Origin: Roseibium alexandrii DFL-11 | Lineage (GTDB): Bacteria > Pseudomonadota > Alphaproteobacteria > Rhizobiales > Stappiaceae | Assembly (NCBI RefSeq): GCF_000158095.2 | Contig: NZ_CM011002.1 | Location: 3,611,203-3,675,202 of the forward strand | Length of the DNA: 64,000 nucleotides | Direction of reading: 5' to 3' | Shown here: in pieces, positions 1 through 64,000 of the stretch | How the letters are laid out: every line of letters starts with the position of its first letter | Numbering within the stretch: position 1 is the stretch's first letter | Notes under the pieces: generated by a model | The model's database searches: none | What the model saw: only the letters and a program-made list of their open reading frames with translations | Told to the model about the DNA's origin: nothing | Program-made: the position numbers and the translations under genes

Positions 1-576
1 TCTGTCGACTACATCGCCAATCTGCGCCAGGCCGACGATCTCGGGAAACTTCCCGTTGGCCGACGGGTGGTCGTTATTGGCGGCGGCATGACTGCAGTGG
101 ACATTGCAGTTCAGACCAAGCTGCTCGGTGCCGATGATGTCACCATTGCCTATCGGCGCGGTCAGGATCGCATGAACGCATCCGAATATGAGCAACACCT
201 TGCGCAGACCAATGGCGTCAAGATCATGACTTGGGCACAGCCCAAGGCACTTGTGGCTGCAAACGGCTCGGTTACGGGGATTGAACTGGAACGGACACAG
301 GATCAAGATGGATCCCTCACCGGAACCGGTGAAATCGTAACGCTTGAAGCTGATATGGTCTTCAAGGCCATCGGCCAGACCCTGGTGGATACGGATCTCG
401 GTGGCGCCCTGACCCTCGAGAAGGGCAGGATTGTGGTGGACGCGGACCGCAAGACCAGCCTCGATGATGTGTGGGCGGGCGGCGACTGCGTTGCCGGCGG
501 CGAAGACCTTACGGTCGCAGCCGTCGAAGACGGCAAGATCGCTGCGGAAGCCATCAACGCCGCGCTGAGCGCCTGA
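1..576 (+). CDS. preT: NAD-dependent dihydropyrimidine dehydrogenase, PreT subunit (partial, 5' end outside window)
   Basis: The reading frame is open from base 1, so the N-terminal part, expected to hold FeS clusters and an FAD site, lies upstream of the window. The visible 191 residues contain a second dinucleotide-binding Rossmann motif (VVVIGGGMTAVD, about residues 22-33) and the C-terminal FAD-contact stretch WAGGDCVAGGEDLTVAAVEDG that is typical of glutamate-synthase-small-subunit-like flavoproteins. PreT feeds NAD(P)H electrons to PreA for reduction of uracil and thymine, the first step of reductive pyrimidine degradation in the cytoplasm. preA follows after 19 bases, which fixes the identity more firmly than the fragment alone. 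The other pathway genes (dihydropyrimidinase, beta-ureidopropionase) are not in view. Confidence 0.85.
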   Translation, partial: SVDYIANLRQADDLGKLPVGRRVVVIGGGMTAVDIAVQTKLLGADDVTIAYRRGQDRMNASEYEQHLAQTNGVKIMTWAQPKALVAANGSVTGIELERTQDQDGSLTGTGEIVTLEADMVFKAIGQTLVDTDLGGALTLEKGRIVVDADRKTSLDDVWAGGDCVAGGEDLTVAAVEDGKIAAEAINAALSA

Positions 577-595
577 ACGGCCGAGGGAGAGACAC

Positions 596-1909
596 ATGGC
601 TGATCTGACGACAAATTTTATCGGCATCAAGTCGCCGAACCCGTTCTGGCTGGCCTCCGCGCCACCGACGGACAAGGAATACAACGTTGTCCGCGCCTTC
701 AAGGCCGGCTGGGGCGGCGTTGTCTGGAAAACACTTGGCGATGGCGACCCGGTCGTCAACGTCAACGGGCCGCGCTACGGCGCCATTCACGGCAAGGACC
801 GGCAACTGATCGGGCTCAACAACATCGAGCTGATCACCGACCGCCCACTGGAGGTCAACCTTCGGGAGATCAAGCAGGTCAAACGTGACTGGCCGGACCG
901 TGCGCTGGTTGTGTCGCTGATGGTTCCCTGCGAAGAGCAGAACTGGATCGATATCCTCAAGGCAGTTGAAGACACCGAGGCAGACGGTGTGGAACTCAAC
1001 TTCGGCTGTCCGCACGGCATGAGCGAACGCGGCATGGGATCCGCTGTCGGTCAGGTGCCGGAATACATCGAGATGGTCACACGGTGGGTGAAAAAGCACT
1101 CCCGCATGCCCTGTATCGTCAAGCTGACGCCGAACATCACCGACATCCGCAAACCGGCGCAGGCCGCAAAAGCGGGCGGTGCGGACGCGGTTTCCCTGAT
1201 CAACACGATCAACTCGATCGTTGGCGTCGATCTGGATGCCATGTCACCGGCTCCCATGGTCGACGGCAAGGGCGCTCATGGCGGTTATTGCGGCCCGGCC
1301 GTGAAACCGATTGCGCTCAACATGGTGGCCGAAATCGCCCGGGATCCGGAAACGCATGGCCTGCCGATCTCCGGCATTGGCGGCGTAACCACCTGGCGTG
1401 ATGCGGCAGAGTTCATGGCGCTTGGTGCCGGGTCCGTGCAGGTCTGTACAGCCGCTATGACCTACGGGTTCAAGGTGGTTGAGGACATGATTGAAGGCCT
1501 CAGCGACTGGATGGATGAAAAGGGCTATACGTCGGTTGATCAGGTCGTCGGCCGGGCGGTTCCGAACGCCTCAGACTGGCAGCATTTGAACCTCAACTAC
1601 ATCGCCAAGGCGAAGATCGACCAGGATCTCTGCATCCAGTGCGGCCGTTGCCACATTGCCTGTGAGGACACGTCCCACCAGGCAATCACCAACATGGTGG
1701 ATGGCGCACGCAAGTTCGAGGTGATCGACGAGGAATGCGTCGGCTGCAACCTTTGCGTCAACGTTTGCCCGGTTGAGAACTGCATCACCATGGAGCAGAT
1801 GGCCCCCGGTACCATTGATCCACGCACCAACAAGGTGGTCGAGGAGAAATACGCCAACTGGACAACCCATCCGAACAACCCGATGGCAGTGCCCGAAGCT
1901 GCGGAATAA
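596..1909 (+). CDS. preA: NAD-dependent dihydropyrimidine dehydrogenase, PreA subunit
   Basis: This 437-residue protein has an FMN-binding TIM barrel resembling dihydroorotate dehydrogenase (about residues 1-300) with the active-site loop FGCPHGMSERGMG. A C-terminal ferredoxin domain carries two 4Fe-4S motifs, CIQCGRCHIAC (about 346-356) and CVGCNLCVNVCP (about 382-393). It reduces uracil or thymine to the dihydropyrimidine with electrons passed from PreT. Mammalian DPD fuses the two subunits. The ATG is preceded by a GAGGGAGAG ribosome site, and the gene is the last of its operon because a strong terminator follows. Confidence 0.93.
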   Translation: MADLTTNFIGIKSPNPFWLASAPPTDKEYNVVRAFKAGWGGVVWKTLGDGDPVVNVNGPRYGAIHGKDRQLIGLNNIELITDRPLEVNLREIKQVKRDWPDRALVVSLMVPCEEQNWIDILKAVEDTEADGVELNFGCPHGMSERGMGSAVGQVPEYIEMVTRWVKKHSRMPCIVKLTPNITDIRKPAQAAKAGGADAVSLINTINSIVGVDLDAMSPAPMVDGKGAHGGYCGPAVKPIALNMVAEIARDPETHGLPISGIGGVTTWRDAAEFMALGAGSVQVCTAAMTYGFKVVEDMIEGLSDWMDEKGYTSVDQVVGRAVPNASDWQHLNLNYIAKAKIDQDLCIQCGRCHIACEDTSHQAITNMVDGARKFEVIDEECVGCNLCVNVCPVENCITMEQMAPGTIDPRTNKVVEEKYANWTTHPNNPMAVPEAAE

Positions 1910-1934
1910 CTCCGACTACGTCGTCAGAAAATCA

Positions 1935-1965
1935 ACGCAGGCAAGACTTCCTTGCCTGCGTTTTT
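1935..1965 (+). terminator. Rho-independent terminator after preA
   Basis: An 11-bp perfect stem (ACGCAGGCAAG, 1935-1945, with its complement at 1951-1961) with a 5-base loop is followed by a T run. It lies between the convergent ends of preA and soeC. Confidence 0.9.
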
Positions 1966-1966
1966 G

Positions 1967-2842
1967 TTACCGCTTGCCGTAATAAAGCCCGACGACATGT
2001 TCCGCTTCGGCGAAGAATAGCCAGCGCGAGGCAAACGTTCCGATCAGGAAGGCAATTCCTGCAAGGGCGACAACCGGCAGGCTGGCAGGCATAAGTACGA
2101 TCAGTACGATCGGCAGCACGCAATTGAGCGCGAACGCGATGATCCGCAGCTTATGCGCATGCTTGCGGCCGACGGTGAACACCATCTCCTTCAAAAGATA
2201 ATTCGTGCCGGTATGAGGCGGCTCAAACAGGCGCACCTTGCCGCGCTCGCCAAGTCCGGTCGCGGTCTCCATTGTATGTCCGCGTTCGGAAAAACGGCGG
2301 TCTCCGAAGATCCAGTAAAGGCTCTGAACCAACCCGGCAATTGCGAGCAGTAGAACGGCGCCAAAACCTTGTCCAGCGAGGATAGCGCCACCCGCCAAGG
2401 ATAGGGACACAAGATGCAAAGGTGTCAGCCAATGGTTCCAGCGCGGCACGGTGGCAAGCTGCGCATAAATCATCGCGGTGGCATACACTGTTGCAACACA
2501 AAGCAAAGCGCCGGTAACGCCAATTGGCGCAAGCGTTATGTCGAAGAAAACGGCAGCAAAGCCGTGGACCCCCATGAAGACAAGCGCGAGCACGGACAGC
2601 CAGGCCTCACGCGACAGCCAGCTCGATCGCCACTGGGTGAAGGCCAGAAGACTGCGCTGCGGATTGCCGAGGTGAAAGGTTGCCGACAGCAGGCCGCCGA
2701 CAGCGAGCGCAAAGCCGATCAGATAGGCGAAAAACGCTGTCCAGCCGGTGACCGCCGGAAGGCCAAGGCCCAGCCAAGCAAGAAATCCGAACCCGAGCCC
2801 GGACAAGACCGTGAAAATGATGACGGAGGGAGCCGGATGCAT
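1967..2842 (-). CDS. soeC: Membrane anchor subunit of sulfite dehydrogenase (DmsC/NrfD-like), SoeC
   Basis: A 291-residue polytopic membrane protein with about eight hydrophobic helices, of the DmsC type that anchors molybdopterin oxidoreductases and passes electrons to the quinone pool. The N-terminus (MHPAPSVIIFTVLSGLGFG) starts directly in the first helix. The start overlaps the stop of soeB in a TGATG junction, so translation of the two is coupled. The assignment as SoeC instead of a DMSO or thiosulfate reductase anchor depends on the catalytic subunit next door. Confidence 0.7.
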   Translation of the reverse strand: MHPAPSVIIFTVLSGLGFGFLAWLGLGLPAVTGWTAFFAYLIGFALAVGGLLSATFHLGNPQRSLLAFTQWRSSWLSREAWLSVLALVFMGVHGFAAVFFDITLAPIGVTGALLCVATVYATAMIYAQLATVPRWNHWLTPLHLVSLSLAGGAILAGQGFGAVLLLAIAGLVQSLYWIFGDRRFSERGHTMETATGLGERGKVRLFEPPHTGTNYLLKEMVFTVGRKHAHKLRIIAFALNCVLPIVLIVLMPASLPVVALAGIAFLIGTFASRWLFFAEAEHVVGLYYGKR

Positions 2843-3588
2843 CAGAGCGCCTCCAATGCTTTGTCGAGCCAGCGCAAAAAGCCCTTTGGCGTTTCGGCAA
2901 CGGGCTGCATCGTGTCCGAACTGGCCGATACTTCCGCGAGCTTATCCTTCGGTCGCGGGGGAAGATATTTGTTCACCGGCTTGGTTCCCTGTTCGGGCAT
3001 CAAATCGAACCCGCCGCGCTCAGCCACGAGACGGGACACATCGCTGTCCGGATCCCCAAGATCCCCGAAATGCCGCGCGCCAGCGGGACAGGTTCTGACA
3101 CAGGCCGGCACCCGATCCACTTCTTCCAGGTTCTCGTTGTAGATCCGGTCAACGCAAAGGGTGCATTTCTTCATAACCCCTTCGGCCTGATCGAGCTCCC
3201 GCGCCCCATAAGGACACGCCCAGGCGCATAAGCCACAGCCAATGCAGGCATCTTCATTGACGAGAACAATCCCATCTTCCCGGCGCTTGTAGCTTGCGCC
3301 GGTCGGGCAGACGGTGACGCACGGCGCATCATCGCAATGCAGGCACGACTTCGGAAAGTGGATCGTCTGCGCTGGCCCATTCTCTGGCTGAACCTCGAAG
3401 GAATGGATGCGGTTGAGGAAAGATCCGACCGGGTCCTTGCCGTAAGCATCCATGTCACTCAGAGGCGCGCCATAGTTTTCCGTATTCCAGCCCTTGCAGG
3501 CGGTCACGCAGGCATGACAGCCGACGCAGGTGTCGAGATCGATAACGAGCCCGAGCTTCTTGTCTGTTGTTTCCGGCAACTGGGTCAT
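2842..3588 (-). CDS. soeB: Four-cluster ferredoxin subunit of sulfite dehydrogenase, SoeB
   Basis: This 248-residue iron-sulfur subunit has four cysteine groups for four 4Fe-4S clusters: CVGCHACVTAC (21-31), C82/C85/C90/C94, CIGCGLCAWAC (115-125), and C142/C145/C163/C167. It carries electrons from the molybdenum site of SoeA to the SoeC anchor. There is no signal peptide, so it is cytoplasmic. The ATG overlaps the soeA stop by four bases (ATGA). DmsB- and PsrB-type proteins share this architecture; the A subunit decides the call. Confidence 0.75.
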   Translation of the reverse strand: MTQLPETTDKKLGLVIDLDTCVGCHACVTACKGWNTENYGAPLSDMDAYGKDPVGSFLNRIHSFEVQPENGPAQTIHFPKSCLHCDDAPCVTVCPTGASYKRREDGIVLVNEDACIGCGLCAWACPYGARELDQAEGVMKKCTLCVDRIYNENLEEVDRVPACVRTCPAGARHFGDLGDPDSDVSRLVAERGGFDLMPEQGTKPVNKYLPPRPKDKLAEVSASSDTMQPVAETPKGFLRWLDKALEAL

Positions 3589-6410
3589 GAACGCACCTGC
3601 TGTCGAACGGTGTCCGGCCCTGTTCCAACCGGGGATTTGATGGGGTCAAAAGCCGGCTGGCTTTCAGGAGGCGGCTCTGCACGCTCGATCCGCACCCGCA
3701 GATCGAACCAGGCAGCTTGTCCGGTAACCGGATCCGAGTTTGACCACCTGAGGCCATCGCCTTTCGGCGGCAACAGCTCGTGGATCAGATGATTGAGCAA
3801 GAAGCCTTTGGTAGCCTCTGGCGCATCCCCATCCAGCGCCCAAGCGCCTTTGCGTTTGCCGATGGCGTTCCATGTCCACACGGTGTTTTCATTGAGCGCC
3901 GCCATGTGAGCAACGGGTACGACAATTTCCCCGTGCGGCGAGGTCACTTTTGCCCAATCCCCTTCTGAAAAGCCATTTTCTTCCCAAATCCGGGTCGGCA
4001 CATAGAGAGGGTTCCGGCCGTGGATCTGCCGGAGCCAGGCATTCTGGCTGCCCCAGGAATGATACATCGCCATTGGCCGCTGGGTCAGTGCATGGACCGG
4101 ATAGGTGTCCGGATCCGCAATGGTGTCGCTGAGCGGGGGATACCAAACCGGCAGCGGATCAAAGGCTTCCTTGATCTGACCTCTCAAGCGATCTGGCGGT
4201 TGCCGGTCGCCGTGCCCTTCTGCGGCCAGCTGGAACCGGCGCATGGGCTCGGAATAGATCTCAAACAGATAGGGCTGCGGGCTGTCGAACAGACCCAGAT
4301 TCACCGCCCAGTCCTGATAGGCTGCATTCCAGGGTTTATAAAACGCCGCTTCCTCCGGGATGTGTTCGACGAAGAAACTGCCGTTTTCGATGTAGCGGTC
4401 CAGCTGGGCCGGGTTCACTTCACCGCGGCCAGCTTGATCACCGTTCCCCCGAAAACCGGCGAGTGGGCCGATCCCCGGCCGGCGCTCGTGATTGACGATG
4501 TAGTCGGCGTAGTCTGCATATTTGGCGCTGCCATCTTCATTGACAAAACCGGGCAGGCCAAGCCGTGCGCCGAGGTCCACCAGGACCGATTGGAAGCCGC
4601 GCACGTCGCGGTCCGGCTCAATCACCGGCCAGCGGATCGCATCGGCTGCCGCATCCGCCTCGCAGATCGGCCGGTCCAGCAGGCTGATGCAGTCGTGGCG
4701 TTCCAGGTACGTGGTGTCCGGCAGGATCAAATCCGCATAGGCGACCATTTCTGAGGAATAGGCATCCGAATAGATGATTTTCGGGATCACATAGTCGCCG
4801 TTTTCGTCTTTATCCGTCAGCATCTCCATGACACCACGCGTGTTCATGGAAGAATTCCAGGACATGTTCGCCATATAGAGAAACAGCGTGTCGATCTTAT
4901 AAGGGTCGCCCGCATGGGCGTTGGAGATCACCATGTGCATAAGACCATGGGCCGACATCGGGTTTTCCCAGGAAAACGCTTTGTCTATCCGCGCTGGCGT
5001 GCCGTCGTCTTTCAGCGCCAGATCGTTTGGGCCACGGACGAAGCCCAGATGCGGACCATCCAGCGGACAATCCGGCTGGGTCTTGCAATGGGGGGTTGGG
5101 TGCGCTGTGACCGGCTTCGGATAGGGCGGTTTGAACCGGAAACCACCCGGGACCTCGACCGTTCCAAGAAGGATCTGCAGGACATGCAGCGCCCTACAGG
5201 TCTGGAACCCGTTGGAGTGGGCAGAAACTCCGCGCATGGCGTGGAAACTGACCGGCCGCCCCGGCATGGTCTGATGGGTTTCCCCGCGGAAATCGGTCCA
5301 GGGTTGGTCGATCTCGAACGCTTCCTCGAACGCCACGCGGGCAAGTTCCGCGGCAACAGCCCTTATCTTGCCGGCCGGCACCCCGCAGGTTTTGGCAACC
5401 GTCTCCGGGGCGTAGGCGTCATCCAGATAGCGCTCCGCCAGATGCTGAAAGACGGTCCTGCATGACACCCCATCTGCGTCATATTCTGCACCAAGATCCG
5501 GCCGGACGCCTTTTTGGTCGAATGGTGCCGGTTTGCCGCTCGCACGGTCGATCACAAGTGACTTTCCGTCAGCGTCTTTCAGCAGCAATCCGTGGTCGTC
5601 AGACCCCGGATTGTCGATCACCAGACATGGCGCATTGGTTAAGCGGGCCAGATAGGCAAGATCTATATGTCCAGTTTTCAAAAGCACGTGGCAGAGGGAC
5701 AAAATGAACAGTCCGTCGGTGCCTGGCGTGATTCCAATCCACTCATCGGCAATGGCGTTGTAGCCTGACCGAACCGGGTTCACCCCGATGACCTTGCCGC
5801 CTCGCGCCTTCAGTTTGCCGAGGCCCATCTTGATCGGATTGGAGTCGTGATCCTCGGCCACCCCGAACAACATGAACAGCTTCGTGCGGTCCCAGTCCGG
5901 CTGGCCAAATTCCCAGAAGGCTCCACCGATCGTATAGATGCCGCCGGCTGCCATATTGACCGAACAGAAGCCGCCATGAGCTGCGTAGTTGGGGGTGCCG
6001 AAGTTTTGCGCCCAGAAGCTGGTAAAGCTTTGAGACTGATCGCGACCTGTGAAAAACGCCAGTTTTTCAGGCGCGGTCCTGCGGATGGGTTCCAGCCAGG
6101 AAACGGCTGTTTTCAGCGCTTCTTCCCAGCTGATTTCTTCAAATTCACCTGACCCGCGCGGGCCTTTCCGCTTGAGTGGTTTCCGCAGTCTCGAAGGCGC
6201 TGTGACCTGCATGATCCCGGACGCGCCCTTGGCACACAAGACACCTTTGTTGACCGGATGATCGCGATTGCCTTCGATATAAGCGACCTTGCCGTCCTTC
6301 AGATGGACGTTGATCCCGCATCGGCAAGCACACATGTAACAAGTGGTTTTTCGTATTTCATCGGAGACAGCCGGAGACGTCTCCACAATCGGTTGACTTC
6401 TGTTCAGCAC
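3585..6410 (-). CDS. soeA: Molybdopterin oxidoreductase catalytic subunit, probable sulfite dehydrogenase SoeA
   Basis: A DMSO-reductase-family catalytic subunit of 941 residues. The N-terminal 4Fe-4S motif CYMCACRCG (about 24-32) is followed by GVLCAKG, then the molybdopterin domains and a C-terminal MGD-binding domain. There is no twin-arginine signal before the cluster, which fits cytoplasm-facing SoeABC (quinone-linked sulfite oxidation to sulfate) rather than periplasmic DmsA, PsrA or PhsA. The start chosen is GTG at 6410 behind a GGGAGGGG ribosome site; an upstream TTG in frame has no such site, and the overlapping ATG is out of frame and stops at once. HGGFCSVNMAAG may supply a Cys ligand to Mo, which is inference. 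Alternative: an uncharacterised formate- or thiosulfate-type enzyme. Confidence 0.7.
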   Translation of the reverse strand: MLNRSQPIVETSPAVSDEIRKTTCYMCACRCGINVHLKDGKVAYIEGNRDHPVNKGVLCAKGASGIMQVTAPSRLRKPLKRKGPRGSGEFEEISWEEALKTAVSWLEPIRRTAPEKLAFFTGRDQSQSFTSFWAQNFGTPNYAAHGGFCSVNMAAGGIYTIGGAFWEFGQPDWDRTKLFMLFGVAEDHDSNPIKMGLGKLKARGGKVIGVNPVRSGYNAIADEWIGITPGTDGLFILSLCHVLLKTGHIDLAYLARLTNAPCLVIDNPGSDDHGLLLKDADGKSLVIDRASGKPAPFDQKGVRPDLGAEYDADGVSCRTVFQHLAERYLDDAYAPETVAKTCGVPAGKIRAVAAELARVAFEEAFEIDQPWTDFRGETHQTMPGRPVSFHAMRGVSAHSNGFQTCRALHVLQILLGTVEVPGGFRFKPPYPKPVTAHPTPHCKTQPDCPLDGPHLGFVRGPNDLALKDDGTPARIDKAFSWENPMSAHGLMHMVISNAHAGDPYKIDTLFLYMANMSWNSSMNTRGVMEMLTDKDENGDYVIPKIIYSDAYSSEMVAYADLILPDTTYLERHDCISLLDRPICEADAAADAIRWPVIEPDRDVRGFQSVLVDLGARLGLPGFVNEDGSAKYADYADYIVNHERRPGIGPLAGFRGNGDQAGRGEVNPAQLDRYIENGSFFVEHIPEEAAFYKPWNAAYQDWAVNLGLFDSPQPYLFEIYSEPMRRFQLAAEGHGDRQPPDRLRGQIKEAFDPLPVWYPPLSDTIADPDTYPVHALTQRPMAMYHSWGSQNAWLRQIHGRNPLYVPTRIWEENGFSEGDWAKVTSPHGEIVVPVAHMAALNENTVWTWNAIGKRKGAWALDGDAPEATKGFLLNHLIHELLPPKGDGLRWSNSDPVTGQAAWFDLRVRIERAEPPPESQPAFDPIKSPVGTGPDTVRQQVRS

Positions 6411-6626
6411 ATCCCCTCCCAAGGCGCCTCACGGAATCGCATCCTGCAAAACTGCACTGTTGCGAAATCTGAGTTTCTTTTCAGCTAATATCTGAGCTCT
6501 GCATTCTAACTGAAGACTTGAGTTTGCCGTGCGTCAAGAGGGGTCAAACACTTCAGAGGTTGAAGTGAACCTCTGTTTTTCTTCGCGCAGACAGAAAACT
6601 CCGGCTCGGCCAGTGCGGCCTAGGCA
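6411..6626. promoter_or_regulatory. Divergent promoter region soeABC / BCCT carrier
   Basis: About 215 bases separate the two divergent starts. The one clear element is a 6-bp inverted repeat, ACTTCA-gaggt-TGAAGT (6550-6566), that could be an operator serving either side. I cannot place -35 and -10 boxes with confidence. Confidence 0.35.
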
Positions 6627-8171
6627 TTGCTCACAAGATCAGCTAGCGTTCAGGAAACCTGTCTGGAGGCCTCCTTGGATTCTAATCGCCTACTTCTCGC
6701 GTGCTCCATCAGTCTTTGTGCCATCGTCGGCTTGTGGGGTGTCATTGATCCGGAAGGCCTTCAGGCAGTAGCGCGGGAGATCGTCGATCAGTATTTCGTA
6801 AGCCGTGGCTGGTTCGTGATGCTGTCGGTCACGATAATGCTGCTGTTTTGCCTTGGCCTCACCTTCACCCGTTTCGGTGATATCCGCCTTGGTGCCGACG
6901 ACGATCGGCCCGAGTATTCCACGCCCACTTGGATCGCAATGCTGTTTGCTGCGGGGATGGGTGTTGGATTGTTGTTTTGGGCGGTCGCCGAACCGCTCAC
7001 CCACTTTGCATTCCTGAAAGACAAGATTTCTGTCCCTGAAGCTGCGGATTCGGCATTGCTCGCGACCAACTTCAATTGGGGCATTCACGCCTGGGCAATC
7101 TACGGCACAACGGCACTTTCCATTGCCTATTTTAGTTTTCGACGCGGTACGCCCATGCTGGTCAGCGCGCCTTTAAAAAGCCTGTTTCCCGGCGAAAAAT
7201 GGGCTTGGGTTGTGGGCTGGTTTTCCGACTTCATGGCGATCGCTGCAATCGCCATCGGGGTCGGTGGTTCTATTGCAATGGGTGTGTTTCAGGTCGCTGA
7301 CGGCGTATCCGTTCTTGCCGGCACCCAAACAGCGGCACCATGGCTTGTCGGCCTGATATTCTTGGTCATGGTTATTGCTTACATCCCGCCTCTGATGGTG
7401 GACCTCAGCACAGGCATGGCGAAGCTTTCCAACATCGCCATGAGCCTTGCGATCGCGCTTGTTGCCTACACCATCATTATGGGTCCGACAGAGTTTTTGA
7501 TGAACTCGGTGATCGGTGGCATCGGCATGTATATTGCGGATGTCATTCCTGCCGGCTTCCGCACGTTCACTTTCTATGGCGACGAAGTCGGCCGCTGGTT
7601 TCAGGACTGGACGCTGACCTACATGGTCTGGTGGATTGCATGGGGACCTTTTGTCGGGGTCTTCGTTGCGCGCATTTCCAAGGGCCGCACTATCCGGGAA
7701 TTCGTTCTCGGTGTACTGATCGGCCCCACGCTATTTTCCACGATCTGGTTCGGCGCATTTGGCGGTGTCGGCATATTTGAGACTTTAAATGGCAAGGGCG
7801 AGTTGCTGGCGCTGACACAGACTAATGTGGAGCGGATGACGTTTGCTCTTCTTGATCGTCTTCCCTTTGCCACTGTGACCACATTGGCCACTATTTTGGC
7901 CGCCTTCCTATTCATTGTGACCAGTGTGGTCAGCGCAGCCTTTGTGCTCGGGATGTTCTCAACCGGAGGCAATCAAAATCCAAGCGTGAAGATTAAGGTG
8001 ATCTGGGGTGGTTTGCTGGGCGTCCTGGGGGCTGCCATGCTGCTCTCCGGATCGATGTCCGCCGTGCGGACCCTGATTGCCCTCGGTGCCTTACCGTTCG
8101 TCTTCATTACAGCGATGTTGTTCGCCTGCCTGATAAAGGCCCTTATCCTAGACAACCCCAAGGAGACTTGA
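6627..8171 (+). CDS. BCCT-family betaine/carnitine/choline-type transporter
   Basis: A 514-residue, 12-helix secondary carrier of the betaine-choline-carnitine family. Family signatures are visible: GMGVGLLFWAVAEPLTHF around the TM3 region, and the TM8 tryptophan-rich stretch WTLTYMVWWIAWGPF that builds the quaternary-amine aromatic box. The glycine-rich GMGVG stretch resembles sodium-coupled members. The start is TTG at 6627, just after an in-frame TAG at 6621; a later TTG at 6675 is possible. The C-terminus is short and lacks the long regulatory tail of BetP. Substrate is unknown. Next to SoeABC, a sulfonate or sulfur-containing zwitterion such as taurine or DMSP is conceivable, but this is inference. 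Confidence 0.85.
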   Translation: MLTRSASVQETCLEASLDSNRLLLACSISLCAIVGLWGVIDPEGLQAVAREIVDQYFVSRGWFVMLSVTIMLLFCLGLTFTRFGDIRLGADDDRPEYSTPTWIAMLFAAGMGVGLLFWAVAEPLTHFAFLKDKISVPEAADSALLATNFNWGIHAWAIYGTTALSIAYFSFRRGTPMLVSAPLKSLFPGEKWAWVVGWFSDFMAIAAIAIGVGGSIAMGVFQVADGVSVLAGTQTAAPWLVGLIFLVMVIAYIPPLMVDLSTGMAKLSNIAMSLAIALVAYTIIMGPTEFLMNSVIGGIGMYIADVIPAGFRTFTFYGDEVGRWFQDWTLTYMVWWIAWGPFVGVFVARISKGRTIREFVLGVLIGPTLFSTIWFGAFGGVGIFETLNGKGELLALTQTNVERMTFALLDRLPFATVTTLATILAAFLFIVTSVVSAAFVLGMFSTGGNQNPSVKIKVIWGGLLGVLGAAMLLSGSMSAVRTLIALGALPFVFITAMLFACLIKALILDNPKET

Positions 8172-8172
8172 G

Positions 8173-8274
8173 ATGCTTATCGGTGATCCGGTCGATACCT
8201 TCATGAACCTGGGGACCTTTGCGTTTATCGGGTTCCTTGCCTGGGTCCTGATGCGCAAGTCGCCAAAAAACTGA
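8173..8274 (+). CDS. 33-residue single-helix membrane microprotein coupled to the BCCT carrier
   Basis: ATG at 8173 lies one base after the BCCT stop codon. AAGGAG at 8160-8165 gives an excellent ribosome site. The product begins MLIGDPVDTFMNLG, has one hydrophobic segment (about residues 13-27, TFAFIGFLAWVLM) and ends in a basic tail RKSPKN. No family is recognised. The tight spacing and strong ribosome site argue that it is translated, possibly as an accessory subunit of the transporter. Confidence 0.55.
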   Translation: MLIGDPVDTFMNLGTFAFIGFLAWVLMRKSPKN

Positions 8275-8289
8275 ATCACTTAGAGGCTG

Positions 8290-8311
8290 AAACGCGTCAG
8301 CTCGCGCGTTT
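8290..8311. terminator. Hairpin at convergent gene ends (possible bidirectional terminator)
   Basis: AAACGCG (8290-8296) and CGCGTTT (8305-8311) form a 7-bp stem with an 8-base loop. It overlaps the end of the GGDEF-EAL gene and follows the microprotein stop. The short A and T ends give only weak terminator character. Confidence 0.3.
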
Positions 8312-10555
8312 CAATCCGCTTTCAGCCAACGGCGCCGGACGGTCAAACAGATAACCCTGCAGATACTCGCAGCCGGCATTCACCAAAAAGTCCCGCTGTT
8401 CTTGGGTTTCAACACCTTCGCCAATGGTTTTCATTCCCATCACCTTGGCAATGCCGAGGAGCGTGCGGACAAGCATGTCGTTTTCTTCGCTGATGCCAAT
8501 GCGTGCCACGAAGCTACGGTCGATCTTCATCGTGTTGAACGGGTATTTGTGCAGATAACTCAAGCTGGAATAGCCGGTTCCAAAGTCGTCGATTGCCAGG
8601 CCGATATTCATGTCCCGGAGTTCGGCAAAGACCTTTTGGGTGCATTGGTCCTCCTCAAGCACCAGATCCTCTGTAATCTCGAGAAGCAATTGGTCGGCAG
8701 ACAAACCATAGGTCATCAGAAGGTCAGCCACATGCTCGGCAAACCCCTCTTTCTGGAATTGGCTTGAGCTCACGTTGACCGAGACGCCCGTTGTGCCCCA
8801 ATTGCTGGCGTCACGGATTGCCCGCTCCAAGACCCAATTATCGATTTCGGATGTAAACCCGGCTTCCTTGGCAATAGGCAAAAACACCCCTGGAGAAACA
8901 AGTCCACGCTCCGGATGGCGCCAGCGAATGAGTGCCTCAGCATGTGCCCGTTCGCCTGTCCCGGACACCACAATCGACTGATAGAACAGTTCGAACTGAT
9001 CGTCCTGAAGGGCAGTCGCCAGCTCACTGCGGAGCTGTCGGCGTTCGCAGCGCTCCTCATCCATCCTATTGTCGAACAGCCGGTAAGACCGTTTGCCTTC
9101 GGCCTTACACCTTTGAAGCGCAACATCAGCAGATCGAATGATATCGAGTATGCCTCGGCCATGATCTGGAAAACGCGCAATCCCTGCACTGCAGGATGCA
9201 TCGATCAGACGCCCTTCAAACTCGATTGGCTCGATCAGGTCATCAAACAATCCAACCAGATTGCTCGGGAAGTGGTCTTCCCCGACCCGGCCTTCTACCA
9301 AAATAACAAATTCATCGCCGCCGATCCGGCCGATCAGCACGTCCGGCCCAAGACGCTTTCGTATCCGGACGGCTTGGCTCATGATCAGCCAATCCCCGGC
9401 CATGTGCCCATGGATGTCGTTGACTTCTTTCAAGTTATCCAGGTCCAGATAAACAAGACTGGCACCCTTCATGCGCACGTCCTCGGACGCTAATTGCCTT
9501 TCAGCCTCTTTGTAGAATTGAGCCCGTGTGGTGAAGCCCGTCATAGAATCGTGGGAAGCGGCGCGCCGGGCTTCTCGCTCTTGCAGTGCCAATTCGCTTT
9601 TGGCCTGTGTGATCTGGCGTAAAGCCGCAAGAACCATGATCAAAATGGTTCCCAGAGACAAAAACAAAACCGGGATCGAGGACATGATCACACCGGTTGC
9701 CCGGCTGATCGGGTTCCAAACCAGCTGAGCCACTTTCGAACCCGCTGCATTTTTCAATGAAATGCCGATCATGCCTTCCGGAGTTTTATCTTGCAGTTCA
9801 AGTTCTTCGACTGGAAGGACGGAGAGCAATTCTGCCAATCTGCGGTCATTCAGTTCAAAAATCGAGATCAGAATGAACGGTTCCTGATAGACCATCGGAA
9901 TACCGCCTGGATCTGGAACAACCGCAAAAGCGGCCACAAGACTGGGAATGCCGTTTACTCTGAATACATCCGATCCGTTCAGATCCGCCAAGTCACCGGC
10001 GAACAGAATATCTCCGTCCGGATTCGCGGTGAGCGCGGCTAGATAATTGTTACGTATCAACTGCAACGCATCGGCAAAGTCACTGTTCAGGACCTCTCGG
10101 ATTACCTTTTGGGCTGGTTCGCCTGACTTGCTTGCTGAAAAAGTGAGGCCATCACTGGGCGCTATCAATCCTGAATAATCTGGCGAGAAATCACCAGCCA
10201 TATCAACGCCAAAACGATCTGCAATCCAGTCAGGATCGGGATTTGAGACGATGTTGATGTACGCAGCATTTGAAGCCGCATACCGCTCCATCTCGTCGAC
10301 CAGTGATTGCCGGTAGCTGTCGAAAATCCGGGAAACGGCCGTCACTTCACGCTGTGCAGTTTCCTTTTCGGCCAGCCATACCTTGATGAAAACTGCCCCG
10401 AAAACAACCAGCACGATCGTGAATAAAACAGGCACGACAGCCACAGGCGCGACAAATAACGTATTTATTCCAATGCGTCTTTTTACGATATCTTCGCGGT
10501 CTAGACGTCCGCCATCATAGACTGTTTCGTCATATTTATCGTCAATATTACCCAT
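8297..10555 (-). CDS. Membrane-bound GGDEF-EAL cyclic-di-GMP signalling protein
   Basis: A 752-residue protein. An N-terminal membrane helix (about 30-58), a periplasmic sensor region resembling CHASE4 (about 60-280) and a second helix (about 285-310) precede the GGDEF and EAL domains. The cyclase motif RIGGDEF is intact. The phosphodiesterase motifs EALIRW, NVSSSQF, EITE, IDDFGTGYSSLSYL, KIDRSF and GEGVE are all present, so both synthesis and hydrolysis of cyclic-di-GMP look possible. The ligand of the periplasmic domain is unknown. It stands alone, with no partner gene nearby. Confidence 0.9.
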   Translation of the reverse strand: MGNIDDKYDETVYDGGRLDREDIVKRRIGINTLFVAPVAVVPVLFTIVLVVFGAVFIKVWLAEKETAQREVTAVSRIFDSYRQSLVDEMERYAASNAAYINIVSNPDPDWIADRFGVDMAGDFSPDYSGLIAPSDGLTFSASKSGEPAQKVIREVLNSDFADALQLIRNNYLAALTANPDGDILFAGDLADLNGSDVFRVNGIPSLVAAFAVVPDPGGIPMVYQEPFILISIFELNDRRLAELLSVLPVEELELQDKTPEGMIGISLKNAAGSKVAQLVWNPISRATGVIMSSIPVLFLSLGTILIMVLAALRQITQAKSELALQEREARRAASHDSMTGFTTRAQFYKEAERQLASEDVRMKGASLVYLDLDNLKEVNDIHGHMAGDWLIMSQAVRIRKRLGPDVLIGRIGGDEFVILVEGRVGEDHFPSNLVGLFDDLIEPIEFEGRLIDASCSAGIARFPDHGRGILDIIRSADVALQRCKAEGKRSYRLFDNRMDEERCERRQLRSELATALQDDQFELFYQSIVVSGTGERAHAEALIRWRHPERGLVSPGVFLPIAKEAGFTSEIDNWVLERAIRDASNWGTTGVSVNVSSSQFQKEGFAEHVADLLMTYGLSADQLLLEITEDLVLEEDQCTQKVFAELRDMNIGLAIDDFGTGYSSLSYLHKYPFNTMKIDRSFVARIGISEENDMLVRTLLGIAKVMGMKTIGEGVETQEQRDFLVNAGCEYLQGYLFDRPAPLAESGLKRAS

Positions 10556-10633
10556 ATTCTATCCAGATCAGGACGATATGAAGTAGTTTTTAAAGGTAAT
10601 TCTCTAATTTTCTCTCAATACGTGCAAAACAAC

Positions 10634-10665
10634 AAAAATAGCCGGGACGGACGAACCACCCCGGC
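10634..10665 (-). terminator. Rho-independent terminator after the NMT1-type binding protein
   Basis: On the minus strand, GCCGGG (10665-10660) pairs with CCCGGC (10646-10641) and is followed by TATTTTTGTT. It stands just downstream of the stop at 10697. Confidence 0.7.
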
Positions 10666-10696
10666 ATCAGAACTATTTGAACAAAGCCCGCTCTGC

Positions 10697-11686
10697 TTAG
10701 AGCTTGTCTGTCACTGCCGTTGAGGTCGCGCCCTCAGGCTCCTTGGTAATAACCGGATCAGACCCACCAGACAGGAGAGACTTCACGGTCCGCTCATAGG
10801 CGGCCATGTCCAACTTGCCGTCAGACCCATCGACCAGCTTGTTGATCTCGCCAACCATCCGGATCTGATGCTTTTCGGTTTGAGCACCGGTCGCGTCGTT
10901 TTCCAGAACGATTTCAGCTGCTTCTTCCGGGTTTTCGGCGGCATAAGCCCAGCCCTTCATGGAGGCTTTTACAAAGCGTGCCAGCTTGTCGACCATTGCC
11001 GGGTCCTCAAGGCTGGACTCCAGGACATAAAGGCCATCTTCAAGGGTCGCGACGCCCTGGTCTTCATATTTGAAAACCACCAGCTCTTCCGCGGGAATGC
11101 CTGCGTCGATCACCTGCCAGTATTCGTTGTAGGTCATCGTGGAAATGCAGTCGGCCTGCTTCTGAAGCAGCGGATCCACATTGAAGCCCTGCTTGAGAAC
11201 CGTCACGCCACCGTCACTGCCGTCAGTTGCAATGCCAAGCTGGCTCATCCAGGATAGAAACGGATATTCATTGCCGAAGAACCAGACGCCAAGTGTCTTG
11301 CCGCGGAAGTCTTCCGGAGAAGAAATTCCGGTTTCTTTCCGGCACGTCAGCATCATCCCGGACTTCTGGAACGGCTGGGCGATGTTGACGAGCGGCACGC
11401 CCTTTTCGCGCGATGCCAAAGCCGACGGCATCCAGTCGATGATGACATCTGCACCGCCACCGGCGATCACCTGCGGCGGCGCAATGTCCGGACCGCCCGG
11501 CTTGATTGTGACATCAAGGTCTTCCTCTTCGTAGAAGCCTTTGTCTTTGGCGACGTAGTAACCTGCAAACTGGCCTTGCGTGACCCATTTCAACTGAAGC
11601 GTCAGCTCGTCGGCAGCCTGCGCTCCGGTCGCAAACAGACCAGCGCCAAGGACCGAAGCCAGTGCCAGACTTTTGAGTGCCTTCAT
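10697..11686 (-). CDS. NMT1/THI5-type ABC transporter substrate-binding protein
   Basis: A 329-residue periplasmic binding protein. The start is placed at 11686 (MKALKSLALA), because the ribosome site AGGGG lies 7 bases upstream; longer in-frame starts lack one. A signal peptide ends near GLFATGAQA-AD. The mature protein begins LTLQLKWVTQGQFAGYYVAKD, the classic NMT1/THI5 (PF09084) opening shared with ThiY, SsuA and pyrimidine-related binding proteins. No permease or ATPase gene is adjacent in the window, so the transporter partners are elsewhere. The ligand may be a pyrimidine or thiamine-precursor-like compound; this rests only on family and on the preTA genes 9 kb away. Confidence 0.8.
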   Translation of the reverse strand: MKALKSLALASVLGAGLFATGAQAADELTLQLKWVTQGQFAGYYVAKDKGFYEEEDLDVTIKPGGPDIAPPQVIAGGGADVIIDWMPSALASREKGVPLVNIAQPFQKSGMMLTCRKETGISSPEDFRGKTLGVWFFGNEYPFLSWMSQLGIATDGSDGGVTVLKQGFNVDPLLQKQADCISTMTYNEYWQVIDAGIPAEELVVFKYEDQGVATLEDGLYVLESSLEDPAMVDKLARFVKASMKGWAYAAENPEEAAEIVLENDATGAQTEKHQIRMVGEINKLVDGSDGKLDMAAYERTVKSLLSGGSDPVITKEPEGATSTAVTDKL

Positions 11687-12099
11687 TGCCATTCCCCTAT
11701 TGTTTATGGGCGTGCCTTGGTGGCTCCGCCCGTCTCTGGAATTCAAACCTTGCCGGGAATAAAGGAATGAGCATCTCCCTCACGCTCTTGCACATTCCCC
11801 GCAATATGGCCGCGCTGCACTGTGCGGACGTGTCGTCTTCTCCACAGTCAGCCTGACCAAATGGTCAAGAAAATCTAGAAAGCTGCCAGCTCTCTGGTCA
11901 AGACTATTTTTTAGTCATGCGGAATTTTAATTCTGTTGACCCGTTAATTCGCTCATATTGTTTCTATTTTCCAATTTCCACTCAAGCTTGCGTTGCCATG
12001 ACATTGGCAATTCCTGCAGTATCAACCATGCTGCCTTTGAATGGAACTCAGGCAAGCCTCATACTGATGGACAACAGCCAAGACGCGCAAGGTCTTTCC
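11687..12099. promoter_or_regulatory. Intergenic region with palindromic operator candidates
   Basis: This 413-base divergent gap holds a perfect inverted repeat TGACCA-AA-TGGTCA (11854-11867). Its right half is extended as TGGTCAAGA (11862-11870), which recurs at 11895-11903, 33 bases away or about three helical turns. A further inverted repeat GACTA-ttttt-TAGTC spans 11902-11916. The arrangement looks like tandem operators of a GntR-like or similar dimeric repressor. An open frame continues upstream of the nitroreductase from 11917, but I regard it as non-coding leader. Confidence 0.45.
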
Positions 12100-12801
12100 A
12101 TGATCGACAAATCAACCCTCGTCTACACGGCCGTTCCAATGCCGGACCGGCGGGCTGTTTCCGATGAAGACATGCGCCAGCGCGCCGATGAGTTTCTGGA
12201 AGATGTTCGCACACGGCATACGGTTCGCCAGTTTTCCGACAAACCGGTAGAGCGCAGTGTGATCGAAACCTGCATACGCGCTGCCGGAACCGCTCCTAGC
12301 GGCGCCAATCATCAACCCTGGCATTTTGTGGCAATCCGTAATCCAGACCTAAAACGCCAGATTCGGGAAGCAGCCGAAGAAGAAGAGCAAAAGTTTTATG
12401 ATGGCGGCGCGGGAGATGCCTGGATCAAGGCGCTGGAACCGATCGGCACCAACGCGCACAAACCGCATCTGGAAATCGCTCCATGGCTAATTGTGATCTT
12501 TGCCCAGCGCTGGGGCACGTATGAAGACGGCACGCGCTACAAGCACTACTATGTTCCTGAAAGCGTCGGGATCGCGACCGGTGTGCTGATCACGGCTTTG
12601 CACCATGCAGGTCTCAGCACCTTGACCCATACGCCCAACCCTATGCGGTTTTTGAACGATATTCTGGACCGCCCGGAAGCCGAAAAGCCCGTCATGATCC
12701 TCGCCGTCGGCCACCCGGCAACCGACGCCACCGTTCCAGCCGCAGCCAAAATCAAAAAACCTCTCAAAGAGATCCTAAGTGTGTTTGATACCGAGGCTTA
12801 G
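12100..12801 (+). CDS. Nitroreductase-fold flavoprotein of the iodotyrosine deiodinase (IYD) family
   Basis: A 233-residue FMN protein. The start at 12100 has AAGG seven bases upstream. The FMN-phosphate region RTRHTVRQFS (37-46) and AGTAPSGANHQPWHFV (62-77) match the nitroreductase fold. E96, Y100 and K121 sit at exactly the spacing (4, then 21) of the substrate-clamping Glu-Tyr-Lys triad of mammalian IYD (E157/Y161/K182 in human, from memory). The protein may therefore reductively remove halogen from halotyrosines instead of reducing nitro groups. It is a single gene with no clear operon partner. Confidence 0.75.
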   Translation: MIDKSTLVYTAVPMPDRRAVSDEDMRQRADEFLEDVRTRHTVRQFSDKPVERSVIETCIRAAGTAPSGANHQPWHFVAIRNPDLKRQIREAAEEEEQKFYDGGAGDAWIKALEPIGTNAHKPHLEIAPWLIVIFAQRWGTYEDGTRYKHYYVPESVGIATGVLITALHHAGLSTLTHTPNPMRFLNDILDRPEAEKPVMILAVGHPATDATVPAAAKIKKPLKEILSVFDTEA

Positions 12802-12868
12802 TTCGGAAAAAATTGGAGACTTGAGCACCGTCTCAAAGGGCTAAGCTGTACCGGCGTTTGCGCAGCAA

Positions 12869-13432
12869 TCAGCTGTCGTCTTCGTGAAGAATCTCTGTTT
12901 TGAACCGCGGGCGCCGGATATGAAAATCATTAAGACTGAAGTCACCGACAATGTCACTTACAAACAAGGCTGAATGCTCCAACGACAACTGTACGACGAT
13001 GACAGTGTCGCCTTCTGCGAGGGTGGGAAAATCAAACTGGGCCAAATCTTCCTCTGTCAGAAGCGCATCGTCATCGTTGCTCTCTGACCAGTGAACCTCC
13101 AATTCATCCTCATCATCGAAGAAATTGCGGACACTCGAAACTGTCATGGTGAAATTGCTGTCGGTCGCGTAATTTCCGAGAATAGACTCCGCCGTTGCTT
13201 CAATAAGATCGAAGTCATCTTCTGTAAACTCAACACCGTCGAAGCGCGTAACGAGATCTGTTGTCACACTCGCTGCTCGCTCAAGCTGACGGGAAGCGCG
13301 GAACCCATCAAACAAACTGGCGGTGTTCAAAAAAATCAAAATCAATAATGGGAAAATCAGCGCAAATTCGACGGCCGCAACTCCGTTCGTGTCTGTCCGG
13401 AATTTCCGTAGGCGTGTGGATCGTATCGGCAT
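12869..13432 (-). CDS. TadE/TadG-like pilus assembly protein
   Basis: A 187-residue pseudopilin-like protein. The TadE motif GVAAVEFALIFPLLILIF (about residues 17-34) forms the single N-terminal helix with the processing-type glutamate. An acidic extracytoplasmic domain follows. It is third in a three-gene operon with another TadE protein and a TadG protein, spaced by 2 and 10 bases. Such proteins are minor components of Flp/Tad tight-adherence pili. The core tad/cpa genes are not in the window. Confidence 0.8.
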   Translation of the reverse strand: MPIRSTRLRKFRTDTNGVAAVEFALIFPLLILIFLNTASLFDGFRASRQLERAASVTTDLVTRFDGVEFTEDDFDLIEATAESILGNYATDSNFTMTVSSVRNFFDDEDELEVHWSESNDDDALLTEEDLAQFDFPTLAEGDTVIVVQLSLEHSALFVSDIVGDFSLNDFHIRRPRFKTEILHEDDS

Positions 13433-13434
13433 TG

Positions 13435-13974
13435 TTAGAAAGGCTCGTTCATGAAGGCCATTGAAGACACCATCTCATATTGGTTATTAGCGCTTTTAGA
13501 CAGCGCCAGACCAAATCCCAACCCAGGCGTATAGACATCTGTCGTCAGACAAGCCCGCATGAATACGATGCTGCTGGTGCTGCCGGGATTGAAAGTCACA
13601 ACGGGTTTAAAGTCATTGCTTGTGTCCACACAAACGGCATTCGTTTCCGGCAGATCGATCAGACTTGAGATTTCAATGAGCTCAATGGTGAGGTTGTTGA
13701 CGCAATCAGGAACAACAATTCCCACGATCTCACAGATGTCTTCTTCAAAATCTTCACGGGACACTGTGTTGTCGGCCAAACCTTTTGTGACAGCCCCAAT
13801 ATAGACTGACTTCGACGTCGTGTTCACAGCATGGTCCAGCATTGTCATCCGGATAAACAAGAGCCCCATCTCAAAACAAGACAGAAACAACGCAAAAAAT
13901 GGCAGCCCAATAAGCGCAAACTCTACGGCTGTCGCACCGTCTTTCTTTTTAAGGAAACTTCGCAACACACGCAT
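13435..13974 (-). CDS. TadE-like pilus assembly protein
   Basis: A 179-residue protein with the TadE signature GATAVEFALIGLPFFALF at about residues 13-30, one membrane helix and an extracytoplasmic domain with paired cysteines (for example ICEIVG, DCVNN and ACLTTD) that may form disulfides. It is encoded between the TadG-like gene and a second TadE-like gene. Expected to be exported and assembled in the Flp/Tad pilus envelope machinery. Confidence 0.82.
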   Translation of the reverse strand: MRVLRSFLKKKDGATAVEFALIGLPFFALFLSCFEMGLLFIRMTMLDHAVNTTSKSVYIGAVTKGLADNTVSREDFEEDICEIVGIVVPDCVNNLTIELIEISSLIDLPETNAVCVDTSNDFKPVVTFNPGSTSSIVFMRACLTTDVYTPGLGFGLALSKSANNQYEMVSSMAFMNEPF

Positions 13975-13984
13975 TGAAATTAAC

Positions 13985-15394
13985 CTAACCGGAGACCCGA
14001 AGGTTGTTGACCGCTGATGCTATCGCATTGAATGCATCTTCGATGTTCAAACCCTCCACAAAGTAGTAATTTGAAAGACTTGACGCACAATACTTAAGCA
14101 GCTGATCTGGAAGAGAACCGCTATTGATTTGAAATCCTATCGTATATACTTGAACATTGTTATCGTTCAAATATTCACAGACGCGCTTGAAGTATGCAAC
14201 CGCATCATCAGCTTTAGTGGAAGCAGTATTTATATTGCCTTTGGATACGATGGTTTGCTGAGTTTTGTTTTTGATTTTGCCAGTCGTTGTGTAATCTCTT
14301 GGCCGAAACTGCGCAGTAATCGCGCCGTCTGTCATGATGACCGCAACCTTGAGCGTGTCTTCATCGTTGAAATCAGCCGGCCGGTCCGAAAAATCACCGC
14401 CCAGCTGACCCCTCATTGAACCGGACAGCACCTTCGCGCCCCACAGTGCCCCGATGTCCATTCCGGTGCCATCGGACAAATCCATGTCATCAATCAAAGC
14501 TTTCAAATCGGTTGTATTATTTGAGTTCAACACCATTGCGGAGTCTTCAGACGGGCACCAGGGATTGGTGGCCACCCACTTTGTAAAGTCCGGCACTTGC
14601 GGGCGGCTGTTCGCCGGTATCGCGGCCATATCGAAGTCATCATCCGTGTATTCGATGCAACCCTCTCTCTCCGTAGAGAACATGAATTTGCCGTAGGGAA
14701 CGTTTTTGTTCACGTAGTAATTGGCCGAACTTGGCGAATCGATAACCCCCGGGGTCGATGAGTTCACAGCGTATGTATCGTAGAAGTCACCGATGTTAAC
14801 GGTTCCGCCGAATGGTATGATGCTCAGGGACGTGTATTCCTTGTCTTCGTCTTCCTTGAGCATCGTGTCGATGAAACCCTTTGCAGCTTCCCGCAGGCTT
14901 GTGATTTTTGACCCGCCCATGGACGAGGAAATATCAAGAACAACGGATACTTCGATGTTTTGCGCAGCTTGCTGAGCGACTGAAGATGCCAAAACACTCG
15001 TCTTATCGATCCCGGCCAGCTTCAAAATCGTCATTTCAATATCAACGGTCGCAGTGATCTCGACAGACTTTGCGTTGAGGCTGTCCGTCACATCCCCCAT
15101 CGTCAACTTCAGAGTTGTCCACGGCGCCGTGTCAGGAAGATTGGCCTGAATATACTCATCCACCGTATCTTCGATATCCGCAGTGTTGCTCAACGAAGCG
15201 GCCGCAAGCGTCGCTGAGTCCAACGTGGATTGGAGTTTTGCCTGAGCGGTCGTCATCCGGACTACATCAAGACTCCCGATCGTGATCAGCATCAGTGGTA
15301 CAAACGCCAAAGCTGTCAGAATGGCGACATTACCGGACCGATCCGCCCCCAAGCTGGAAAAACGGGACGCAAGTATTGGAAAAAGTGAGCGCAA
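13985..15394 (-). CDS. TadG-like protein with von Willebrand factor A domain
   Basis: A 469-residue protein. The N-terminal TadE/G membrane segment (GNVAILTALAFVPLMLITIG, about 21-40) is followed by the helical DVVRMTTAQAKLQSTLDSA stretch typical of TadG. A vWA domain then starts at about residue 148 with an intact metal-ion-dependent adhesion motif D154-x-S156-x-S158. Probably part of Flp/Tad pilus biogenesis or surface adhesion. The frame opens with TTG at 15394 without an obvious ribosome site, so the exact start is uncertain. Confidence 0.8.
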   Translation of the reverse strand: MRSLFPILASRFSSLGADRSGNVAILTALAFVPLMLITIGSLDVVRMTTAQAKLQSTLDSATLAAASLSNTADIEDTVDEYIQANLPDTAPWTTLKLTMGDVTDSLNAKSVEITATVDIEMTILKLAGIDKTSVLASSVAQQAAQNIEVSVVLDISSSMGGSKITSLREAAKGFIDTMLKEDEDKEYTSLSIIPFGGTVNIGDFYDTYAVNSSTPGVIDSPSSANYYVNKNVPYGKFMFSTEREGCIEYTDDDFDMAAIPANSRPQVPDFTKWVATNPWCPSEDSAMVLNSNNTTDLKALIDDMDLSDGTGMDIGALWGAKVLSGSMRGQLGGDFSDRPADFNDEDTLKVAVIMTDGAITAQFRPRDYTTTGKIKNKTQQTIVSKGNINTASTKADDAVAYFKRVCEYLNDNNVQVYTIGFQINSGSLPDQLLKYCASSLSNYYFVEGLNIEDAFNAIASAVNNLRVSG

Positions 15395-15764
15395 TTGCGG
15401 TATCCGTAATCTAATTTTGCTTTACAGCTGTGGCTCCGGTCTTCAGACCCTGAACGGATCAACGTCGACCAAAGATCGGTACAGTATTTCTGAAATAACA
15501 ATCCGACCACTTCTATAGAGTTAATCTGAATAAATAAATTAGATATGGTTACACTTGCCTGAACGCAGCTTTATTGCCTATTTTTTGTTCATACTACGTA
15601 TTTTTGTCAGTATCTGTGTAGAGCGAGCTTTGAATCTGGTCATCCGCGCAAAGATTAATCTCCTTCTTTTCCAGAAAATCGAGAAATTGGTCCATAAAAA
15701 ATCGTGATCACAAGTCTGTGTTTACGGAACGATAAACATGCCCTCGCGTTCGCTCACTTGATGA
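15395..15764. other. AT-rich divergent intergenic region, no gene seen
   Basis: About 370 bases separate the tad-type operon and the lyase gene. The stretch is notably AT-rich from about 15500 to 15720, as expected for two divergent promoters. I find no convincing small gene, repeat or RNA. Confidence 0.5.
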
Positions 15765-16688
15765 ATGAAAGAAAAAAGGGATTTCTCTGTGACCGCAGGC
15801 GACACCGGAGCCATACTGTTTTCGAAAGCAAAAACTTGTTCCGTTTGCGGAGTTCTGACGCTCTTGGGCGCTTCAACCGCACTCGCTCAAGACGAGATCG
15901 TGATTGGTGGTAAAGCCGTACCTGTCGAGGAAGACTCCTACAAATGTGACATGACCGCTGAGGAAATCCCGGATGACCTGAGCATCAAACGGCTGGCGAA
16001 TTGTGAATCCGCCGAGCTCATCGATTTCGAAATGCCAGGCAAGGATCTGCGCGCCGTAAAGTTCACCATTTCACCGGACGACAAACCTATTTCATCCGGG
16101 ATTCGCGCTGAGTTGCGCGACATGTACGTGGCCAAGAATGGCGAGGAAGTCTGGTACCGGATCTCCACATTGATCCCGAAAACGTTTCCCATGGAAGCAG
16201 ACCACCGGCTTGTCCTGTCTCAGTGGCACGAACGGCTGAGGGCGGGTGGCCATAGCTTGCGGCCCAACATTTCACATCGGCTTTGGAACGGCCGTTTCGT
16301 CGTGACCCTTTGGAGCGACGACGTCATCGAACGGCTTGGCACCATCGAGGGAGACGGCCAGATCCTTTATTCGGAGCCTCGGATCGACCAGGGTGTCTAC
16401 CACGAATATGTCTACCGTGTTGTGTGGTCGCCGGAAGATGATGGCCGGATCAATGCCTGGATGCGGCAATGTCCGCCCCTGCGGGAGACCTGCGACGGCC
16501 GTTGGCAGGACATGATTCAGTTTGAAGGCACAACCGGCTACTCCAACGACAAAGTAGATGGGTACTACTTCAAGTACGGGCTCTACACCGTGAGTGACTT
16601 TGAAGTGCCGTTTACGGCTTTTCACAAGGATTACTGGAGCGGACCAACCGCCGAGAGCATCGGATTGTCCGATCCGATCTTCAAATGA
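15765..16688 (+). CDS. Secreted polysaccharide lyase of the heparin lyase I-like family
   Basis: A 307-residue exported protein. A hydrophobic signal segment (VCGVLTLLGASTALAQ) is cleaved near residue 42. The mature part has the jelly-roll features of PF14099 lyases: RAELRDMY near the first catalytic strand, LSQWHERLRAG, the YHEYVYRVVWSPEDDGRINAW segment and the closing YYFKYGLY motif. It would cleave an acidic polysaccharide by beta-elimination outside the cytoplasm. GTG at 15789 has a better ribosome site (AAAAAAGGGA) than ATG 15765, so the true protein may be 8 residues shorter. No other carbohydrate gene is nearby. Confidence 0.65.
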   Translation: MKEKRDFSVTAGDTGAILFSKAKTCSVCGVLTLLGASTALAQDEIVIGGKAVPVEEDSYKCDMTAEEIPDDLSIKRLANCESAELIDFEMPGKDLRAVKFTISPDDKPISSGIRAELRDMYVAKNGEEVWYRISTLIPKTFPMEADHRLVLSQWHERLRAGGHSLRPNISHRLWNGRFVVTLWSDDVIERLGTIEGDGQILYSEPRIDQGVYHEYVYRVVWSPEDDGRINAWMRQCPPLRETCDGRWQDMIQFEGTTGYSNDKVDGYYFKYGLYTVSDFEVPFTAFHKDYWSGPTAESIGLSDPIFK

Positions 16689-16776
16689 TCCCGGCGAAAA
16701 ATATGGCTTGTGGCCAACATATTACCGCAGTCGGGAGGACTATCCTCCCGATCGCGTTGTTCAGCAGCCACGGTAT

Positions 16777-17913
16777 CTAAGTCATCTGGCGGGCATAGCG
16801 CTCCAAATGGTGATCTGTATCGCCGAAAGCCTTTTCTGCGAACATGGCCCGTTTCACGTAGTCCCCAAGCTCATATTCGTCCGTCATGCCGATCCCGCCA
16901 TGCATCTGGATCGCATTTTGGCAGATCACCCGCCCCCGTTCGCCAAGGTAGACCTTGGCGGCAGACACGGCTTTTTTCCGAAGCGGGGCGTCCGGGCTAT
17001 CAGCGGTCATGGCTGCTTCAAAAACCAGTGACTTGGCATGCTCGAAATCGATCGTCATTTCGGCGAGCTGATGCTGAAGTGCCTGGAACTCGCCAATCGG
17101 ACGGCCGAACTGGGTGCGGACCTTGAGATACTCGGTCGTCATGGCAATGATTTTCTCAAGCGCTCCTAAAGCCTCTGCGCACAGCGCTGCCGTGCCAAGA
17201 TCTGCGACATGCTCGATAATGTCACCAGCCTTGTCTTTCGGACCAAGCATGTCCGATGCTGCCACTTGAACACTATTCAGCACAATATCCGCACCGATCC
17301 GGCCATCTGCAAACCGGTAGGGTTTTATCTCCACACCGCTTGCGGCTGGCCGCACAACGAACACGCTTAAGCCTTCCGGCTCAGCCGTGGCTCCGGAGGT
17401 TTGGGCCGACACGATCAGAATGTCCGCTGATGGAGCGCCGATGACCGCTGTTTTCCGGCCGGTGAGCCGGTAGCCATCGCCGTCCGGTTCCGCACGGGTC
17501 GTAACGCTTGAAAGGTCAAACCGGCTTTCAGGCTCCAAGAAACCGACCGCGGCACGTTTGGAGCCATCCGCAATGCCCGGCAGAAAAGCCTTTTTCTGAT
17601 CTTCTGTCCCAGCCAATTGAAGGGCGCCGCCGCCCAAAACAACGCTTGCCGTAAAGGGCTCGAGCGAAAGATGCCGTCCAAACTCGACGGCCGCGACCAT
17701 CGTGTCGACAGCCGTTCCGCCAACGCCCGCATAAGCCTCTGCGATCGGCAGGCCCAGCATTCCAAGCTCACCGAGCGCCGACCAGATCGCAGGATCATGA
17801 TACTGTTCCTCGGCAATGAGGGCTCTTCGGGCGGCCTGGCTGCAGCCATCGCTCAAAAGCTTGCCGAGACTGTCAGATATCAAGGATTGTTCTTCAGAAT
17901 AATTGAAATTCAT
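16777..17913 (-). CDS. Acyl-CoA dehydrogenase, small-subunit type
   Basis: A 378-residue flavoprotein of the acyl-CoA dehydrogenase fold. The start is at 17913 (MNFNYSEEQSLI), the usual first residues of the family; the open frame runs on upstream but overlaps the preceding gene. It resembles the small subunit of pimeloyl-CoA-dehydrogenase-like pairs, and the larger partner-like gene ends 13 bases upstream. The C-terminal MHGGIGMTDEY segment is present. It likely oxidises an acyl-CoA to the 2-enoyl-CoA with electron-transfer flavoprotein as acceptor, as a heteromer with its neighbour. Confidence 0.8.
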   Translation of the reverse strand: MNFNYSEEQSLISDSLGKLLSDGCSQAARRALIAEEQYHDPAIWSALGELGMLGLPIAEAYAGVGGTAVDTMVAAVEFGRHLSLEPFTASVVLGGGALQLAGTEDQKKAFLPGIADGSKRAAVGFLEPESRFDLSSVTTRAEPDGDGYRLTGRKTAVIGAPSADILIVSAQTSGATAEPEGLSVFVVRPAASGVEIKPYRFADGRIGADIVLNSVQVAASDMLGPKDKAGDIIEHVADLGTAALCAEALGALEKIIAMTTEYLKVRTQFGRPIGEFQALQHQLAEMTIDFEHAKSLVFEAAMTADSPDAPLRKKAVSAAKVYLGERGRVICQNAIQMHGGIGMTDEYELGDYVKRAMFAEKAFGDTDHHLERYARQMT

Positions 17914-17926
17914 GACGCCGGTCCGC

Positions 17927-19120
17927 TTAGCTGAGGAGTGCTTTTGAAATGATGTTTTTCTGAATTTCGGTCGAGCCGCCGTAGATCGTTGCCTTGCGGC
18001 GGTCGATGTAAGCTGGCATGCGCGGGATCGCGTAGTCCGGCCCAACTGTGCCGCTGTTCCACGCAGGATCCATAGCCGCTTGCTGCCATGGCAGGGCATG
18101 CACACCGACCGCATCCATTTGCAGTTCGGCAATGCGCTGCTGCACTTCAGTGCCCTTGATCTTCAAAACGGATGGGAAGGCCCCGTTCAGACCCGTGCCA
18201 CTGCCGCTCAGCATCCGCATGTTGGTGAGTTCCAATGCCCTGAGGTCGATCTCGAGCCGCGCGATCTTCGCCGCAAACAGCGGATCCTCGATCAAAGGCT
18301 TGCCGTTTTTCTTCTCTGTCCGGGCGATTTCCAGGAGCTTTTCAAACTCGGCCTTGCAACCGCCGACGCCGGCAATCCCGGTGCGTTCATGCCCGAGCAG
18401 GAATTTGGCATAGTCCCAGCCCTTGTTTTCTTCGCCGACCAGGTTTTCCGCCGGGACCCGGACTTTTTCCAGAAAGACTTCATTGACCGAATGCATGCCG
18501 TCAAACGTGATGATCGGACGGACGGTAATGCCGGGGGTTTTCATGTCGATCAGAAGGAAGGAGATTCCCTGCTGCTTCTTGGCCGCGTTGGGATCAGTGC
18601 GCACCAGGCAGAACATCCAATCGGAAAAATGAGCGTATGACGTCCAGATCTTTTGTCCGTTGACGATGAAATCGTCACCGTCGCGAACCGCTGCCGTTTT
18701 CAAGGAGGCCAAGTCCGACCCCGATCCGGGTTCAGAAAAGCCCTGACACCACGGGACTTCACCACGGGCAATCCCCGGCAAGTGACGGGCTTTCTGGTCC
18801 TCGCTACCGAATTCGATAATTACCGGGCCGACCATGTTAACGCCAAACGGCAGAACACGGGGCGCTCCTGCAAGGTAGGCTTCTTCATCAAAGATGTTCA
18901 CCTGCATCGGTGTCCAGCCGCAGCCGCCGTGTTCCTGGGGCCAGCGGGGTGCAAGCCAACCCTTTTGTCCAAGGATACGCTGCCAGCGCATGAAGTCCTC
19001 GCCATCGAGCTTTTGTCCTGCCCTAACCTTGTCGCTCAAGTCTTTCGGCAGTTCCGCCTCCAGGAAGGTCTTTACCTCGGAACGGAAAACTTCGTCTTCC
19101 GGCGTATAATTGATGTCCAT
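17927..19120 (-). CDS. Acyl-CoA dehydrogenase, large-subunit type
   Basis: A 397-residue acyl-CoA dehydrogenase starting MDINYTPEDEVFRSEV. It has the FAD/substrate motif FSEPGSGSDLASL and the C-terminal IYGGSTEIQKNII. Paired with the gene just downstream, it resembles the two-subunit dehydrogenases used for bulky acyl-CoAs (pimeloyl-CoA and steroid side-chain types). The pair follows a MaoC-like gene with a 72-base gap, and the three probably form one transcript from the promoter near 19730. Confidence 0.85.
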   Translation of the reverse strand: MDINYTPEDEVFRSEVKTFLEAELPKDLSDKVRAGQKLDGEDFMRWQRILGQKGWLAPRWPQEHGGCGWTPMQVNIFDEEAYLAGAPRVLPFGVNMVGPVIIEFGSEDQKARHLPGIARGEVPWCQGFSEPGSGSDLASLKTAAVRDGDDFIVNGQKIWTSYAHFSDWMFCLVRTDPNAAKKQQGISFLLIDMKTPGITVRPIITFDGMHSVNEVFLEKVRVPAENLVGEENKGWDYAKFLLGHERTGIAGVGGCKAEFEKLLEIARTEKKNGKPLIEDPLFAAKIARLEIDLRALELTNMRMLSGSGTGLNGAFPSVLKIKGTEVQQRIAELQMDAVGVHALPWQQAAMDPAWNSGTVGPDYAIPRMPAYIDRRKATIYGGSTEIQKNIISKALLS

Positions 19121-19192
19121 GCCTCACTCCCAATTTGTTTATCTGCCTCTACGCACCAACCGCTCCTCCAGCGGCTTTGACGCCGATAGCGT

Positions 19193-19654
19193 TTACCGTC
19201 CCGCGATGAGCCGTTTGGCGGTGTAGGTGATCACCGTTTCCCCGTTTTGATTGACGATGTCGTTGCGCGTCGTCACCACGGCGCGGTTGCCCTTGCTGGT
19301 CTGACGAACCTCCAAAACTTCCACGATGGCGTGAACGGTGTCGCCGGCCGTGACAGGCGCCAGAACCTTCTTGTCGACTTCCAGAAGCGCCAGCCCCGTC
19401 GCCTGGATCAGCGTCTGGCACTGGATGCCTTCGATCAATGTGTAGGTCAGCGCGGCGGGCGCTACTCGCCCCCTGGCCGCGACACCTTGCCCAAAGGTCT
19501 GATCGGTAAACAGGACTTCGGTCATTCCGGTCACACCGACGAAGGCGATGATGTCTGCCTCCGTGATCGTGCGTGCCAGCGTCCGGTACCGGTCACCAGC
19601 GGAAAAGTCCTGCCAGTAGAACCCCGGTCCGACGAGCCGTGGAGATCGTGTCAT
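19193..19654 (-). CDS. MaoC-like hot-dog protein lacking the hydratase dyad
   Basis: A 153-residue single hot-dog protein. The MaoC signature region is present (TITEADIIAFVG), but the catalytic Asp and His of R-hydratases are replaced: M44 and F49 in GMTEVLFTD stand where GDxNPLHxD is expected. It may be a structural partner, a CoA binder or a thioesterase-like protein. The start is taken at ATG 19654; ATG 19672 is an alternative. It leads an operon with the two-subunit dehydrogenase. Confidence 0.7.
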   Translation of the reverse strand: MTRSPRLVGPGFYWQDFSAGDRYRTLARTITEADIIAFVGVTGMTEVLFTDQTFGQGVAARGRVAPAALTYTLIEGIQCQTLIQATGLALLEVDKKVLAPVTAGDTVHAIVEVLEVRQTSKGNRAVVTTRNDIVNQNGETVITYTAKRLIAGR

Positions 19655-19726
19655 GCGTCTAAACACTCTCATAGGTGCGTGATCGGGGGTCAGGCCCACC
19701 CGAAAACGTTTTTCATAAGTATATTT

Positions 19727-19741
19727 ATTATTATATTGCGA
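19727..19741 (+). promoter_or_regulatory. Putative MarR-type operator, site 1
   Basis: ATTATTATATTGCGA matches 29543-29557 at 14 of 15 positions. It lies about 70 bases upstream of the MaoC-like gene in an otherwise GC-rich area, a position suited to promoter control. Confidence 0.45.
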
Positions 19742-19885
19742 ACTAATTTTCTGGCAAGCGTTTAAAGCGATCTGGTGGTTACAACCCTCCGGGCAGAGCC
19801 CCTTCAATGCGGCACGCGAAAAACCGCCGGCTTTGGTGGCCAACGCCTGGTTTCATGAAATTACAGAGAATAAGCCCGACCAGGC

Positions 19886-20332
19886 CTAAGCGCCGGTTCC
19901 GCTCAACCGGCCCTGAAGGTTCTGCCGTGCCTTGCGCAGGGTCGTGATCAGATGCTCAATGTCACTTTCATCGACACCCTCGAAGGTGACTTCATTCATC
20001 TGGCGCATACTTTCGCCGATCTTCTTCCAGACTTCCTGCATCTTCGGCGTCAGCCAAACACGTTTGGCCCGGCGGTCTTTGTCATCCGGCCGGCGTTCCA
20101 CATAGCCTTTGGCTTCAAGCCGGTCGACGAGACCGCTGATCGTGACCGTTCCGATATCCATCCGGGACGCAAGATCCGTCTGGGTGAGTCCATCATCCTT
20201 GTGAAGATGATTGAGCAGGAACACCTGCACATGGGTCAGGTCGTACTCGGTTGCCAGCTGATCAAACAGAATCCGGCGGAAACGGGCAATGTCGCTGAAC
20301 AAAGTACCAAGCTTGCGATCCAGGTCGTGCAT
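19886..20332 (-). CDS. MarR-family transcriptional regulator
   Basis: A 148-residue winged-helix regulator. The recognition helix segment TQTDLASRMDIGTVTISGLVDRLEA and the wing RRPDDKDRRAKRVWLT follow the MarR pattern. It is a clear paralogue of the regulator at 31431 (same length, shared DIARFR and MDIGTVT/MDVGTVT blocks). MarR proteins in CoA-thioester clusters usually repress until a CoA ligand binds. It follows the CoA-transferase gene by 162 bases. Confidence 0.88.
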   Translation of the reverse strand: MHDLDRKLGTLFSDIARFRRILFDQLATEYDLTHVQVFLLNHLHKDDGLTQTDLASRMDIGTVTISGLVDRLEAKGYVERRPDDKDRRAKRVWLTPKMQEVWKKIGESMRQMNEVTFEGVDESDIEHLITTLRKARQNLQGRLSGTGA

Positions 20333-20494
20333 GTGTGTCCAATTTCAGGTTTGCCAAAACCGATTTCATCAGCGGATCTACGCCACCCACTTTTTGCTAT
20401 CGGTCCGGTCAAAGTCTTTATCCCTGCCTTATCAGCGCGCGATCCTTAGCAAAATATGTACATGCGAACAATCGTCAGTTGGTCGAGGATAAAC

Positions 20495-21697
20495 TTACCG
20501 AGTTGTTTCCAGACATTTTGTGATTTCTGACGCAGAGAAGCCAAGTTCTTCCAGAACTTCGCGACTGTGCTGCCCAACCTGAAACGGCGGCTCTGCCTTT
20601 TGGTGCGGCCCGTCCTCGTTCGCCACGAATGGCGCACCAAGCAAAGTGACGGGGTCTGATGTGCAGTGTAGTTTCCCCGCTTCCACAAGCAGGCCGCGAT
20701 GGTCAAGCTGCGGGTCGGACAGCGCCTGGCCCAGATCACGAACGGCTTGGACGGGAACGCCATATGCTTTCAGGATTTTCAGCCAATCCTGGGTGGTTTG
20801 GCCACGCAGAACCGGGCGGATCAGCTCCCGGCCTTCTTCATGATGTTTGTGGCGGGCAAGCTCAGAGGAGAATCGCGGGTCCTCCAATAGCTCCGCAAGA
20901 CCGAGTGCCTTGAACGCCCCCTCCTGCTGATCTGAAGTCAAGGTGGCGAGCAGGATCATGCCATCCAATGTTTCGAACGTTCCGGCAGTCGGTTGGGTCA
21001 TCGGGGATTCATTGCCCATCAGGGGCGGCAGATGCCCTCGAACCAGATAGTCCGCCCCTTGGCAGCACATCAGCTGAAGGGCCGTGTCATACATGGCAAC
21101 GTCCAGAAACTGGCCTTTTCCGGTCATGGCCCGACGGTAGAGCGCTGCGGCTATGGCATAGGCCGCCGAAACGCCGGTTGTGACATCAACAAGCATGAAA
21201 CCGATCCGGGTCGGCCCTGTCTCCGGGAACCCGGTCAGCGACATCATCCCAGAATCTGCCTGTATCGCAGAATCATAAGCCTTTTCCGAAGCTCTTGGAC
21301 CGGTTTGCCCATATCCGCTGATGGAACAATAGATGACATCCGAATTGGCTTTTCGGACCGTCTCATAGTCGATGCCAAGTTTTTTCGCCGTTCCCGGCAC
21401 GAAGTTTTCAATCACAACATCCGCAGCAGAAACCAGCCTCTCGGCGGCTTCCTGTCCAAGCTCCGATTTCAAATCAAGGGCAAGGCTGCGCTTCCGAAGA
21501 TTGCCGGTGAGAAACGCCGGCGAGAGGCGTTTTTCCGCCATTTCAGGACTGGCCAGCACCCCGCGCAGCTGGTCTCCAACGCCGGGCGGCACGACCTTGA
21601 CGACATCCGCGTCGAGCAACGCCAGCATTTGCGCAGCCATCGGCCCTGAAAGCGCGCGGGTAAAGTCGATGACTCGCAGTCCCTTGAATGCCCGCAT
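20495..21697 (-). CDS. CaiB/BaiF-family (class III) CoA-transferase
   Basis: A 400-residue protein that opens with the family motif LRVIDFTRALSGPMAAQMLA. It has the class III core region ENFVPGTAKKLG, YCSISGYGQTGP and the LVDVTTG segment that carries the candidate nucleophilic Asp. It moves CoA between an acyl-CoA and a free acid without ATP. The start is one base after the stop of the ADP-forming ligase gene. The substrate pair is unknown; membership in a branched acyl-CoA cluster suggests activation of an incoming acid. Confidence 0.87.
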   Translation of the reverse strand: MRAFKGLRVIDFTRALSGPMAAQMLALLDADVVKVVPPGVGDQLRGVLASPEMAEKRLSPAFLTGNLRKRSLALDLKSELGQEAAERLVSAADVVIENFVPGTAKKLGIDYETVRKANSDVIYCSISGYGQTGPRASEKAYDSAIQADSGMMSLTGFPETGPTRIGFMLVDVTTGVSAAYAIAAALYRRAMTGKGQFLDVAMYDTALQLMCCQGADYLVRGHLPPLMGNESPMTQPTAGTFETLDGMILLATLTSDQQEGAFKALGLAELLEDPRFSSELARHKHHEEGRELIRPVLRGQTTQDWLKILKAYGVPVQAVRDLGQALSDPQLDHRGLLVEAGKLHCTSDPVTLLGAPFVANEDGPHQKAEPPFQVGQHSREVLEELGFSASEITKCLETTR

Positions 21698-21698
21698 G

Positions 21699-23840
21699 TC
21701 ACCTTACCGCCGGATCGCCGGCAAGCACCGTGGCTTTGGGAACAATGACTGCGTCCAAGGCAACAGCGCTGTCCGGCAGAACCACAAACGGATTGATGTC
21801 GATTGTTTCCAACCGGTCAGCATTTTCGGCTGCAAAGACCGACAGCCGGGACAGAGCTTGCGCCAGCGCCTTAACGTCCGCAGGCGGCGCGCCGCGTACA
21901 CCATCCAGCATTGCCCGCCCCTTGATCTCGCCGATCATGCGATGCGCTTCATCAATGCCGAATGGTGCCAGGCGGAACGTCACGTCCTTCATCACTTCAA
22001 CGAAAACCCCGCCAAGACCGAACATCACTGCCGGACCGAGCGCCGGATCATTCGTCACGCCCAGAACCGTTTCAACACCGCCTGAGACCATTTCACAGAC
22101 GAGCACGCCCTCTATTGTGGCATCTGGCTGGGCTTCCCGCGCCCGGTTCAGGATCACCTCAAAACCCTCGGCGATGGCCTGTTCATCATTCAGGTCAATC
22201 AAAACGCCGCCGATCTCGGTTTTGTGCAGAATATCCGGCGAGGCAATTTTCAAGACCACGGGGCCGCCAATCCCATGCCACGCCTTGACTGCTTCTTCGG
22301 CACTCTCCGTCAGGACGTCCCGTGTCACCGGGATGCCGGCGCTTGCCAGAATGGCTTTTGCTCCAGCTTCGGACACCAGCCGGTCCGGCACTTCAGACAC
22401 ACCTGCCGGAAGAGCTGAAGGCGTATCCGGCTGACCGCGTTCGAATGTTTCATAGAACTGGGAAAGGGCGGCCATTGCACGGATAGCCATGACCGGATCT
22501 TCGAAACAGCCAATGTTGAGCGCTTCATAGTCGGCAATGATTTCGGGTGTGGCGATCATGCTGAGCGCCATCGGCGTCTCCGGGTGTTTTTCCCGCAGGT
22601 CCTTGAAAGTCTGAAGGCAGAAGTCTTTGAGACCCGGCGCCTGCGGAGCGCTCGCAAGATAGGTGGCGTAGGCATCACAGCCGCTTTCGCGGATCGACAG
22701 ATCAATGCCCTGACCAATGACTTCCGGCTGGTTGAGCACCTGCCCGGTAATGTCGATCGGATTGCGCACACCAGCGTATGGGATCAGTCCCAGCAGTTTT
22801 TGCTGCAAAGCCTCCGGCATCGCCGGAACTTCCAAGCCGTTTTTGACAGATTCGTCAGCCATTTGAATGCCAATGCCGCCTGACACGGTCTGAATGGCCA
22901 TCTTCCGGCCCTTCGGGAAGAGCCCTGTCTGACAGGCATAAGCGACGTCGACCATTTCCTGGCAGCTGTGCGCCCGGTAGACGCCATATTGTTTGAAAAG
23001 CGCGTCGTAGATCGCATCATCACCAGCGAGACTGGCCGTGTGTGTCGCCGCAGCTTCTGCGCCCACATCCGTATCCCCAACCTTGATCATGATTACCGGC
23101 TTCTTCGCGGCGCGGGCCAGATCAAGGGCCGCACACATACGGTCCCGGTCCTTCACGCCTTCGGTGTAGGCCATGATGGTCGAGACATCCTGATGCTCAG
23201 CGTAATAAGCGATCACTTCGGCAACATCGATGTCCGATTCATTGCCGGTCGTCACCCAAAGGTCCGTTGCAACTCCGCGCCTTTGAGCCATGTAGAACAT
23301 GTGCGCGCCATAGGCCCCGCTCTGGCTGATGATCGCGGTTTTTCCCGGAGCGAGGCGCAAGCTGGCCTGAACGCTTGAAAAAGTACCGAACCAACCGGCA
23401 CTAACACTGAACGCTCCGATGCAGTTTGGACCAATCAGTCGCATCCCGGAGTTCTGGGCAGCTGCCGCGATCCGCTGCTGCGTTTCAGCGCCTTCCGCGC
23501 CTAGTTCGGCAAAACCGGAGCTAAAGATAATCGTGGACTTGGTGCCCATAGCTGCGCAGTCAGCTACGGTCTTTTCAACGAGAGAGGCAGGTACGGCGAC
23601 AATCGCGCAATCCACCGCTTCCGGCACATCGGTGATCGAGGGATAAGCCTTGAGCCCCTGCACTGTCGGCCGCTTCGGATTAACCGGATAGATCCGCCCC
23701 TTAAAGCCACCGGCGATCGTGCTGGCGACCGGCCGCCCACCAATCCGGCTTGCATCGTCGGAGGCGCCGATGATTGCGACCGACTGGGGTTTCAAGAGGA
23801 CATCAAGGCTGGCGCTGGTGGAAGGCAATACATCGGCCAT
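21699..23840 (-). CDS. Acyl-CoA synthetase, ADP-forming type (fused alpha/beta)
   Basis: A 713-residue NDP-forming acyl-CoA synthetase. The start at 23840 (MADVLPSTS) has a GAGTGAGGAA ribosome site. In order: a CoA-binding Rossmann domain (SVAIIGASDDASRIGGRP), a ligase domain with QSGAYGAHM and the likely phospho-histidine in THTASLAGDD, and a C-terminal ATP-grasp domain with LHKTEIGGV. Such enzymes interconvert acyl-CoA plus ADP and Pi with acid plus ATP and CoA, so they can activate acids or recover ATP. The gene sits between an AMP-forming ligase and a CoA-transferase. Confidence 0.85.
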   Translation of the reverse strand: MADVLPSTSASLDVLLKPQSVAIIGASDDASRIGGRPVASTIAGGFKGRIYPVNPKRPTVQGLKAYPSITDVPEAVDCAIVAVPASLVEKTVADCAAMGTKSTIIFSSGFAELGAEGAETQQRIAAAAQNSGMRLIGPNCIGAFSVSAGWFGTFSSVQASLRLAPGKTAIISQSGAYGAHMFYMAQRRGVATDLWVTTGNESDIDVAEVIAYYAEHQDVSTIMAYTEGVKDRDRMCAALDLARAAKKPVIMIKVGDTDVGAEAAATHTASLAGDDAIYDALFKQYGVYRAHSCQEMVDVAYACQTGLFPKGRKMAIQTVSGGIGIQMADESVKNGLEVPAMPEALQQKLLGLIPYAGVRNPIDITGQVLNQPEVIGQGIDLSIRESGCDAYATYLASAPQAPGLKDFCLQTFKDLREKHPETPMALSMIATPEIIADYEALNIGCFEDPVMAIRAMAALSQFYETFERGQPDTPSALPAGVSEVPDRLVSEAGAKAILASAGIPVTRDVLTESAEEAVKAWHGIGGPVVLKIASPDILHKTEIGGVLIDLNDEQAIAEGFEVILNRAREAQPDATIEGVLVCEMVSGGVETVLGVTNDPALGPAVMFGLGGVFVEVMKDVTFRLAPFGIDEAHRMIGEIKGRAMLDGVRGAPPADVKALAQALSRLSVFAAENADRLETIDINPFVVLPDSAVALDAVIVPKATVLAGDPAVR

Positions 23841-23854
23841 GAAACGTTCCTCAC

Positions 23855-25378
23855 TCAAATCCGCCGGCCGGCATCGGCCCAAAAAGCATCGCGCAGCTTG
23901 CGCTTGAAAATCTTGCCGTTGTCATCCCGTGGCAAGCTGTCCTTGATCAGGATCTTACGGGGGATCATGTAGCTGGCAATCCGTGACCGGAGGTAGTCCT
24001 GCAATTGACCGGTATCGATGGTGGTGTCGGGTTCCGGCTGAATGGCAACGGCAATGGCTTCGCCAAGCTCAGGATCGGGGATTCCAAAGACAGCGCAATC
24101 ATGCACCTGGTCATGACCGAACATGGCCGCCTCGATTTCCGCTGGATAGATGTTGACACCGCCGGAGATGATCATGTCGCGCTTGCGGTCGGAGATGAAC
24201 AGATAGCCATCTTCATCGAGGTAGCCAATGTCGCCAACGGTGAAGAGCCCGTCACGTTCTACAACTGCCCGGTCCTCCGGCCGGCCCTCGTAGATAAAGT
24301 CGGGAAAGGAATGCAGGCGGCAATAAATTTCGCCTGGCACATTCGGCGGGCATTCCGAGCCATCTTCGGCAAAGATCTTGATGCTTGCATCCTCAACGGC
24401 ACGGCCCACCGTGCCCGGCTTATGGAGCGCCTCTTCGCTGGAACACAATGTCACTGCGCCGGTTTCCGTGCCACCGTAATACTCAAAGATCACAGGTCCC
24501 CACCAGTCGATCATCGCGCGTTTGATATCCGGGGGGAACGGTGCGCCGGCGGCAACGATGTGCCGCAGGGAGGATGTGTCATATTGCCGGCGCACCGCAG
24601 CAGGAAGTTTCAAGAGCCGGATAAACATGGTCGGCACCATGAAGGCCGTGGTGATTTGATGCTCCTCAATGATCTGAAGGATCTTTTCCGGATCGAACCG
24701 CGGAACAAGAACCAGATCGCCGCCGACATCGACCGTCAGCATCGCAAACCGGTTCGGGGCCGAGTGATACATCGGAGCCACCATCAGCGTCCGGCAGTCT
24801 TCAGAGAAAATCTTGTTGTACCCGGTGCTGACCAAAGTCGGGTTGCTCAGCCGGCGGACACCTTTTGGATGGCCGGTGGTCCCGGAGGTGTAGATCATCG
24901 CGGCCTGTCCATGGGCATCCGGTCCAACCCAGACAGACTGTTCTGCAAGCCAGTCTTCCCAGACCAGGTAACCATCCGGCACAGCACAAGCATCTACTGA
25001 AAGTCCATAGCTCTCTGCAATGTCGGGCGGGGTCGGCACGATGATAATCTGAAGCTGTTCAATGACATCGGCCGGGAGATCCGAGCCAATCTGGCTCCAG
25101 AGATCCGCATGAATGACAAAGACCCTGGCCTTGCAGTCTTTCAGGATGTAGGCGGCTTCTTCGGCCGTGAACCGCCAATTGACAGGGACTGCGGCCGCTT
25201 TCACAAGAGCGGCCGCAAGGTCCATCGTCACCAGCGGAAAATCATTGCGCATCATGGTGGCGACTGTCCCGCCTTCCGTGACGCCGGCTTTCAGGAAACC
25301 ACTTGCCGCCCGGCGCGCCAGGATCCTGATGTCGGCATGGTCCATGGACCGCGGCCCGCAAATCAATGTCTTTGGCAT
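23855..25378 (-). CDS. AMP-forming acyl-CoA synthetase
   Basis: A 507-residue ANL-superfamily ligase. The AMP-binding motif YTSGTTGHPKGV occurs at about residues 161-172. The YYGGTETGAVT adenine motif, the hinge DRKRDMIISGGVNIYPAEIE and the terminal catalytic lysine in LPRDDNGKIFKRKL are all present. It activates a carboxylic acid to acyl-CoA through an acyl-adenylate. It has a paralogue in cluster 2 (38229-39776). Substrate is not predictable from sequence; the cluster suggests a branched or isoprenoid acid. Confidence 0.88.
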   Translation of the reverse strand: MPKTLICGPRSMDHADIRILARRAASGFLKAGVTEGGTVATMMRNDFPLVTMDLAAALVKAAAVPVNWRFTAEEAAYILKDCKARVFVIHADLWSQIGSDLPADVIEQLQIIIVPTPPDIAESYGLSVDACAVPDGYLVWEDWLAEQSVWVGPDAHGQAAMIYTSGTTGHPKGVRRLSNPTLVSTGYNKIFSEDCRTLMVAPMYHSAPNRFAMLTVDVGGDLVLVPRFDPEKILQIIEEHQITTAFMVPTMFIRLLKLPAAVRRQYDTSSLRHIVAAGAPFPPDIKRAMIDWWGPVIFEYYGGTETGAVTLCSSEEALHKPGTVGRAVEDASIKIFAEDGSECPPNVPGEIYCRLHSFPDFIYEGRPEDRAVVERDGLFTVGDIGYLDEDGYLFISDRKRDMIISGGVNIYPAEIEAAMFGHDQVHDCAVFGIPDPELGEAIAVAIQPEPDTTIDTGQLQDYLRSRIASYMIPRKILIKDSLPRDDNGKIFKRKLRDAFWADAGRRI

Positions 25379-25398
25379 GAACTCGGTACTCTTCCCGT

Positions 25399-26178
25399 TT
25401 AGTGGCCCAGAAAATTGGGCTTGCGGCTTTCACCGAAGGCACGAACGCCTTCTTCGAAGTCCTGGGTGTTGAAGGCCTTGCTTTGACAGGCTGCTTCCAG
25501 GCGCAAGGACTCATCAAGGGACGCCGATTGCGCGGCTGCGATTTCGCGCTTGATCAGGCCGAGGGCAACCGTTGGACCAGACCCGAGGCGCTGTGCCAGC
25601 GCAGTTGCAGTGTCCAGGACGCTGTCATCTTCCGTGACCTCGTGAACAAGGCCCCAATCCTTGGCAGTTTCTGCCTCCATCGATCCGCCAAGCATCGCCA
25701 GCGCCGTGGTACGCGATGCGCCGATCCGGTGCGTCAGAAGCGAGGAGGCCCCGCCGTCCAGGACTGCGCCGATCCGGGCGAAAGACAGGTGAAACTTTGC
25801 GGATTGAGCTGCAATGACGATGTCGGACGCGAGGACAATGGAAAAACCGGCACCGGCAGCTGGGCCATTGACGGCGGCAATGACCGGAACCGGCAAGTCC
25901 CGCAAGGCCTGAACCACCCGGTTGATCCCACCAAGGATTTGCGTCTCGATATGCTGGCGGCGCGCCAGGATCGTCTCAAGATCGAGATCGGCACCGCTGC
26001 AAAACCCGCGGCCAGCACCGGTGATCAAAACAGCGCGTACGCTCGGAGCATGAAGCTCTGAAAGAAGCTCCGACAACATGCCCTCGCGCATGTCCGTCGA
26101 CAGCGCATTCAACCGGTCCGGACGGTTGAGGGTCAGGCTCAGCACGCCGCTGTCCCGCTTTACAAGTAAATCGCTCAT
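25399..26178 (-). CDS. Enoyl-CoA hydratase/isomerase family protein
   Basis: A 259-residue crotonase-fold protein. The start at 26178 (MSDLLVKRDSG) has a GGAGGAG site directly upstream; the longer open frame does not. The oxyanion-hole regions are recognisable in GAGRGFCSGADLD and AAVNGPAAGAGFS. The third conserved region (FARIGAVLDGGASSLL) has Asp where classical hydratases carry the second catalytic Glu, so the reaction could be isomerisation, hydrolysis or C-C cleavage. It lies between the thiolase and ligase genes. Confidence 0.85.
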   Translation of the reverse strand: MSDLLVKRDSGVLSLTLNRPDRLNALSTDMREGMLSELLSELHAPSVRAVLITGAGRGFCSGADLDLETILARRQHIETQILGGINRVVQALRDLPVPVIAAVNGPAAGAGFSIVLASDIVIAAQSAKFHLSFARIGAVLDGGASSLLTHRIGASRTTALAMLGGSMEAETAKDWGLVHEVTEDDSVLDTATALAQRLGSGPTVALGLIKREIAAAQSASLDESLRLEAACQSKAFNTQDFEEGVRAFGESRKPNFLGH

Positions 26179-26234
26179 TGCTCCTCCCCAGGATGCTTTT
26201 ACAGGCGGCTCCTCCTGCCGCTTAGCTGTGACAA

Positions 26235-26262
26235 GGCCCGGCCAGGTATCAGTCACCGGGCC
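26235..26262 (-). terminator. GC-rich hairpin between thiolase and enoyl-CoA hydratase genes
   Basis: GGCCCGG (26235-26241) pairs with CCGGGCC (26256-26262) in the 105-base gap. There is no T run beyond TTG, so it is more likely an attenuator or RNA-stability stem than a full terminator. Confidence 0.35.
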
Positions 26263-26283
26263 CTGCCATCGCGATGGCGGCGT

Positions 26284-27489
26284 TTATGCCCCCATCTTTC
26301 CGACGATCGCCAAAGAACAGACGTTCTGATGCGGGAAACCGCCCAGATTGTGTGTCATGCCGAAAACGGGTTCTTCCGTCCGCTGGCGTTCACCCGCGCG
26401 GCCCTGAAGCTGCAGATACATCTCGTAGATCATCCGGAGACCAGAAGCGCCAATCGGGTGGCCAAAACACTTCAACCCTCCATCGATCTGGCAGGGGACC
26501 TTGCCGTCGGCATCATAAAAGCCATCCATGATATCCTTCACGGCACCGCCTTCTGGCGAGATGAAAAGGTCTTCCATGGTCACCAGCTCGGTGATCGAAA
26601 AACAGTCATGCACCTCAAAGAGGCTGATCTGCTCGCGCGGATTGGTGATGCCGGCTTCCTTGTAAGCCCGTTCGGCACATTTGCGCGTCGTCACAAAGTG
26701 GCTGCCATCCCAGGAATTGTGCTGCGCTTCCAGTCCGTTGGAGGCGGCCAGCTGCAAGGCTTTCACGGTAATCAGATCATGTTTGCCGAGAGACTTGGCG
26801 ATTTCCGGTGTGGTCACAATGGCGCAGGCGGACCCGTCAGACACCCCGCAGCAATCGAACAGGCCAAGCGGCTCGGCAATCATCGGAGCGTTAAGCACCT
26901 TGTCTTCGTCGATCCGGTTGCGCAGATGGGCTTTGGGATTGCGCGCGCCGTTGTCGTGGCTTTTGACGGAGATATGCGCCATCGCGCGTTTCAGATCACC
27001 GGCGTCAATGCCATGCTTGGCCCTATACGCGGACGCGAGTTGTGCGAAGGATCCAGGCGCGGAAACGTTCGCCCAGAAGAGATCATTCACCGAGCCACGG
27101 TTGCGCTGAGGCAGGCCGCCGTAGCCTGTGTCCTTCAGCTTTTCAACGCCCAACGCCAGCGCGATGTCGGCCGCCCCGGCTGCGACTGCATAAACGGCGC
27201 CCCGGAAGGCTTCCGAACCAGAGGCGCAGTAGTTTTCAACGCGCGTGACCGGAATATTCGGCAAACGCAGCGCCATCGACAGGGGCACAGCTGACTTGCC
27301 GACATGCTGCTCCTCAATGGCCGTGCCGAGCCACGCGGCATCGATCTGATTTTTCTCAATACCCGCGTCGCCGAGGGCTTCAGTGAACGCTTCGATCATC
27401 AGATCTTCGGCATTGTCGCTCCAGCGCTCGCCAAACTGCGAACAGCCCATGCCGAGAATGGCGACCTTGTCTCTAATTCCAGATGCCAT
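26284..27489 (-). CDS. SCP2/SCP-x-type thiolase (acetyl-CoA acetyltransferase family)
   Basis: A 401-residue thiolase of the SCP-x/archaeal type. The nucleophilic cysteine C88 is in VENYCASGSEA; the family motif HDCFSI and the C-terminal GHPIGASG histidine are present, so it should be active. A GGGAGG ribosome site precedes ATG 27489. It should cleave 3-oxoacyl-CoA, including 2-methyl-branched forms in the peroxisomal SCP-x manner. The gene directly follows (12 bases) an HMG-CoA-synthase-like protein fused to DUF35, a partner known to associate with this thiolase class in archaea and actinobacteria. Confidence 0.87.
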   Translation of the reverse strand: MASGIRDKVAILGMGCSQFGERWSDNAEDLMIEAFTEALGDAGIEKNQIDAAWLGTAIEEQHVGKSAVPLSMALRLPNIPVTRVENYCASGSEAFRGAVYAVAAGAADIALALGVEKLKDTGYGGLPQRNRGSVNDLFWANVSAPGSFAQLASAYRAKHGIDAGDLKRAMAHISVKSHDNGARNPKAHLRNRIDEDKVLNAPMIAEPLGLFDCCGVSDGSACAIVTTPEIAKSLGKHDLITVKALQLAASNGLEAQHNSWDGSHFVTTRKCAERAYKEAGITNPREQISLFEVHDCFSITELVTMEDLFISPEGGAVKDIMDGFYDADGKVPCQIDGGLKCFGHPIGASGLRMIYEMYLQLQGRAGERQRTEEPVFGMTHNLGGFPHQNVCSLAIVGKMGA

Positions 27490-27501
27490 GTTCTTTCCTC
27501 C

Positions 27502-28989
27502 CTATTCGGCCGCTTCAGCTGGCGCGCTGGCCTGATCATCATTGTCTGGCGTTGCCTTCCAGAAGTACCGGCGGAAGCCACGGTTTCTGTCGTAGTCCTT
27601 CACCCGGAACATCAGCTTCATGGGCATGCCGACCGCCAGTTCCTGATCCGGGTCAACGTCGGTGAAATCGGCCATCAACCGGCCGCCGTCCTCGAACTGG
27701 ATCATGCCGTAATAGGCGGGCGGGTCCGGAGAGAAGGTCAGCCGGTCGGCCGTGAAGGAATTCAGCCGGGCCTTCTTGTCGGCAAACGCGTTGTCTTCCT
27801 GCGCGCCGATAGCGCCGCAATTTGGATTGACGCAAACATTGCTTTTGGGGAACTGCAGCGTGCCGCATTCACTGCAGCACCCTCCGATCATGCGCTGAGC
27901 CATGTCCCGGTTTCGATAGTGGGTGGAGAGGCCGGTTTGTTTGTCGACCTCCGCCCTTATGCCCTCTTCCACCGTGACCAGGCCATTGACGGTGAGAAAG
28001 CGAGCGTAGTTTGTGTCCGCCCGGCGGCGGGCCAGATGGCCGGAAACAGCGGTTCTCGGTGCAAGCTTTTCGATGGCGTCCGTCACTTCGAAGATCAAAG
28101 CATCGCAGCCTTGGCCAAAGCCGGTGACAAGGATTTTATCTCCGGGGCTGGCGGTTTCCAAAGCGTGGACCAGCATAATGACAGGATGGGCGGCCCCCGC
28201 TTCCCCGCAAGTGGCTTGGAGATTGTCGGCAACCGCCTCGTCCGCAAACCCCGCCTTCATGGCGAGCATGCTGGCGACCCGCTTCATGGCGGCCGGGAAG
28301 CAGAACGTCGTGACATCGCTTGCCGCAGTACCCGTTTTTTCAAGGACTGCGGTGATCGCCTCCGGAACGATTTTCAAATAGCCTTCATCGCGCAGCCAGC
28401 GCTCTTCCCAGGCATAGTCATACGCGTGGCCAGCCCCCCGGAAATGGTCGACAAAGTCGGCAGATACAGTGTGCGCCCCGATGAATTTCGCGACCACATC
28501 GCCTTTGCCCACAAGAACCGCCGCGGCGCCGTCGCCATAGGTCATTTCTTGCGGGCTGGCGGCCTTGGTCTTGCGTTGTTCGGATGCGGCAAAAAGAATT
28601 GGTTCTTCGGCGCCGGAAGCCGCTTGCAAGGCGACCGACAACCCGGAACTGCCCGCGCGCTGGGATGCTGCCAGATCGAGGGTCATCAACTGGCTTTTGA
28701 GGTTCAATGCTTCGGCAACCACACCGGCATTTTGCCGGTCGTCAAAAGGAAAGCTGGTGGATGCCATGAAAACCGCGGAGATCTCGGAGCGATCCAGCCC
28801 GGTCAAGCAATCCCGGGCCGCTTCCACTGCCATGGTGATCGCATCTTCGTCCCAGCTAGCGATCGTTCGCTCGCCTTTTGCCAATCCCTTCAAGCCGGGA
28901 TTGTACCAGCCGTGCATCTTGCTGATTTCAGCACGTTGCAACCGGCTTTGCGGCAAGTAACCGCCGAAGGCCAGAATTCCCAAGTCCAT
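27502..28989 (-). CDS. HMG-CoA-synthase-like protein fused to a zinc-ribbon/OB-fold (DUF35) domain
   Basis: A 495-residue fusion. Residues 1 to about 350 have the thiolase fold of HMG-CoA synthase, but the three catalytic residues appear lost: T78, Q110 and C230 stand at the positions of Glu79, Cys111 and His233 of the S. aureus enzyme (alignment by eye). A four-cysteine zinc ribbon (CCSECG...CVNPNCG, about 365-390) and an OB fold (to about 480) follow. In archaea, thiolase, HMG-CoA synthase and DUF35 form one complex; in steroid degraders DUF35 proteins pair with thiolase-like aldolases. It is probably a scaffold or unusual lyase working with the adjacent thiolase. Confidence 0.75.
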   Translation of the reverse strand: MDLGILAFGGYLPQSRLQRAEISKMHGWYNPGLKGLAKGERTIASWDEDAITMAVEAARDCLTGLDRSEISAVFMASTSFPFDDRQNAGVVAEALNLKSQLMTLDLAASQRAGSSGLSVALQAASGAEEPILFAASEQRKTKAASPQEMTYGDGAAAVLVGKGDVVAKFIGAHTVSADFVDHFRGAGHAYDYAWEERWLRDEGYLKIVPEAITAVLEKTGTAASDVTTFCFPAAMKRVASMLAMKAGFADEAVADNLQATCGEAGAAHPVIMLVHALETASPGDKILVTGFGQGCDALIFEVTDAIEKLAPRTAVSGHLARRRADTNYARFLTVNGLVTVEEGIRAEVDKQTGLSTHYRNRDMAQRMIGGCCSECGTLQFPKSNVCVNPNCGAIGAQEDNAFADKKARLNSFTADRLTFSPDPPAYYGMIQFEDGGRLMADFTDVDPDQELAVGMPMKLMFRVKDYDRNRGFRRYFWKATPDNDDQASAPAEAAE

Positions 28990-29018
28990 ATCGTTCCTCC
29001 TCGTGCGCCGTTCAGCGC

Positions 29019-29432
29019 TTATGCTTTCGGCTTCCTGTCAAACAGCTTGAATGCCCCGGATGCGGTGGCGATCAAGGTGCCGTCAGGCAGCGCAATTTCT
29101 CCTTCTGCAAAAAACACAGATCGGCCCCCACCGATCTTGCGGCCATGTGCCCGCAACAACCCCTTGCGCATCGGGGCGATGAAATTCGTGTTTAATGTCA
29201 GTGTCATGCAATAAAAGCGTGGTTCGGGAGGCGGGCGATAGCACCCGGCCATGCCACACGCGAAATCGAGTGCGCTCACCAGAACACCGCCATGGGTCAC
29301 GCCCATTACGTTGGTGTGATAGCTGTCGATCTCGACTTCGACACACGCATGATTGCGCTGCCATTCGGTCAGCTCGAACCCGACATGCTTGTTGAACTCC
29401 CCTATTGGCTCCGATGTCTCGGCAAGGGTCAT
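29019..29432 (-). CDS. PaaI-type hot-dog thioesterase
   Basis: A 137-residue hot-dog protein. The start at 29432 has a GGGAGAGG ribosome site; the open frame extends further upstream. The family segment THGGVLVSALDFACG (catalytic Asp in SALD) and FIAPMRKGLLRAHG are typical of acyl-CoA thioesterases that release trapped CoA. First gene of the minus-strand operon that runs to 20495, opposite the divergent SDR gene. Confidence 0.8.
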   Translation of the reverse strand: MTLAETSEPIGEFNKHVGFELTEWQRNHACVEVEIDSYHTNVMGVTHGGVLVSALDFACGMAGCYRPPPEPRFYCMTLTLNTNFIAPMRKGLLRAHGRKIGGGRSVFFAEGEIALPDGTLIATASGAFKLFDRKPKA

Positions 29433-29542
29433 GACCTCTCCCACTCTTGCGGCTCCAGCCATCGCCGTCATCCCAGACAGCACTGGTCAATGCATCAACT
29501 CTAGGCTGGATATTATATGTGTTGATTATTATTCGCAAGCGT

Positions 29543-29557
29543 ATTATTATTTTGCGA
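29543..29557 (+). promoter_or_regulatory. Putative MarR-type operator, site 2 (divergent promoter)
   Basis: ATTATTATTTTGCGA lies in the 198-base divergent promoter region between the thioesterase and SDR genes. A second similar half (ATTATTATTCGCAA) starts just upstream at 29525, so two overlapping sites may exist. Confidence 0.45.
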
Positions 29558-29630
29558 TACAAATTTAGCAGTTCGGCACATTGCGTGTCGAAACTGCCCG
29601 AATACTGAGGCCAAATACTGAGGGATGGGA

Positions 29631-30551
29631 ATGTCTGACAAAGCTTTGCTGGATGGAAAAGTCGCAATTGTCACCGGCGCGGGCCGCGGTGTCGGCCGGG
29701 AGATAGCTCTCTTGATGGCTCAGAAAGGCGCTAGCGTTGTGGTCAACGACCTCGGCGGGACCGGCGGCGGCGAGGGCGAGGACGCACTCCCCGCAACAGA
29801 AGTCGTCAACGAAATTAAGGCCGCTGGCGGAAACGCAGTTGCCAACTTCGACAGCGTCACCGACTCGGCAGCAGCCCAAGGTATGGTTGACCAGGCAATC
29901 GAAAACTTCGGCAAGCTCGACATCGTGGTCAACAATGCCGGCATTGTCCGGGACGCGATCTTTCACAAGATGACGGAAGACGAGTGGGATCAGGTGATCG
30001 CCGTCCACTTGAAAGGCGCCTACAATGTGAGCCGCGCCGCCGCGACCGTGTTCCGGGAGCAGCAATCCGGCCGCATGATTCACATGACATCCACGTCCGG
30101 ATTGATCGGCAACTTCGGTCAGGCCAACTATGCGGCGGCGAAACTCGGGATGGTCGGTCTGTCGCGTTCCGTCGCCCTCGATATGGCGCGTTACAATGTC
30201 ACGTCCAATGCGATCGGACCATTTGCCTGGAGCCGTCTTATCGGCACGATCCCGATCAAGTCCGAAGAAGAGCGCATTCGGGTTGAGCGCCTGAAGAGCA
30301 TGACCCCGGCAAAGGTCGCGCCGCTGGTTGCAGCTCTTGCCTCCGATGCCGCCCAGAACGTTAGCGGCCAGGTGTTTGTTTCTCGGGGCAGTGAGGTCAT
30401 GCTGCTCAGCCAACCGCGGCCGGTCCGGTCCATGGCGCGTCCTGACGGCTGGACGCCGGAATCCATTCTCGAACACGCATTCCCGGCTTTTTCCAGCACA
30501 CTTGTGCCTCTTGAGCGCTCGGCCGACGTGTTCTGCTGGGATCCGGTCTGA
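29631..30551 (+). CDS. SDR dehydrogenase resembling the HSD17B4 (multifunctional enzyme 2) dehydrogenase domain
   Basis: A 306-residue short-chain dehydrogenase. ATG 29631 is chosen over ATG 29625 because GAGGG lies 6 bases upstream. The cofactor motif TGAGRGVG (15-22), the NNAG motif and Y167-x3-K171 are intact. The VVVNDLGG segment after the second strand and the C-terminal extension are those of the (3R)-hydroxyacyl-CoA dehydrogenase part of peroxisomal multifunctional enzyme 2. The next gene, overlapping by one base, encodes the matching hydratase. Confidence 0.85.
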   Translation: MSDKALLDGKVAIVTGAGRGVGREIALLMAQKGASVVVNDLGGTGGGEGEDALPATEVVNEIKAAGGNAVANFDSVTDSAAAQGMVDQAIENFGKLDIVVNNAGIVRDAIFHKMTEDEWDQVIAVHLKGAYNVSRAAATVFREQQSGRMIHMTSTSGLIGNFGQANYAAAKLGMVGLSRSVALDMARYNVTSNAIGPFAWSRLIGTIPIKSEEERIRVERLKSMTPAKVAPLVAALASDAAQNVSGQVFVSRGSEVMLLSQPRPVRSMARPDGWTPESILEHAFPAFSSTLVPLERSADVFCWDPV

Positions 30552-31411
30552 TGGCCATCGACTATGACAAGCTGATGGACTGGCCCTTCGAAAAGGTTGA
30601 ACAAACCTATTCAATAAAGGACAGCATCATCTATGCCCTTGGCGTCGGATATGGCCATGACCCGGTCGACGAGGGGCAACTGCCCTTCGTTTTCGAGGAA
30701 GCCGATTTCAAGGCTGTTCCGACAATGGCCGTTGTACTGGCCGGGCCAGGTTTTTGGCTGCGCGATCCCGAGACTGGCATCGACTGGCGCAAGATCCTGC
30801 ATGGGGAACAAGGCATTCGCTGGCACAAGCCTCTGCCAAAATCGGCGACTGTCACAGCACGCACCCGCATCGCCCGCGTTCTCGACAAGGGGGCTGACAA
30901 GGGCGCGCTTATTTATTCCGAACGTGATCTCGTCGACAAAGCCACCGGCGATAAGCTCGCCACCTTGTCGTCGACCACCTTTGCGCGCGGGGATGGAGGT
31001 TTCGGCGGAGCAACCGGCCCGCAGCCGCAGCCGCACGAATTACCCGAGCGCGACCCTTGCGCTGTGTGCGATCTCCCCACAAGGCCGCATGCAGCGCTGC
31101 TTTACCGCTTGTCCGGCGACCCCAACCCTCTGCATGCTGACCCGAAGGTGGCCGCGGCAGCCGGTTTCAAAGCGCCGATCCTCCATGGTCTTTGTACTTT
31201 GGGGATCGCCGGACATGCGGTTCTGCGCAGCTTTTGCGAATATGACACGACCCGGCTGAAATCCCTGAAATTGCGGTTCTCAAGTCCGGTCTATCCAGGC
31301 GAGACCATCCGGACCGAGATGTGGCGGGATGGCGGCGTTGTCTCATTCCGGTCCAAGGTGCTGGAGCGCGATACGGTGGTTTTGAACAATGGATGCGTCG
31401 AACTGGGATAA
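30551..31411 (+). CDS. MaoC-family (R)-specific 2-enoyl-CoA hydratase, double hot-dog
   Basis: A 286-residue protein with a degenerate N-terminal hot-dog and a catalytic C-terminal hot-dog. The hydratase 2 motif is complete: D190, N192 and H195 in SGDPNPLHADP, then GFKAPILHGL. It is the layout of the hydratase part of HSD17B4. It hydrates trans-2-enoyl-CoA to the (3R)-hydroxyacyl-CoA that the upstream SDR would oxidise. Start and SDR stop overlap in TGATG. Confidence 0.88.
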   Translation: MAIDYDKLMDWPFEKVEQTYSIKDSIIYALGVGYGHDPVDEGQLPFVFEEADFKAVPTMAVVLAGPGFWLRDPETGIDWRKILHGEQGIRWHKPLPKSATVTARTRIARVLDKGADKGALIYSERDLVDKATGDKLATLSSTTFARGDGGFGGATGPQPQPHELPERDPCAVCDLPTRPHAALLYRLSGDPNPLHADPKVAAAAGFKAPILHGLCTLGIAGHAVLRSFCEYDTTRLKSLKLRFSSPVYPGETIRTEMWRDGGVVSFRSKVLERDTVVLNNGCVELG

Positions 31412-31430
31412 CAAAGAGGGAGGACGCGAA

Positions 31431-31877
31431 ATGGATGCAACGCTCGCGGCCTGCAAATCGATCTTTCAGGACATTGCCCGGTTTCGTGGCCTTCTTTTCG
31501 ATCGCCTCATCGCTCCCTATGGGCTGACCATGTCCCAGGCACGCGTGCTTTTGCACCTGCTTGCCGAAGACAAGCTGACCCAGTCGGACATCGCGCGCCG
31601 CATGGATGTCGGCACAGTGACGGTGGGTGGTCTTGTCGACCGATTGGAAGCACGCGGTCTGGTTGAACGCCGGGCCGATCCGGTCGACCGGCGCGCGAAG
31701 CGGGTTTGCCTCACGGACGAGGCCCGGCCTTTGGAAAAAATCATGGACGCATGCAGCACGGAAGTTGACGGAGCATCCTTCAAGGGCTTGCCGGAAACCA
31801 GCATTCACGTTTTGCTGTCCAACCTGCAAGCGGTCCGGCAGAACCTGCTTGAGACACTGAACAAAGATGCCGGCTGA
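31431..31877 (+). CDS. MarR-family transcriptional regulator (paralogue)
   Basis: A 148-residue winged-helix regulator that starts at 31431 behind GAGGGAGG; an upstream in-frame ATG overlaps the hydratase gene. The DNA-reading segment TQSDIARRMDVGTVTVGGLVDRLEA and the wing RRADPVDRRAKRVCLT are close to those of the regulator at 19886, so both may read the same AT-rich sites. Transcribed with the SDR and MaoC genes and followed by the racemase gene. Confidence 0.88.
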   Translation: MDATLAACKSIFQDIARFRGLLFDRLIAPYGLTMSQARVLLHLLAEDKLTQSDIARRMDVGTVTVGGLVDRLEARGLVERRADPVDRRAKRVCLTDEARPLEKIMDACSTEVDGASFKGLPETSIHVLLSNLQAVRQNLLETLNKDAG

Positions 31878-31910
31878 GCGCGGCGATAACAAAATCTGGG
31901 AGGACTGGGG

Positions 31911-33056
31911 ATGGGGCCACTTCACGGTGTGAAGATTGTTGAGTTTGCCGGTATTGGGCCTGGCCCTTACGGCTGCATGATGCTTGCCGATATGGGGGCC
32001 GAGATCCTGCGGATCGACCGGGAACCAACCGGGGCTTCGGACATTGAAGGCATTGACGAACAATGGAAAAACAGTGTTGCCCGTGGCCGAAAATCCATCA
32101 CGCTTGATCTGAAGGATCCTGCCGCCGTTGAAACCGCGCTCAAGCTGATCGAAAAAGCGGACGCCGTTGTCGAAGGTTTTCGCCCCGGTGTTATGGAGCG
32201 GCTCGGTCTTGGTCCGGACGTATGTCTTGGCCGCAACCCGGCGCTGGTTTACGCCCGCATGACCGGCTGGGGCCAAACCGGCCCTTTGGCGCATGCGGCC
32301 GGTCACGACATGAATTACATCTCGCTGTCCGGGGCCCTTTGGTCCTTCGGTGAAGACGGGCGCGATCCGGTGCCACCACTCAATCTTCTCGGAGATTATG
32401 GCGGCGGCGGCATGTTCCTCGCCTTTGGCATTGTGTGCGCCTTAATGCGCGCCCTAAACACCGGCGAAGGCGATGTGATTGATGCCGCGATATCAGACGG
32501 AACTGCGGCTTTGATGGCTCCGGTTTACATGTGGCTCGCCAACAACCGTTGGCAGAACCAACGGGCCAGCAATCGCTTGGACGGAACAGCGCCCTATTAC
32601 GGCGTGTACAAATGTTCCGACGGCAAGTGGGTATCGATCGCACCGATCGAGGAAAAGTTCTGGCAGCTGTTCCTGCATTTGCTGAAGCTTGACGAAGCGG
32701 ACATCGGCGACCGCCATGACACCCGCCAATGGCCGGACATCCGCCGCTGGTTTGAAAGCATCATCGGCGCACATCCACGCGATCATTGGTGTCAGCTGTT
32801 TGAAGGAACAGACATCTGTTTCGCGCCAATTCTGGACCTGGAAGAAGCTCCGGCTCATGCACACAATGCGGCGCGGGAGACCTTCGTGGAACGTGACGGC
32901 ATCGTTCAACCGGCCCCTGCCCCGCGTTTTCAGAATGCCAAAGCCACGTTGCCGTCCAGGCCGCCGCTCATAGGCGAACATAACGAGTCAGTGCTGCAGG
33001 ACTGGGGAGTGACTGGCGAAGACGCGCCGGTTTTGAGGAACAGCAGCGCAATCTAA
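31911..33056 (+). CDS. Alpha-methylacyl-CoA racemase-like protein (CaiB/BaiF fold)
   Basis: A 381-residue member of the class III CoA-transferase fold. The racemase catalytic pair is recognisable: H132 in AGHDMNY and D162 in GDYGGGG, 30 residues apart as in the M. tuberculosis enzyme (His126/Asp156). It would interconvert (2R)- and (2S)-methylacyl-CoA so that branched chains can enter S-specific acyl-CoA dehydrogenation. A GGGAGGACTGGGG leader precedes the ATG. An ordinary CoA-transferase remains possible but less likely. Confidence 0.82.
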   Translation: MGPLHGVKIVEFAGIGPGPYGCMMLADMGAEILRIDREPTGASDIEGIDEQWKNSVARGRKSITLDLKDPAAVETALKLIEKADAVVEGFRPGVMERLGLGPDVCLGRNPALVYARMTGWGQTGPLAHAAGHDMNYISLSGALWSFGEDGRDPVPPLNLLGDYGGGGMFLAFGIVCALMRALNTGEGDVIDAAISDGTAALMAPVYMWLANNRWQNQRASNRLDGTAPYYGVYKCSDGKWVSIAPIEEKFWQLFLHLLKLDEADIGDRHDTRQWPDIRRWFESIIGAHPRDHWCQLFEGTDICFAPILDLEEAPAHAHNAARETFVERDGIVQPAPAPRFQNAKATLPSRPPLIGEHNESVLQDWGVTGEDAPVLRNSSAI

Positions 33057-33100
33057 CACAACACGCTGAACCGAGGCGCACGGGCGGACTGGAGATGTGC

Positions 33101-33117
33101 TTGCGCAATTATATAAT
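33101..33117 (-). promoter_or_regulatory. Putative MarR-type operator, site 3 (TRAP promoter)
   Basis: Read on the minus strand, ATTATATAATTGCGCAA matches the 15-base core of sites 1 and 2 at 11 positions. It lies in a very AT-rich block (33105-33160) upstream of the TRAP genes. Weaker than the other two sites. Confidence 0.3.
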
Positions 33118-33250
33118 ATGCGTATAATTCGTATACTTATAATAATAGACCAAATGTATTGAGTTGTGAGGGAGCGAAACGCGGCGAACACACGCAGGCC
33201 GCATGGATCGGCACCTGTTTGGCCCGGTCCGAACACGGGAGGAGATAAAC

Positions 33251-34315
33251 ATGATTTCCATAAAGTCGGCCCTTTTGGGTCTGGGCTTGACCATCGCCAT
33301 GGCAGGCGTGGCATCCGCTGAAACCATGCTGCGCTATTCCGAAGCGGGCCCAAACCGGGGCGCCAGAGCCAAAGCCTTGCAGTATTTCCTGGATGAAGCG
33401 AGCCGCATGACAGAAGGCCGGCTAACCTTCGACGTGCATTGGGGCGGCGCGCTCCTGAAATGGTCAGCCGTGCTGAACGGAGTTGCCGCTGGCGCGGCCG
33501 ACATGGGAACCGTCATTGCCCCTTATTCGCCCAAGCAGCTTCAAGGCCTTGCAATCGGGGATCTGCCCATTTCGTCGTCTGACACCTGGGTCGGCCTCCG
33601 GGCAATGCACGAGCTGATGACAACGAACGAACAGCTCAAGGACTTCCTGGCCAAGGAAAACGTTGTCTTCCTCAGCAATTTCACCTCTACCGGCACCCAG
33701 TTTGAGTGCACCGGCGATCACACGATCGAAACGGCTGACGACTTCAAGGGACTCACGGTTCGGGCAACCGGAACGGTCGGCAAGGCGCTCAATGAGCTTG
33801 GCGCCAATGTCGTCAACATGACCTTTGACAAAGTCTATCAGGCACTTGATTCCGGTCTGGTCGACTGTGCTGCCGGTTACTACTACACGAACCGCGCGTT
33901 CCGGCATTATGAGATCGTCGATCACATCACCGAGGCAAACTGGGGCCAGGTCGGCGGCTTTGCCCTGGTCATGAACAAGGATGTCTGGGAAGACCTTCCT
34001 GCGGAGTATCAGAACGCGATCATGACCGCCGGATCCCAGATGATCGACGAGTTCGCCCGCATTCAGATCGAGACCATCAACGACGTGAAAGCCGGGCTTG
34101 CGAGCGGCGAAATCGGCCGTCAGGTGCCTGTGGTTGCGCTTGACGACGCTGAGCGCGCGAAGTTGCTCGCCATGACGGACAAGTATGTCCAGGAATGGAT
34201 CTCCGACATGACCGAACGGGGATATGACGGCCAGGCGATCTGGGATCAGTATGCCGTTCTCGTCGACAAGTATGCGGATGAGCTGAACACCAAAGGCTAT
34301 CCATGGGCACGGTGA
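33251..34315 (+). CDS. TRAP transporter substrate-binding protein (DctP family), cluster 1
   Basis: A 354-residue periplasmic binding protein. The start at 33251 follows a GGGAGGAG site; the signal peptide ends at AGVASA-ET. The DctP core is visible: VRATGTVGKALNELGANVV with the arginine that binds the ligand carboxylate, then the MTFDKVYQALDSGLVDCAAG segment. It delivers an organic acid to the membrane subunits encoded next. Likely the uptake system for the substrate of the surrounding acyl-CoA cluster. Confidence 0.9.
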   Translation: MISIKSALLGLGLTIAMAGVASAETMLRYSEAGPNRGARAKALQYFLDEASRMTEGRLTFDVHWGGALLKWSAVLNGVAAGAADMGTVIAPYSPKQLQGLAIGDLPISSSDTWVGLRAMHELMTTNEQLKDFLAKENVVFLSNFTSTGTQFECTGDHTIETADDFKGLTVRATGTVGKALNELGANVVNMTFDKVYQALDSGLVDCAAGYYYTNRAFRHYEIVDHITEANWGQVGGFALVMNKDVWEDLPAEYQNAIMTAGSQMIDEFARIQIETINDVKAGLASGEIGRQVPVVALDDAERAKLLAMTDKYVQEWISDMTERGYDGQAIWDQYAVLVDKYADELNTKGYPWAR

Positions 34316-34902
34316 CGCCCGGCAAACCGGTCCCGCCTGGCAGCGGGCGGGGCCGGTTCTCCTCCCCCTTAAGACTTCTGGCGGGGCTGGAAACAGCGTT
34401 CATAGCAATTGCCGCTGTCGCCATTTTGAGCATGTGTGTTTACATCACGCTCGGCATCGTCCTGCGCACCTTTGTCGGGATGCAGATCCCGGATGAAGTC
34501 GTGATTGTCGGAGACCTGATGATCGGCGCCTTGATCCTGCCATTGGCCTATGTGGCGGCCGATCGCGGCTTCATTGCCGTTGAAGTCATAACGGACCTGC
34601 TGCCAAAAGCTGCCCAAGTCTGGCTCAACGTGCTCGCGGCCATAATCGGACTGTGCGCGGTGATCCCAATCACTTATGCCGGATATCTTGCCATGATCCA
34701 CGCGATCGAAAGCGGCAACTATTTCTTCGGCATTCTGGAAGTCCCCGAGTGGCCGGGACGGGTCGCATTCTTTGCAGGCTATGCCTTGTTCTTCATCCGC
34801 CTAACTGTCTTGTTCATTCAAGACGTCTGGACCGCAATCAGCTCCGGCGGCGGGGGAAACTCCAACAAGACACACGATCCAAGCTGGGAGGAGGCTGCCT
34901 GA
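34303..34902 (+). CDS. TRAP transporter small membrane subunit (DctQ family), cluster 1
   Basis: A 199-residue protein with four predicted membrane helices of the DctQ type. It overlaps the end of the binding-protein gene by 13 bases, so translation is likely coupled. It pairs with the large subunit encoded after a 54-base gap. The Gly/Pro-rich N-terminus and the Asn/Ser-rich C-terminal tail are cytoplasmic extensions. Confidence 0.85.
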   Translation: MGTVTPGKPVPPGSGRGRFSSPLRLLAGLETAFIAIAAVAILSMCVYITLGIVLRTFVGMQIPDEVVIVGDLMIGALILPLAYVAADRGFIAVEVITDLLPKAAQVWLNVLAAIIGLCAVIPITYAGYLAMIHAIESGNYFFGILEVPEWPGRVAFFAGYALFFIRLTVLFIQDVWTAISSGGGGNSNKTHDPSWEEAA

Positions 34903-34956
34903 TCTCCAGCCGGCAGCCACCTCGTTCACAAATCAACTCGAACGAGAGACACTCTA

Positions 34957-36300
34957 GTGGACCCCTCAACAATTGGTATCTTCGGCTTTGTGACAGCGCT
35001 CACACTGCTCATCTTGCGCGTTCCAATTGGATTTACGCTGGTCAGCGTTTCTTCCATCTGCGCTTTGGTCACATATGCTTGGCGCCCAGGCTCTGAGTTC
35101 AATCTCGGCCGTGGCCTGCGCCCGGCAATGGCGCTGATTGAATCCAACGCCTTTGAGTTCATTCACTCCTATTCCCTGTCGATGGTGCCGCTGTTCATCG
35201 CAGCTGGTCACATCGCCTATCACACCCGCATTACAACGGATATTTACGACGCGGTCCGGGTTTGGATGTCCCGCCTCCCCGGCGGTTTGGCCGTTGCGTC
35301 GCTGATCGGCTGCGGCGGCTTTTCCGCAATCACGGGATCCAGCGTTGCTTGTGCCTCGTCGATGGGCCGGATTTGCGTTCCGGAAATGCTGCGCTATGGC
35401 TACGACAAGCAACTGGCAAGCGCGAGCGTCGCTGCGGGCGGCACACTTGGCGCACTCATCCCGCCGAGCGTTCTGTTTATCCTATACGGCACATTCACCG
35501 AGACATCGATCAGCCGGCTGTTCATGGCCGGTGTGGTGCCAGGCCTCTTGAGTCTTGCCGGGTTCATCATCACCGTGCTGGTCTGGGTCAAACTCCGGCC
35601 GGAAGCGGCCCCCGTCCCCGAAGGCGCAATTTCTGGAGACGACCGGTTTACGGCCGCGATCAAAGCCTGGCCGGCCGCCACGCTGATGATCATCATCATT
35701 GGCGGGATCTATGGCGGCATCTTCACCGCCACGGAAGCAGCTGCCGTCAGTCTGTCATTCGTGTTGATCTACGGAACAATTTCAGGCCGGTTGCGGTGGG
35801 CGGATTTCGTCCTGTCGATGCGCGAAACCGCCTATCAGACCGGATCTCTGTTCTTCATTGCGGTCGGCGCCAAGATCTTCGTCTCCTTCGTCTCCCTGAC
35901 CGGGGTGACAGGCGGCCTGGTCGATATCGTATCGTCTTCGGGCCTGGAAACCTGGATGATCCTGTTGTGCATCGTCGCGATTTACCTGGTGATGGGCATG
36001 TTCCTGGATCCGATCGGCACCATGCTTTTGACCCTGCCCTTCACGGTCCCGCTCATCGAAGGCATGGGATTTGATCTCATCTGGTTTGGTGTCATCGTCG
36101 TCAAACTGCTGGAAATCGGCCTGATCACACCGCCGGTCGGCCTCAATGTCTTCGTCATCAATTCGGTGGTTGGACGGGAGATACAGGTTCACACGATCTT
36201 CTTCGGGATCATGAAGTTCCTGGTGCTGGACATTGTTGTCCTATTGGCACTACTGGCCTTCCCGATCCTGTCACTCGGCCTGCCGAGCCTGATGTTCTGA
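34957..36300 (+). CDS. TRAP transporter large membrane subunit (DctM family), cluster 1
   Basis: A 447-residue, about 12-helix membrane protein. DctM signatures include GGFSAITGSSVACASSMG and ASVAAGGTLGALIPPSV in the first half and the matching GLITPPVGLNVFVIN in the second. It forms the sodium-driven translocation channel. The start is GTG at 34957 with only a weak GAGAG site, so expression probably depends on coupling to the small subunit. Confidence 0.9.
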   Translation: MDPSTIGIFGFVTALTLLILRVPIGFTLVSVSSICALVTYAWRPGSEFNLGRGLRPAMALIESNAFEFIHSYSLSMVPLFIAAGHIAYHTRITTDIYDAVRVWMSRLPGGLAVASLIGCGGFSAITGSSVACASSMGRICVPEMLRYGYDKQLASASVAAGGTLGALIPPSVLFILYGTFTETSISRLFMAGVVPGLLSLAGFIITVLVWVKLRPEAAPVPEGAISGDDRFTAAIKAWPAATLMIIIIGGIYGGIFTATEAAAVSLSFVLIYGTISGRLRWADFVLSMRETAYQTGSLFFIAVGAKIFVSFVSLTGVTGGLVDIVSSSGLETWMILLCIVAIYLVMGMFLDPIGTMLLTLPFTVPLIEGMGFDLIWFGVIVVKLLEIGLITPPVGLNVFVINSVVGREIQVHTIFFGIMKFLVLDIVVLLALLAFPILSLGLPSLMF

Positions 36301-36315
36301 TCAACAAAAGGCGCT

Positions 36316-36370
36316 GCCCCGGCCTTCCGCCGGGGCCTGAGTGTATTTGGTCCCGGCACAAGGCCGGGAC
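36316..36370. terminator. Two adjacent GC-rich hairpins between convergent genes
   Basis: GCCCCGGC (36316-36323) pairs with GCCGGGGC (36329-36336), and GTCCCGGC (36350-36357) with GCCGGGAC (36363-36370). They separate the TRAP operon from the acetyltransferase gene. No long T run follows either, yet their location suits bidirectional termination. Could also be a copy of a dispersed palindromic repeat. Confidence 0.5.
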
Positions 36371-36395
36371 GGCGGACGATTTAATGCTAAAGGCT

Positions 36396-36845
36396 CTAGA
36401 ATAGAGACTTCTCAAAATAGACGCGGTTGAATCCGTCTTCGGTTCGGCGGCCGGTCTCCGTGTAGCCGAGCTTTGGATAGATGCGGAGATTGGCCGTCAT
36501 CTTTTCGTTTGTGTAAAGGCGGATGGCGGAAAGACCGAGCGAACGGGCTTCCGCCTCGCAGTGGGATACAAGGGCCTTACCGATGCCTCGACCGGCTGCG
36601 GCCGAGACAACAGCGACATTTTCCAGGAACATGTGGTCGGCCCTCGGGAAATAGACGACGAAGCCCAGGAAACTGCCGGTCTCATCTTCTGCAACATAAA
36701 CCTGCCCAGCGCCGATCTGCGCCTCAAAATCAGCAATCATGGGCGCCGGCTTCCGGCCGATTGCCGCGATATAGGGGGCATAGGCCTCGTCCGCACAGGC
36801 ACGGACAGCCGATACATCGTCTGGGACGGCGGGCCGGATCTTCAT
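36396..36845 (-). CDS. GNAT-family N-acetyltransferase
   Basis: A 149-residue GNAT protein when started at 36845 (MKIRPAVPDD), where such proteins normally begin. The acetyl-CoA pyrophosphate-binding motif AAGRGIGKALV is present, followed by RLYTNEKMTANLRIYPKLGY, characteristic of small-molecule GNATs. A longer start at ATG 36881 is possible. Substrate unknown. It stands alone. Confidence 0.8.
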   Translation of the reverse strand: MKIRPAVPDDVSAVRACADEAYAPYIAAIGRKPAPMIADFEAQIGAGQVYVAEDETGSFLGFVVYFPRADHMFLENVAVVSAAAGRGIGKALVSHCEAEARSLGLSAIRLYTNEKMTANLRIYPKLGYTETGRRTEDGFNRVYFEKSLF

Positions 36846-36910
36846 CGCAAGGCACTCCAGATCAACTGATTGCTGCCCCATTCATTCCGGCAGAATGGGC
36901 ATTTTGCAAG

Positions 36911-36941
36911 AAAAGACCCGGACGCTGTTCATACGTCCGGG
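36911..36941 (-). terminator. Rho-independent terminator of the cluster 2 acyl-CoA operon
   Basis: On the minus strand CCCGGACG (36941-36934) pairs with CGTCCGGG (36924-36917) across a 9-base loop and is followed by TCTTTTC. It closes the operon that starts near 47067. Confidence 0.8.
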
Positions 36942-37002
36942 CAAGAAACACTCCGGTGATGTGCGCAGGGAGTGTCGAGGGGACCGTATTGCGCGCTGCC
37001 TG

Positions 37003-38166
37003 TTATTTGGCCCGCTGGTTGAACCGGCGGCCGACAAGGGCGCTCGCAATGTTGGTTTTCTGGATGTCGATGGACCCGCCGGCAATGCCCCAGCCCCAGC
37101 TGTCCCGCATCTTTTGTTCCATCGGGTATTCGCGTGAATACCCATACCCGCCCATCAGCTGCATGGCCTTGCCGGTCACTTCACGGGTCATCTCGTTGGC
37201 AAAACACTTGGCAATCGAGCTTTCCCCAACCGAGGGCAGACCGCTTTCGGCCTTCACGACCGCCCGGTAGAGCAGCAGGCGCGCTGCATCCAGTTTCATT
37301 TTCATGTCGGCGATTTGAAGCTGAACCGCCTGGAAATCGATGATCGGTTTGCCGAACTGCTCCCGCTCCTGAACATAACTCAGGACGTAGTCGAAAGCCG
37401 ACTGGGCACAGGCAAGGCTCATGGTGGTGTTGCCGCAACGTTCCAGATCGAACGCCTCCATGAGCTTCCGGAACCCACCGGCCGGAACAATGATATTTTT
37501 GGCCGGAACGCTGACATCGTCGAAATACATGTCTGCGCTGTGCACACCTCGAAAGCCCATATGGTGCTCCCGTTTTCCGAAGGTGAAACCGTCAGCCCCC
37601 TTTTCGACCAGAACAGCTCCGATGCCCTTCGCGCCGGGATCGTCGGACATACGGCAATAGACGACATAGGCATCCGAGTGGCCTGCGCCGGAACACCAGC
37701 GCTTTTGGCCGTTGACGATCACCCTGTCTCCCTCGACCCGAGCCTTGGTGGTGAGATCGGTCAGCGCTGATCCCGCGCCCGGCTCGGACATGGAAACTGC
37801 GACGATCATGTCGCCGGAACAGACCTTCGGCAGGATTTTCTGGCGCATGGCTTCGGGCGCGAAGTTCGCGATCGCAAGTGCCGGGCCGAAGCAGGATTCA
37901 AAGATCGGAAAAGCAACGCCGATGGAGACCTTGGCAACCTCTTCCAGCACCAGAACCGCTTCGAAATGGCTCATACCACCGCCGCCATGGGCTTCCGGCA
38001 GGTTGACCCCCAAAAGTCCGAGCTCGGCGAACCGGTGCATGACATCCGGTCCGGGCGCTTCATCTTTTTCCTCAACCTCACGGGCAATGTCCGGCAGCTC
38101 ACTCTGTGCAAACCGGCGCACGGTTTCCTGGAGAGCGGTCTGTTCTTCTGAAAGGGTAAAATCCAT
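37003..38166 (-). CDS. Acyl-CoA dehydrogenase, cluster 2
   Basis: A 387-residue dehydrogenase started at 38166 (MDFTLSEEQTAL). Core motifs: MSEPGAGSAL (FAD/substrate) and MQLMGGYGYSREYPMEQKMRD in the C-terminal domain, typical of short or branched acyl-CoA dehydrogenases. Last gene of the minus-strand operon and followed by a terminator. Electrons would pass to electron-transfer flavoprotein. Confidence 0.87.
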   Translation of the reverse strand: MDFTLSEEQTALQETVRRFAQSELPDIAREVEEKDEAPGPDVMHRFAELGLLGVNLPEAHGGGGMSHFEAVLVLEEVAKVSIGVAFPIFESCFGPALAIANFAPEAMRQKILPKVCSGDMIVAVSMSEPGAGSALTDLTTKARVEGDRVIVNGQKRWCSGAGHSDAYVVYCRMSDDPGAKGIGAVLVEKGADGFTFGKREHHMGFRGVHSADMYFDDVSVPAKNIIVPAGGFRKLMEAFDLERCGNTTMSLACAQSAFDYVLSYVQEREQFGKPIIDFQAVQLQIADMKMKLDAARLLLYRAVVKAESGLPSVGESSIAKCFANEMTREVTGKAMQLMGGYGYSREYPMEQKMRDSWGWGIAGGSIDIQKTNIASALVGRRFNQRAK

Positions 38167-38228
38167 TTCCGATACTTTCACTGTTCCGCTGAAAAGGCGG
38201 CTGTTTTGATTGGGTGTAAATTCGCGGC

Positions 38229-39776
38229 TCAGCCGGCTGCCTTTTCTCGGAATTTCCGAGCGGCTTCCCAATAGGGATCTCGGAGTTTGCGCTTGTAGAT
38301 CTTGCCGGTGTCATCGCGCGGCAGGTGGGATTTGAATTCGATCCGGCGCGGCACCTTGAACCCGGCCAACCGGTTCTTCAGGTGGGTGGTGATTTCATCT
38401 GCCGTGAGATCACTGGACGGCTCGGGCTGCACAATGGCCATCAGCGCTTCGCCGTACTCCGCATCCGGCACGCCAAAGACAGCGCAATCGGCGACCCCCG
38501 GCATGGCATGAAGTTCTGCTTCAATCTCTGCCGGATAGATGTTGACCCCGCCCGAAATCACCATGTCCTTTGACCGGTCGCACAGGAACAAGTATCCGTC
38601 TTCATCCAGATACCCGACATCGCCCGTGGCAATGAGGCCACCGACATCGAGATCCGTCCGCGCTTTCGCATTGTTGGCGTAAGTGAATTCAGGAGCCGTA
38701 TCGAGGCGGGAGACGATCTCCCCAGGTGTTCCGGCCGGCACATCCTGGCGGTCACTGTCCATGATCCGCAATGTCACGCCGTCCAGCGCGCGGCCGACCG
38801 TGCCAGGCTTGCGGAGACTCTCTTCCGGGGTGCAGTAGGTCACATAATTCTGCTCGGTGCCCGCGTAGAACTCATGGACAACGGGTCCGAACCACGCCTG
38901 CATCGCCGTTTTAACCTCCGGCGGACAATGCGCGGCAGCTGTCACGACATACTGAAGCGACGAGACATCATGGAGATCCCGGATCTCCGGAGGGAGTTTC
39001 AAGAGACGTGCAAACATGGTTGGGACCATGAAGGCCGTTGTGATCCGCTCCCGCTCAACTGTCGCAAGGAATTCCCGCGCATCGAAACGCGGCATCAGGA
39101 ACACCTTGTCGGCCACTGCGTAGGTGCGCATCCCGAAGGAATTCGGCGCCCCATGATAGAGCGGGCCGCAGATGAGCGCCCTGATGCCGGGCTTGATCCC
39201 GTAAATTCGGTCGCGGACCGCAAGAAACTCTTTCGCCAGGCCCGGCTCCTGCGGCAGCTTGATCACGCCCTTGGGTTTTCCGGTGGTGCCGGAGGTGTAG
39301 GTCATCGTGTCGGTAAAGTCCCGGCACGGATGTGTCAGCGGTGGGTGTGTTTCAATGAAGTGATCCCAGGGTACCGTTTCAACGGTTTTAACGCGATTCA
39401 TGGACGGGAGCCGGTAGGCCACGCGCAGTTCCGGCGGGGTGTCCACCTCAAGGACAAGCATATTCTTTGGAATGACACCGCCCAAGCCCTGCAGGAGATC
39501 CGAATGCGCGATCAGCGCTTTTGCGCCGGAATCCTGCAGAACATAATCAATTTCCGGTGGAGCCAAATGCCAGTTGACCGCCACCGGGCTTGCGCCGAGC
39601 AATGTGGCCGCCCGCGCAGCTTCAAAAAAGGCAAAATCATTGCGCAACAACAGCGCAATGCTGTCGCCGCGATTGATGCCATAGTCCCGCAGACCGGAGG
39701 CCGCGCGATGAGCGCGCCCTTCGCAGTCCGACCGCCGGGTTGAGCGTTCGCCGCTGTACAGAACCGTGTCAGACAT
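38229..39776 (-). CDS. AMP-forming acyl-CoA synthetase, cluster 2
   Basis: A 515-residue ANL ligase with YTSGTTGKPKGV, EFYAGTEQNYVT, DRSKDMVISGGVNIYPAEIE and the terminal DDTGKIYKRKL lysine motif. It resembles the ligase of cluster 1 in length and layout, including the HGAPNSFGMRTYAVAD core. Its start overlaps the upstream CoA-transferase stop by 8 bases. It activates an unknown carboxylic acid for the adjacent dehydrogenases. Confidence 0.88.
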   Translation of the reverse strand: MSDTVLYSGERSTRRSDCEGRAHRAASGLRDYGINRGDSIALLLRNDFAFFEAARAATLLGASPVAVNWHLAPPEIDYVLQDSGAKALIAHSDLLQGLGGVIPKNMLVLEVDTPPELRVAYRLPSMNRVKTVETVPWDHFIETHPPLTHPCRDFTDTMTYTSGTTGKPKGVIKLPQEPGLAKEFLAVRDRIYGIKPGIRALICGPLYHGAPNSFGMRTYAVADKVFLMPRFDAREFLATVERERITTAFMVPTMFARLLKLPPEIRDLHDVSSLQYVVTAAAHCPPEVKTAMQAWFGPVVHEFYAGTEQNYVTYCTPEESLRKPGTVGRALDGVTLRIMDSDRQDVPAGTPGEIVSRLDTAPEFTYANNAKARTDLDVGGLIATGDVGYLDEDGYLFLCDRSKDMVISGGVNIYPAEIEAELHAMPGVADCAVFGVPDAEYGEALMAIVQPEPSSDLTADEITTHLKNRLAGFKVPRRIEFKSHLPRDDTGKIYKRKLRDPYWEAARKFREKAAG

Positions 39777-40965
39777 GGCGGACCTCTTCAGCGTTGTCGT
39801 TGGTCCCGTTCATTGCTGGCACCTTGGCGCCCGCCAAGGCGCCAGCTGCGCTAAGAACGGCATCCGTGTGTTCGCCAACGTCTGGAACATGGGAACCGAC
39901 CGGCAAAGGAGCTCCGGAAAACTGAAATGGCAGATTGGCGACCTTGAAAGCGCTTGGGCCATTGCCGACATCAGTCATCAATTGGCGCACCGTCACCTGT
40001 TCATCGGTGATGGCCTCAGCGACCGTTTGATACCGCGCACAAGGAATGCCGGCTGCCATCAGGACCGCTTCAACTTCAGCGGCCGGCCTTGCCCGCGTCC
40101 ACTCTTCAACGAGCGACATGAGGATCGGCCAGTTCTTTTCGCGTTCCAGCTGGGTGTTGAAACGGGTGTCGTCTTTCCATTCCGGGTGACCCAAGAGATC
40201 GGCAAGCCGTTCAAAGATCCGGCCCGTGATCGGGACCGCGATCACATGCCCATCCGACGCCTTTACCGGTGTTGCCAGCCAGCGGTCAAAGGAACTCGGC
40301 GTCTGAACTTCCTGCATTTCCAGGACGAGCAGATTGATCATGCTGTCCATCAAGGCAACATCGATATACTGCCCCGCCCCGTGCCGGAGCTGCCCGATCA
40401 GGGCCGTCTGGATCGCGCTGAAGGCAAACAGGCCGCCAATCAAATCGGCGTACCAGATCCCGGTTCGGAAGGGCTTGTCGACATCCTCGGCATAGGACAT
40501 CGCGGCAAGGTCATGTCCGGACAGCGCATGCAGGATGGGGGCATACGCCGGATGGCGGGAGCGTGGACCTTCCTGACCGAAGCCGGAAATCGAGCAATAG
40601 ACCAGATCCTCGCGGCCTTCGGACAGGGTTGCGTAGTTGAGCCCAAGGTCCTGCACGACGCCCGGCCGGAAATTCTCCACCACCACATCACAAGACGCGG
40701 CAAGTTTGCGGATTTCCTCCAGATCGCGTTCCGAGCGGAAATCGATCTCAATGCTTTTTTTGCCGGCGTTGAAATGGCCGAAATACGTGCTTTTTCCGTC
40801 CCGCAGCGGCTCCTTGACCCGCATGTGTTCTCCGCCCATCGGCTCGATCTTGAAGACCTCCGCGCCGCAATCGGCAAGGAGACGGGTGCAAAAGGGGCCG
40901 GAGATGATCCGGGTCAAATCAAGGACCCGGATCCCGTCCAGCGGTTTTTTGGTGTTCAGTGCCAT
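39769..40965 (-). CDS. CaiB/BaiF-family CoA-transferase, cluster 2 (second)
   Basis: A 398-residue class III CoA-transferase opening DGIRVLDLTRIISGPFCTRLLADCGAEVFKIE, here read in sections. The candidate nucleophilic Asp is in GIWYADLIGG. ENFRPGVVQDLGL and YCSISGFGQEGP are family hallmarks. It lies between the dehydrogenase genes and the overlapping ligase gene and provides an ATP-free route to acyl-CoA. Confidence 0.88.
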   Translation of the reverse strand: MALNTKKPLDGIRVLDLTRIISGPFCTRLLADCGAEVFKIEPMGGEHMRVKEPLRDGKSTYFGHFNAGKKSIEIDFRSERDLEEIRKLAASCDVVVENFRPGVVQDLGLNYATLSEGREDLVYCSISGFGQEGPRSRHPAYAPILHALSGHDLAAMSYAEDVDKPFRTGIWYADLIGGLFAFSAIQTALIGQLRHGAGQYIDVALMDSMINLLVLEMQEVQTPSSFDRWLATPVKASDGHVIAVPITGRIFERLADLLGHPEWKDDTRFNTQLEREKNWPILMSLVEEWTRARPAAEVEAVLMAAGIPCARYQTVAEAITDEQVTVRQLMTDVGNGPSAFKVANLPFQFSGAPLPVGSHVPDVGEHTDAVLSAAGALAGAKVPAMNGTNDNAEEVRHV

Positions 40966-40987
40966 AAAAGGATTTTCCCGCGTGCGG

Positions 40988-42775
40988 TTACTGCGTCAGC
41001 ACGTCGCTGGCCATGTCGAGCGACACCGGTGCGTCGGCGAGCAGAAGATCGGTCGCCGCCTTTTCAAAGCCGGTTTCAGTAACTTTCAGCGGGTCTTGCG
41101 CGCGCAGCCGGTGGTCGATCACCATCCGTGCAAGCAGCAGCCGCCGGGCATCGCGGCCAGCTGCGCCCAGCGCCGAGCCTTCAGTTGCGAGCAATGTAGC
41201 AGTCGCGGAATTATAAACCGCGCTGGAGGCCTTGCGGGCGAGTGTCTGGTTGCCGCTCATGGCAACGTCTTCGGCGAAATCGATGGCCTGCTGGACGGTG
41301 CTGCGCAGTTCGCCCTTGAACTGGCCCGGCATGTCGGAGCTGGTGTCGATCTGATCCATCAGCTCGTCTTTTAGATCCTTGTGCGCACCGACCTTGGCAA
41401 TCGCACGCGTCGTAATGTCGAGCGAATTGATGTTGGACGTGCCCTCCCACAAGACACCCAAATGCGCATCGCGCACCAAACGGGCGTTGACGAAGTCTTC
41501 GATGTAACCATTGCCGCCGCGCACTTCCATCGCACCCGTTGCAACACGCACGTTGTCGCGGGCGGTCCGGTATTTGTGCGCCGGGGTCAGTATCCGGGTG
41601 ATCTTTTGCGCCCGTTCATCACCAGCTTCCGCCAGGCTGATCTGATTGCCGAGATAGAGTGTAATCGACAAAGCCTGTTCGGTCGGCACCATCAGCTTCA
41701 TCAGCTGGCGGCGTAAGAGCGGCTTGTCGATGATCTTTTCCTGAAACGCATGCCGGTTCTGGGCTGTGACCAGCGCCTCGTTGAGGCAGCGGCGCATCAT
41801 GGCGGCGGCCCGGCACCCATGGGACAGGCGCGACAGGGACACCTGATCCATCATCATTTTCAGGCCCTTGTTTTCATGCGGGCCGACCTCACCGAGCGGA
41901 TAGGCAACGGCGCCATCAAAGACGATCTCGCCGGAAGCCATGGAGCGGCTGCCAAGTTTGTTCTTCAACCGCACAATCCGGTAGGAATTCCGGCTGCCGT
42001 CGTCCAGACGGCGCGGCAGGGCGAAAAGCCCAAGACCCTTGTTACCGGCCGGCGCGCCTTGCGGGCGAGCCAGCAGAAGGGCGACATCACCATCCGTGCA
42101 GGAGCAGAACCACTTTTCGCCGTAGAGCTTCCAGTTTCCGTCTTCGAAACGGGCTTCCAGCTGGATATTTGAAACGTCCGAGCCACCGGGCCGCTCGGTC
42201 ATGAACTGCGCGCCCTTGAGCATGGTCTTGGTGTCCTGACTGGTCAGGCCATCGTAGAAACGGGCCTTGGTGGCCTCATCCCCATAGTCCTTGATCAAGG
42301 TCGCCGTCGTTTCCGTGGCCGAGATCGGACAGAGCTGGCCGAACTCCGACTGGCCGAAGATGTATTGGAAAATGAATTTCACCGTGTGGGACATCGGCTT
42401 GTCCCAACCGAACATACCCGGTTTGTGGATCATCGCGGCGAGGCCATAATCGCCCAGCGCAACGTCTTCCATGTTGCGGTAGGCCGGATGGAATTCGATC
42501 CAGTCCTCGAACCGTCCGCGCGGATCCCGGTGATGGAGAACCGGAATGTGCTTGTCCGCCATGCGGGACCAGTCATCAACCTCGTCGCCGACCAAGGCGC
42601 CGAATTTCTCAAGATGCGGCTCAAGGTGGGCCCGCAGATCGTCCGGCAGGTAAAGAGAAACAAGATCCTCCAGGCTCTTGTCGATGCCGTAGAAGTTCAA
42701 CCCATGGCAATCCGGCGCCACCAGGTTGGCAAGCTCTGGGGTTGGCAATGTATGGTGTTGCGGTTGAACATTCAT
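40988..42775 (-). CDS. AidB-like long acyl-CoA dehydrogenase, copy 1
   Basis: A 595-residue flavoprotein, longer than usual acyl-CoA dehydrogenases. ATG 42775 has a GGGAGG site. AidB/ACAD-type features: FMTERPGGSDV, EKWFCSCTDGD, MMRRCLNEALVTAQNRHAF, ATGAMEVRGGNGYIEDF and the catalytic-Glu region LWEGTSNIN. An extra helical C-terminal domain follows (about 460-595). It is a tandem paralogue of the gene upstream. Such long forms act on small or unusual acyl-CoAs (for example the DmdC enzyme of the methylmercaptopropionate route), but the substrate here is unknown. Confidence 0.82.
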   Translation of the reverse strand: MNVQPQHHTLPTPELANLVAPDCHGLNFYGIDKSLEDLVSLYLPDDLRAHLEPHLEKFGALVGDEVDDWSRMADKHIPVLHHRDPRGRFEDWIEFHPAYRNMEDVALGDYGLAAMIHKPGMFGWDKPMSHTVKFIFQYIFGQSEFGQLCPISATETTATLIKDYGDEATKARFYDGLTSQDTKTMLKGAQFMTERPGGSDVSNIQLEARFEDGNWKLYGEKWFCSCTDGDVALLLARPQGAPAGNKGLGLFALPRRLDDGSRNSYRIVRLKNKLGSRSMASGEIVFDGAVAYPLGEVGPHENKGLKMMMDQVSLSRLSHGCRAAAMMRRCLNEALVTAQNRHAFQEKIIDKPLLRRQLMKLMVPTEQALSITLYLGNQISLAEAGDERAQKITRILTPAHKYRTARDNVRVATGAMEVRGGNGYIEDFVNARLVRDAHLGVLWEGTSNINSLDITTRAIAKVGAHKDLKDELMDQIDTSSDMPGQFKGELRSTVQQAIDFAEDVAMSGNQTLARKASSAVYNSATATLLATEGSALGAAGRDARRLLLARMVIDHRLRAQDPLKVTETGFEKAATDLLLADAPVSLDMASDVLTQ

Positions 42776-42838
42776 TTTGAAATCCTCCCAATAGGGTCTT
42801 GGAGCCGACATTTTCCGGCCGGCCTGTTGAATTGAAAT

Positions 42839-44629
42839 TCAGAGAGATAAGGTCTGTTCTGCTGCGCCGATCGGAACCGGGGCGTCGCTCAAAAGAAGGT
42901 CTGTAGCGGCTGTCTCGAAGGCGCTGCTGCCGCTGGACAGCGGATCTTGCGGCGACAGACAGTGGTCGATTACCATCCTGGCCAGCAACAGCCTGCGCGC
43001 ATCGCCGCCATCAGCACCCAGACGTGCACCTTCGCAGGCCAGAAGAACGGCGGTCGAGGCATGGTAGACGGCACTGGCGGCCTGGCGGGCAAGGCTCTCT
43101 TCCCCGCGTCGGGCGATTTCTTCAGCGAGATCCAACGATTTGATCAGGGATGATTTCAAGGCGCTGGCAAATGAACCGGGGAGTCCTGGACAATCCTCGA
43201 TCTGCTCCAGCAGTGCGGATTTCAGGTCCTTATGGGCCTCTGTCCGTCCGATGGCCCGCGTTGTGATGTCCAGCGCATTGATGTTGGACGTGCCTTCCCA
43301 CAAAAGGCCAACATGGGCATCCCGGACGAGACGGGCATTGACGAAGTCCTCGATGTAACCATTGCCGCCACGGACCTCCATCGCACCCGTCGCTACGCGG
43401 ATGTTGTCGCGCGCTGTCCGGTATTTATGCGCCGGGGTCAGGATCCGGGCGACGCGTTCGGCATGGGTGTCGCCGTTCGCTGCCGCAGTCAGCACGGTGC
43501 CGAGATAGAGCGTCATCGACAACGCCTGTTCGGTCGGCACCAAGAGTTTCATCAGCTGCCGGCGCAGCAAGGGCTTTCCGATGATTGTTTCCCCGAATGC
43601 CTTTCGGCTCCTGGCAACAGTCATGGCCTCGTTGAGACACCGGCGCATCATGGAGGCGGCACGCGCCCCATGGGACAGGCGTGACAAGGATACCTGGTTC
43701 ATCATCATCTTGAGACCGGGGTTTTCCTTTGCTCCGACATCCCCAAGCGGATAGGCAACTGCGCCCTCAAAAACCACCTCCCCGGAGGCCATGGAGAGCG
43801 TGCCGAGTTTGTCTTTCAAACGGACAACCCGGTAGGCGTTCCGGCTGCCATCCTCTAGACGGCGCGGCAGAGCAAAAACCGCAAGGCCCTTGTTTCCGGC
43901 AGGGGCGCCTCGCGGGCGGGCAAGCACCAGAACAACATCGGCATCAGCGGCGGAACAGAACCACTTTTCGCCGTATAGCCGCCATTCGCCGTCGTCAAAT
44001 CGGGCTTCGACGGCGAGTTGCGAAACGTCAGACCCGCCATGACGTTCGGTCATGAATTGTCCGCCGGACATCCGGGTCTCCGGATCCTGGCTGATCAAGC
44101 GGTCATAAAACCGCTCGATGAGCGCTTCACCGCCAAATTTCTTGATCATGGCGGCTGTGGTTTCTGTCATCGATATCGGACACAGCTGGCCGAACTCCGA
44201 TTGCCCAAGCAAATACTGGAAGAGAAACTTGACGGTGTGCGGCATCGGTTCGGGCCAGCCGAACACCCCCGGTTTTCCGGTCATTCCGGCCATTGCAAAG
44301 TCACAGAACGTGATCTGTTCCATGCGTTTGTAGGCCGGATGAAACTCGATCCAGTCTTCAAACCGGCCGCGCGGGTCACGGTGATGGAGAACCGGCACGT
44401 GCCGGTCGGCCGTTCTGGAAAGCGTGTCAATTTCACCGCCCAACAAAGCCCCGAATTCTTGCAGTTTCGGCCAGAGATGAACGCGCAGATCTTCAGGTAG
44501 GTACAGCGTCAGAAGATCCTGAAGGCTGCGGTCGATCTCAAAGAAGTTCTGTCCATGGCAATCCGGCGCAACCAGTTCGGCGAGCTCGCCTTGAGGCAAG
44601 GGGATGTGCTGACCTGTATGAATATTCAT
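42839..44629 (-). CDS. AidB-like long acyl-CoA dehydrogenase, copy 2
   Basis: A 596-residue paralogue of the next gene, with nearly the same motif series (FMTERHGGSDV, EKWFCSAADAD, ATGAMEVRGGNGYIEDF, LWEGTSNIN) and the same C-terminal helical extension. The start at 44629 (MNIHTGQH) has GGAG 9 bases upstream. The two copies are 63 bases apart. They diverge most in the N-terminal 120 residues and the C-terminal domain, which suggests different substrates or a heteromeric enzyme. Confidence 0.82.
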   Translation of the reverse strand: MNIHTGQHIPLPQGELAELVAPDCHGQNFFEIDRSLQDLLTLYLPEDLRVHLWPKLQEFGALLGGEIDTLSRTADRHVPVLHHRDPRGRFEDWIEFHPAYKRMEQITFCDFAMAGMTGKPGVFGWPEPMPHTVKFLFQYLLGQSEFGQLCPISMTETTAAMIKKFGGEALIERFYDRLISQDPETRMSGGQFMTERHGGSDVSQLAVEARFDDGEWRLYGEKWFCSAADADVVLVLARPRGAPAGNKGLAVFALPRRLEDGSRNAYRVVRLKDKLGTLSMASGEVVFEGAVAYPLGDVGAKENPGLKMMMNQVSLSRLSHGARAASMMRRCLNEAMTVARSRKAFGETIIGKPLLRRQLMKLLVPTEQALSMTLYLGTVLTAAANGDTHAERVARILTPAHKYRTARDNIRVATGAMEVRGGNGYIEDFVNARLVRDAHVGLLWEGTSNINALDITTRAIGRTEAHKDLKSALLEQIEDCPGLPGSFASALKSSLIKSLDLAEEIARRGEESLARQAASAVYHASTAVLLACEGARLGADGGDARRLLLARMVIDHCLSPQDPLSSGSSAFETAATDLLLSDAPVPIGAAEQTLSL

Positions 44630-44675
44630 GAACGCAATCTCCAAAACAAACGGTGTGGAACCAAACGATCTGATC

Positions 44676-45842
44676 TCAATAGGACTTCGGAAGTCCCAGA
44701 ACCCGTTCGGCGATATGGCATAGGATCAGCTGCTGACTGACCGGCGCGAGCCGGGGGATCATGGCCTCGCGCATGTAGCGCTCGACGTGGTATTCCCGGG
44801 CATACCCGAACCCGCCATGGGTCATGACCGCCTGCTGGCAGGCTTCAAACCCGGCTTCCGACCCCAGATACTTCGTGGCATTGGCCGCCGGGCCGCAGGG
44901 CAGGCCAGCGTCATATTGGCGGGCAGCTTCCAGCGCCATCAGCCAGGCGGATTCCAGCATCATCCAGTTGCGCGCGAGCGGGTGCTGGATGCCCTGGTTC
45001 TGACCGATCTGCCGGTCAAAGACGACGCGTTCCTTGGCATAGGCGCAGGCTTTGCGCAGCGCCGCATGGCCCAGACCAATGGCTTCCGATCCGATCAGGA
45101 TCCGTTCCGGGTTCATGCCGTGCAGGATCGCCCGGAACCCTTCGCCTTCATCTCCAATGAGATTTTCCGCCGGAATCTCGAAATCCTCAAAGAAAAGCTC
45201 GTTACAATCGACAGTCTTCCGGCCCATCTTGTCGATCTCCCGAACCGTAATCTGGTCACGGTTGAAATCGGTGTAGAACAGGCTGAGCCCTTGTGTCGGT
45301 TTTTCGACCTCTTCAAGCGGTGTAGTGCGGGCCAGAAGAAGGATTTTTTCCGCGACCTGCGCCGTGGATATCCAGACCTTCTGGCCATTGACGACGTAGC
45401 GGTCTCCTTGACGCCGGGCTGCCGTTTTCAGATGCGTCGTGTTCAAACCGGTGTTGGGCTCCGTAACAGCGAAGCACGTGCGTTCCTGACCTGCGACGAC
45501 CGGCGGCAACATACGCCTCTTCTGTTCCTCCGTGCCGAATACAACCACCGGCGAAAGACCGAAGATGTTCATATGGACGGCAGAGGCGCCGGAGAGCCCG
45601 GCCCCGGATTCGGCAATCGTGCGCATCATGATAGCGGCTTCTGTTATTCCAAGGCCTGTGCCGCCATAGGCTTCAGGGATACAAATGCCGAGCCAGCCAG
45701 CCTGCGCCAGAGCCTGAAAGAACTCGGTCGGGAAGCCGCCAACCTTGTCTTTTTCGAGCCAGTAGGCGTCATCGAATTGGCTGCAGAGGCTCGCGATTGC
45801 ATCCTGAATGGCAGTTCGGTCGGGGGAAAGCTGGATATCCAT
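44676..45842 (-). CDS. Acyl-CoA dehydrogenase, cluster 2 (second gene of operon)
   Basis: A 388-residue dehydrogenase started at 45842 (MDIQLSPDRTAI) behind GTGAGG. Motifs: VTEPNTGLNTTHLKT, GQKVWISTAQVAEK and THGGFGYAREYHVERYMRE. It begins 7 bases after the CoA-transferase stop, so it belongs to the same transcript. Substrate unknown. Confidence 0.86.
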   Translation of the reverse strand: MDIQLSPDRTAIQDAIASLCSQFDDAYWLEKDKVGGFPTEFFQALAQAGWLGICIPEAYGGTGLGITEAAIMMRTIAESGAGLSGASAVHMNIFGLSPVVVFGTEEQKRRMLPPVVAGQERTCFAVTEPNTGLNTTHLKTAARRQGDRYVVNGQKVWISTAQVAEKILLLARTTPLEEVEKPTQGLSLFYTDFNRDQITVREIDKMGRKTVDCNELFFEDFEIPAENLIGDEGEGFRAILHGMNPERILIGSEAIGLGHAALRKACAYAKERVVFDRQIGQNQGIQHPLARNWMMLESAWLMALEAARQYDAGLPCGPAANATKYLGSEAGFEACQQAVMTHGGFGYAREYHVERYMREAMIPRLAPVSQQLILCHIAERVLGLPKSY

Positions 45843-45849
45843 TGTCGCC

Positions 45850-47067
45850 TCACGCAGGAACTGGTTCAGATGCAGGTGCGGAAGCAATCCCCGACTGCAG
45901 CAATTCGTAGATCGTGTCTTCGCTGAGACCGGTCTCCTTCAGAACTTCAACGGTATGCTCACCAAGGACCGGCGGCGGCCTGTGCGTATTTGATTGCGTC
46001 CGAGACCATCGGCCCGGCACTTTCGTGCGCCGCATCCGGCCTTCGCTTGGGTGATCGTAGATCTCGAAAAAACCAACATCGTTTAGATGCGGGTCGTCCA
46101 GCAGGCTCTCAAGGGAGTGCATCGGCATGACCGGGATGTCCGCGGTCTCAAGCAGTTCCAACCATTCGCTGCTGGTTTTCGTCTTTGTGACTTCACTGAC
46201 GGCTTTGCAGAGATCGTCAAAGTGCTCCTGCCGCCCGGCGAAAGAAGAGAGCCTGTTGTCGGCCGCCAAAACGGCTGGCTTTCCAGTGACCTCCAGAAAC
46301 CGGCCCCACTGCGCATCAGAATAAAGAAGCAGGCAAATGTAGCCGTCCTTTGTGCGCAACGGCCTACGGGCTTTCGATGTGAGACGATGGTATCCGCCTG
46401 CATCAAGCGGCGGTTCAAAGGATAGGCCCCCGAGATGATCCCCGAGAACAAAGTTCGCGACGGTCTCAAACATCGGAATGGCGATCTGCTGCCCCTCGCC
46501 GGTCCGTCCCTTGTGAACGAGCGCTGCTAGGATCGCGTTGGAAGCTGCCAAACCAAATGCCCGGTCCGCAATTGCATTCGGAAAATAGCGCGGCACATTA
46601 CCGCTCGCCTTGGCCTGTAGGAACGGCAGCCCGACAGCACCCTGGATGAGATCATCATAGGCAGGCCGTCCTGAATAACGACCACCTTCATCAAATCCGA
46701 GCAGCGCGGTGTAGATGATGTCCGGTTTGACCATCTGAATGGTGTCGTACGACAGGCCCAAACGCATCATCGCTTTCGGACGGCTGTTGGTGACGAAGAT
46801 GTCGGCAGACCGGATCAGGCCCAGCAAGACCTCTCTGCCGTCTTCTGTTTTCAGGTCAAGGCAAACGGACCGCTTGTTGTAGTTGGCATTCATGTAAAGC
46901 GGGCCCATGGCCGCCGACCGCATCGGTCCCACCTGGCGCAACACGTCACCTGCCGGGGATTCGATCTTGATGACGTCAGCGCCGTAATCGCCCAGCGTCT
47001 GCGTAGCAACTGGTCCGGCGAGCACCGCCGACATGTCTATGACACGTATGCCTTCCAAAGGGCCCAT
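45850..47067 (-). CDS. CaiB/BaiF-family CoA-transferase, cluster 2 (first gene)
   Basis: A 405-residue class III CoA-transferase. The start at 47067 (MGPLEGIRVIDMSAVLAGP) matches the family opening; the open frame extends upstream into the promoter. ETLGD-like QTLGDYGADVIKIESP, TNSRPKAMMRLG and YTALLGFDEGG are recognisable. It opens the seven-gene operon and stands divergent from the IclR gene. Two GTC-headed repeats begin 19 bases upstream of its ATG. Confidence 0.86.
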   Translation of the reverse strand: MGPLEGIRVIDMSAVLAGPVATQTLGDYGADVIKIESPAGDVLRQVGPMRSAAMGPLYMNANYNKRSVCLDLKTEDGREVLLGLIRSADIFVTNSRPKAMMRLGLSYDTIQMVKPDIIYTALLGFDEGGRYSGRPAYDDLIQGAVGLPFLQAKASGNVPRYFPNAIADRAFGLAASNAILAALVHKGRTGEGQQIAIPMFETVANFVLGDHLGGLSFEPPLDAGGYHRLTSKARRPLRTKDGYICLLLYSDAQWGRFLEVTGKPAVLAADNRLSSFAGRQEHFDDLCKAVSEVTKTKTSSEWLELLETADIPVMPMHSLESLLDDPHLNDVGFFEIYDHPSEGRMRRTKVPGRWSRTQSNTHRPPPVLGEHTVEVLKETGLSEDTIYELLQSGIASAPASEPVPA

Positions 47068-47085
47068 GCGAAAAACCTTGCTTAT

Positions 47086-47127
47086 GTCCACAAATATGAA
47101 TAATAAGTCCATATATTGAAACATTGT
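47086..47127 (-). promoter_or_regulatory. Tandem 21-bp direct repeats, probable IclR operator 1
   Basis: Two GTCCA-headed elements on the plus strand, at 47086 and 47107, are exactly 21 bases apart (two helical turns) and continue with AT-rich, partly matching sequence. They overlap the expected promoter of the CoA-transferase operon. Similar elements with the same 21-base step occur at 48318 and 48339. Confidence 0.55.
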
Positions 47128-47267
47128 CAAGCCACTCATCGATGATTGCTCGCGTTTTGTGGTAAAGCGCGTTAGAAGACCGAGACCAGAAATGAAGACT
47201 TCGACAGGCTGCCCGGCTACGCCGACACGCTGCGGAATCAACGCCTTGCAACAAAAGACCGTGCCCC

Positions 47268-48038
47268 ATGGCTGTTAAACAGATCCAGAATGCACTCGAT
47301 CTGATCGAGTATTTCGCCCGGACCAAAAAACCGGCCAGTTTGGTGGAACTTCAACAGCATTTCGGATGGCCGCGTTCCAGCGCCTACAATATTTTGAACA
47401 CGCTGGTGGAACGCGGCTACATGTATGAGCCTGCGCGGCGCGGCGGATATTATCCAACGCCCCGGCTTGCCAGCGTTGCTGAGAGCATCATGTCGGCGGA
47501 TCCGCTTAATGAACAGCTCGCAGAACTGTTGCGGAAACTCGCTGATGAAACCGGCGAAACAGCCATACTCGCCGCACCCGCGGGACGGTTTTCCGTATAT
47601 CTCGATGTCATTGAATCCCACTCGCCCATCCGCTACGCAGCGCATGTGGGCATGCGGATACCGATCCATGCCGGGGCCTCCGGACGCGCTCTTTTGTCCC
47701 TCTATTCGGAAGCCGAGCGCACGGCCCTTTTGAGCAAGGTTTCCTTTGACCGCTACGGCGCAAACGCCCTGATGACAGCGGAAGACGTTGAAGCTGCCCT
47801 TGCAAAATCCCGGGACCGCGGCTGGTATCAGAGCATTCGCGAATACAGCGCGGACCTTGCCGCAATTGCCATTCCAGTGATGGTCGATGACCGCAAATTT
47901 GCTGTCGTGGTTGCCGGCCCGCAGTACCGGCTTGAAGACAAGTGCGGCGATGTTGCCGCAACTTTGCAAAGACTGACAAGAGAATTCGGCTTTTCCATCA
48001 ACGAGATCACGTCAGACCCGATCGCGGCCAGCAATTAA
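47268..48038 (+). CDS. IclR-family transcriptional regulator
   Basis: A 256-residue IclR protein. An N-terminal winged helix (IQNALDLIEYFARTKKPASL, helix WPRSSAYNILNTLVERGYM) is followed by the effector domain with the GASGRALLS motif. It stands between the divergent CoA-transferase operon and the TRAP operon, the usual place for a local regulator whose ligand is a pathway acid or CoA ester. No ribosome site is obvious before ATG 47268. Confidence 0.9.
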   Translation: MAVKQIQNALDLIEYFARTKKPASLVELQQHFGWPRSSAYNILNTLVERGYMYEPARRGGYYPTPRLASVAESIMSADPLNEQLAELLRKLADETGETAILAAPAGRFSVYLDVIESHSPIRYAAHVGMRIPIHAGASGRALLSLYSEAERTALLSKVSFDRYGANALMTAEDVEAALAKSRDRGWYQSIREYSADLAAIAIPVMVDDRKFAVVVAGPQYRLEDKCGDVAATLQRLTREFGFSINEITSDPIAASN

Positions 48039-48469
48039 TCCAGGCGAATAATCGCGAGTGACAACCTCGTTCGAAGAACCCTTCGCTTGCCGCTGTCGTG
48101 CCACGCTTTGCCCTGCTACCGATCTTGACAATCGATAGGCGTTCGCGGCCGGAGTCATCGCGCGTTAGCGCTTCTTGGGCGAGGCCACGGTCTTATCAAT
48201 CCCATAACTTGCTATTTTCATTTTATTTTTTGCCTAGGTCGTTTCCCCAATCCTTTGGGAAATATTCCTCGCCAATGACCGGACGGGCTGAAAGCCAAAA
48301 CTGCCGGCTAGACATATGTCTCGATATATGATCATTTAGTCCATAAATAAGAACAATATGAAATATGGCCCTCGCTCAACCGATGCCTTCAGGAAAAGGT
48401 CAGCAGGGGAGAGAACGGGCGCTGAGCCCGAAAACCGTCGTCCGGCGGATTTCAATTGGGAGGAAAAAG
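48039..48469. other. Intergenic region upstream of the second TRAP operon
   Basis: The 431 bases contain the second IclR-type repeat pair (48318-48359) and, before the binding-protein ATG, a GGGAGG ribosome site. An open frame runs in phase from 48365, but its sequence does not resemble protein. The T-rich block at 48210-48240 and the short inverted repeat GACATATGTC (48311-48320) are the only other visible structures. Confidence 0.5.
48318..48359 (+). promoter_or_regulatory. Tandem 21-bp direct repeats, probable IclR operator 2
   Basis: GTCTCGATAT begins at 48318 and GTCCATAAAT at 48339, again 21 bases apart. The second element matches the one at 47107 at 15 of the first 21 aligned bases (from two bases before GTCCA). 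The pair lies 110-150 bases before the TRAP start codon. Confidence 0.5.
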
Positions 48470-49507
48470 ATGAAACGCATCAAAAACGCGGTCTGCGGCG
48501 CAGTTGCTGCCGGTTTATTTGCAGGGCTCATGTCGCAACCGATCATGGCTGCAAATGTTGATGGCCCGCCAGTCTTCTGGAAGTTCTCGGTTTGGGGCAA
48601 ATCGAGGGCTTTGACAGCCGGCCCAGAACACCTTGCCGCGCGGCTTGCCGAAGAAACCGGCGGAAAGTTCCAACTCAAGATCTTTTATGGCGATCAGCTG
48701 TCCAAGGCGAAAGAGAACCTCGACGGAATGAGGGTCAATGCCTTTGAAGCTGCGATCGTCTGCAACTTCTACCACCCGGCAAAGACACCGGCGTTGATGG
48801 TCATGAGCCTGCCGTTCCTGCCGATCAAGGATTTCGACACATCGATCGCCGTGCGCGATGCGCTTTACCAGCATCCCGTCGCCGTGTCCGATCTGGAAAA
48901 GTGGAACGCTATCAGCTATGCGTCGACGCACTTGCCCCAGTATGAATTCATGGGAACTGGCAAGCCGCCGGAAACTCTCGAGGATTGGAACGGCCTCCGT
49001 GTTCGAGCCGGCGGTGGCGTTGGTCTTGCCATGGAGAAACTCGGTGCAGTGCGCCAGTCCATGCCAGCGACAGAAGTCTACACTGCACTTCAACGCGGCA
49101 TTGCCGACGCGGTCTCATTTCCTTTCACGTACGCGCATGGCGCCTACAAACTGCAGGAAGTGGCGAGCTGGTTCACCGGAAATCTTAAGCCCGGCACAGC
49201 CGACTGCCCGATCGTTCTGAACAAGACGTCCTATGACAGCCTTCCGGATCAATACAAGGATCTGCTCGCTTCTCTGAAACCCGAGGTCGATGAAGTCTAT
49301 CGCGAGGTCTATGGCAAAGCGGACGAGAGGTATCTTCCGATCTTTCAGGAGGCTTTGACCGAAGTCACTTACGATCCCGCAACGCGCGAAGAGTTCCAGA
49401 ATGTTGCAGGTCAACCGATCTGGCGCCAATGGGTCTCAGACAACCAGGAAAGCTTTGACGCACAAGGCGTTCTGGACACCGTTCTGAATGCCGGCAACGG
49501 CAGCTGA
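48470..49507 (+). CDS. TRAP transporter substrate-binding protein (DctP family), cluster 2
   Basis: A 345-residue binding protein. The start at 48470 (MKRIKNAVCG) follows GGGAGG; the signal peptide ends near MSQPIMA-AN. Core motif LRVRAGGGVGLAMEKLGAVRQSMPATEVYTAL, seen in parts, holds the carboxylate-binding arginine and the segment that reads the ligand. A terminator directly follows, so this gene is expected to be expressed above the membrane subunits. Confidence 0.9.
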   Translation: MKRIKNAVCGAVAAGLFAGLMSQPIMAANVDGPPVFWKFSVWGKSRALTAGPEHLAARLAEETGGKFQLKIFYGDQLSKAKENLDGMRVNAFEAAIVCNFYHPAKTPALMVMSLPFLPIKDFDTSIAVRDALYQHPVAVSDLEKWNAISYASTHLPQYEFMGTGKPPETLEDWNGLRVRAGGGVGLAMEKLGAVRQSMPATEVYTALQRGIADAVSFPFTYAHGAYKLQEVASWFTGNLKPGTADCPIVLNKTSYDSLPDQYKDLLASLKPEVDEVYREVYGKADERYLPIFQEALTEVTYDPATREEFQNVAGQPIWRQWVSDNQESFDAQGVLDTVLNAGNGS

Positions 49508-49515
49508 CAATGCTT

Positions 49516-49545
49516 AAAGGCATCGGTTCCAGCCGATGCCTTTTT
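49516..49545 (+). terminator. Terminator/attenuator between TRAP binding-protein and membrane genes
   Basis: AAAGGCATCGG (49516-49526) pairs with CCGATGCCTTT (49533-49543) around a 6-base loop and ends in TTTTT. Partial read-through would give less DctQM than DctP. Confidence 0.85.
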
Positions 49546-49638
49546 GCCATTCCCCGTTCTCGCAATCAGCAACCTTCAAAGGTGTGCTGGAACGGCAAAA
49601 CTTCCCAAATTTTGACCAGCTTCGGAACCTGATTTCCC

Positions 49639-50238
49639 ATGACAGGAACACATGGCGGCGGCGCCCTTTTATTATCGATGAACCGCGGATTGGGTGCGGT
49701 TGAAGACACGCTCAATATCATCGCGGCTTTGACAATCTTCATCGTGATGCTGGTAACGACGTTCCAGATCTTCTGCCGGCTGGCGGGGTATCCGATCCCG
49801 GGATTTCTGGAAGCATCCGAACAGGCAATCGCAGTATTTGCGTTCCTCGGTGTGGCTTATGCGCAGCGGTATGGCGCGCATATCCGGATGGACATGCTGG
49901 TGGGCGCTGCACACGGGCGCATGCGCTGGTTTCTAGAGGCGGTTGCCACCTTGCTCGGCATGATCCTTATTGCTGTTCTCATCCGCTACAGCTGGAGCTT
50001 TTTTTATAACTCCTGGGAGGTTGGCGACGTCACATACGACTACGGGATTCCAACGTGGCCATCGAAACTCTTGGTGCCGTTCGCCTTTTCGATTTGGTTC
50101 CTGCGGTTGACCCTGCAGTTTATCGGCTTTTTGCGCCTACTCATCTGGCCCAAGGCAGATCCGGTCGCGGTGCCGGTCATCAAGACCGCTGCCGATCACG
50201 CGCAGGATGAAGCCTCCAGTGCTGGAGGCGAAAAATGA
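49639..50238 (+). CDS. TRAP transporter small membrane subunit (DctQ family), cluster 2
   Basis: A 199-residue protein with four membrane helices. DctQ marks: LVTTFQIFCRLAGYPIPGFLEASE and RYGAHIRMDML. ATG 49639 lacks a clear ribosome site; ATG 49678 (MNRGLGAVED) is an alternative start. The stop overlaps the large-subunit start in ATGA. Confidence 0.85.
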   Translation: MTGTHGGGALLLSMNRGLGAVEDTLNIIAALTIFIVMLVTTFQIFCRLAGYPIPGFLEASEQAIAVFAFLGVAYAQRYGAHIRMDMLVGAAHGRMRWFLEAVATLLGMILIAVLIRYSWSFFYNSWEVGDVTYDYGIPTWPSKLLVPFAFSIWFLRLTLQFIGFLRLLIWPKADPVAVPVIKTAADHAQDEASSAGGEK

Positions 50239-51644
50239 GCTTCCTTGAAACCCTCACAAGCGGTGCACCCGGCGTATTCTTCGGGATCGGCTACAGCAAT
50301 CCTGCGCTCGTTGGCGTTATCTGCATGGGGCTTTTGCTGGTTTTTGTTCTGATCGGTGTTCGGGTTGTCTTCGCGGCAGGGCTGGTCGGCTTGATCGGGC
50401 TTGTCGAACTCATCGGATGGCACGCGGCGGCCGGCAGTATCGGCTCCATCCCGCACTCAAAATCTGTCAGTTTTGTTCTCGGGCTGATCCCGGTTTTTAT
50501 CCTTATTGGCTATCTCGCATTCCATGCAGGCATGACATCGCAGCTCTTTGCAGCCGCGCGTGCCTGGATTGGCTGGCTGCCGGGCGGTCTCGCGGTTGCA
50601 ACCGTCTTTGCAACGGCGGGCTTTGCCGCCGTTTCCGGCGCTTCAACCGCAACAACAGCGGTTTTCGCTCGCGTCGCGATCCCGGAAATGCTCAAGGCCG
50701 GTTATGACCGACCGCTCGCCGCCGGCGTCGTCGCGGCTGGTGGAACGCTCGCCTCCCTGATCCCGCCATCCGCGATTTTGGTCATCTATGCCATTATCGT
50801 TGAAGAATCGGTCGGAGCGCTTCTACTTGCGGGTTTTTTGCCCGGCCTGTTCTCCGCAGCGATTTATGCCGCGATTATTATCCTGTGGGCCAAATTCCAC
50901 CCTGAAGCCGGGCCGTCCGTGCGCGGCATAAGTTGGCGGGAGCGTTTTAAATCCTTACCGGGCGTTTTGCCGATCGCAGCCGTGGTAGGAATCATCGTCA
51001 GCGCAGTCTACACCGGATGGGCCGCACCGACTGAAGCCGGGGCACTAGGAGCATTTGTTGTCCTCGTGATGGCATGGATTAACGGCATGCGCTGGCCGAG
51101 CCTCAAGGCCGCGCTGATGGAAACATCCAAGCTGGTTGTGATGATCTTCTCATTGATCTGGGGCGTCCTGATCTTTGGCCGATTTCTAGGGTTTTCCGGC
51201 CTGCCGGAAACGTTTGCCAACTGGATCCTGTCCTTTGATGCCGATCCTTATCTGATCCTTGCCGCGATTTTGTTGGGATACGTCATCCTCGGCATGTTTA
51301 TGGATGCCATAGGGCTACTGCTTTTAACTTTGCCCGTTGTTTATCCCGCCGTTATGGCTCTGAATGGCGGGCCTGATGTCACGGCAGCCGACAGCGCCTT
51401 CGGCATGAGTGGGACGCAGGCCAGCATCTGGTTCGGGATCATTGTCGTGAAAATGGCTGAGGTGTGTCTCATCACCCCACCCATCGGCATCAATTGTTTC
51501 GTCGTCAATGGCGTGCGCCCCGATATCCCCCTCACCGACGTCTTTCGCGGTATTTTCCTGTTTTTCGTCGCAGATATCCTAACGATTGCGGGCCTGATCT
51601 TCTTTCCGCAGATCATCACCTGGCTGCCCAGCATGATGAACTAG
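50235..51644 (+). CDS. TRAP transporter large membrane subunit (DctM family), cluster 2
   Basis: A 469-residue channel subunit. GFAAVSGASTATTAVFARV and AAGGTLASLIPPSAI in one half and the mirrored CLITPPIGINCFVVNGV in the other are typical. It overlaps the small subunit by four bases. With its partners it imports an organic acid, presumably the substrate of the divergent dehydrogenase operon. Confidence 0.9.
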   Translation: MSFLETLTSGAPGVFFGIGYSNPALVGVICMGLLLVFVLIGVRVVFAAGLVGLIGLVELIGWHAAAGSIGSIPHSKSVSFVLGLIPVFILIGYLAFHAGMTSQLFAAARAWIGWLPGGLAVATVFATAGFAAVSGASTATTAVFARVAIPEMLKAGYDRPLAAGVVAAGGTLASLIPPSAILVIYAIIVEESVGALLLAGFLPGLFSAAIYAAIIILWAKFHPEAGPSVRGISWRERFKSLPGVLPIAAVVGIIVSAVYTGWAAPTEAGALGAFVVLVMAWINGMRWPSLKAALMETSKLVVMIFSLIWGVLIFGRFLGFSGLPETFANWILSFDADPYLILAAILLGYVILGMFMDAIGLLLLTLPVVYPAVMALNGGPDVTAADSAFGMSGTQASIWFGIIVVKMAEVCLITPPIGINCFVVNGVRPDIPLTDVFRGIFLFFVADILTIAGLIFFPQIITWLPSMMN

Positions 51645-51672
51645 GGCGATGGGAAGAGACGGAGCCTAAAAC

Positions 51673-52932
51673 ATGCTGAAGCGGCCAGAACCACCCACAT
51701 CTGAAATGACCAGATCCGCAATCGCGGTTCTGGTCTTTTGCGCTGCGATGAATTTCTTTTCGCGCGGCGTCAGCGAGACGTTCGCCGTGTTCCTTCTGCC
51801 GGTCACGAAAGATCTCGGCTGGAGCCGGAGCACATTTGGAACCATCTACTTCGCCTATATGGCTACCATCGGATTTTCCGCACCTCTCATCGGCATGTTG
51901 TTCGACCGCTTTGGTCCACGCCCGGTCTACACCATCGGTGTCTTCCTGTTCGGTTCGGGTTTCCTGCTGGCCAGCATTATGGAGCACCTTTGGCAGGCCA
52001 TTCTTGGCCTCGGCATCATGACCGGTATCGGCATTTCAGCGACTGGCATGACGGTCGCATCCGGTCTCGTGAGCCGCTGGTTTGCTCACCGGATTACATT
52101 GGCAAACGCGCTTGCCTATACCGGGATCCCGCTGGGGATGGTTGTTATCGTTCCCCTGACCCAGGTCCTGATTGAAGCGACAGACTGGCGAACGGCCTAT
52201 GGCGTTCTAGGGTGGGTCAGCCTTGCAATGGTCGCGGTGATTTGGTTCTTGCCCTGGCAAACGATGAGCGATGGCGCCGACCATATTCCGCCCCGCCAGG
52301 CAAACCGCAGCTTCAGTCTAGGCGCAGGTGTTTTGCGGCATCCCGCGTTTTGGGGACTGTTTGCAACGTTGTTTCTCGCATCAGTGACCGTTTGGTCCGT
52401 AATGCTCCAGGCTGTCGCCTTTCTTATTTCAGCTGGGTTTACGCCTGTTGTAGCCGCCTTTGGCTATGGAGCTGTCGGCGCGATGTCTGTCGTCGGCCTT
52501 GTTTGTTTCGGATGGGCAAGTGACCGGTTTGGCCAGCGCAATTCCGTGACAGTCGGCTATATTCTTTCAGCTGTCGGTGTGGCTCTGTTGTGGCAGCTGC
52601 AGGAAACCCCAAGTCTTCTTCTTCTGATGGGATTTGTTGTTGTATTCGGTGCTGCCATGGGCTCGCGCGGCCCGGCCGTGTCCGCCCTTGTTGCAAGGCT
52701 CTATCCCAATAATGTCGCCGCGATTTATGGCGCAACAACCATCGGCCTCGGTTTGGGCGGTGCTGTCGGCGGTTGGCTATCGTCCGCGTTTTTTGACTGG
52801 ACCGGCGATTACGGCGCAGGTTTCGCGCTGTCCATCGCCACTTCCCTCGTCGGCATTACGCTTTTCTGGGTGATTAAGCCGCTCTCCGCCGGCCGCTGGC
52901 CCGATCCAAACCCGGTTTCGGATACCCCGTGA
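51673..52932 (+). CDS. Major facilitator superfamily transporter (monocarboxylate-transporter-like)
   Basis: A 419-residue, 12-helix carrier. The MFS loop motif MLFDRFGPRPVY after helix 2 and its counterpart WASDRFGQRNS in the second half are intact. The overall pattern fits the OFA/MCT branch that moves monocarboxylates. GGAG precedes ATG 51673. It lies 28 bases after the TRAP operon and probably shares its transcript, giving a second route for a related acid. Confidence 0.85.
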   Translation: MLKRPEPPTSEMTRSAIAVLVFCAAMNFFSRGVSETFAVFLLPVTKDLGWSRSTFGTIYFAYMATIGFSAPLIGMLFDRFGPRPVYTIGVFLFGSGFLLASIMEHLWQAILGLGIMTGIGISATGMTVASGLVSRWFAHRITLANALAYTGIPLGMVVIVPLTQVLIEATDWRTAYGVLGWVSLAMVAVIWFLPWQTMSDGADHIPPRQANRSFSLGAGVLRHPAFWGLFATLFLASVTVWSVMLQAVAFLISAGFTPVVAAFGYGAVGAMSVVGLVCFGWASDRFGQRNSVTVGYILSAVGVALLWQLQETPSLLLLMGFVVVFGAAMGSRGPAVSALVARLYPNNVAAIYGATTIGLGLGGAVGGWLSSAFFDWTGDYGAGFALSIATSLVGITLFWVIKPLSAGRWPDPNPVSDTP

Positions 52933-52987
52933 AAGACACGCAACAGGATTTTCCTTATGTTTTTACTCTCAATCGAAAGGATCCTAA

Positions 52988-53491
52988 ATGGCAGATCAAG
53001 TAACCGGACCCGATTGGACGCCCGCCGATCATCGGCCGGGACCGTCGCTCTTTTTTGAAGACCTGGAGGTTGGCCGCCGCTACGGGCTGCCGTCCCGCAC
53101 ACAGACGGACGCCCTGTTTGCGGCCTTCCAGCTGGCATCCGGCGACAATGATCCGATCCACTATGACCGGGTCTACTGCCAGTCGATTGGCCACAAAGAC
53201 ATGCTGGCGCATGGCATGCAGGTTCTGATCCAGTCAGCCGCGGGTGCCGGCACGTTTCCCGAAGAGGTTGCCGACGCATTAATCGGATTCATTGGACTTG
53301 AGTGCAAGTTCATGAAACCGGTCTATGTCGGCGATACGCTCTATTCGGAATTGGTGATTTCCGAGCTGATCGAACAAAACACCACGGGTGTTGTTGTCAT
53401 GACCGCAACGATCCGAAACCAGGATGGCGTCACCGTACTGACCGGCGAGCATCGATATTTGCTCCGGAAGCGGTCCTCCGTATCCGGCTGA
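52988..53491 (+). CDS. MaoC-family hydratase, cluster 2
   Basis: A 167-residue single hot-dog protein. The catalytic motif is complete: D53 and H58 in SGDNDPIHYD, followed by MLAHGMQVL. It should hydrate an enoyl-CoA from the cluster 2 dehydrogenases. AAAGGATC lies before the ATG. The MFS gene ends 55 bases upstream, so the gene may be the last of the TRAP-MFS transcript. Confidence 0.83.
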   Translation: MADQVTGPDWTPADHRPGPSLFFEDLEVGRRYGLPSRTQTDALFAAFQLASGDNDPIHYDRVYCQSIGHKDMLAHGMQVLIQSAAGAGTFPEEVADALIGFIGLECKFMKPVYVGDTLYSELVISELIEQNTTGVVVMTATIRNQDGVTVLTGEHRYLLRKRSSVSG

Positions 53492-53642
53492 CCAACTTTG
53501 AAACCGCGTGCTCTTGATCAATGTCATATCCGCGTAATTGAAACTGAATTTAACTGATCCCCGGTTGAGGTTCACCGGATCCTGGATAAAGGCGCGACGG
53601 GTTCGACACATATCATCGTCGAATTTTGCCTTGCGAAAAGTC

Positions 53643-53658
53643 CTTGAAGTGGTTCAAG
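53643..53658. promoter_or_regulatory. Inverted repeat upstream of the V-ATPase operon
   Basis: CTTGAA-gtgg-TTCAAG, a perfect 6-bp inverted repeat, sits 52 bases before the subunit B start in a 218-base gap. It could be an operator or part of the leader. Confidence 0.3.
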
Positions 53659-53709
53659 TTTGTTTCAACAACCACGGTTTGTCATTGGTTAACAGACGCG
53701 AGGATCCGC

Positions 53710-55092
53710 ATGCTTGTCTCACACACCCGGATCGTTGACATCGTCGGAGACATCATCCGGATCATGGTGTCCTCAACGAAGAGTGAGGCCGAAGGCCGGC
53801 CCTGTCTCGGGGATTTGGCCATTGTGGAAACCGGCGACGGCACGTCTTCCCTCGCCCAAGTGATCAACATCGACCAGGACATGGTATCCCTCCAGGTCAA
53901 CTCCGGCACAAAGGGGTTGGCCAACAACGCGTCTGTCAGATTTCTCGGAGAACCGGCGAAAGTCACGTACTCCGACAACATCCTTGGCCGCGTGTTTGAT
54001 GGTGCCGGCACCCCGATTGATCAGGGACCGGACCTTTCAACTGACCCAACTGTACCCATAGGCGGTCCCTCAGCAAACCCGATGAAACGGGTGCTCGCCT
54101 CGCGCATGATCCGCACGGATGTGCCGATGATTGATATTTTCAATTGCCTCGTCGAAAGTCAGAAAATCCCGATCTTCTCCGTCTCAGGCGAACCCTACAA
54201 CGCGTTCCTGGCGCGGATCGGGATTCAGGCGGATGCGGATATTGTAGTCTTCGGCGGCCTCGGACTGATTTTCGACGACTACGCCTTTTTCCGGAAACAG
54301 TTTGAAGATGCGGGTGTTTTCCCGCGCACGGTGATGTTCATCAACCAGGCGTCCGACCCGGTTGTCGAACGCCTCCAGGTTCCGGATATGGCTCTGGCCG
54401 TCGCCGAGAAATTCGCGGTTGAGGAAGGCAAGCGCGTCCTGGTCCTGATGACAGATATGACAGCCTTCGCCGATGCCATGAAAGAAGTCTCTATCGCCAT
54501 GGAACGGGTACCAGCCAACCGCGGTTATCCGGGCGACCTCTATTCCCAACTTGCGCGGCGCTATGAAAAAGCCTGTGATTTCAAGGGCTCCGGATCTGTC
54601 ACGATCCTGACGGTAACGACCATGCCGGGCAATGACGTCACACATCCGGTGCCGGACAACACGGGCTACATCACGGAGGGGCAGTTCTATCTGCACAGCG
54701 GTATGCTTGATCCGTTCGGATCTCTCTCGCGTTTGAAGCAGCACGTTATCGGTAAGGTCACCCGGGAAGATCACAACCAGATCATGAACACCATGATCCG
54801 GTTCTATTCCGGTGCACGGGACGCAGAACAGAAGCAGTCCATGGCCTTTGAGTTGTCCGATTATGACCACCAGCTCCTGAAATTCGGAGCTCTCTTCCGC
54901 AAGCGGTTCATGGATATCGAGGTGGCCATTCCTCTTGAGGAAGCACTGGATCTGTGCTGGCAAACTCTCGCCGAGTGTTTCTTGCCCGAACAGCTTTTGA
55001 TGAAACAGGGGCTGATCGACAAATACTTCCCTAGCGAGAAAGCTGTTGCCAAGGACGCAGCTAAAGATGGTGCCGACGGGGAGGCAGCCTGA
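53710..55092 (+). CDS. ntpB: V/A-type ATPase subunit B (non-catalytic)
   Basis: A 460-residue regulatory subunit of the soluble head. The start at 53710 has GAGG 7 bases upstream. The P-loop position reads SVSGEPYNAFLARIG with no Walker A lysine, as expected for the B subunit. The segments DILGRVFDGAG-like DNILGRVFDGAGTPID, ASDPVVERLQVPDMAL and YPGDLYSQLARRYEKA are family typical. First gene of a seven-gene operon; the stop overlaps the subunit D start by one base. Confidence 0.93.
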   Translation: MLVSHTRIVDIVGDIIRIMVSSTKSEAEGRPCLGDLAIVETGDGTSSLAQVINIDQDMVSLQVNSGTKGLANNASVRFLGEPAKVTYSDNILGRVFDGAGTPIDQGPDLSTDPTVPIGGPSANPMKRVLASRMIRTDVPMIDIFNCLVESQKIPIFSVSGEPYNAFLARIGIQADADIVVFGGLGLIFDDYAFFRKQFEDAGVFPRTVMFINQASDPVVERLQVPDMALAVAEKFAVEEGKRVLVLMTDMTAFADAMKEVSIAMERVPANRGYPGDLYSQLARRYEKACDFKGSGSVTILTVTTMPGNDVTHPVPDNTGYITEGQFYLHSGMLDPFGSLSRLKQHVIGKVTREDHNQIMNTMIRFYSGARDAEQKQSMAFELSDYDHQLLKFGALFRKRFMDIEVAIPLEEALDLCWQTLAECFLPEQLLMKQGLIDKYFPSEKAVAKDAAKDGADGEAA

Positions 55093-55715
55093 TGGCCAAG
55101 CTTGCGCTCAACAAGTCATCCCTTGCACGGGAGAGCGCACATCTGTCTGAATACAAACGCTTCCTTCCATCTTTGGAGTTGAAGCGCCTACAGATCATGG
55201 CTGAGCGTGCGAAAGCGAAGGAGACGTCGCTTAGGCTTGATGCGGAATATGAGCGCCGCTTTGACGAGATTGCAAAATCATTACCGATGCTCGCAAACGA
55301 ACAGGTTCCGGTCGAAGGGATCGTGACCCTGAAATCTGTTGAACGGGGTGAACAGAACCTGTCCGGCACTCGGCTGCCGACGCTTGACAACATCGAAGTC
55401 GACGTCAAACCCTATTCTCTTCTCGCTAGGCCGCACTGGGTGGATCCTGCGGTCAACGGGCTGAAAGAACTTTTGAGGCTCCACCTGGAACGCGAGGTTG
55501 CACGGGAGCGGATCGAAAAGCTGATTGATGCCGAAGCGGTGATCTCGCGGCGGGTCAACCTGTTTGAGAAGGTGCTTATCCCGCAAGCGCAGAAGAACAT
55601 CAAAAAGATCCGCATGGCTTTGGCTGACGCCGAACGAGATGCCGTGGTTCGCGCCAAAATTTCCAAGCGCAAGACAGCGGCGCGAAGCGCCGTGAAGGGG
55701 ATGGCTGAGCTATGA
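55092..55715 (+). CDS. ntpD: V/A-type ATPase subunit D (central stalk)
   Basis: A 207-residue coiled-coil protein. N-terminal LALNKSSLARESAHLSEYKR and C-terminal RRVNLFEKVLIPQAQKNIKKIRMALADAER, read in parts, are the two antiparallel helices of the rotor shaft. It links the A3B3 head to the membrane ring. No gene for the usual companion subunit F is found. Confidence 0.9.
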   Translation: MAKLALNKSSLARESAHLSEYKRFLPSLELKRLQIMAERAKAKETSLRLDAEYERRFDEIAKSLPMLANEQVPVEGIVTLKSVERGEQNLSGTRLPTLDNIEVDVKPYSLLARPHWVDPAVNGLKELLRLHLEREVARERIEKLIDAEAVISRRVNLFEKVLIPQAQKNIKKIRMALADAERDAVVRAKISKRKTAARSAVKGMAEL

Positions 55716-57505
55716 GCATAGTGCCCCTCACAAAGGTCAGCCTCGTCGGTGTGCTGGAAGACAAGGAAAAGGTTCTGGAAGCCACACAGGCTTTTGGAGC
55801 GCTGCATCTCATCCCCTTGAGCGATGCTCAAAAGGAGCTTGAAGCGGTGCCGGCCGGGACTGGCCGGGAAGCGGTGGAGGCCCTCCGCTGGCTGATGGAC
55901 GCCCCTGTCCAGCGCTTGCAGGTCACAGACCCGAGCAGCTTTGACCTGAATGAAACAGTCAGCCAATCGGTTGAGAACCGGCGATTGGTCAAAGACTGCG
56001 AAGACCGTTTGGCGCGCCTTAAGAAACGCATTCACGATGTCGAGCCCTGGGGCGAATTCAATTTCACCGATCTGGAAAACCTGAAAGGCAACCGCCTTTG
56101 GTTCTACGTCGTCCCCACTGGAAAACTCAGAGAGATTGATCCGTCAAACAAGGTCCTGGAAGTCGTGCACGCCGATACTTACCGGGCCTATGTTGTGCTG
56201 TTAGCGCCGGACGAGCCGGAGGTTGGCGACATGCCTGTGCCCCGGGTTCATGTCGGCGCGGTGTCTCTCTCAACGCTCAAAAAACACTATGAAGAAGCCG
56301 CGATCGAACTGGAAGAACTACAGCTGACGCGTCAAGCATTGACGAAGTGGCGATTTTTGCTGGCATCAAACCTTGCAGCGGCAAGAGATCAGGCCGTCCG
56401 TCATCGCGCAGGTCTGGAAACCGGAGATGCCGGACGGGTCTTTGTGCTCCAGGCTTGGGCGCGGCAGGACCAGATCGAAGAAATCGAGGCCCTTTCCGGA
56501 GAGATCGGGGTTGCGGCCGTCTTTGATGAGGTAACCGCAGAGGATCAGCCACCGACCTTGCTTGAAAATCGTCCGGGCCTGGCCGCAGGCGAGGATCTCG
56601 TAGAATTCTATCAGACACCGGGATATCGAGACTGGGATCCGTCTGTAATCGTCTACATATCGTTTGTCATCTTCTTCGGCATGATCATGACAGATGCTGG
56701 ATATGGTCTGTTGATCCTGACGCTTCTGTACCTCTTCCGAAAGCGCTTCGGCAGTTCTGAGCAAAGCCGGCGGCTCTTGCGCATGGCCATGTGGCTGATG
56801 GTCTCGACAGCCGCGTTTGGTGTCGCAACGGGCAGCTACTTTGGTATTGCGCCGCCAGAAGGTAGTTTCCTGGCGAAACTCAAGGTCCTGCATCTGAAAG
56901 ACGTCGATACGATGATGAAAATCACGCTGACCATCGGTGTGGTGCACATTGTTCTGGCCAACCTCATGCGCAGCCTCAATGAAACAACCCCGAGCGGGCG
57001 GTTTCAGCCGCTTGGCTGGTGCCTTGTCGCGTTGGGGGGACTCGCGACATTCTTGGGGCAAGGCACGATCTTTGCTACCCTTGGCCCCGGCGCCGTTGTT
57101 GCCGGACTATTGACTGTCGGTTTTTTCGGAAGTGATCGGAAGGTCAATTCGCTTTCGTCCGGCGGGATGCGTGTTTTCGATGGGTTGGCTTCTTTAGCCC
57201 GTGTCGTGAATATCTTTTCCGATGTGCTCAGCTACATGCGGCTTTTTGCATTGGGCCTGGCTGCCGCATCGCTCGCAGAAACCATCAACACGCTTTCCGG
57301 TCAGTTGAATGACGCGGTCCCTGGCGTTGGATTGCTGATTGCTATCCTGGTTCTGATAATAGGCCACTCCATCAACATCGGCCTTGGACTGATTGCAGGG
57401 TGTGTACATGGCCTGCGCCTGAACGTGATTGAGTTTTTTAATTGGGGTTTGAAAGACGAGGGTACGGCCTTCCGTCCATTCAAGAAAGAGGAGACACGCC
57501 TGTGA
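55712..57505 (+). CDS. ntpI: V/A-type ATPase subunit I (a), membrane stator
   Basis: A 597-residue two-part protein: a cytoplasmic N-terminal half with coiled coils (about 1-310) and a C-terminal membrane half with about seven helices starting at PSVIVYISFVIFFGMIMTDAGYG. The essential arginine of the ion channel is in DVLSYMRLFALGLA (about residue 509). It forms the half-channels next to the K ring. It overlaps D by ATGA and K by GTGA. Confidence 0.92.
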   Translation: MSIVPLTKVSLVGVLEDKEKVLEATQAFGALHLIPLSDAQKELEAVPAGTGREAVEALRWLMDAPVQRLQVTDPSSFDLNETVSQSVENRRLVKDCEDRLARLKKRIHDVEPWGEFNFTDLENLKGNRLWFYVVPTGKLREIDPSNKVLEVVHADTYRAYVVLLAPDEPEVGDMPVPRVHVGAVSLSTLKKHYEEAAIELEELQLTRQALTKWRFLLASNLAAARDQAVRHRAGLETGDAGRVFVLQAWARQDQIEEIEALSGEIGVAAVFDEVTAEDQPPTLLENRPGLAAGEDLVEFYQTPGYRDWDPSVIVYISFVIFFGMIMTDAGYGLLILTLLYLFRKRFGSSEQSRRLLRMAMWLMVSTAAFGVATGSYFGIAPPEGSFLAKLKVLHLKDVDTMMKITLTIGVVHIVLANLMRSLNETTPSGRFQPLGWCLVALGGLATFLGQGTIFATLGPGAVVAGLLTVGFFGSDRKVNSLSSGGMRVFDGLASLARVVNIFSDVLSYMRLFALGLAAASLAETINTLSGQLNDAVPGVGLLIAILVLIIGHSINIGLGLIAGCVHGLRLNVIEFFNWGLKDEGTAFRPFKKEETRL

Positions 57506-57951
57506 ACGAATTCGTTGTGGCGCTCGGTTGGTTCGGGCTTTATGCGCCGGTGGCTCTGGGCGCGATCGGCAGTGCCTGGGGCTGTGCTCTGGGCGGCAGC
57601 GCCGCGATCGGCGCAATGCTCGACAGCGATGGCGGTTACGGCCGGTTCATCGGTGTTTCTCTCATGCCGTCCTCTCAGGTGATCTACGGCATCGTCATCA
57701 TGTTCTCGCTCCAGCAAACAACTGTCGATGCAGCAAACGGGGCTGCCATGTTCGGCATTGGTGTACTGTCCGGCTTCACCATGCTGTTCACCGGCATTCG
57801 GCAGGGCGAGGTTCTGGCATCGGCCATTCACGCGTCCAAAGCAAAACCCGAGATTTTCGGTATTTCGCTCGCACCGGCTGCGGTTCTGGAGGGCTTTTCA
57901 GTCTTTGCGCTGGTCTTTGCACTGGTACTCGCCGGAACCATGCCGAGCTAG
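57502..57951 (+). CDS. ntpK: V/A-type ATPase subunit K (c, rotor proteolipid) with sodium-site residues
   Basis: A 149-residue double-hairpin proteolipid with four helices, started at GTG 57502 (overlap GTGA with subunit I; GAGGAG upstream). The ion-binding carboxylate is E130 in AVLEGFSVFAL. S58-Q59 (SSQVIYG) and Q101 (IRQGEV) sit where Thr64-Gln65 and Gln110 bind sodium in Enterococcus hirae NtpK; the Q-to-E step of 29 residues is identical. This predicts sodium instead of proton coupling. Confidence 0.88.
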   Translation: MNEFVVALGWFGLYAPVALGAIGSAWGCALGGSAAIGAMLDSDGGYGRFIGVSLMPSSQVIYGIVIMFSLQQTTVDAANGAAMFGIGVLSGFTMLFTGIRQGEVLASAIHASKAKPEIFGISLAPAAVLEGFSVFALVFALVLAGTMPS

Positions 57952-57960
57952 GAGGCAACC

Positions 57961-58662
57961 ATGTCAGAAACCAAGACCGCCGGAGAGCTTGAAACTGCCG
58001 CAGGTGCTGGTGTTCAGGCGCTAATCGACCGGCTAAAAGCCGAAGGCGTTGAAGCCGGCCAATCCGAAGCCGAAGCCATATTGGCAGATGCCAAGGCAAA
58101 GGCAGAGGCCCTGGTCGCAGAAGCTGAAAAAAGGGCAGCTGCGCTTAAGGCAGCCGCCCGGGCAGAAGCTGCACAGGAGAAAGCTGCCACCGAAGATGGC
58201 CTGAAAGTAGCGGCGAGAGACCTTGTCCTCGATATGCGCAACGAACTCGGCGAACGCATCCAGCAGGAAGCCAAGCGATTGGTAGCCACTACGCTCGCCG
58301 ATGAGGCCTTTTTACAGAAGTTGATCCTTGCGATGGCGGCCAATGCGAAAGAGAGCGCCTCCGTGAGTGATGCTGAGCCGATGGAGATCGTGCTGCCGGA
58401 AAAGATCATGACCTTTGAGGAGTTGAAACAATCTCCGGAAGCGGTCGAGCCTGGAACACTAACACATTTTGTCATTGCGCTTGCCGGGGATGTCTTACGG
58501 GAAGGTGTCACATTCTCCACGGCTCCCGGGTTTGACGGTATCAAGATCAAGCTGACCGGGCGGGACGTTTCCATTGATCTGACCGAAGAGGCCATCGCTA
58601 CGCTCCTAAAGCGCCACCTTCAGCCGAGGCTCAGAGCCGTTATGGAAGGGGTGTTGCGTTAA
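57961..58662 (+). CDS. ntpE: V/A-type ATPase subunit E (peripheral stalk)
   Basis: A 233-residue protein. The N-terminal 110 residues are an Ala/Glu/Lys-rich long helix (AEAILADAKAKAEALVAEAEK), the rest a small globular domain ending TLLKRHL. The strong AGGAGG site lies before the ATG. It is the right-handed coiled-coil stalk; its usual partner G/H is not seen, so either E acts with another protein or G/H is encoded elsewhere. Confidence 0.82.
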   Translation: MSETKTAGELETAAGAGVQALIDRLKAEGVEAGQSEAEAILADAKAKAEALVAEAEKRAAALKAAARAEAAQEKAATEDGLKVAARDLVLDMRNELGERIQQEAKRLVATTLADEAFLQKLILAMAANAKESASVSDAEPMEIVLPEKIMTFEELKQSPEAVEPGTLTHFVIALAGDVLREGVTFSTAPGFDGIKIKLTGRDVSIDLTEEAIATLLKRHLQPRLRAVMEGVLR

Positions 58663-58666
58663 ATCC

Positions 58667-59416
58667 ATGTCCAACCCCCACCAGTACATCGCGCTGATCA
58701 CCGGCCTGCCGCATCTTGGCAAATTGTTCAGCCGCAAGGAGGTGCCGATATCCCAGTACCGGCTGCGCCAGCGCATGGCCATGCTGGAACCGGGGCATGC
58801 AGGCCTGCTGAAAGAAATGGTTGAAGTGACGGCCTGGGCCGGCGTTGCACACATTGAAGACGACTTTGAGGTCATCCAGCGGGCGCGCGAGGTAATCCGT
58901 GATCTGGCTGAATACCCGGATCTCCAGCACCTGGTGACCGGTCGCATGGAAACGCGGACCCTGATTGCAGCTCTTCGGCGGCGGCGGAACGGTCAAGATG
59001 CTGCAGGCGCGATAGAGGCTTGGGGATATGGCCGCTGGTGTTCGTTGATCAAGGCCAATTGGGCCGACCCGGCCTTCGGGCTTGGGCATTTCATGCCTTG
59101 GGTCGCAGACGCGCATCGATTGATCCGGGCAGAAGATCACATAGGCATGGAGCGGTTGGTGCTGACTGAGGTGTACCGCCAGCTGGACCATTATTCCATT
59201 GCTCACGAATTCGATTTTGAAGCTGTCGGAATTTACGTGTTGCGTTGGATTATTGTGGAGCGCTGGTCGCGCTACAACGCTGAGCAGGCTCGTGATCGTC
59301 TTAAAACACTCGTCGCAGAAGCTCTGAACCCATCGGGCACGGCAGCCGTGGTTCAGTCCGTTTCTGCCGAACTTTTTACCGAAACTTCTCCATCTCTTGA
59401 GGGAGTTCTCCCATGA
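58667..59416 (+). CDS. DUF2764-type protein of the V/A-ATPase operon (possible C/d-like subunit)
   Basis: A 249-residue soluble, helix-rich protein. The opening (YIALITGLPHLGKLF) matches DUF2764 proteins that occur only in bacterial V/A-ATPase operons of the Chlamydia/Bacteroidetes kind, always beside subunits E and A. Repeated helical pairs with scattered Trp and Tyr resemble the topology of the C/d subunit that caps the rotor ring, which is otherwise missing here. Function is inferred from position only. It overlaps subunit A by four bases. Confidence 0.65.
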   Translation: MSNPHQYIALITGLPHLGKLFSRKEVPISQYRLRQRMAMLEPGHAGLLKEMVEVTAWAGVAHIEDDFEVIQRAREVIRDLAEYPDLQHLVTGRMETRTLIAALRRRRNGQDAAGAIEAWGYGRWCSLIKANWADPAFGLGHFMPWVADAHRLIRAEDHIGMERLVLTEVYRQLDHYSIAHEFDFEAVGIYVLRWIIVERWSRYNAEQARDRLKTLVAEALNPSGTAAVVQSVSAELFTETSPSLEGVLP

Positions 59417-61248
59417 CCAGTCATGTTCAGCTTCCGGAGCCGACAGCTGAAATCATCGCCGTCCAGGACGACCTTGTGACACTGGCGCCCCTCGGGGAGG
59501 CCCCTCTGATCAAGAACGAGGTTGTCTATATCATCCCGCACGGTCCGGAACGGGAAGGAAAGCCCCGTGAATACCTGAAAGCCGAAGTGTTGCGGGTCCG
59601 CGGCAAATCAGCCGAAGCGCAGGTTTTTGAAAATACGGCCGGTGTCCGGGTCGGGGACAAGGTAATCCAAAGCGGCGAGATGTTGTCCGTCGCTCTGGGA
59701 CCAGGCCTCTTGAGCACGGTCTTTGACGGCCTGCAGAACCCCTTGGCGGATATAGCGGCGGAACATGGATTTTTCCTGCCGCGCGGTGTTTTGACCAATG
59801 CGCTTGACCGAACCCGCAAATGGGCATTTGAACCCAAAGTTGCGTCGGGCACCCCGGTCAATGCGGGCGACACGCTCGGTCTTGTACCGGAAGGACGCTT
59901 CAATCACCGAATCATGGTGCCGTTTGGTCTCAAGGGAACCTGGACTGTTGAGCGGATCCGGGAAGGAACCTTCACCATTGAAGAGGTGGTGGTCACCTTG
60001 AAGGACGATCGCGGCCAAACCCGGGATTTGACCATGGTGCAACACTGGCCGGTGCGCCGGGCAATCCCGGATGCTTTGGTAAAAGCGGGTCAAAGTGAGC
60101 GCCTCTATCCAAGCGAGCCTCTGATTACGACCTTGCGTCTGATCGACACGTTCTTCCCGATTGCCCGCGGCGGCATGGGCTGTATTCCAGGGCCCTTCGG
60201 AGCTGGAAAAACGGTTTTGCAGTCACTGATTTCGAGGTTCTCTGCGGTCAACATTGTGATCGTGGTGGCTTGCGGCGAACGTGCGGGCGAGGTGGTGGAA
60301 ACCATCACCGAATTTCCCGATCAGCCGGACCCGTCCGGCGACGGCACCTTGATGGATCGCACAGTCATCATCTGTAACACATCCTCCATGCCGGTCGCAG
60401 CCCGCGAAGCCTCAATATATACCGGCATCACGCTCGGCGAGTATTACCGCCAGATGGGCTATGACGTCCTCCTGATCGCGGACAGCACATCCCGCTGGGC
60501 TCAGGCCATGCGTGAAACTTCGGGGCGCCTGGAAGAAATTCCGGGCGAAGAAGCCTTCCCAGCCTATCTCGATTCGGCAATCAAGGGGATCTATGAGCGC
60601 GCAGGTGTCCTGAAGACCATCACCGGTGATACGGGCAGTTTGACCATGATCGGCACGGTCTCGCCAGCCGGTGGAAACTTTGAAGAGCCGGTGACACAAT
60701 CGACGCTTGGAACTGTCAAAACCTTCCTTGGTCTTTCTTCGGAGCGGGCCTACAAGCGGTTTTACCCCGCCGTGGATCCTCTGTTGTCCTGGTCCCGCTA
60801 TCACACCCAATTGCGAGATTGGTATCATGAAAACATCGGGCCCGATTGGGTGCCGCGCGTTGAAGAAATGATCGAACTCCTTGCCAAGGGGGATGAAATC
60901 ACGCGCATGATGCAAGTGACCGGGGAAGAAGGTGTGTCGACCGAAGACTTTGTTCTGCAACAAAAGGCCCTCTTCCTGGACATGGTCTATCTACAGCAGG
61001 ACGCGTTTGACGATGTGGATGTCTCCGCGCCGCTGGCGCGCCAGCAAGAGACCTTTGATCTCGTCTACAAGATCGCCCGGACACCTTTTGAGTTCGAGGA
61101 CAAAGATTCGGCTCGCAAGTTTTTCACCGAACAAACATCCCTGTTCAAAAACCTGAACTACTCGGCAGACGGCAGCCAGGAACGTCAGCAGCTGCTCAAG
61201 CGGATTGAGACGGGCGTCCACGCGGCTCCGCAGCGCCTGACGGATTGA
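59413..61248 (+). CDS. ntpA: V/A-type ATPase subunit A (catalytic)
   Basis: A 611-residue catalytic subunit. Walker A GPFGAGKTVLQS (about 257-268), the glutamate-bearing ACGERAGEVVE, and Walker B-type DVLLIADSTSRWAQAMRE are complete. The non-homologous insert (about 110-200) that separates V/A-type A subunits from F1 beta is present. It binds and hydrolyses ATP at the A-B interfaces. Last gene of the operon. Confidence 0.95.
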   Translation: MTSHVQLPEPTAEIIAVQDDLVTLAPLGEAPLIKNEVVYIIPHGPEREGKPREYLKAEVLRVRGKSAEAQVFENTAGVRVGDKVIQSGEMLSVALGPGLLSTVFDGLQNPLADIAAEHGFFLPRGVLTNALDRTRKWAFEPKVASGTPVNAGDTLGLVPEGRFNHRIMVPFGLKGTWTVERIREGTFTIEEVVVTLKDDRGQTRDLTMVQHWPVRRAIPDALVKAGQSERLYPSEPLITTLRLIDTFFPIARGGMGCIPGPFGAGKTVLQSLISRFSAVNIVIVVACGERAGEVVETITEFPDQPDPSGDGTLMDRTVIICNTSSMPVAAREASIYTGITLGEYYRQMGYDVLLIADSTSRWAQAMRETSGRLEEIPGEEAFPAYLDSAIKGIYERAGVLKTITGDTGSLTMIGTVSPAGGNFEEPVTQSTLGTVKTFLGLSSERAYKRFYPAVDPLLSWSRYHTQLRDWYHENIGPDWVPRVEEMIELLAKGDEITRMMQVTGEEGVSTEDFVLQQKALFLDMVYLQQDAFDDVDVSAPLARQQETFDLVYKIARTPFEFEDKDSARKFFTEQTSLFKNLNYSADGSQERQQLLKRIETGVHAAPQRLTD

Positions 61249-61493
61249 TATCGCACGCCCAGAAGCTGCCGAACTGATCAGATCACTCATCGAGAAGATC
61301 GTTTTGACACCGGACGAACGTGAAGACCGTCTGGTTGTTGATCTTTACGGTGACCTGGCTGGGATCCTTGCGATCTCGACGGACCACCCGTCTCTTTCCA
61401 ACGTGGACGAGACAGAGATCCTCAAACACAAAAAGCTCCTGGAGCCGGGTAAGGCTGCAAGAGCGTATGATTTTGATGATCAGCAAGTTAAGT
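61247..61493 (+). pseudogene. C-terminal relic of a serine-type site-specific recombinase
   Basis: Directly after subunit A, the frame from 61247 reads DIARPEAAELIRSLIEKIVL, then DRLVVDLYGDLAGIL, the conserved end of large serine recombinases. The catalytic and DNA-binding parts are absent and there is no start codon. The frame continues into tRNA-fMet sequence. This is the scar of an element that once used or bordered this tRNA. Confidence 0.7.
61429..61447 (-). terminator. Possible terminator of the rRNA operon
   Basis: Downstream of tRNA-fMet on the minus strand, GCTC-CAG-GAGC is followed by TTTTT. The stem is only 4-5 bp, so it is weak evidence. Confidence 0.3.
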
Positions 61494-61570
<77 letters not shown>

Positions 61571-61598
61571 TTAAGGTGGAGGCTATCGTTGAAGAGAT

Positions 61599-61628
61599 GT
61601 GCTCAAGGTGCCCGAAGGGCGGTAGCAC
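61599..61628 (-). repeat. UUCG-loop hairpin repeat, copy A (5S to tRNA spacer)
   Basis: A 30-base unit with outer stem GTGCT/AGCAC and inner stem GCCC-TTCG-GGGC-type (minus strand reading). Compared with copies B and C, the inner stem has changed on both sides, keeping pairing. Confidence 0.7.
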
Positions 61629-61665
61629 ACTTTGAATGAAGAGCTTTCCAAATTGCGCTTTGCAG

Positions 61666-61782
61666 GCCTGGCAGCGACCTACTCTCCCACACCTTAAGAT
61701 GCAGTACCATTAGCGCTGGGGAGTTTCACGGCCGAGTTCGGGATGGGATCGGGTGGGGGCTCCCCGCTAGAGCCACCAGGCC
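61666..61782 (-). rRNA. rrf: 5S ribosomal RNA
   Basis: About 117 bases. On the minus strand it begins near GGCCTGGTGGCTCTAGCG and ends near CGCTGCCAGGCC; the conserved loop sequence with CGAACTCGG is present. Ends are placed by stem pairing and are approximate. Confidence 0.92.
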
Positions 61783-61842
61783 GGCGAAGGGCAATTTGGA
61801 TGTAAAACTGGTCTGTTTTGTTTTTTTTAGATGATTTCAAAC

Positions 61843-61872
61843 GTGCTCAAGTAGGCCGAAGGCCGGTAGCAC
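61843..61872 (-). repeat. UUCG-loop hairpin repeat, copy B (23S to 5S spacer)
   Basis: A 30-base unit: outer stem GTGCT/AGCAC, inner stem GGCC/GGCC around a TTCG loop on the minus strand. Identical to copy C except for the compensated outer-stem pair. Confidence 0.75.
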
Positions 61873-61917
61873 ACTAAAATGATCTTTTACAAGGCGCCAA
61901 GGGCGCTTTTAAAACTC

Positions 61918-61947
61918 GCGCTCAAGTAGGCCGAAGGCCGGTAGCGC
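61918..61947 (-). repeat. UUCG-loop hairpin repeat, copy C (23S to 5S spacer)
   Basis: A 30-base unit. The outer stem reads GCGCT/AGCGC, a paired change from the GTGCT/AGCAC of copy B, so the stem is preserved. Inner stem and loop are as in copy B. Confidence 0.75.
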
Positions 61948-61984
61948 AAGATAAGATGAACATTGACTAATGAGAGGATCAAGC

Positions 61985-64000
<2,016 letters not shown>

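Follow-up and report, generated by a model that had tools for sequence, protein, structure and literature searches.

The window, a 64,000-nucleotide stretch of the genome of Roseibium alexandrii DFL-11, raises the question of whether this bacterium carries a counterpart of the peroxisomal β-oxidation of branched-chain fatty acids and bile-acid side chains, as an earlier note on the DNA had proposed. In mammals, branched-chain β-oxidation is performed by AMACR, ACOX2/3, MFE-2/HSD17B4 and SCPx. The sea is rich in methyl-branched acids that stem from the side chains of chlorophylls, from sterols, from terpenes and from hydrocarbons and, to our knowledge, the proteobacterial enzymes that carry a chain past a methyl branch are poorly assigned. 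Judged by its sequence, the locus probably encodes a compact accessory β-oxidation module for 2-methyl-branched acids with peroxisome-like steps. If this is true, the locus provides a testable gene set and a role for the PRK06157 thiolase and its partner, a fusion of an HMG-CoA-synthase-like (HMGCS) domain with a DUF35 domain, and it would represent an HMG-CoA-synthase fold turned scaffold in a breakdown pathway.

Every enzyme that the earlier note had named was recovered in its place by Pfam, NCBIfam and PDB sequence searches, including the two ligases, the CoA-transferase and the thioesterase (Pfam, NCBIfam). The full gene set spans 16777–36300 of the window: the TRAP importer is present as described but continues beyond the stretch considered in the note and ends at 36300. 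The pair of genes for a two-subunit-type acyl-CoA dehydrogenase was also confirmed, but the small gene begins near 17915 (domain start) and not at 18132. The fusion gene at 27502–28989 was absent from the note. The features are as follows.

16777–17922, minus strand: acyl-CoA dehydrogenase, small subunit, pimD-like; true start near 17915 (Pfam; TIGR03203, 345 bits, under the cut-off of 653; PDB)
17927–19120, minus: acyl-CoA dehydrogenase, large subunit, pimC-like (TIGR03204, 459 bits, under the cut-off of 624; PDB 4x28_A, 213 bits; HER-motif Glu245)
19193–19843, minus: MaoC-type hydratase, distantly RipB/Ich-like (Pfam; NCBIfam, 52 bits versus a cut-off of 340)
19886–20332, minus: MarR regulator 1 (Pfam)
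20495–21697, minus: family III CoA-transferase with Tyr at the racemase His position (Pfam, PDB, NCBIfam, alignment)
21699–23882, minus: NDP-forming acyl-CoA ligase (Pfam, NCBIfam)
23855–25378, minus: AMP-forming acyl-CoA ligase, PRK12406-like (Pfam; NCBIfam, 684 bits versus a cut-off of 701)
25399–26256, minus: crotonase-fold hydratase/isomerase, PaaG-like (Pfam; NCBIfam, 240 bits versus a cut-off of 345)
26284–27489, minus: thiolase, NF004810/PRK06157 (NCBIfam, 696 bits, over the cut-off of 403; Cys88, H294DCF, H344)
27502–28989, minus: HMG-CoA-synthase-like domain and Zn-ribbon/OB-fold (DUF35) domain in one chain of 495 residues (Pfam, PDB, alignment)
29019–29483, minus: hotdog thioesterase, 4HBT (Pfam, NCBIfam)
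29529–29548, no strand: AT-rich conserved pseudo-palindrome, possible MarR site (between divergent operons)
29625–30551, plus: SDR, 3R-hydroxyacyl-CoA dehydrogenase of MFE-2/HSD17B4 type (Pfam, PDB; S156, Y169, K173)
30551–31411, plus: MFE-2-type hydratase 2 (Pfam, PDB; D190, H195)
31389–31877, plus: MarR regulator 2 (Pfam, locus comparison)
31911–33056, plus: predicted alpha-methylacyl-CoA racemase (Pfam, PDB; H132, D162, E247)
33203–34315, plus: TRAP solute-binding protein DctP (Pfam, NCBIfam)
34303–34902, plus: TRAP small permease DctQ (Pfam)
34957–36300, plus: TRAP large permease DctM (Pfam, NCBIfam)

Next door, at 37003–51644, is another acyl-CoA cluster, which has a TRAP importer of its own. 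An ORF at 47238–47969 was rejected as a gene, as it has no Pfam match and is antisense to an IclR regulator.

The protein encoded at 31911–33056 is a true alpha-methylacyl-CoA racemase of the MCR/AMACR family, with the activity predicted from sequence. In the PDB sequence search it scores 363 bits against M. tuberculosis MCR and 131 bits against the best CoA-transferase. Its residues H132, D162 and E247, conserved in all seven alignment rows, correspond with a constant offset of 6 to His126, Asp156 and Glu241, the catalytic residues of MCR as numbered in its description. Seven family III CoA-transferase-fold proteins were found in the genome by Pfam; the remaining six carry Tyr at the His position, and the genome is thus likely to contain just one true racemase, a second CoA_transf_3 racemase being ruled out on the same grounds. 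The H132/D162 racemase of the earlier note is borne out by these scores and residues, and the protein does not fall among plain CoA-transferases, an outcome that the note had named as fatal to its proposal.

The SDR and the hydratase had been described as overlapping genes of HSD17B4 and MaoC type; they share exactly one base, and the closest solved relatives of both halves are eukaryotic MFE-2 proteins (2et6, 1zbq and 1s9c; PDB sequence search). The hydratase exceeds the PF22622 cut-off and keeps Asp190 and His195 in all rows with a letter there (12 rows), and Ser156, Tyr169 and Lys173 of the SDR are kept in at least 95% of 15 rows. The MFE-2 parts are encoded by two genes rather than as one chain, and Pfam gave no SCP2 match in either product.

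By family, the first oxidation would be catalysed not by an oxidase but by an acyl-CoA dehydrogenase that has ChsE4 and pimeloyl-CoA dehydrogenase among its relatives. It is encoded by two adjacent homologous genes; the listed profile matches comprise dehydrogenase families only, with no acyl-CoA oxidase among them, and the proposed parallel with ACOX2/3 does not hold. Among PDB entries, 4x28_A and Tcur3483, which we take to be steroid enzymes, come closest to the large subunit, whereas the small subunit best matches 5ol2_C (147 bits), with only 105 bits to the partner chain 4x28_D.

The thiolase has a Cys nucleophile and HDCF and GHP motifs, presumably marks of SCP2-type thiolases, and its catalytic residues are kept in at least 97% of 72 rows. 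The earlier assignment as SCP-x-type is right as far as kinship with SCP2-thiolases goes, but the protein scores higher against 7yvy and the archaeal HMGCS-complex thiolase than against SCPx, with BbsB as the third-best PDB match, and its gene nearly always lies beside one for an HMGCS–DUF35 protein. In that partner, Gln110 occupies the synthase Cys position and Thr78 the Glu position; neither Cys nor Glu occurs at the respective position in any of 79 rows. With both Claisen residues replaced, a working HMG-CoA synthase was rejected for this gene. An alternative nucleophile is possible in 13 of the 79 fusion proteins, because these have a Cys two residues past the synthase position. PhlA likewise lacks the two residues (Gly115 and Cys83 instead), and the PhlABC literature presumes that the complex needs both PhlA and PhlB in order to form. 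Having lost, as PhlA has, the Cys and Glu of the synthase, the HMGCS-like domain looks like an inert thiolase scaffold rather than a catalyst. The best NCBIfam profiles of the thiolase and its partner read only 'acetyl-CoA acetyltransferase' and 'hydroxymethylglutaryl-CoA synthase', and no account of the gene pair was found in the literature searched, mostly without full texts. As a tentative proposal, which we hold at somewhat less than even confidence, the fusion protein may be a dedicated dead scaffold that enables thiolase cleavage of alpha-branched 3-oxoacyl-CoAs and, with the split MFE-2 and the racemase, may form a proteobacterial 2-methyl-acid pathway in which a mevalonate-type complex is repurposed for branched-ketone cleavage.

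In the route suggested by these families, the TRAP importer would take up a carboxylate, which either of the two ligases, or else the CoA-transferase, would convert to the CoA ester. By interconverting the 2R and 2S epimers, the racemase would supply a stereospecific dehydrogenase with the form that it accepts. Following MFE-2 logic, the dehydrogenase would yield the 2-methyl-enoyl-CoA, hydratase 2 would hydrate it to the 3R-hydroxy form and the SDR would oxidize this to the 2-methyl-3-oxoacyl-CoA. The thiolase, held on the HMGCS–DUF35 protein, would then cut this product into an acyl-CoA of reduced chain length and propionyl-CoA. The propionyl-CoA could be taken care of by the products of three methylmalonyl-CoA mutase-family genes present in the genome.

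Compared with the mammalian peroxisomal route, the racemase, hydratase 2 and 3R-dehydrogenase belong to the same families and the thiolase is kin to SCP2-thiolase; the differences are the acyl-CoA dehydrogenase, the MFE-2 spread over two genes without SCP2 and the thiolase beside HMGCS–DUF35. The proposed counterpart therefore stands for the racemase and both MFE-2 halves but not for an oxidase or a plain SCPx, and its chemistry was known before. A bacterial counterpart as such is not new, with precedents in M. tuberculosis sterol side-chain degradation and in polyisoprene degraders; what is new is the variant seen here, in which a fused, putative scaffold protein belongs to the module. In M. 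tuberculosis, cholesterol side-chain entry uses MCR and the ChsE4–ChsE5 dehydrogenase, a similar combination of racemase and two-subunit dehydrogenase, but the present locus has a hydratase and an SDR of MFE-2 type and a thiolase of a different type, and HsaA, the one steroid-ring marker tested, stays under its cut-off in the genome, as do all 14 controls. The accessible part of a proteome paper on Alcanivorax growing on pristane does not contain the word 'racemase'.

The archaeal thiolase/DUF35/HMGCS complex (6esq) and the PhlABC acylase (5m3k) comprise the same three protein families and are among the best PDB matches. As in the archaeal complex, the three parts are encoded together, but here the HMGCS-like and DUF35 parts are fused, the synthase Cys and Glu are lost and the neighbourhood is catabolic; PhlA and PhlB are separate subunits rather than one chain in such a neighbourhood. 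BbsAB, Sal/Shy, Ltp2/ChsH2 and IpfDE are also DUF35-assisted thiolases or aldolases acting on branched CoA esters, but in these the DUF35 domain is either free-standing or attached to a MaoC hydratase, and not to an HMGCS-like domain. We take IpfE to be a DUF35 protein. The respective papers describe Sal, Ltp2 and BbsAB as thiolase-fold enzymes bound to a DUF35 domain, the first two lacking the thiolase Cys, and name IpfDE a thiolase.

Profile and homology searches show one racemase of this kind and one MFE-2-type hydratase in the 5.46 Mb genome. At E 1e-60, and with six of the 16 candidates scored, the thiolase is likewise represented once, and so is the fusion gene, for which all nine candidates were scored. 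All four genes lie inside 26284–33056, which argues for a more-than-chance grouping. Across other genomes, the thiolase lies downstream of the fusion gene on the same strand in 75 of 79 loci (at most 200 bases apart in 61 of those), 54 of 57 thiolase copies have the fusion gene close by, and, of 289 alphaproteobacterial genomes, the same 51 hold both. In raw counts, regardless of relatedness or genome size, the racemase is present in 47 of these 51 genomes and in 43 of the 238 others, and the MFE-2 hydratase in 41 and 26, respectively. Within the window's own family, the same five of 87 genomes hold the fusion (at least 89% identity) and the hydratase (at least 90%). A racemase–hydratase–SDR block opposite the fusion–thiolase operon was found in L018–L020, L028, L031, L032 and L105, and this divergent layout recurs in Stappiaceae, Roseobacteraceae and one further family; the comparison of relatives that the earlier note had suggested thus shows the genes recurring jointly in other lineages. 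In a Desulfobacteraceae locus (L095), domain fusions occur in the order hydratase 2–SDR–SCP2, HMGCS–DUF35–SDR–SCP2, thiolase; bacterial fusions of this kind were considered as a conceivable source of eukaryotic MFE-2. In a tree of 32 fusion proteins, hand-chosen to span groups from 84 (window, 78 loci and five further regions), the window groups with Roseobacteraceae, Sneathiella, family f149 and further Alphaproteobacteria in a 14-member clade; the deepest forks are weak.

Some counts speak against the module reading. Within the flanks searched (up to 10 kb, often shorter), a racemase (at least 50% identity) is near the fusion–thiolase pair in six of 79 loci and a hydratase (at least 35%) in 11 of 79, and in genome G280 (L106/L112) the racemase is ∼17 kb from the SDR and hydratase. 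Because most loci lack a nearby racemase, the pair would serve more than this pathway or its partners would sit elsewhere. ORFs in GC-rich loci were called by our own heuristic, which includes false ORFs and missed the L104 hydratase that homology search places there. Twelve genomes with racemase and thiolase less than 30 kb apart were rejected as twelve clusters: mfd and recG lie in between in eight, which is plain synteny (both identified by Pfam in L099 and elsewhere by likeness to L099).

Two alternatives concern the substrate, and we regard both as possible but unlikely. According to the first, an alpha-methyl-branched dicarboxylate or an alicyclic or aryl acid, not a long isoprenoid, enters through the TRAP importer, and the distal genes (pimCD-like dehydrogenase, RipB/Ich-like hydratase, glutarate/oxalate-type CoA-transferase and NDP-forming ligase) process the diacid remainder. 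TRAP systems usually carry soluble carboxylates, and an independent lineage (L104) also joins pimCD-like dehydrogenases, TRAP and thiolase–fusion. Diacid enzymes supply the best NCBIfam profiles for both dehydrogenase subunits, for the RipB/Ich-like protein and for the CoA-transferase, but every score is far under the equivalog cut-off; moreover, the matches of the NDP-forming ligase are to enzymes for hydroxybutyrate, acetate and hydroxypropionate and not to diacid ligases, and the core common to other lineages is not always accompanied by these distal genes.

The second, at about the same level of doubt, is degradation of acyclic terpenes or isoprenoids (citronellol-, geraniol- or phytol-type acids), with the racemase module dealing with 2-methyl and an Atu-type carboxylase with 3-methyl branches. 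AtuA (at least 60% identity) is encoded in L028, L031 and L048, with partial stretches at the ends of L022, L023 and L025, but 71 of 79 loci have no AtuA match at E 1e-20 in the flanks covered. Six Sneathiella loci carry a biotin-dependent acyl-CoA carboxylase. NCBIfam does not call the L024 carboxylase a geranyl-CoA carboxylase, and the third-best profile of the L028 crotonase is gamma-carboxygeranoyl-CoA hydratase (159 bits versus a cut-off of 426). Isoprene degraders with a mutated Mcr are reported to grow no longer on methyl-branched isoprenoids. The isoprenoid origin suggested earlier draws indirect support from relatives only, through AtuA in some of their loci; this genome gave no AtuA match, in a search in which all 14 controls were likewise negative.

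Degradation of sterol or bile-acid side chains as in M. tuberculosis or Comamonas is improbable. MCR is the nearest relative of the racemase, and the steroid enzymes noted above are nearest to the large dehydrogenase subunit, but the thiolase keeps the Cys reported to be missing from the aldolases Sal and Ltp2, no steroid gene cluster was recognized within the window and the best HsaA match in the genome reaches 31.6 bits against a cut-off of 450, which none of 14 controls exceeds either; the sterol-like origin in the earlier note is left without support. Least probable of all is that these are ordinary acyl-CoA enzymes without a joint pathway, grouped by chance or by general catabolic clustering: acyl-CoA enzymes commonly cluster and a second such cluster adjoins, but the rarer genes recur jointly in the same divergent layout in three families, and fusion and hydratase share the same five genomes of the window's family.

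For the favoured 2-methyl-branched-acid module, the pseudo-palindrome between the two divergent operons offers a candidate site from which a MarR protein would probably control both. At other intergenic regions, the only comparable feature lies at 33123–33147 ahead of DctP, an AT-rich palindrome with a limited resemblance to this site.

The window spans bases 3611203–3675202 of contig 1 in a genome of 5.46 Mb, and its closest relatives at this locus, L018 (Alphaproteobacteria bacterium AO1-B) and two Labrenzia, are all Stappiaceae. The genes of the proposed module, a β-oxidation set for 2-methyl-branched acyl-CoAs, form two divergent operons (window positions, transcription order):

29483 down to 16777, minus strand, beginning with a hotdog thioesterase
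27502–28989, minus strand, 495-aa HMGCS-like/DUF35 fusion
26284–27489, minus strand, thiolase
downstream, minus strand, crotonase, AMP-forming ligase, NDP-forming ligase, family III CoA-transferase, MarR regulator and RipB/Ich-like MaoC protein
ending at 16777, minus strand, two dehydrogenase subunits
29625–30551, plus strand, SDR
30551–31411, plus strand, MFE-2-type hydratase 2
31389–31877, plus strand, MarR regulator
31911–33056, plus strand, racemase
to 36300, plus strand, TRAP importer

The thiolase exceeds the cut-off of NF004810 (PRK06157; 696 versus 403 bits), and 97% or more of 72 rows share its Cys88, HDCF motif and His344. In the PDB the highest-scoring entries are 7yvy (`acetyl-CoA acetyltransferase'), the thiolase from the archaeal complex with HMGCS (6esq) and BbsB (7pxp); SCP2-thiolases are among the matches but rank behind these, so the SCP-x-type label of the earlier note holds only in part. 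The gene directly before it joins an HMGCS-like domain, nearest in a PDB sequence search to archaeal HMGCS and PhlA, to a zinc-ribbon/OB domain nearest to an archaeal DUF35 protein and PhlB. The catalytic Cys and Glu of the synthase align with Gln110 and Thr78 of the fusion; Gln occupies the first position in 60 of 79 rows and Thr the second in 69, and neither Cys nor Glu occurs at its respective position in any row. PhlA lacks the same two residues, which are replaced by Gly115 and Cys83; substrate contacts in PhlABC are made by PhlC residues only, with PhlA and PhlB presumed necessary for the complex (PMC6392133). Because Cys and Glu are lost in all 79 rows and PhlABC offers a precedent, we infer that the fusion protein acts as an inert scaffold. 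A Cys two residues past the synthase Cys position, present in 13 of the 79 rows, may be an odd nucleophile in those proteins. Among the four candidate zinc ligands, Cys372 is found in every row and the remaining three cysteines in 55 or 56.

In a PDB sequence search the racemase matches M. tuberculosis MCR with 363 bits and the nearest CoA-transferase with 131 bits. All seven aligned rows, one from the window and six from other loci, have its His132, Asp162 and Glu247; the counterparts of these residues in MCR are His126, Asp156 and Glu241, given as catalytic in the MCR report (PMC12682127). By Pfam the genome encodes seven proteins of the racemase/family III CoA-transferase fold, and the other six (three in the window, three elsewhere) have Tyr in place of the His. 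A placement among plain CoA-transferases, the outcome against which the earlier note had set its reading, was thus not found, since the protein is closer to MCR, keeps the triad and differs from the other six at the His position.

The SDR and hydratase 2 genes overlap by one base. The best PDB matches of the SDR are MFE-2 proteins of yeast, human, fly and rat, and 95% or more of 15 rows share its Ser156, Tyr169 and Lys173. The best match of hydratase 2 is peroxisomal multifunctional enzyme type 2 (1s9c; 191 bits), with Asp190 and His195 kept in all 12 rows that have a letter there; the genome encodes a single PF22622 protein. These matches and the overlap bear out the proposal of an HSD17B4-like SDR and its hydratase as overlapping genes. 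For the two adjacent dehydrogenase genes the profiles matched are those of the pimeloyl-CoA dehydrogenase large and small subunits, with scores well under the cut-offs. The PDB entries nearest to the large subunit are Tcur3483 and 4x28_A, the latter from what we take to be the ChsE4–ChsE5 complex; the partner chain 4x28_D is not the nearest match of the small subunit in the PDB sequence search. ChsE4/5 is described as an α2β2 form with a role in M. tuberculosis (PMC8399759). The mammalian peroxisomal pathway uses an oxidase at this step; the earlier comparison with ACOX2/3 is therefore a parallel by function only, although the two-subunit dehydrogenase itself stands.

The families suggest that activation would be followed by C2 epimerization, dehydrogenation, R-hydration, oxidation to a 2-methyl-3-oxoacyl-CoA and thiolysis to propionyl-CoA. 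The analysis establishes the family of each protein, the catalytic residues and the linkage of the genes, and from these the substrate, direction, scaffold role and propionyl-CoA product are inferred. The genome also encodes three proteins of the methylmalonyl-CoA mutase family. Benzoylsuccinyl-CoA is branched. The literature describes thiolases and aldolases that work with a DUF35 domain and have branched CoA esters as substrates, which fits an α-branched substrate here. The substrate may be a fairly soluble acid, as suggested by the TRAP importer and by distal genes that resemble those for diacids. AtuA occurs at 60% identity or more in L028, L031 and L048, partially in L022, L023 and L025 and at 32–36% identity in L062 and L075, and was not seen within the locus stretches of 71 of 79 fusion loci; six Sneathiella loci have an acyl-CoA carboxylase gene. 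Together, AtuA and the Sneathiella carboxylase point to terpenes as substrate in some relatives. A search of this genome, run without a positive control, found no AtuA, and HsaA fell under the cut-off here as in all 14 controls.

AMACR-dependent β-oxidation in bacteria, put forward in the earlier note as a counterpart of the peroxisomal branched-chain and bile-acid side-chain pathway, is already in print. The literature describes M. tuberculosis MCR with a stereoselective first oxidation step and, second-hand in a citing paper, Mcr mutants that do not use polyisoprene or methyl-branched isoprenoids. What appears to be new is the thiolase–fusion pair within such a pathway; no report of a catabolic role for it was found among the open-access papers listed.

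A scan of genome contigs for the fusion protein recovered 79 distinct named loci (best 80 of 81 confirmed stretches), which belong, in part by record title, to Alpha-, Beta- and Gammaproteobacteria, Myxococcota, Desulfobacteraceae and Rokuibacteriota. In 75 of them the fusion is followed on its own strand by a thiolase of the same type (at least 50% identity), no more than 200 bases away in 61 and at 0.5–2 kb in 14; at this identity none was seen at L068, L072 and L096, and L053, also without one, stops 0.8 kb past the fusion. Among candidates scored, up to a cap per genome, in 289 alphaproteobacterial genomes (E 1e-60 for thiolase, 1e-30 for fusion), the 51 genomes with the thiolase are also the 51 with the fusion, and a fusion gene lies close to 54 of the 57 thiolase copies. 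In raw counts that ignore kinship and genome size, the candidates scored place the hydratase in 41 of 51 pair genomes versus 26 of 238 others and the racemase in 47 versus 43. Within Stappiaceae the module is accessory, since fusion (at least 89%) and hydratase (at least 90%) occur in the same five of 87 genomes only; at least five further genomes have a hydratase at 44–54% without the fusion. Three small genomes of ∼1.4 Mb (G135 with L107, G260 and G356) retain the pair and racemase, which suggests that these form a useful core; of the three, G135 and G356 gave a match to the hydratase and G260 gave none.

The racemase–hydratase–SDR block faces the fusion–thiolase operon, with a MarR gene present, in L018–L020 (Labrenzia type) and in L028, L031 and L032 (Roseobacteraceae), and also faces it in L105 (family f149). 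In L106 and L112, of the same family, SDR, hydratase and MarR are in place and the racemase lies ∼17 kb off on the other side. L049 (Variovorax) and L108 have SDR, hydratase, fusion and thiolase in a single run, and L104 (G346) is an independent cluster of hydratase, SDR, pimCD-like dehydrogenases, TRAP importer, thiolase, fusion and racemase. Racemase and thiolase lie less than 30 kb apart in 12 genomes; mfd and recG intervene in eight, which looks like plain synteny and counts against linkage there. In L095 (Desulfobacteraceae; 7691–12730) a 740-aa hydratase 2–SDR–SCP2 protein contains all three MFE-2 domains in a different order, and an HMGCS–DUF35 protein with extra SDR and SCP2 domains is followed by the thiolase. 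Among the 120 matches listed for the first protein, nearly all carry these domains and those with names are mostly from Desulfobacterota; such fusions possibly bear on the origin of eukaryotic MFE-2.

The 141 bases that separate the divergent operons include a block shared without change by the window and L018–L020. It contains TTATTCGCAAGCGTATTATT (29529–29548), the sole copy in the window (next best, five mismatches), which recurs before the SDR of L105 and L106 with three and four mismatches, respectively, and is likely to be a MarR site. A possible two-way terminator (36312–36374), an inverted repeat of 26 bases that holds two nested hairpins, separates DctM from a convergent GNAT gene.

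TadE/TadG-like pilus genes and a polysaccharide lyase (PF14099) lie just before the cluster (12869–16688), and a molybdopterin oxidoreductase with ferredoxin and DmsC-like subunits adjoins a BCCT transporter (1967–8171). A second acyl-CoA cluster (37003–51644) has its own TRAP importer and encodes four dehydrogenases (two ordinary, two AidB-like), a ligase of the PRK12406 type, two CoA-transferases and an IclR regulator (47268–48038). Genes for a V/A-type ATPase, unusual in an alphaproteobacterium, follow at 53626–61248 (A, B, D and I-like subunits and a DUF2764-like protein).
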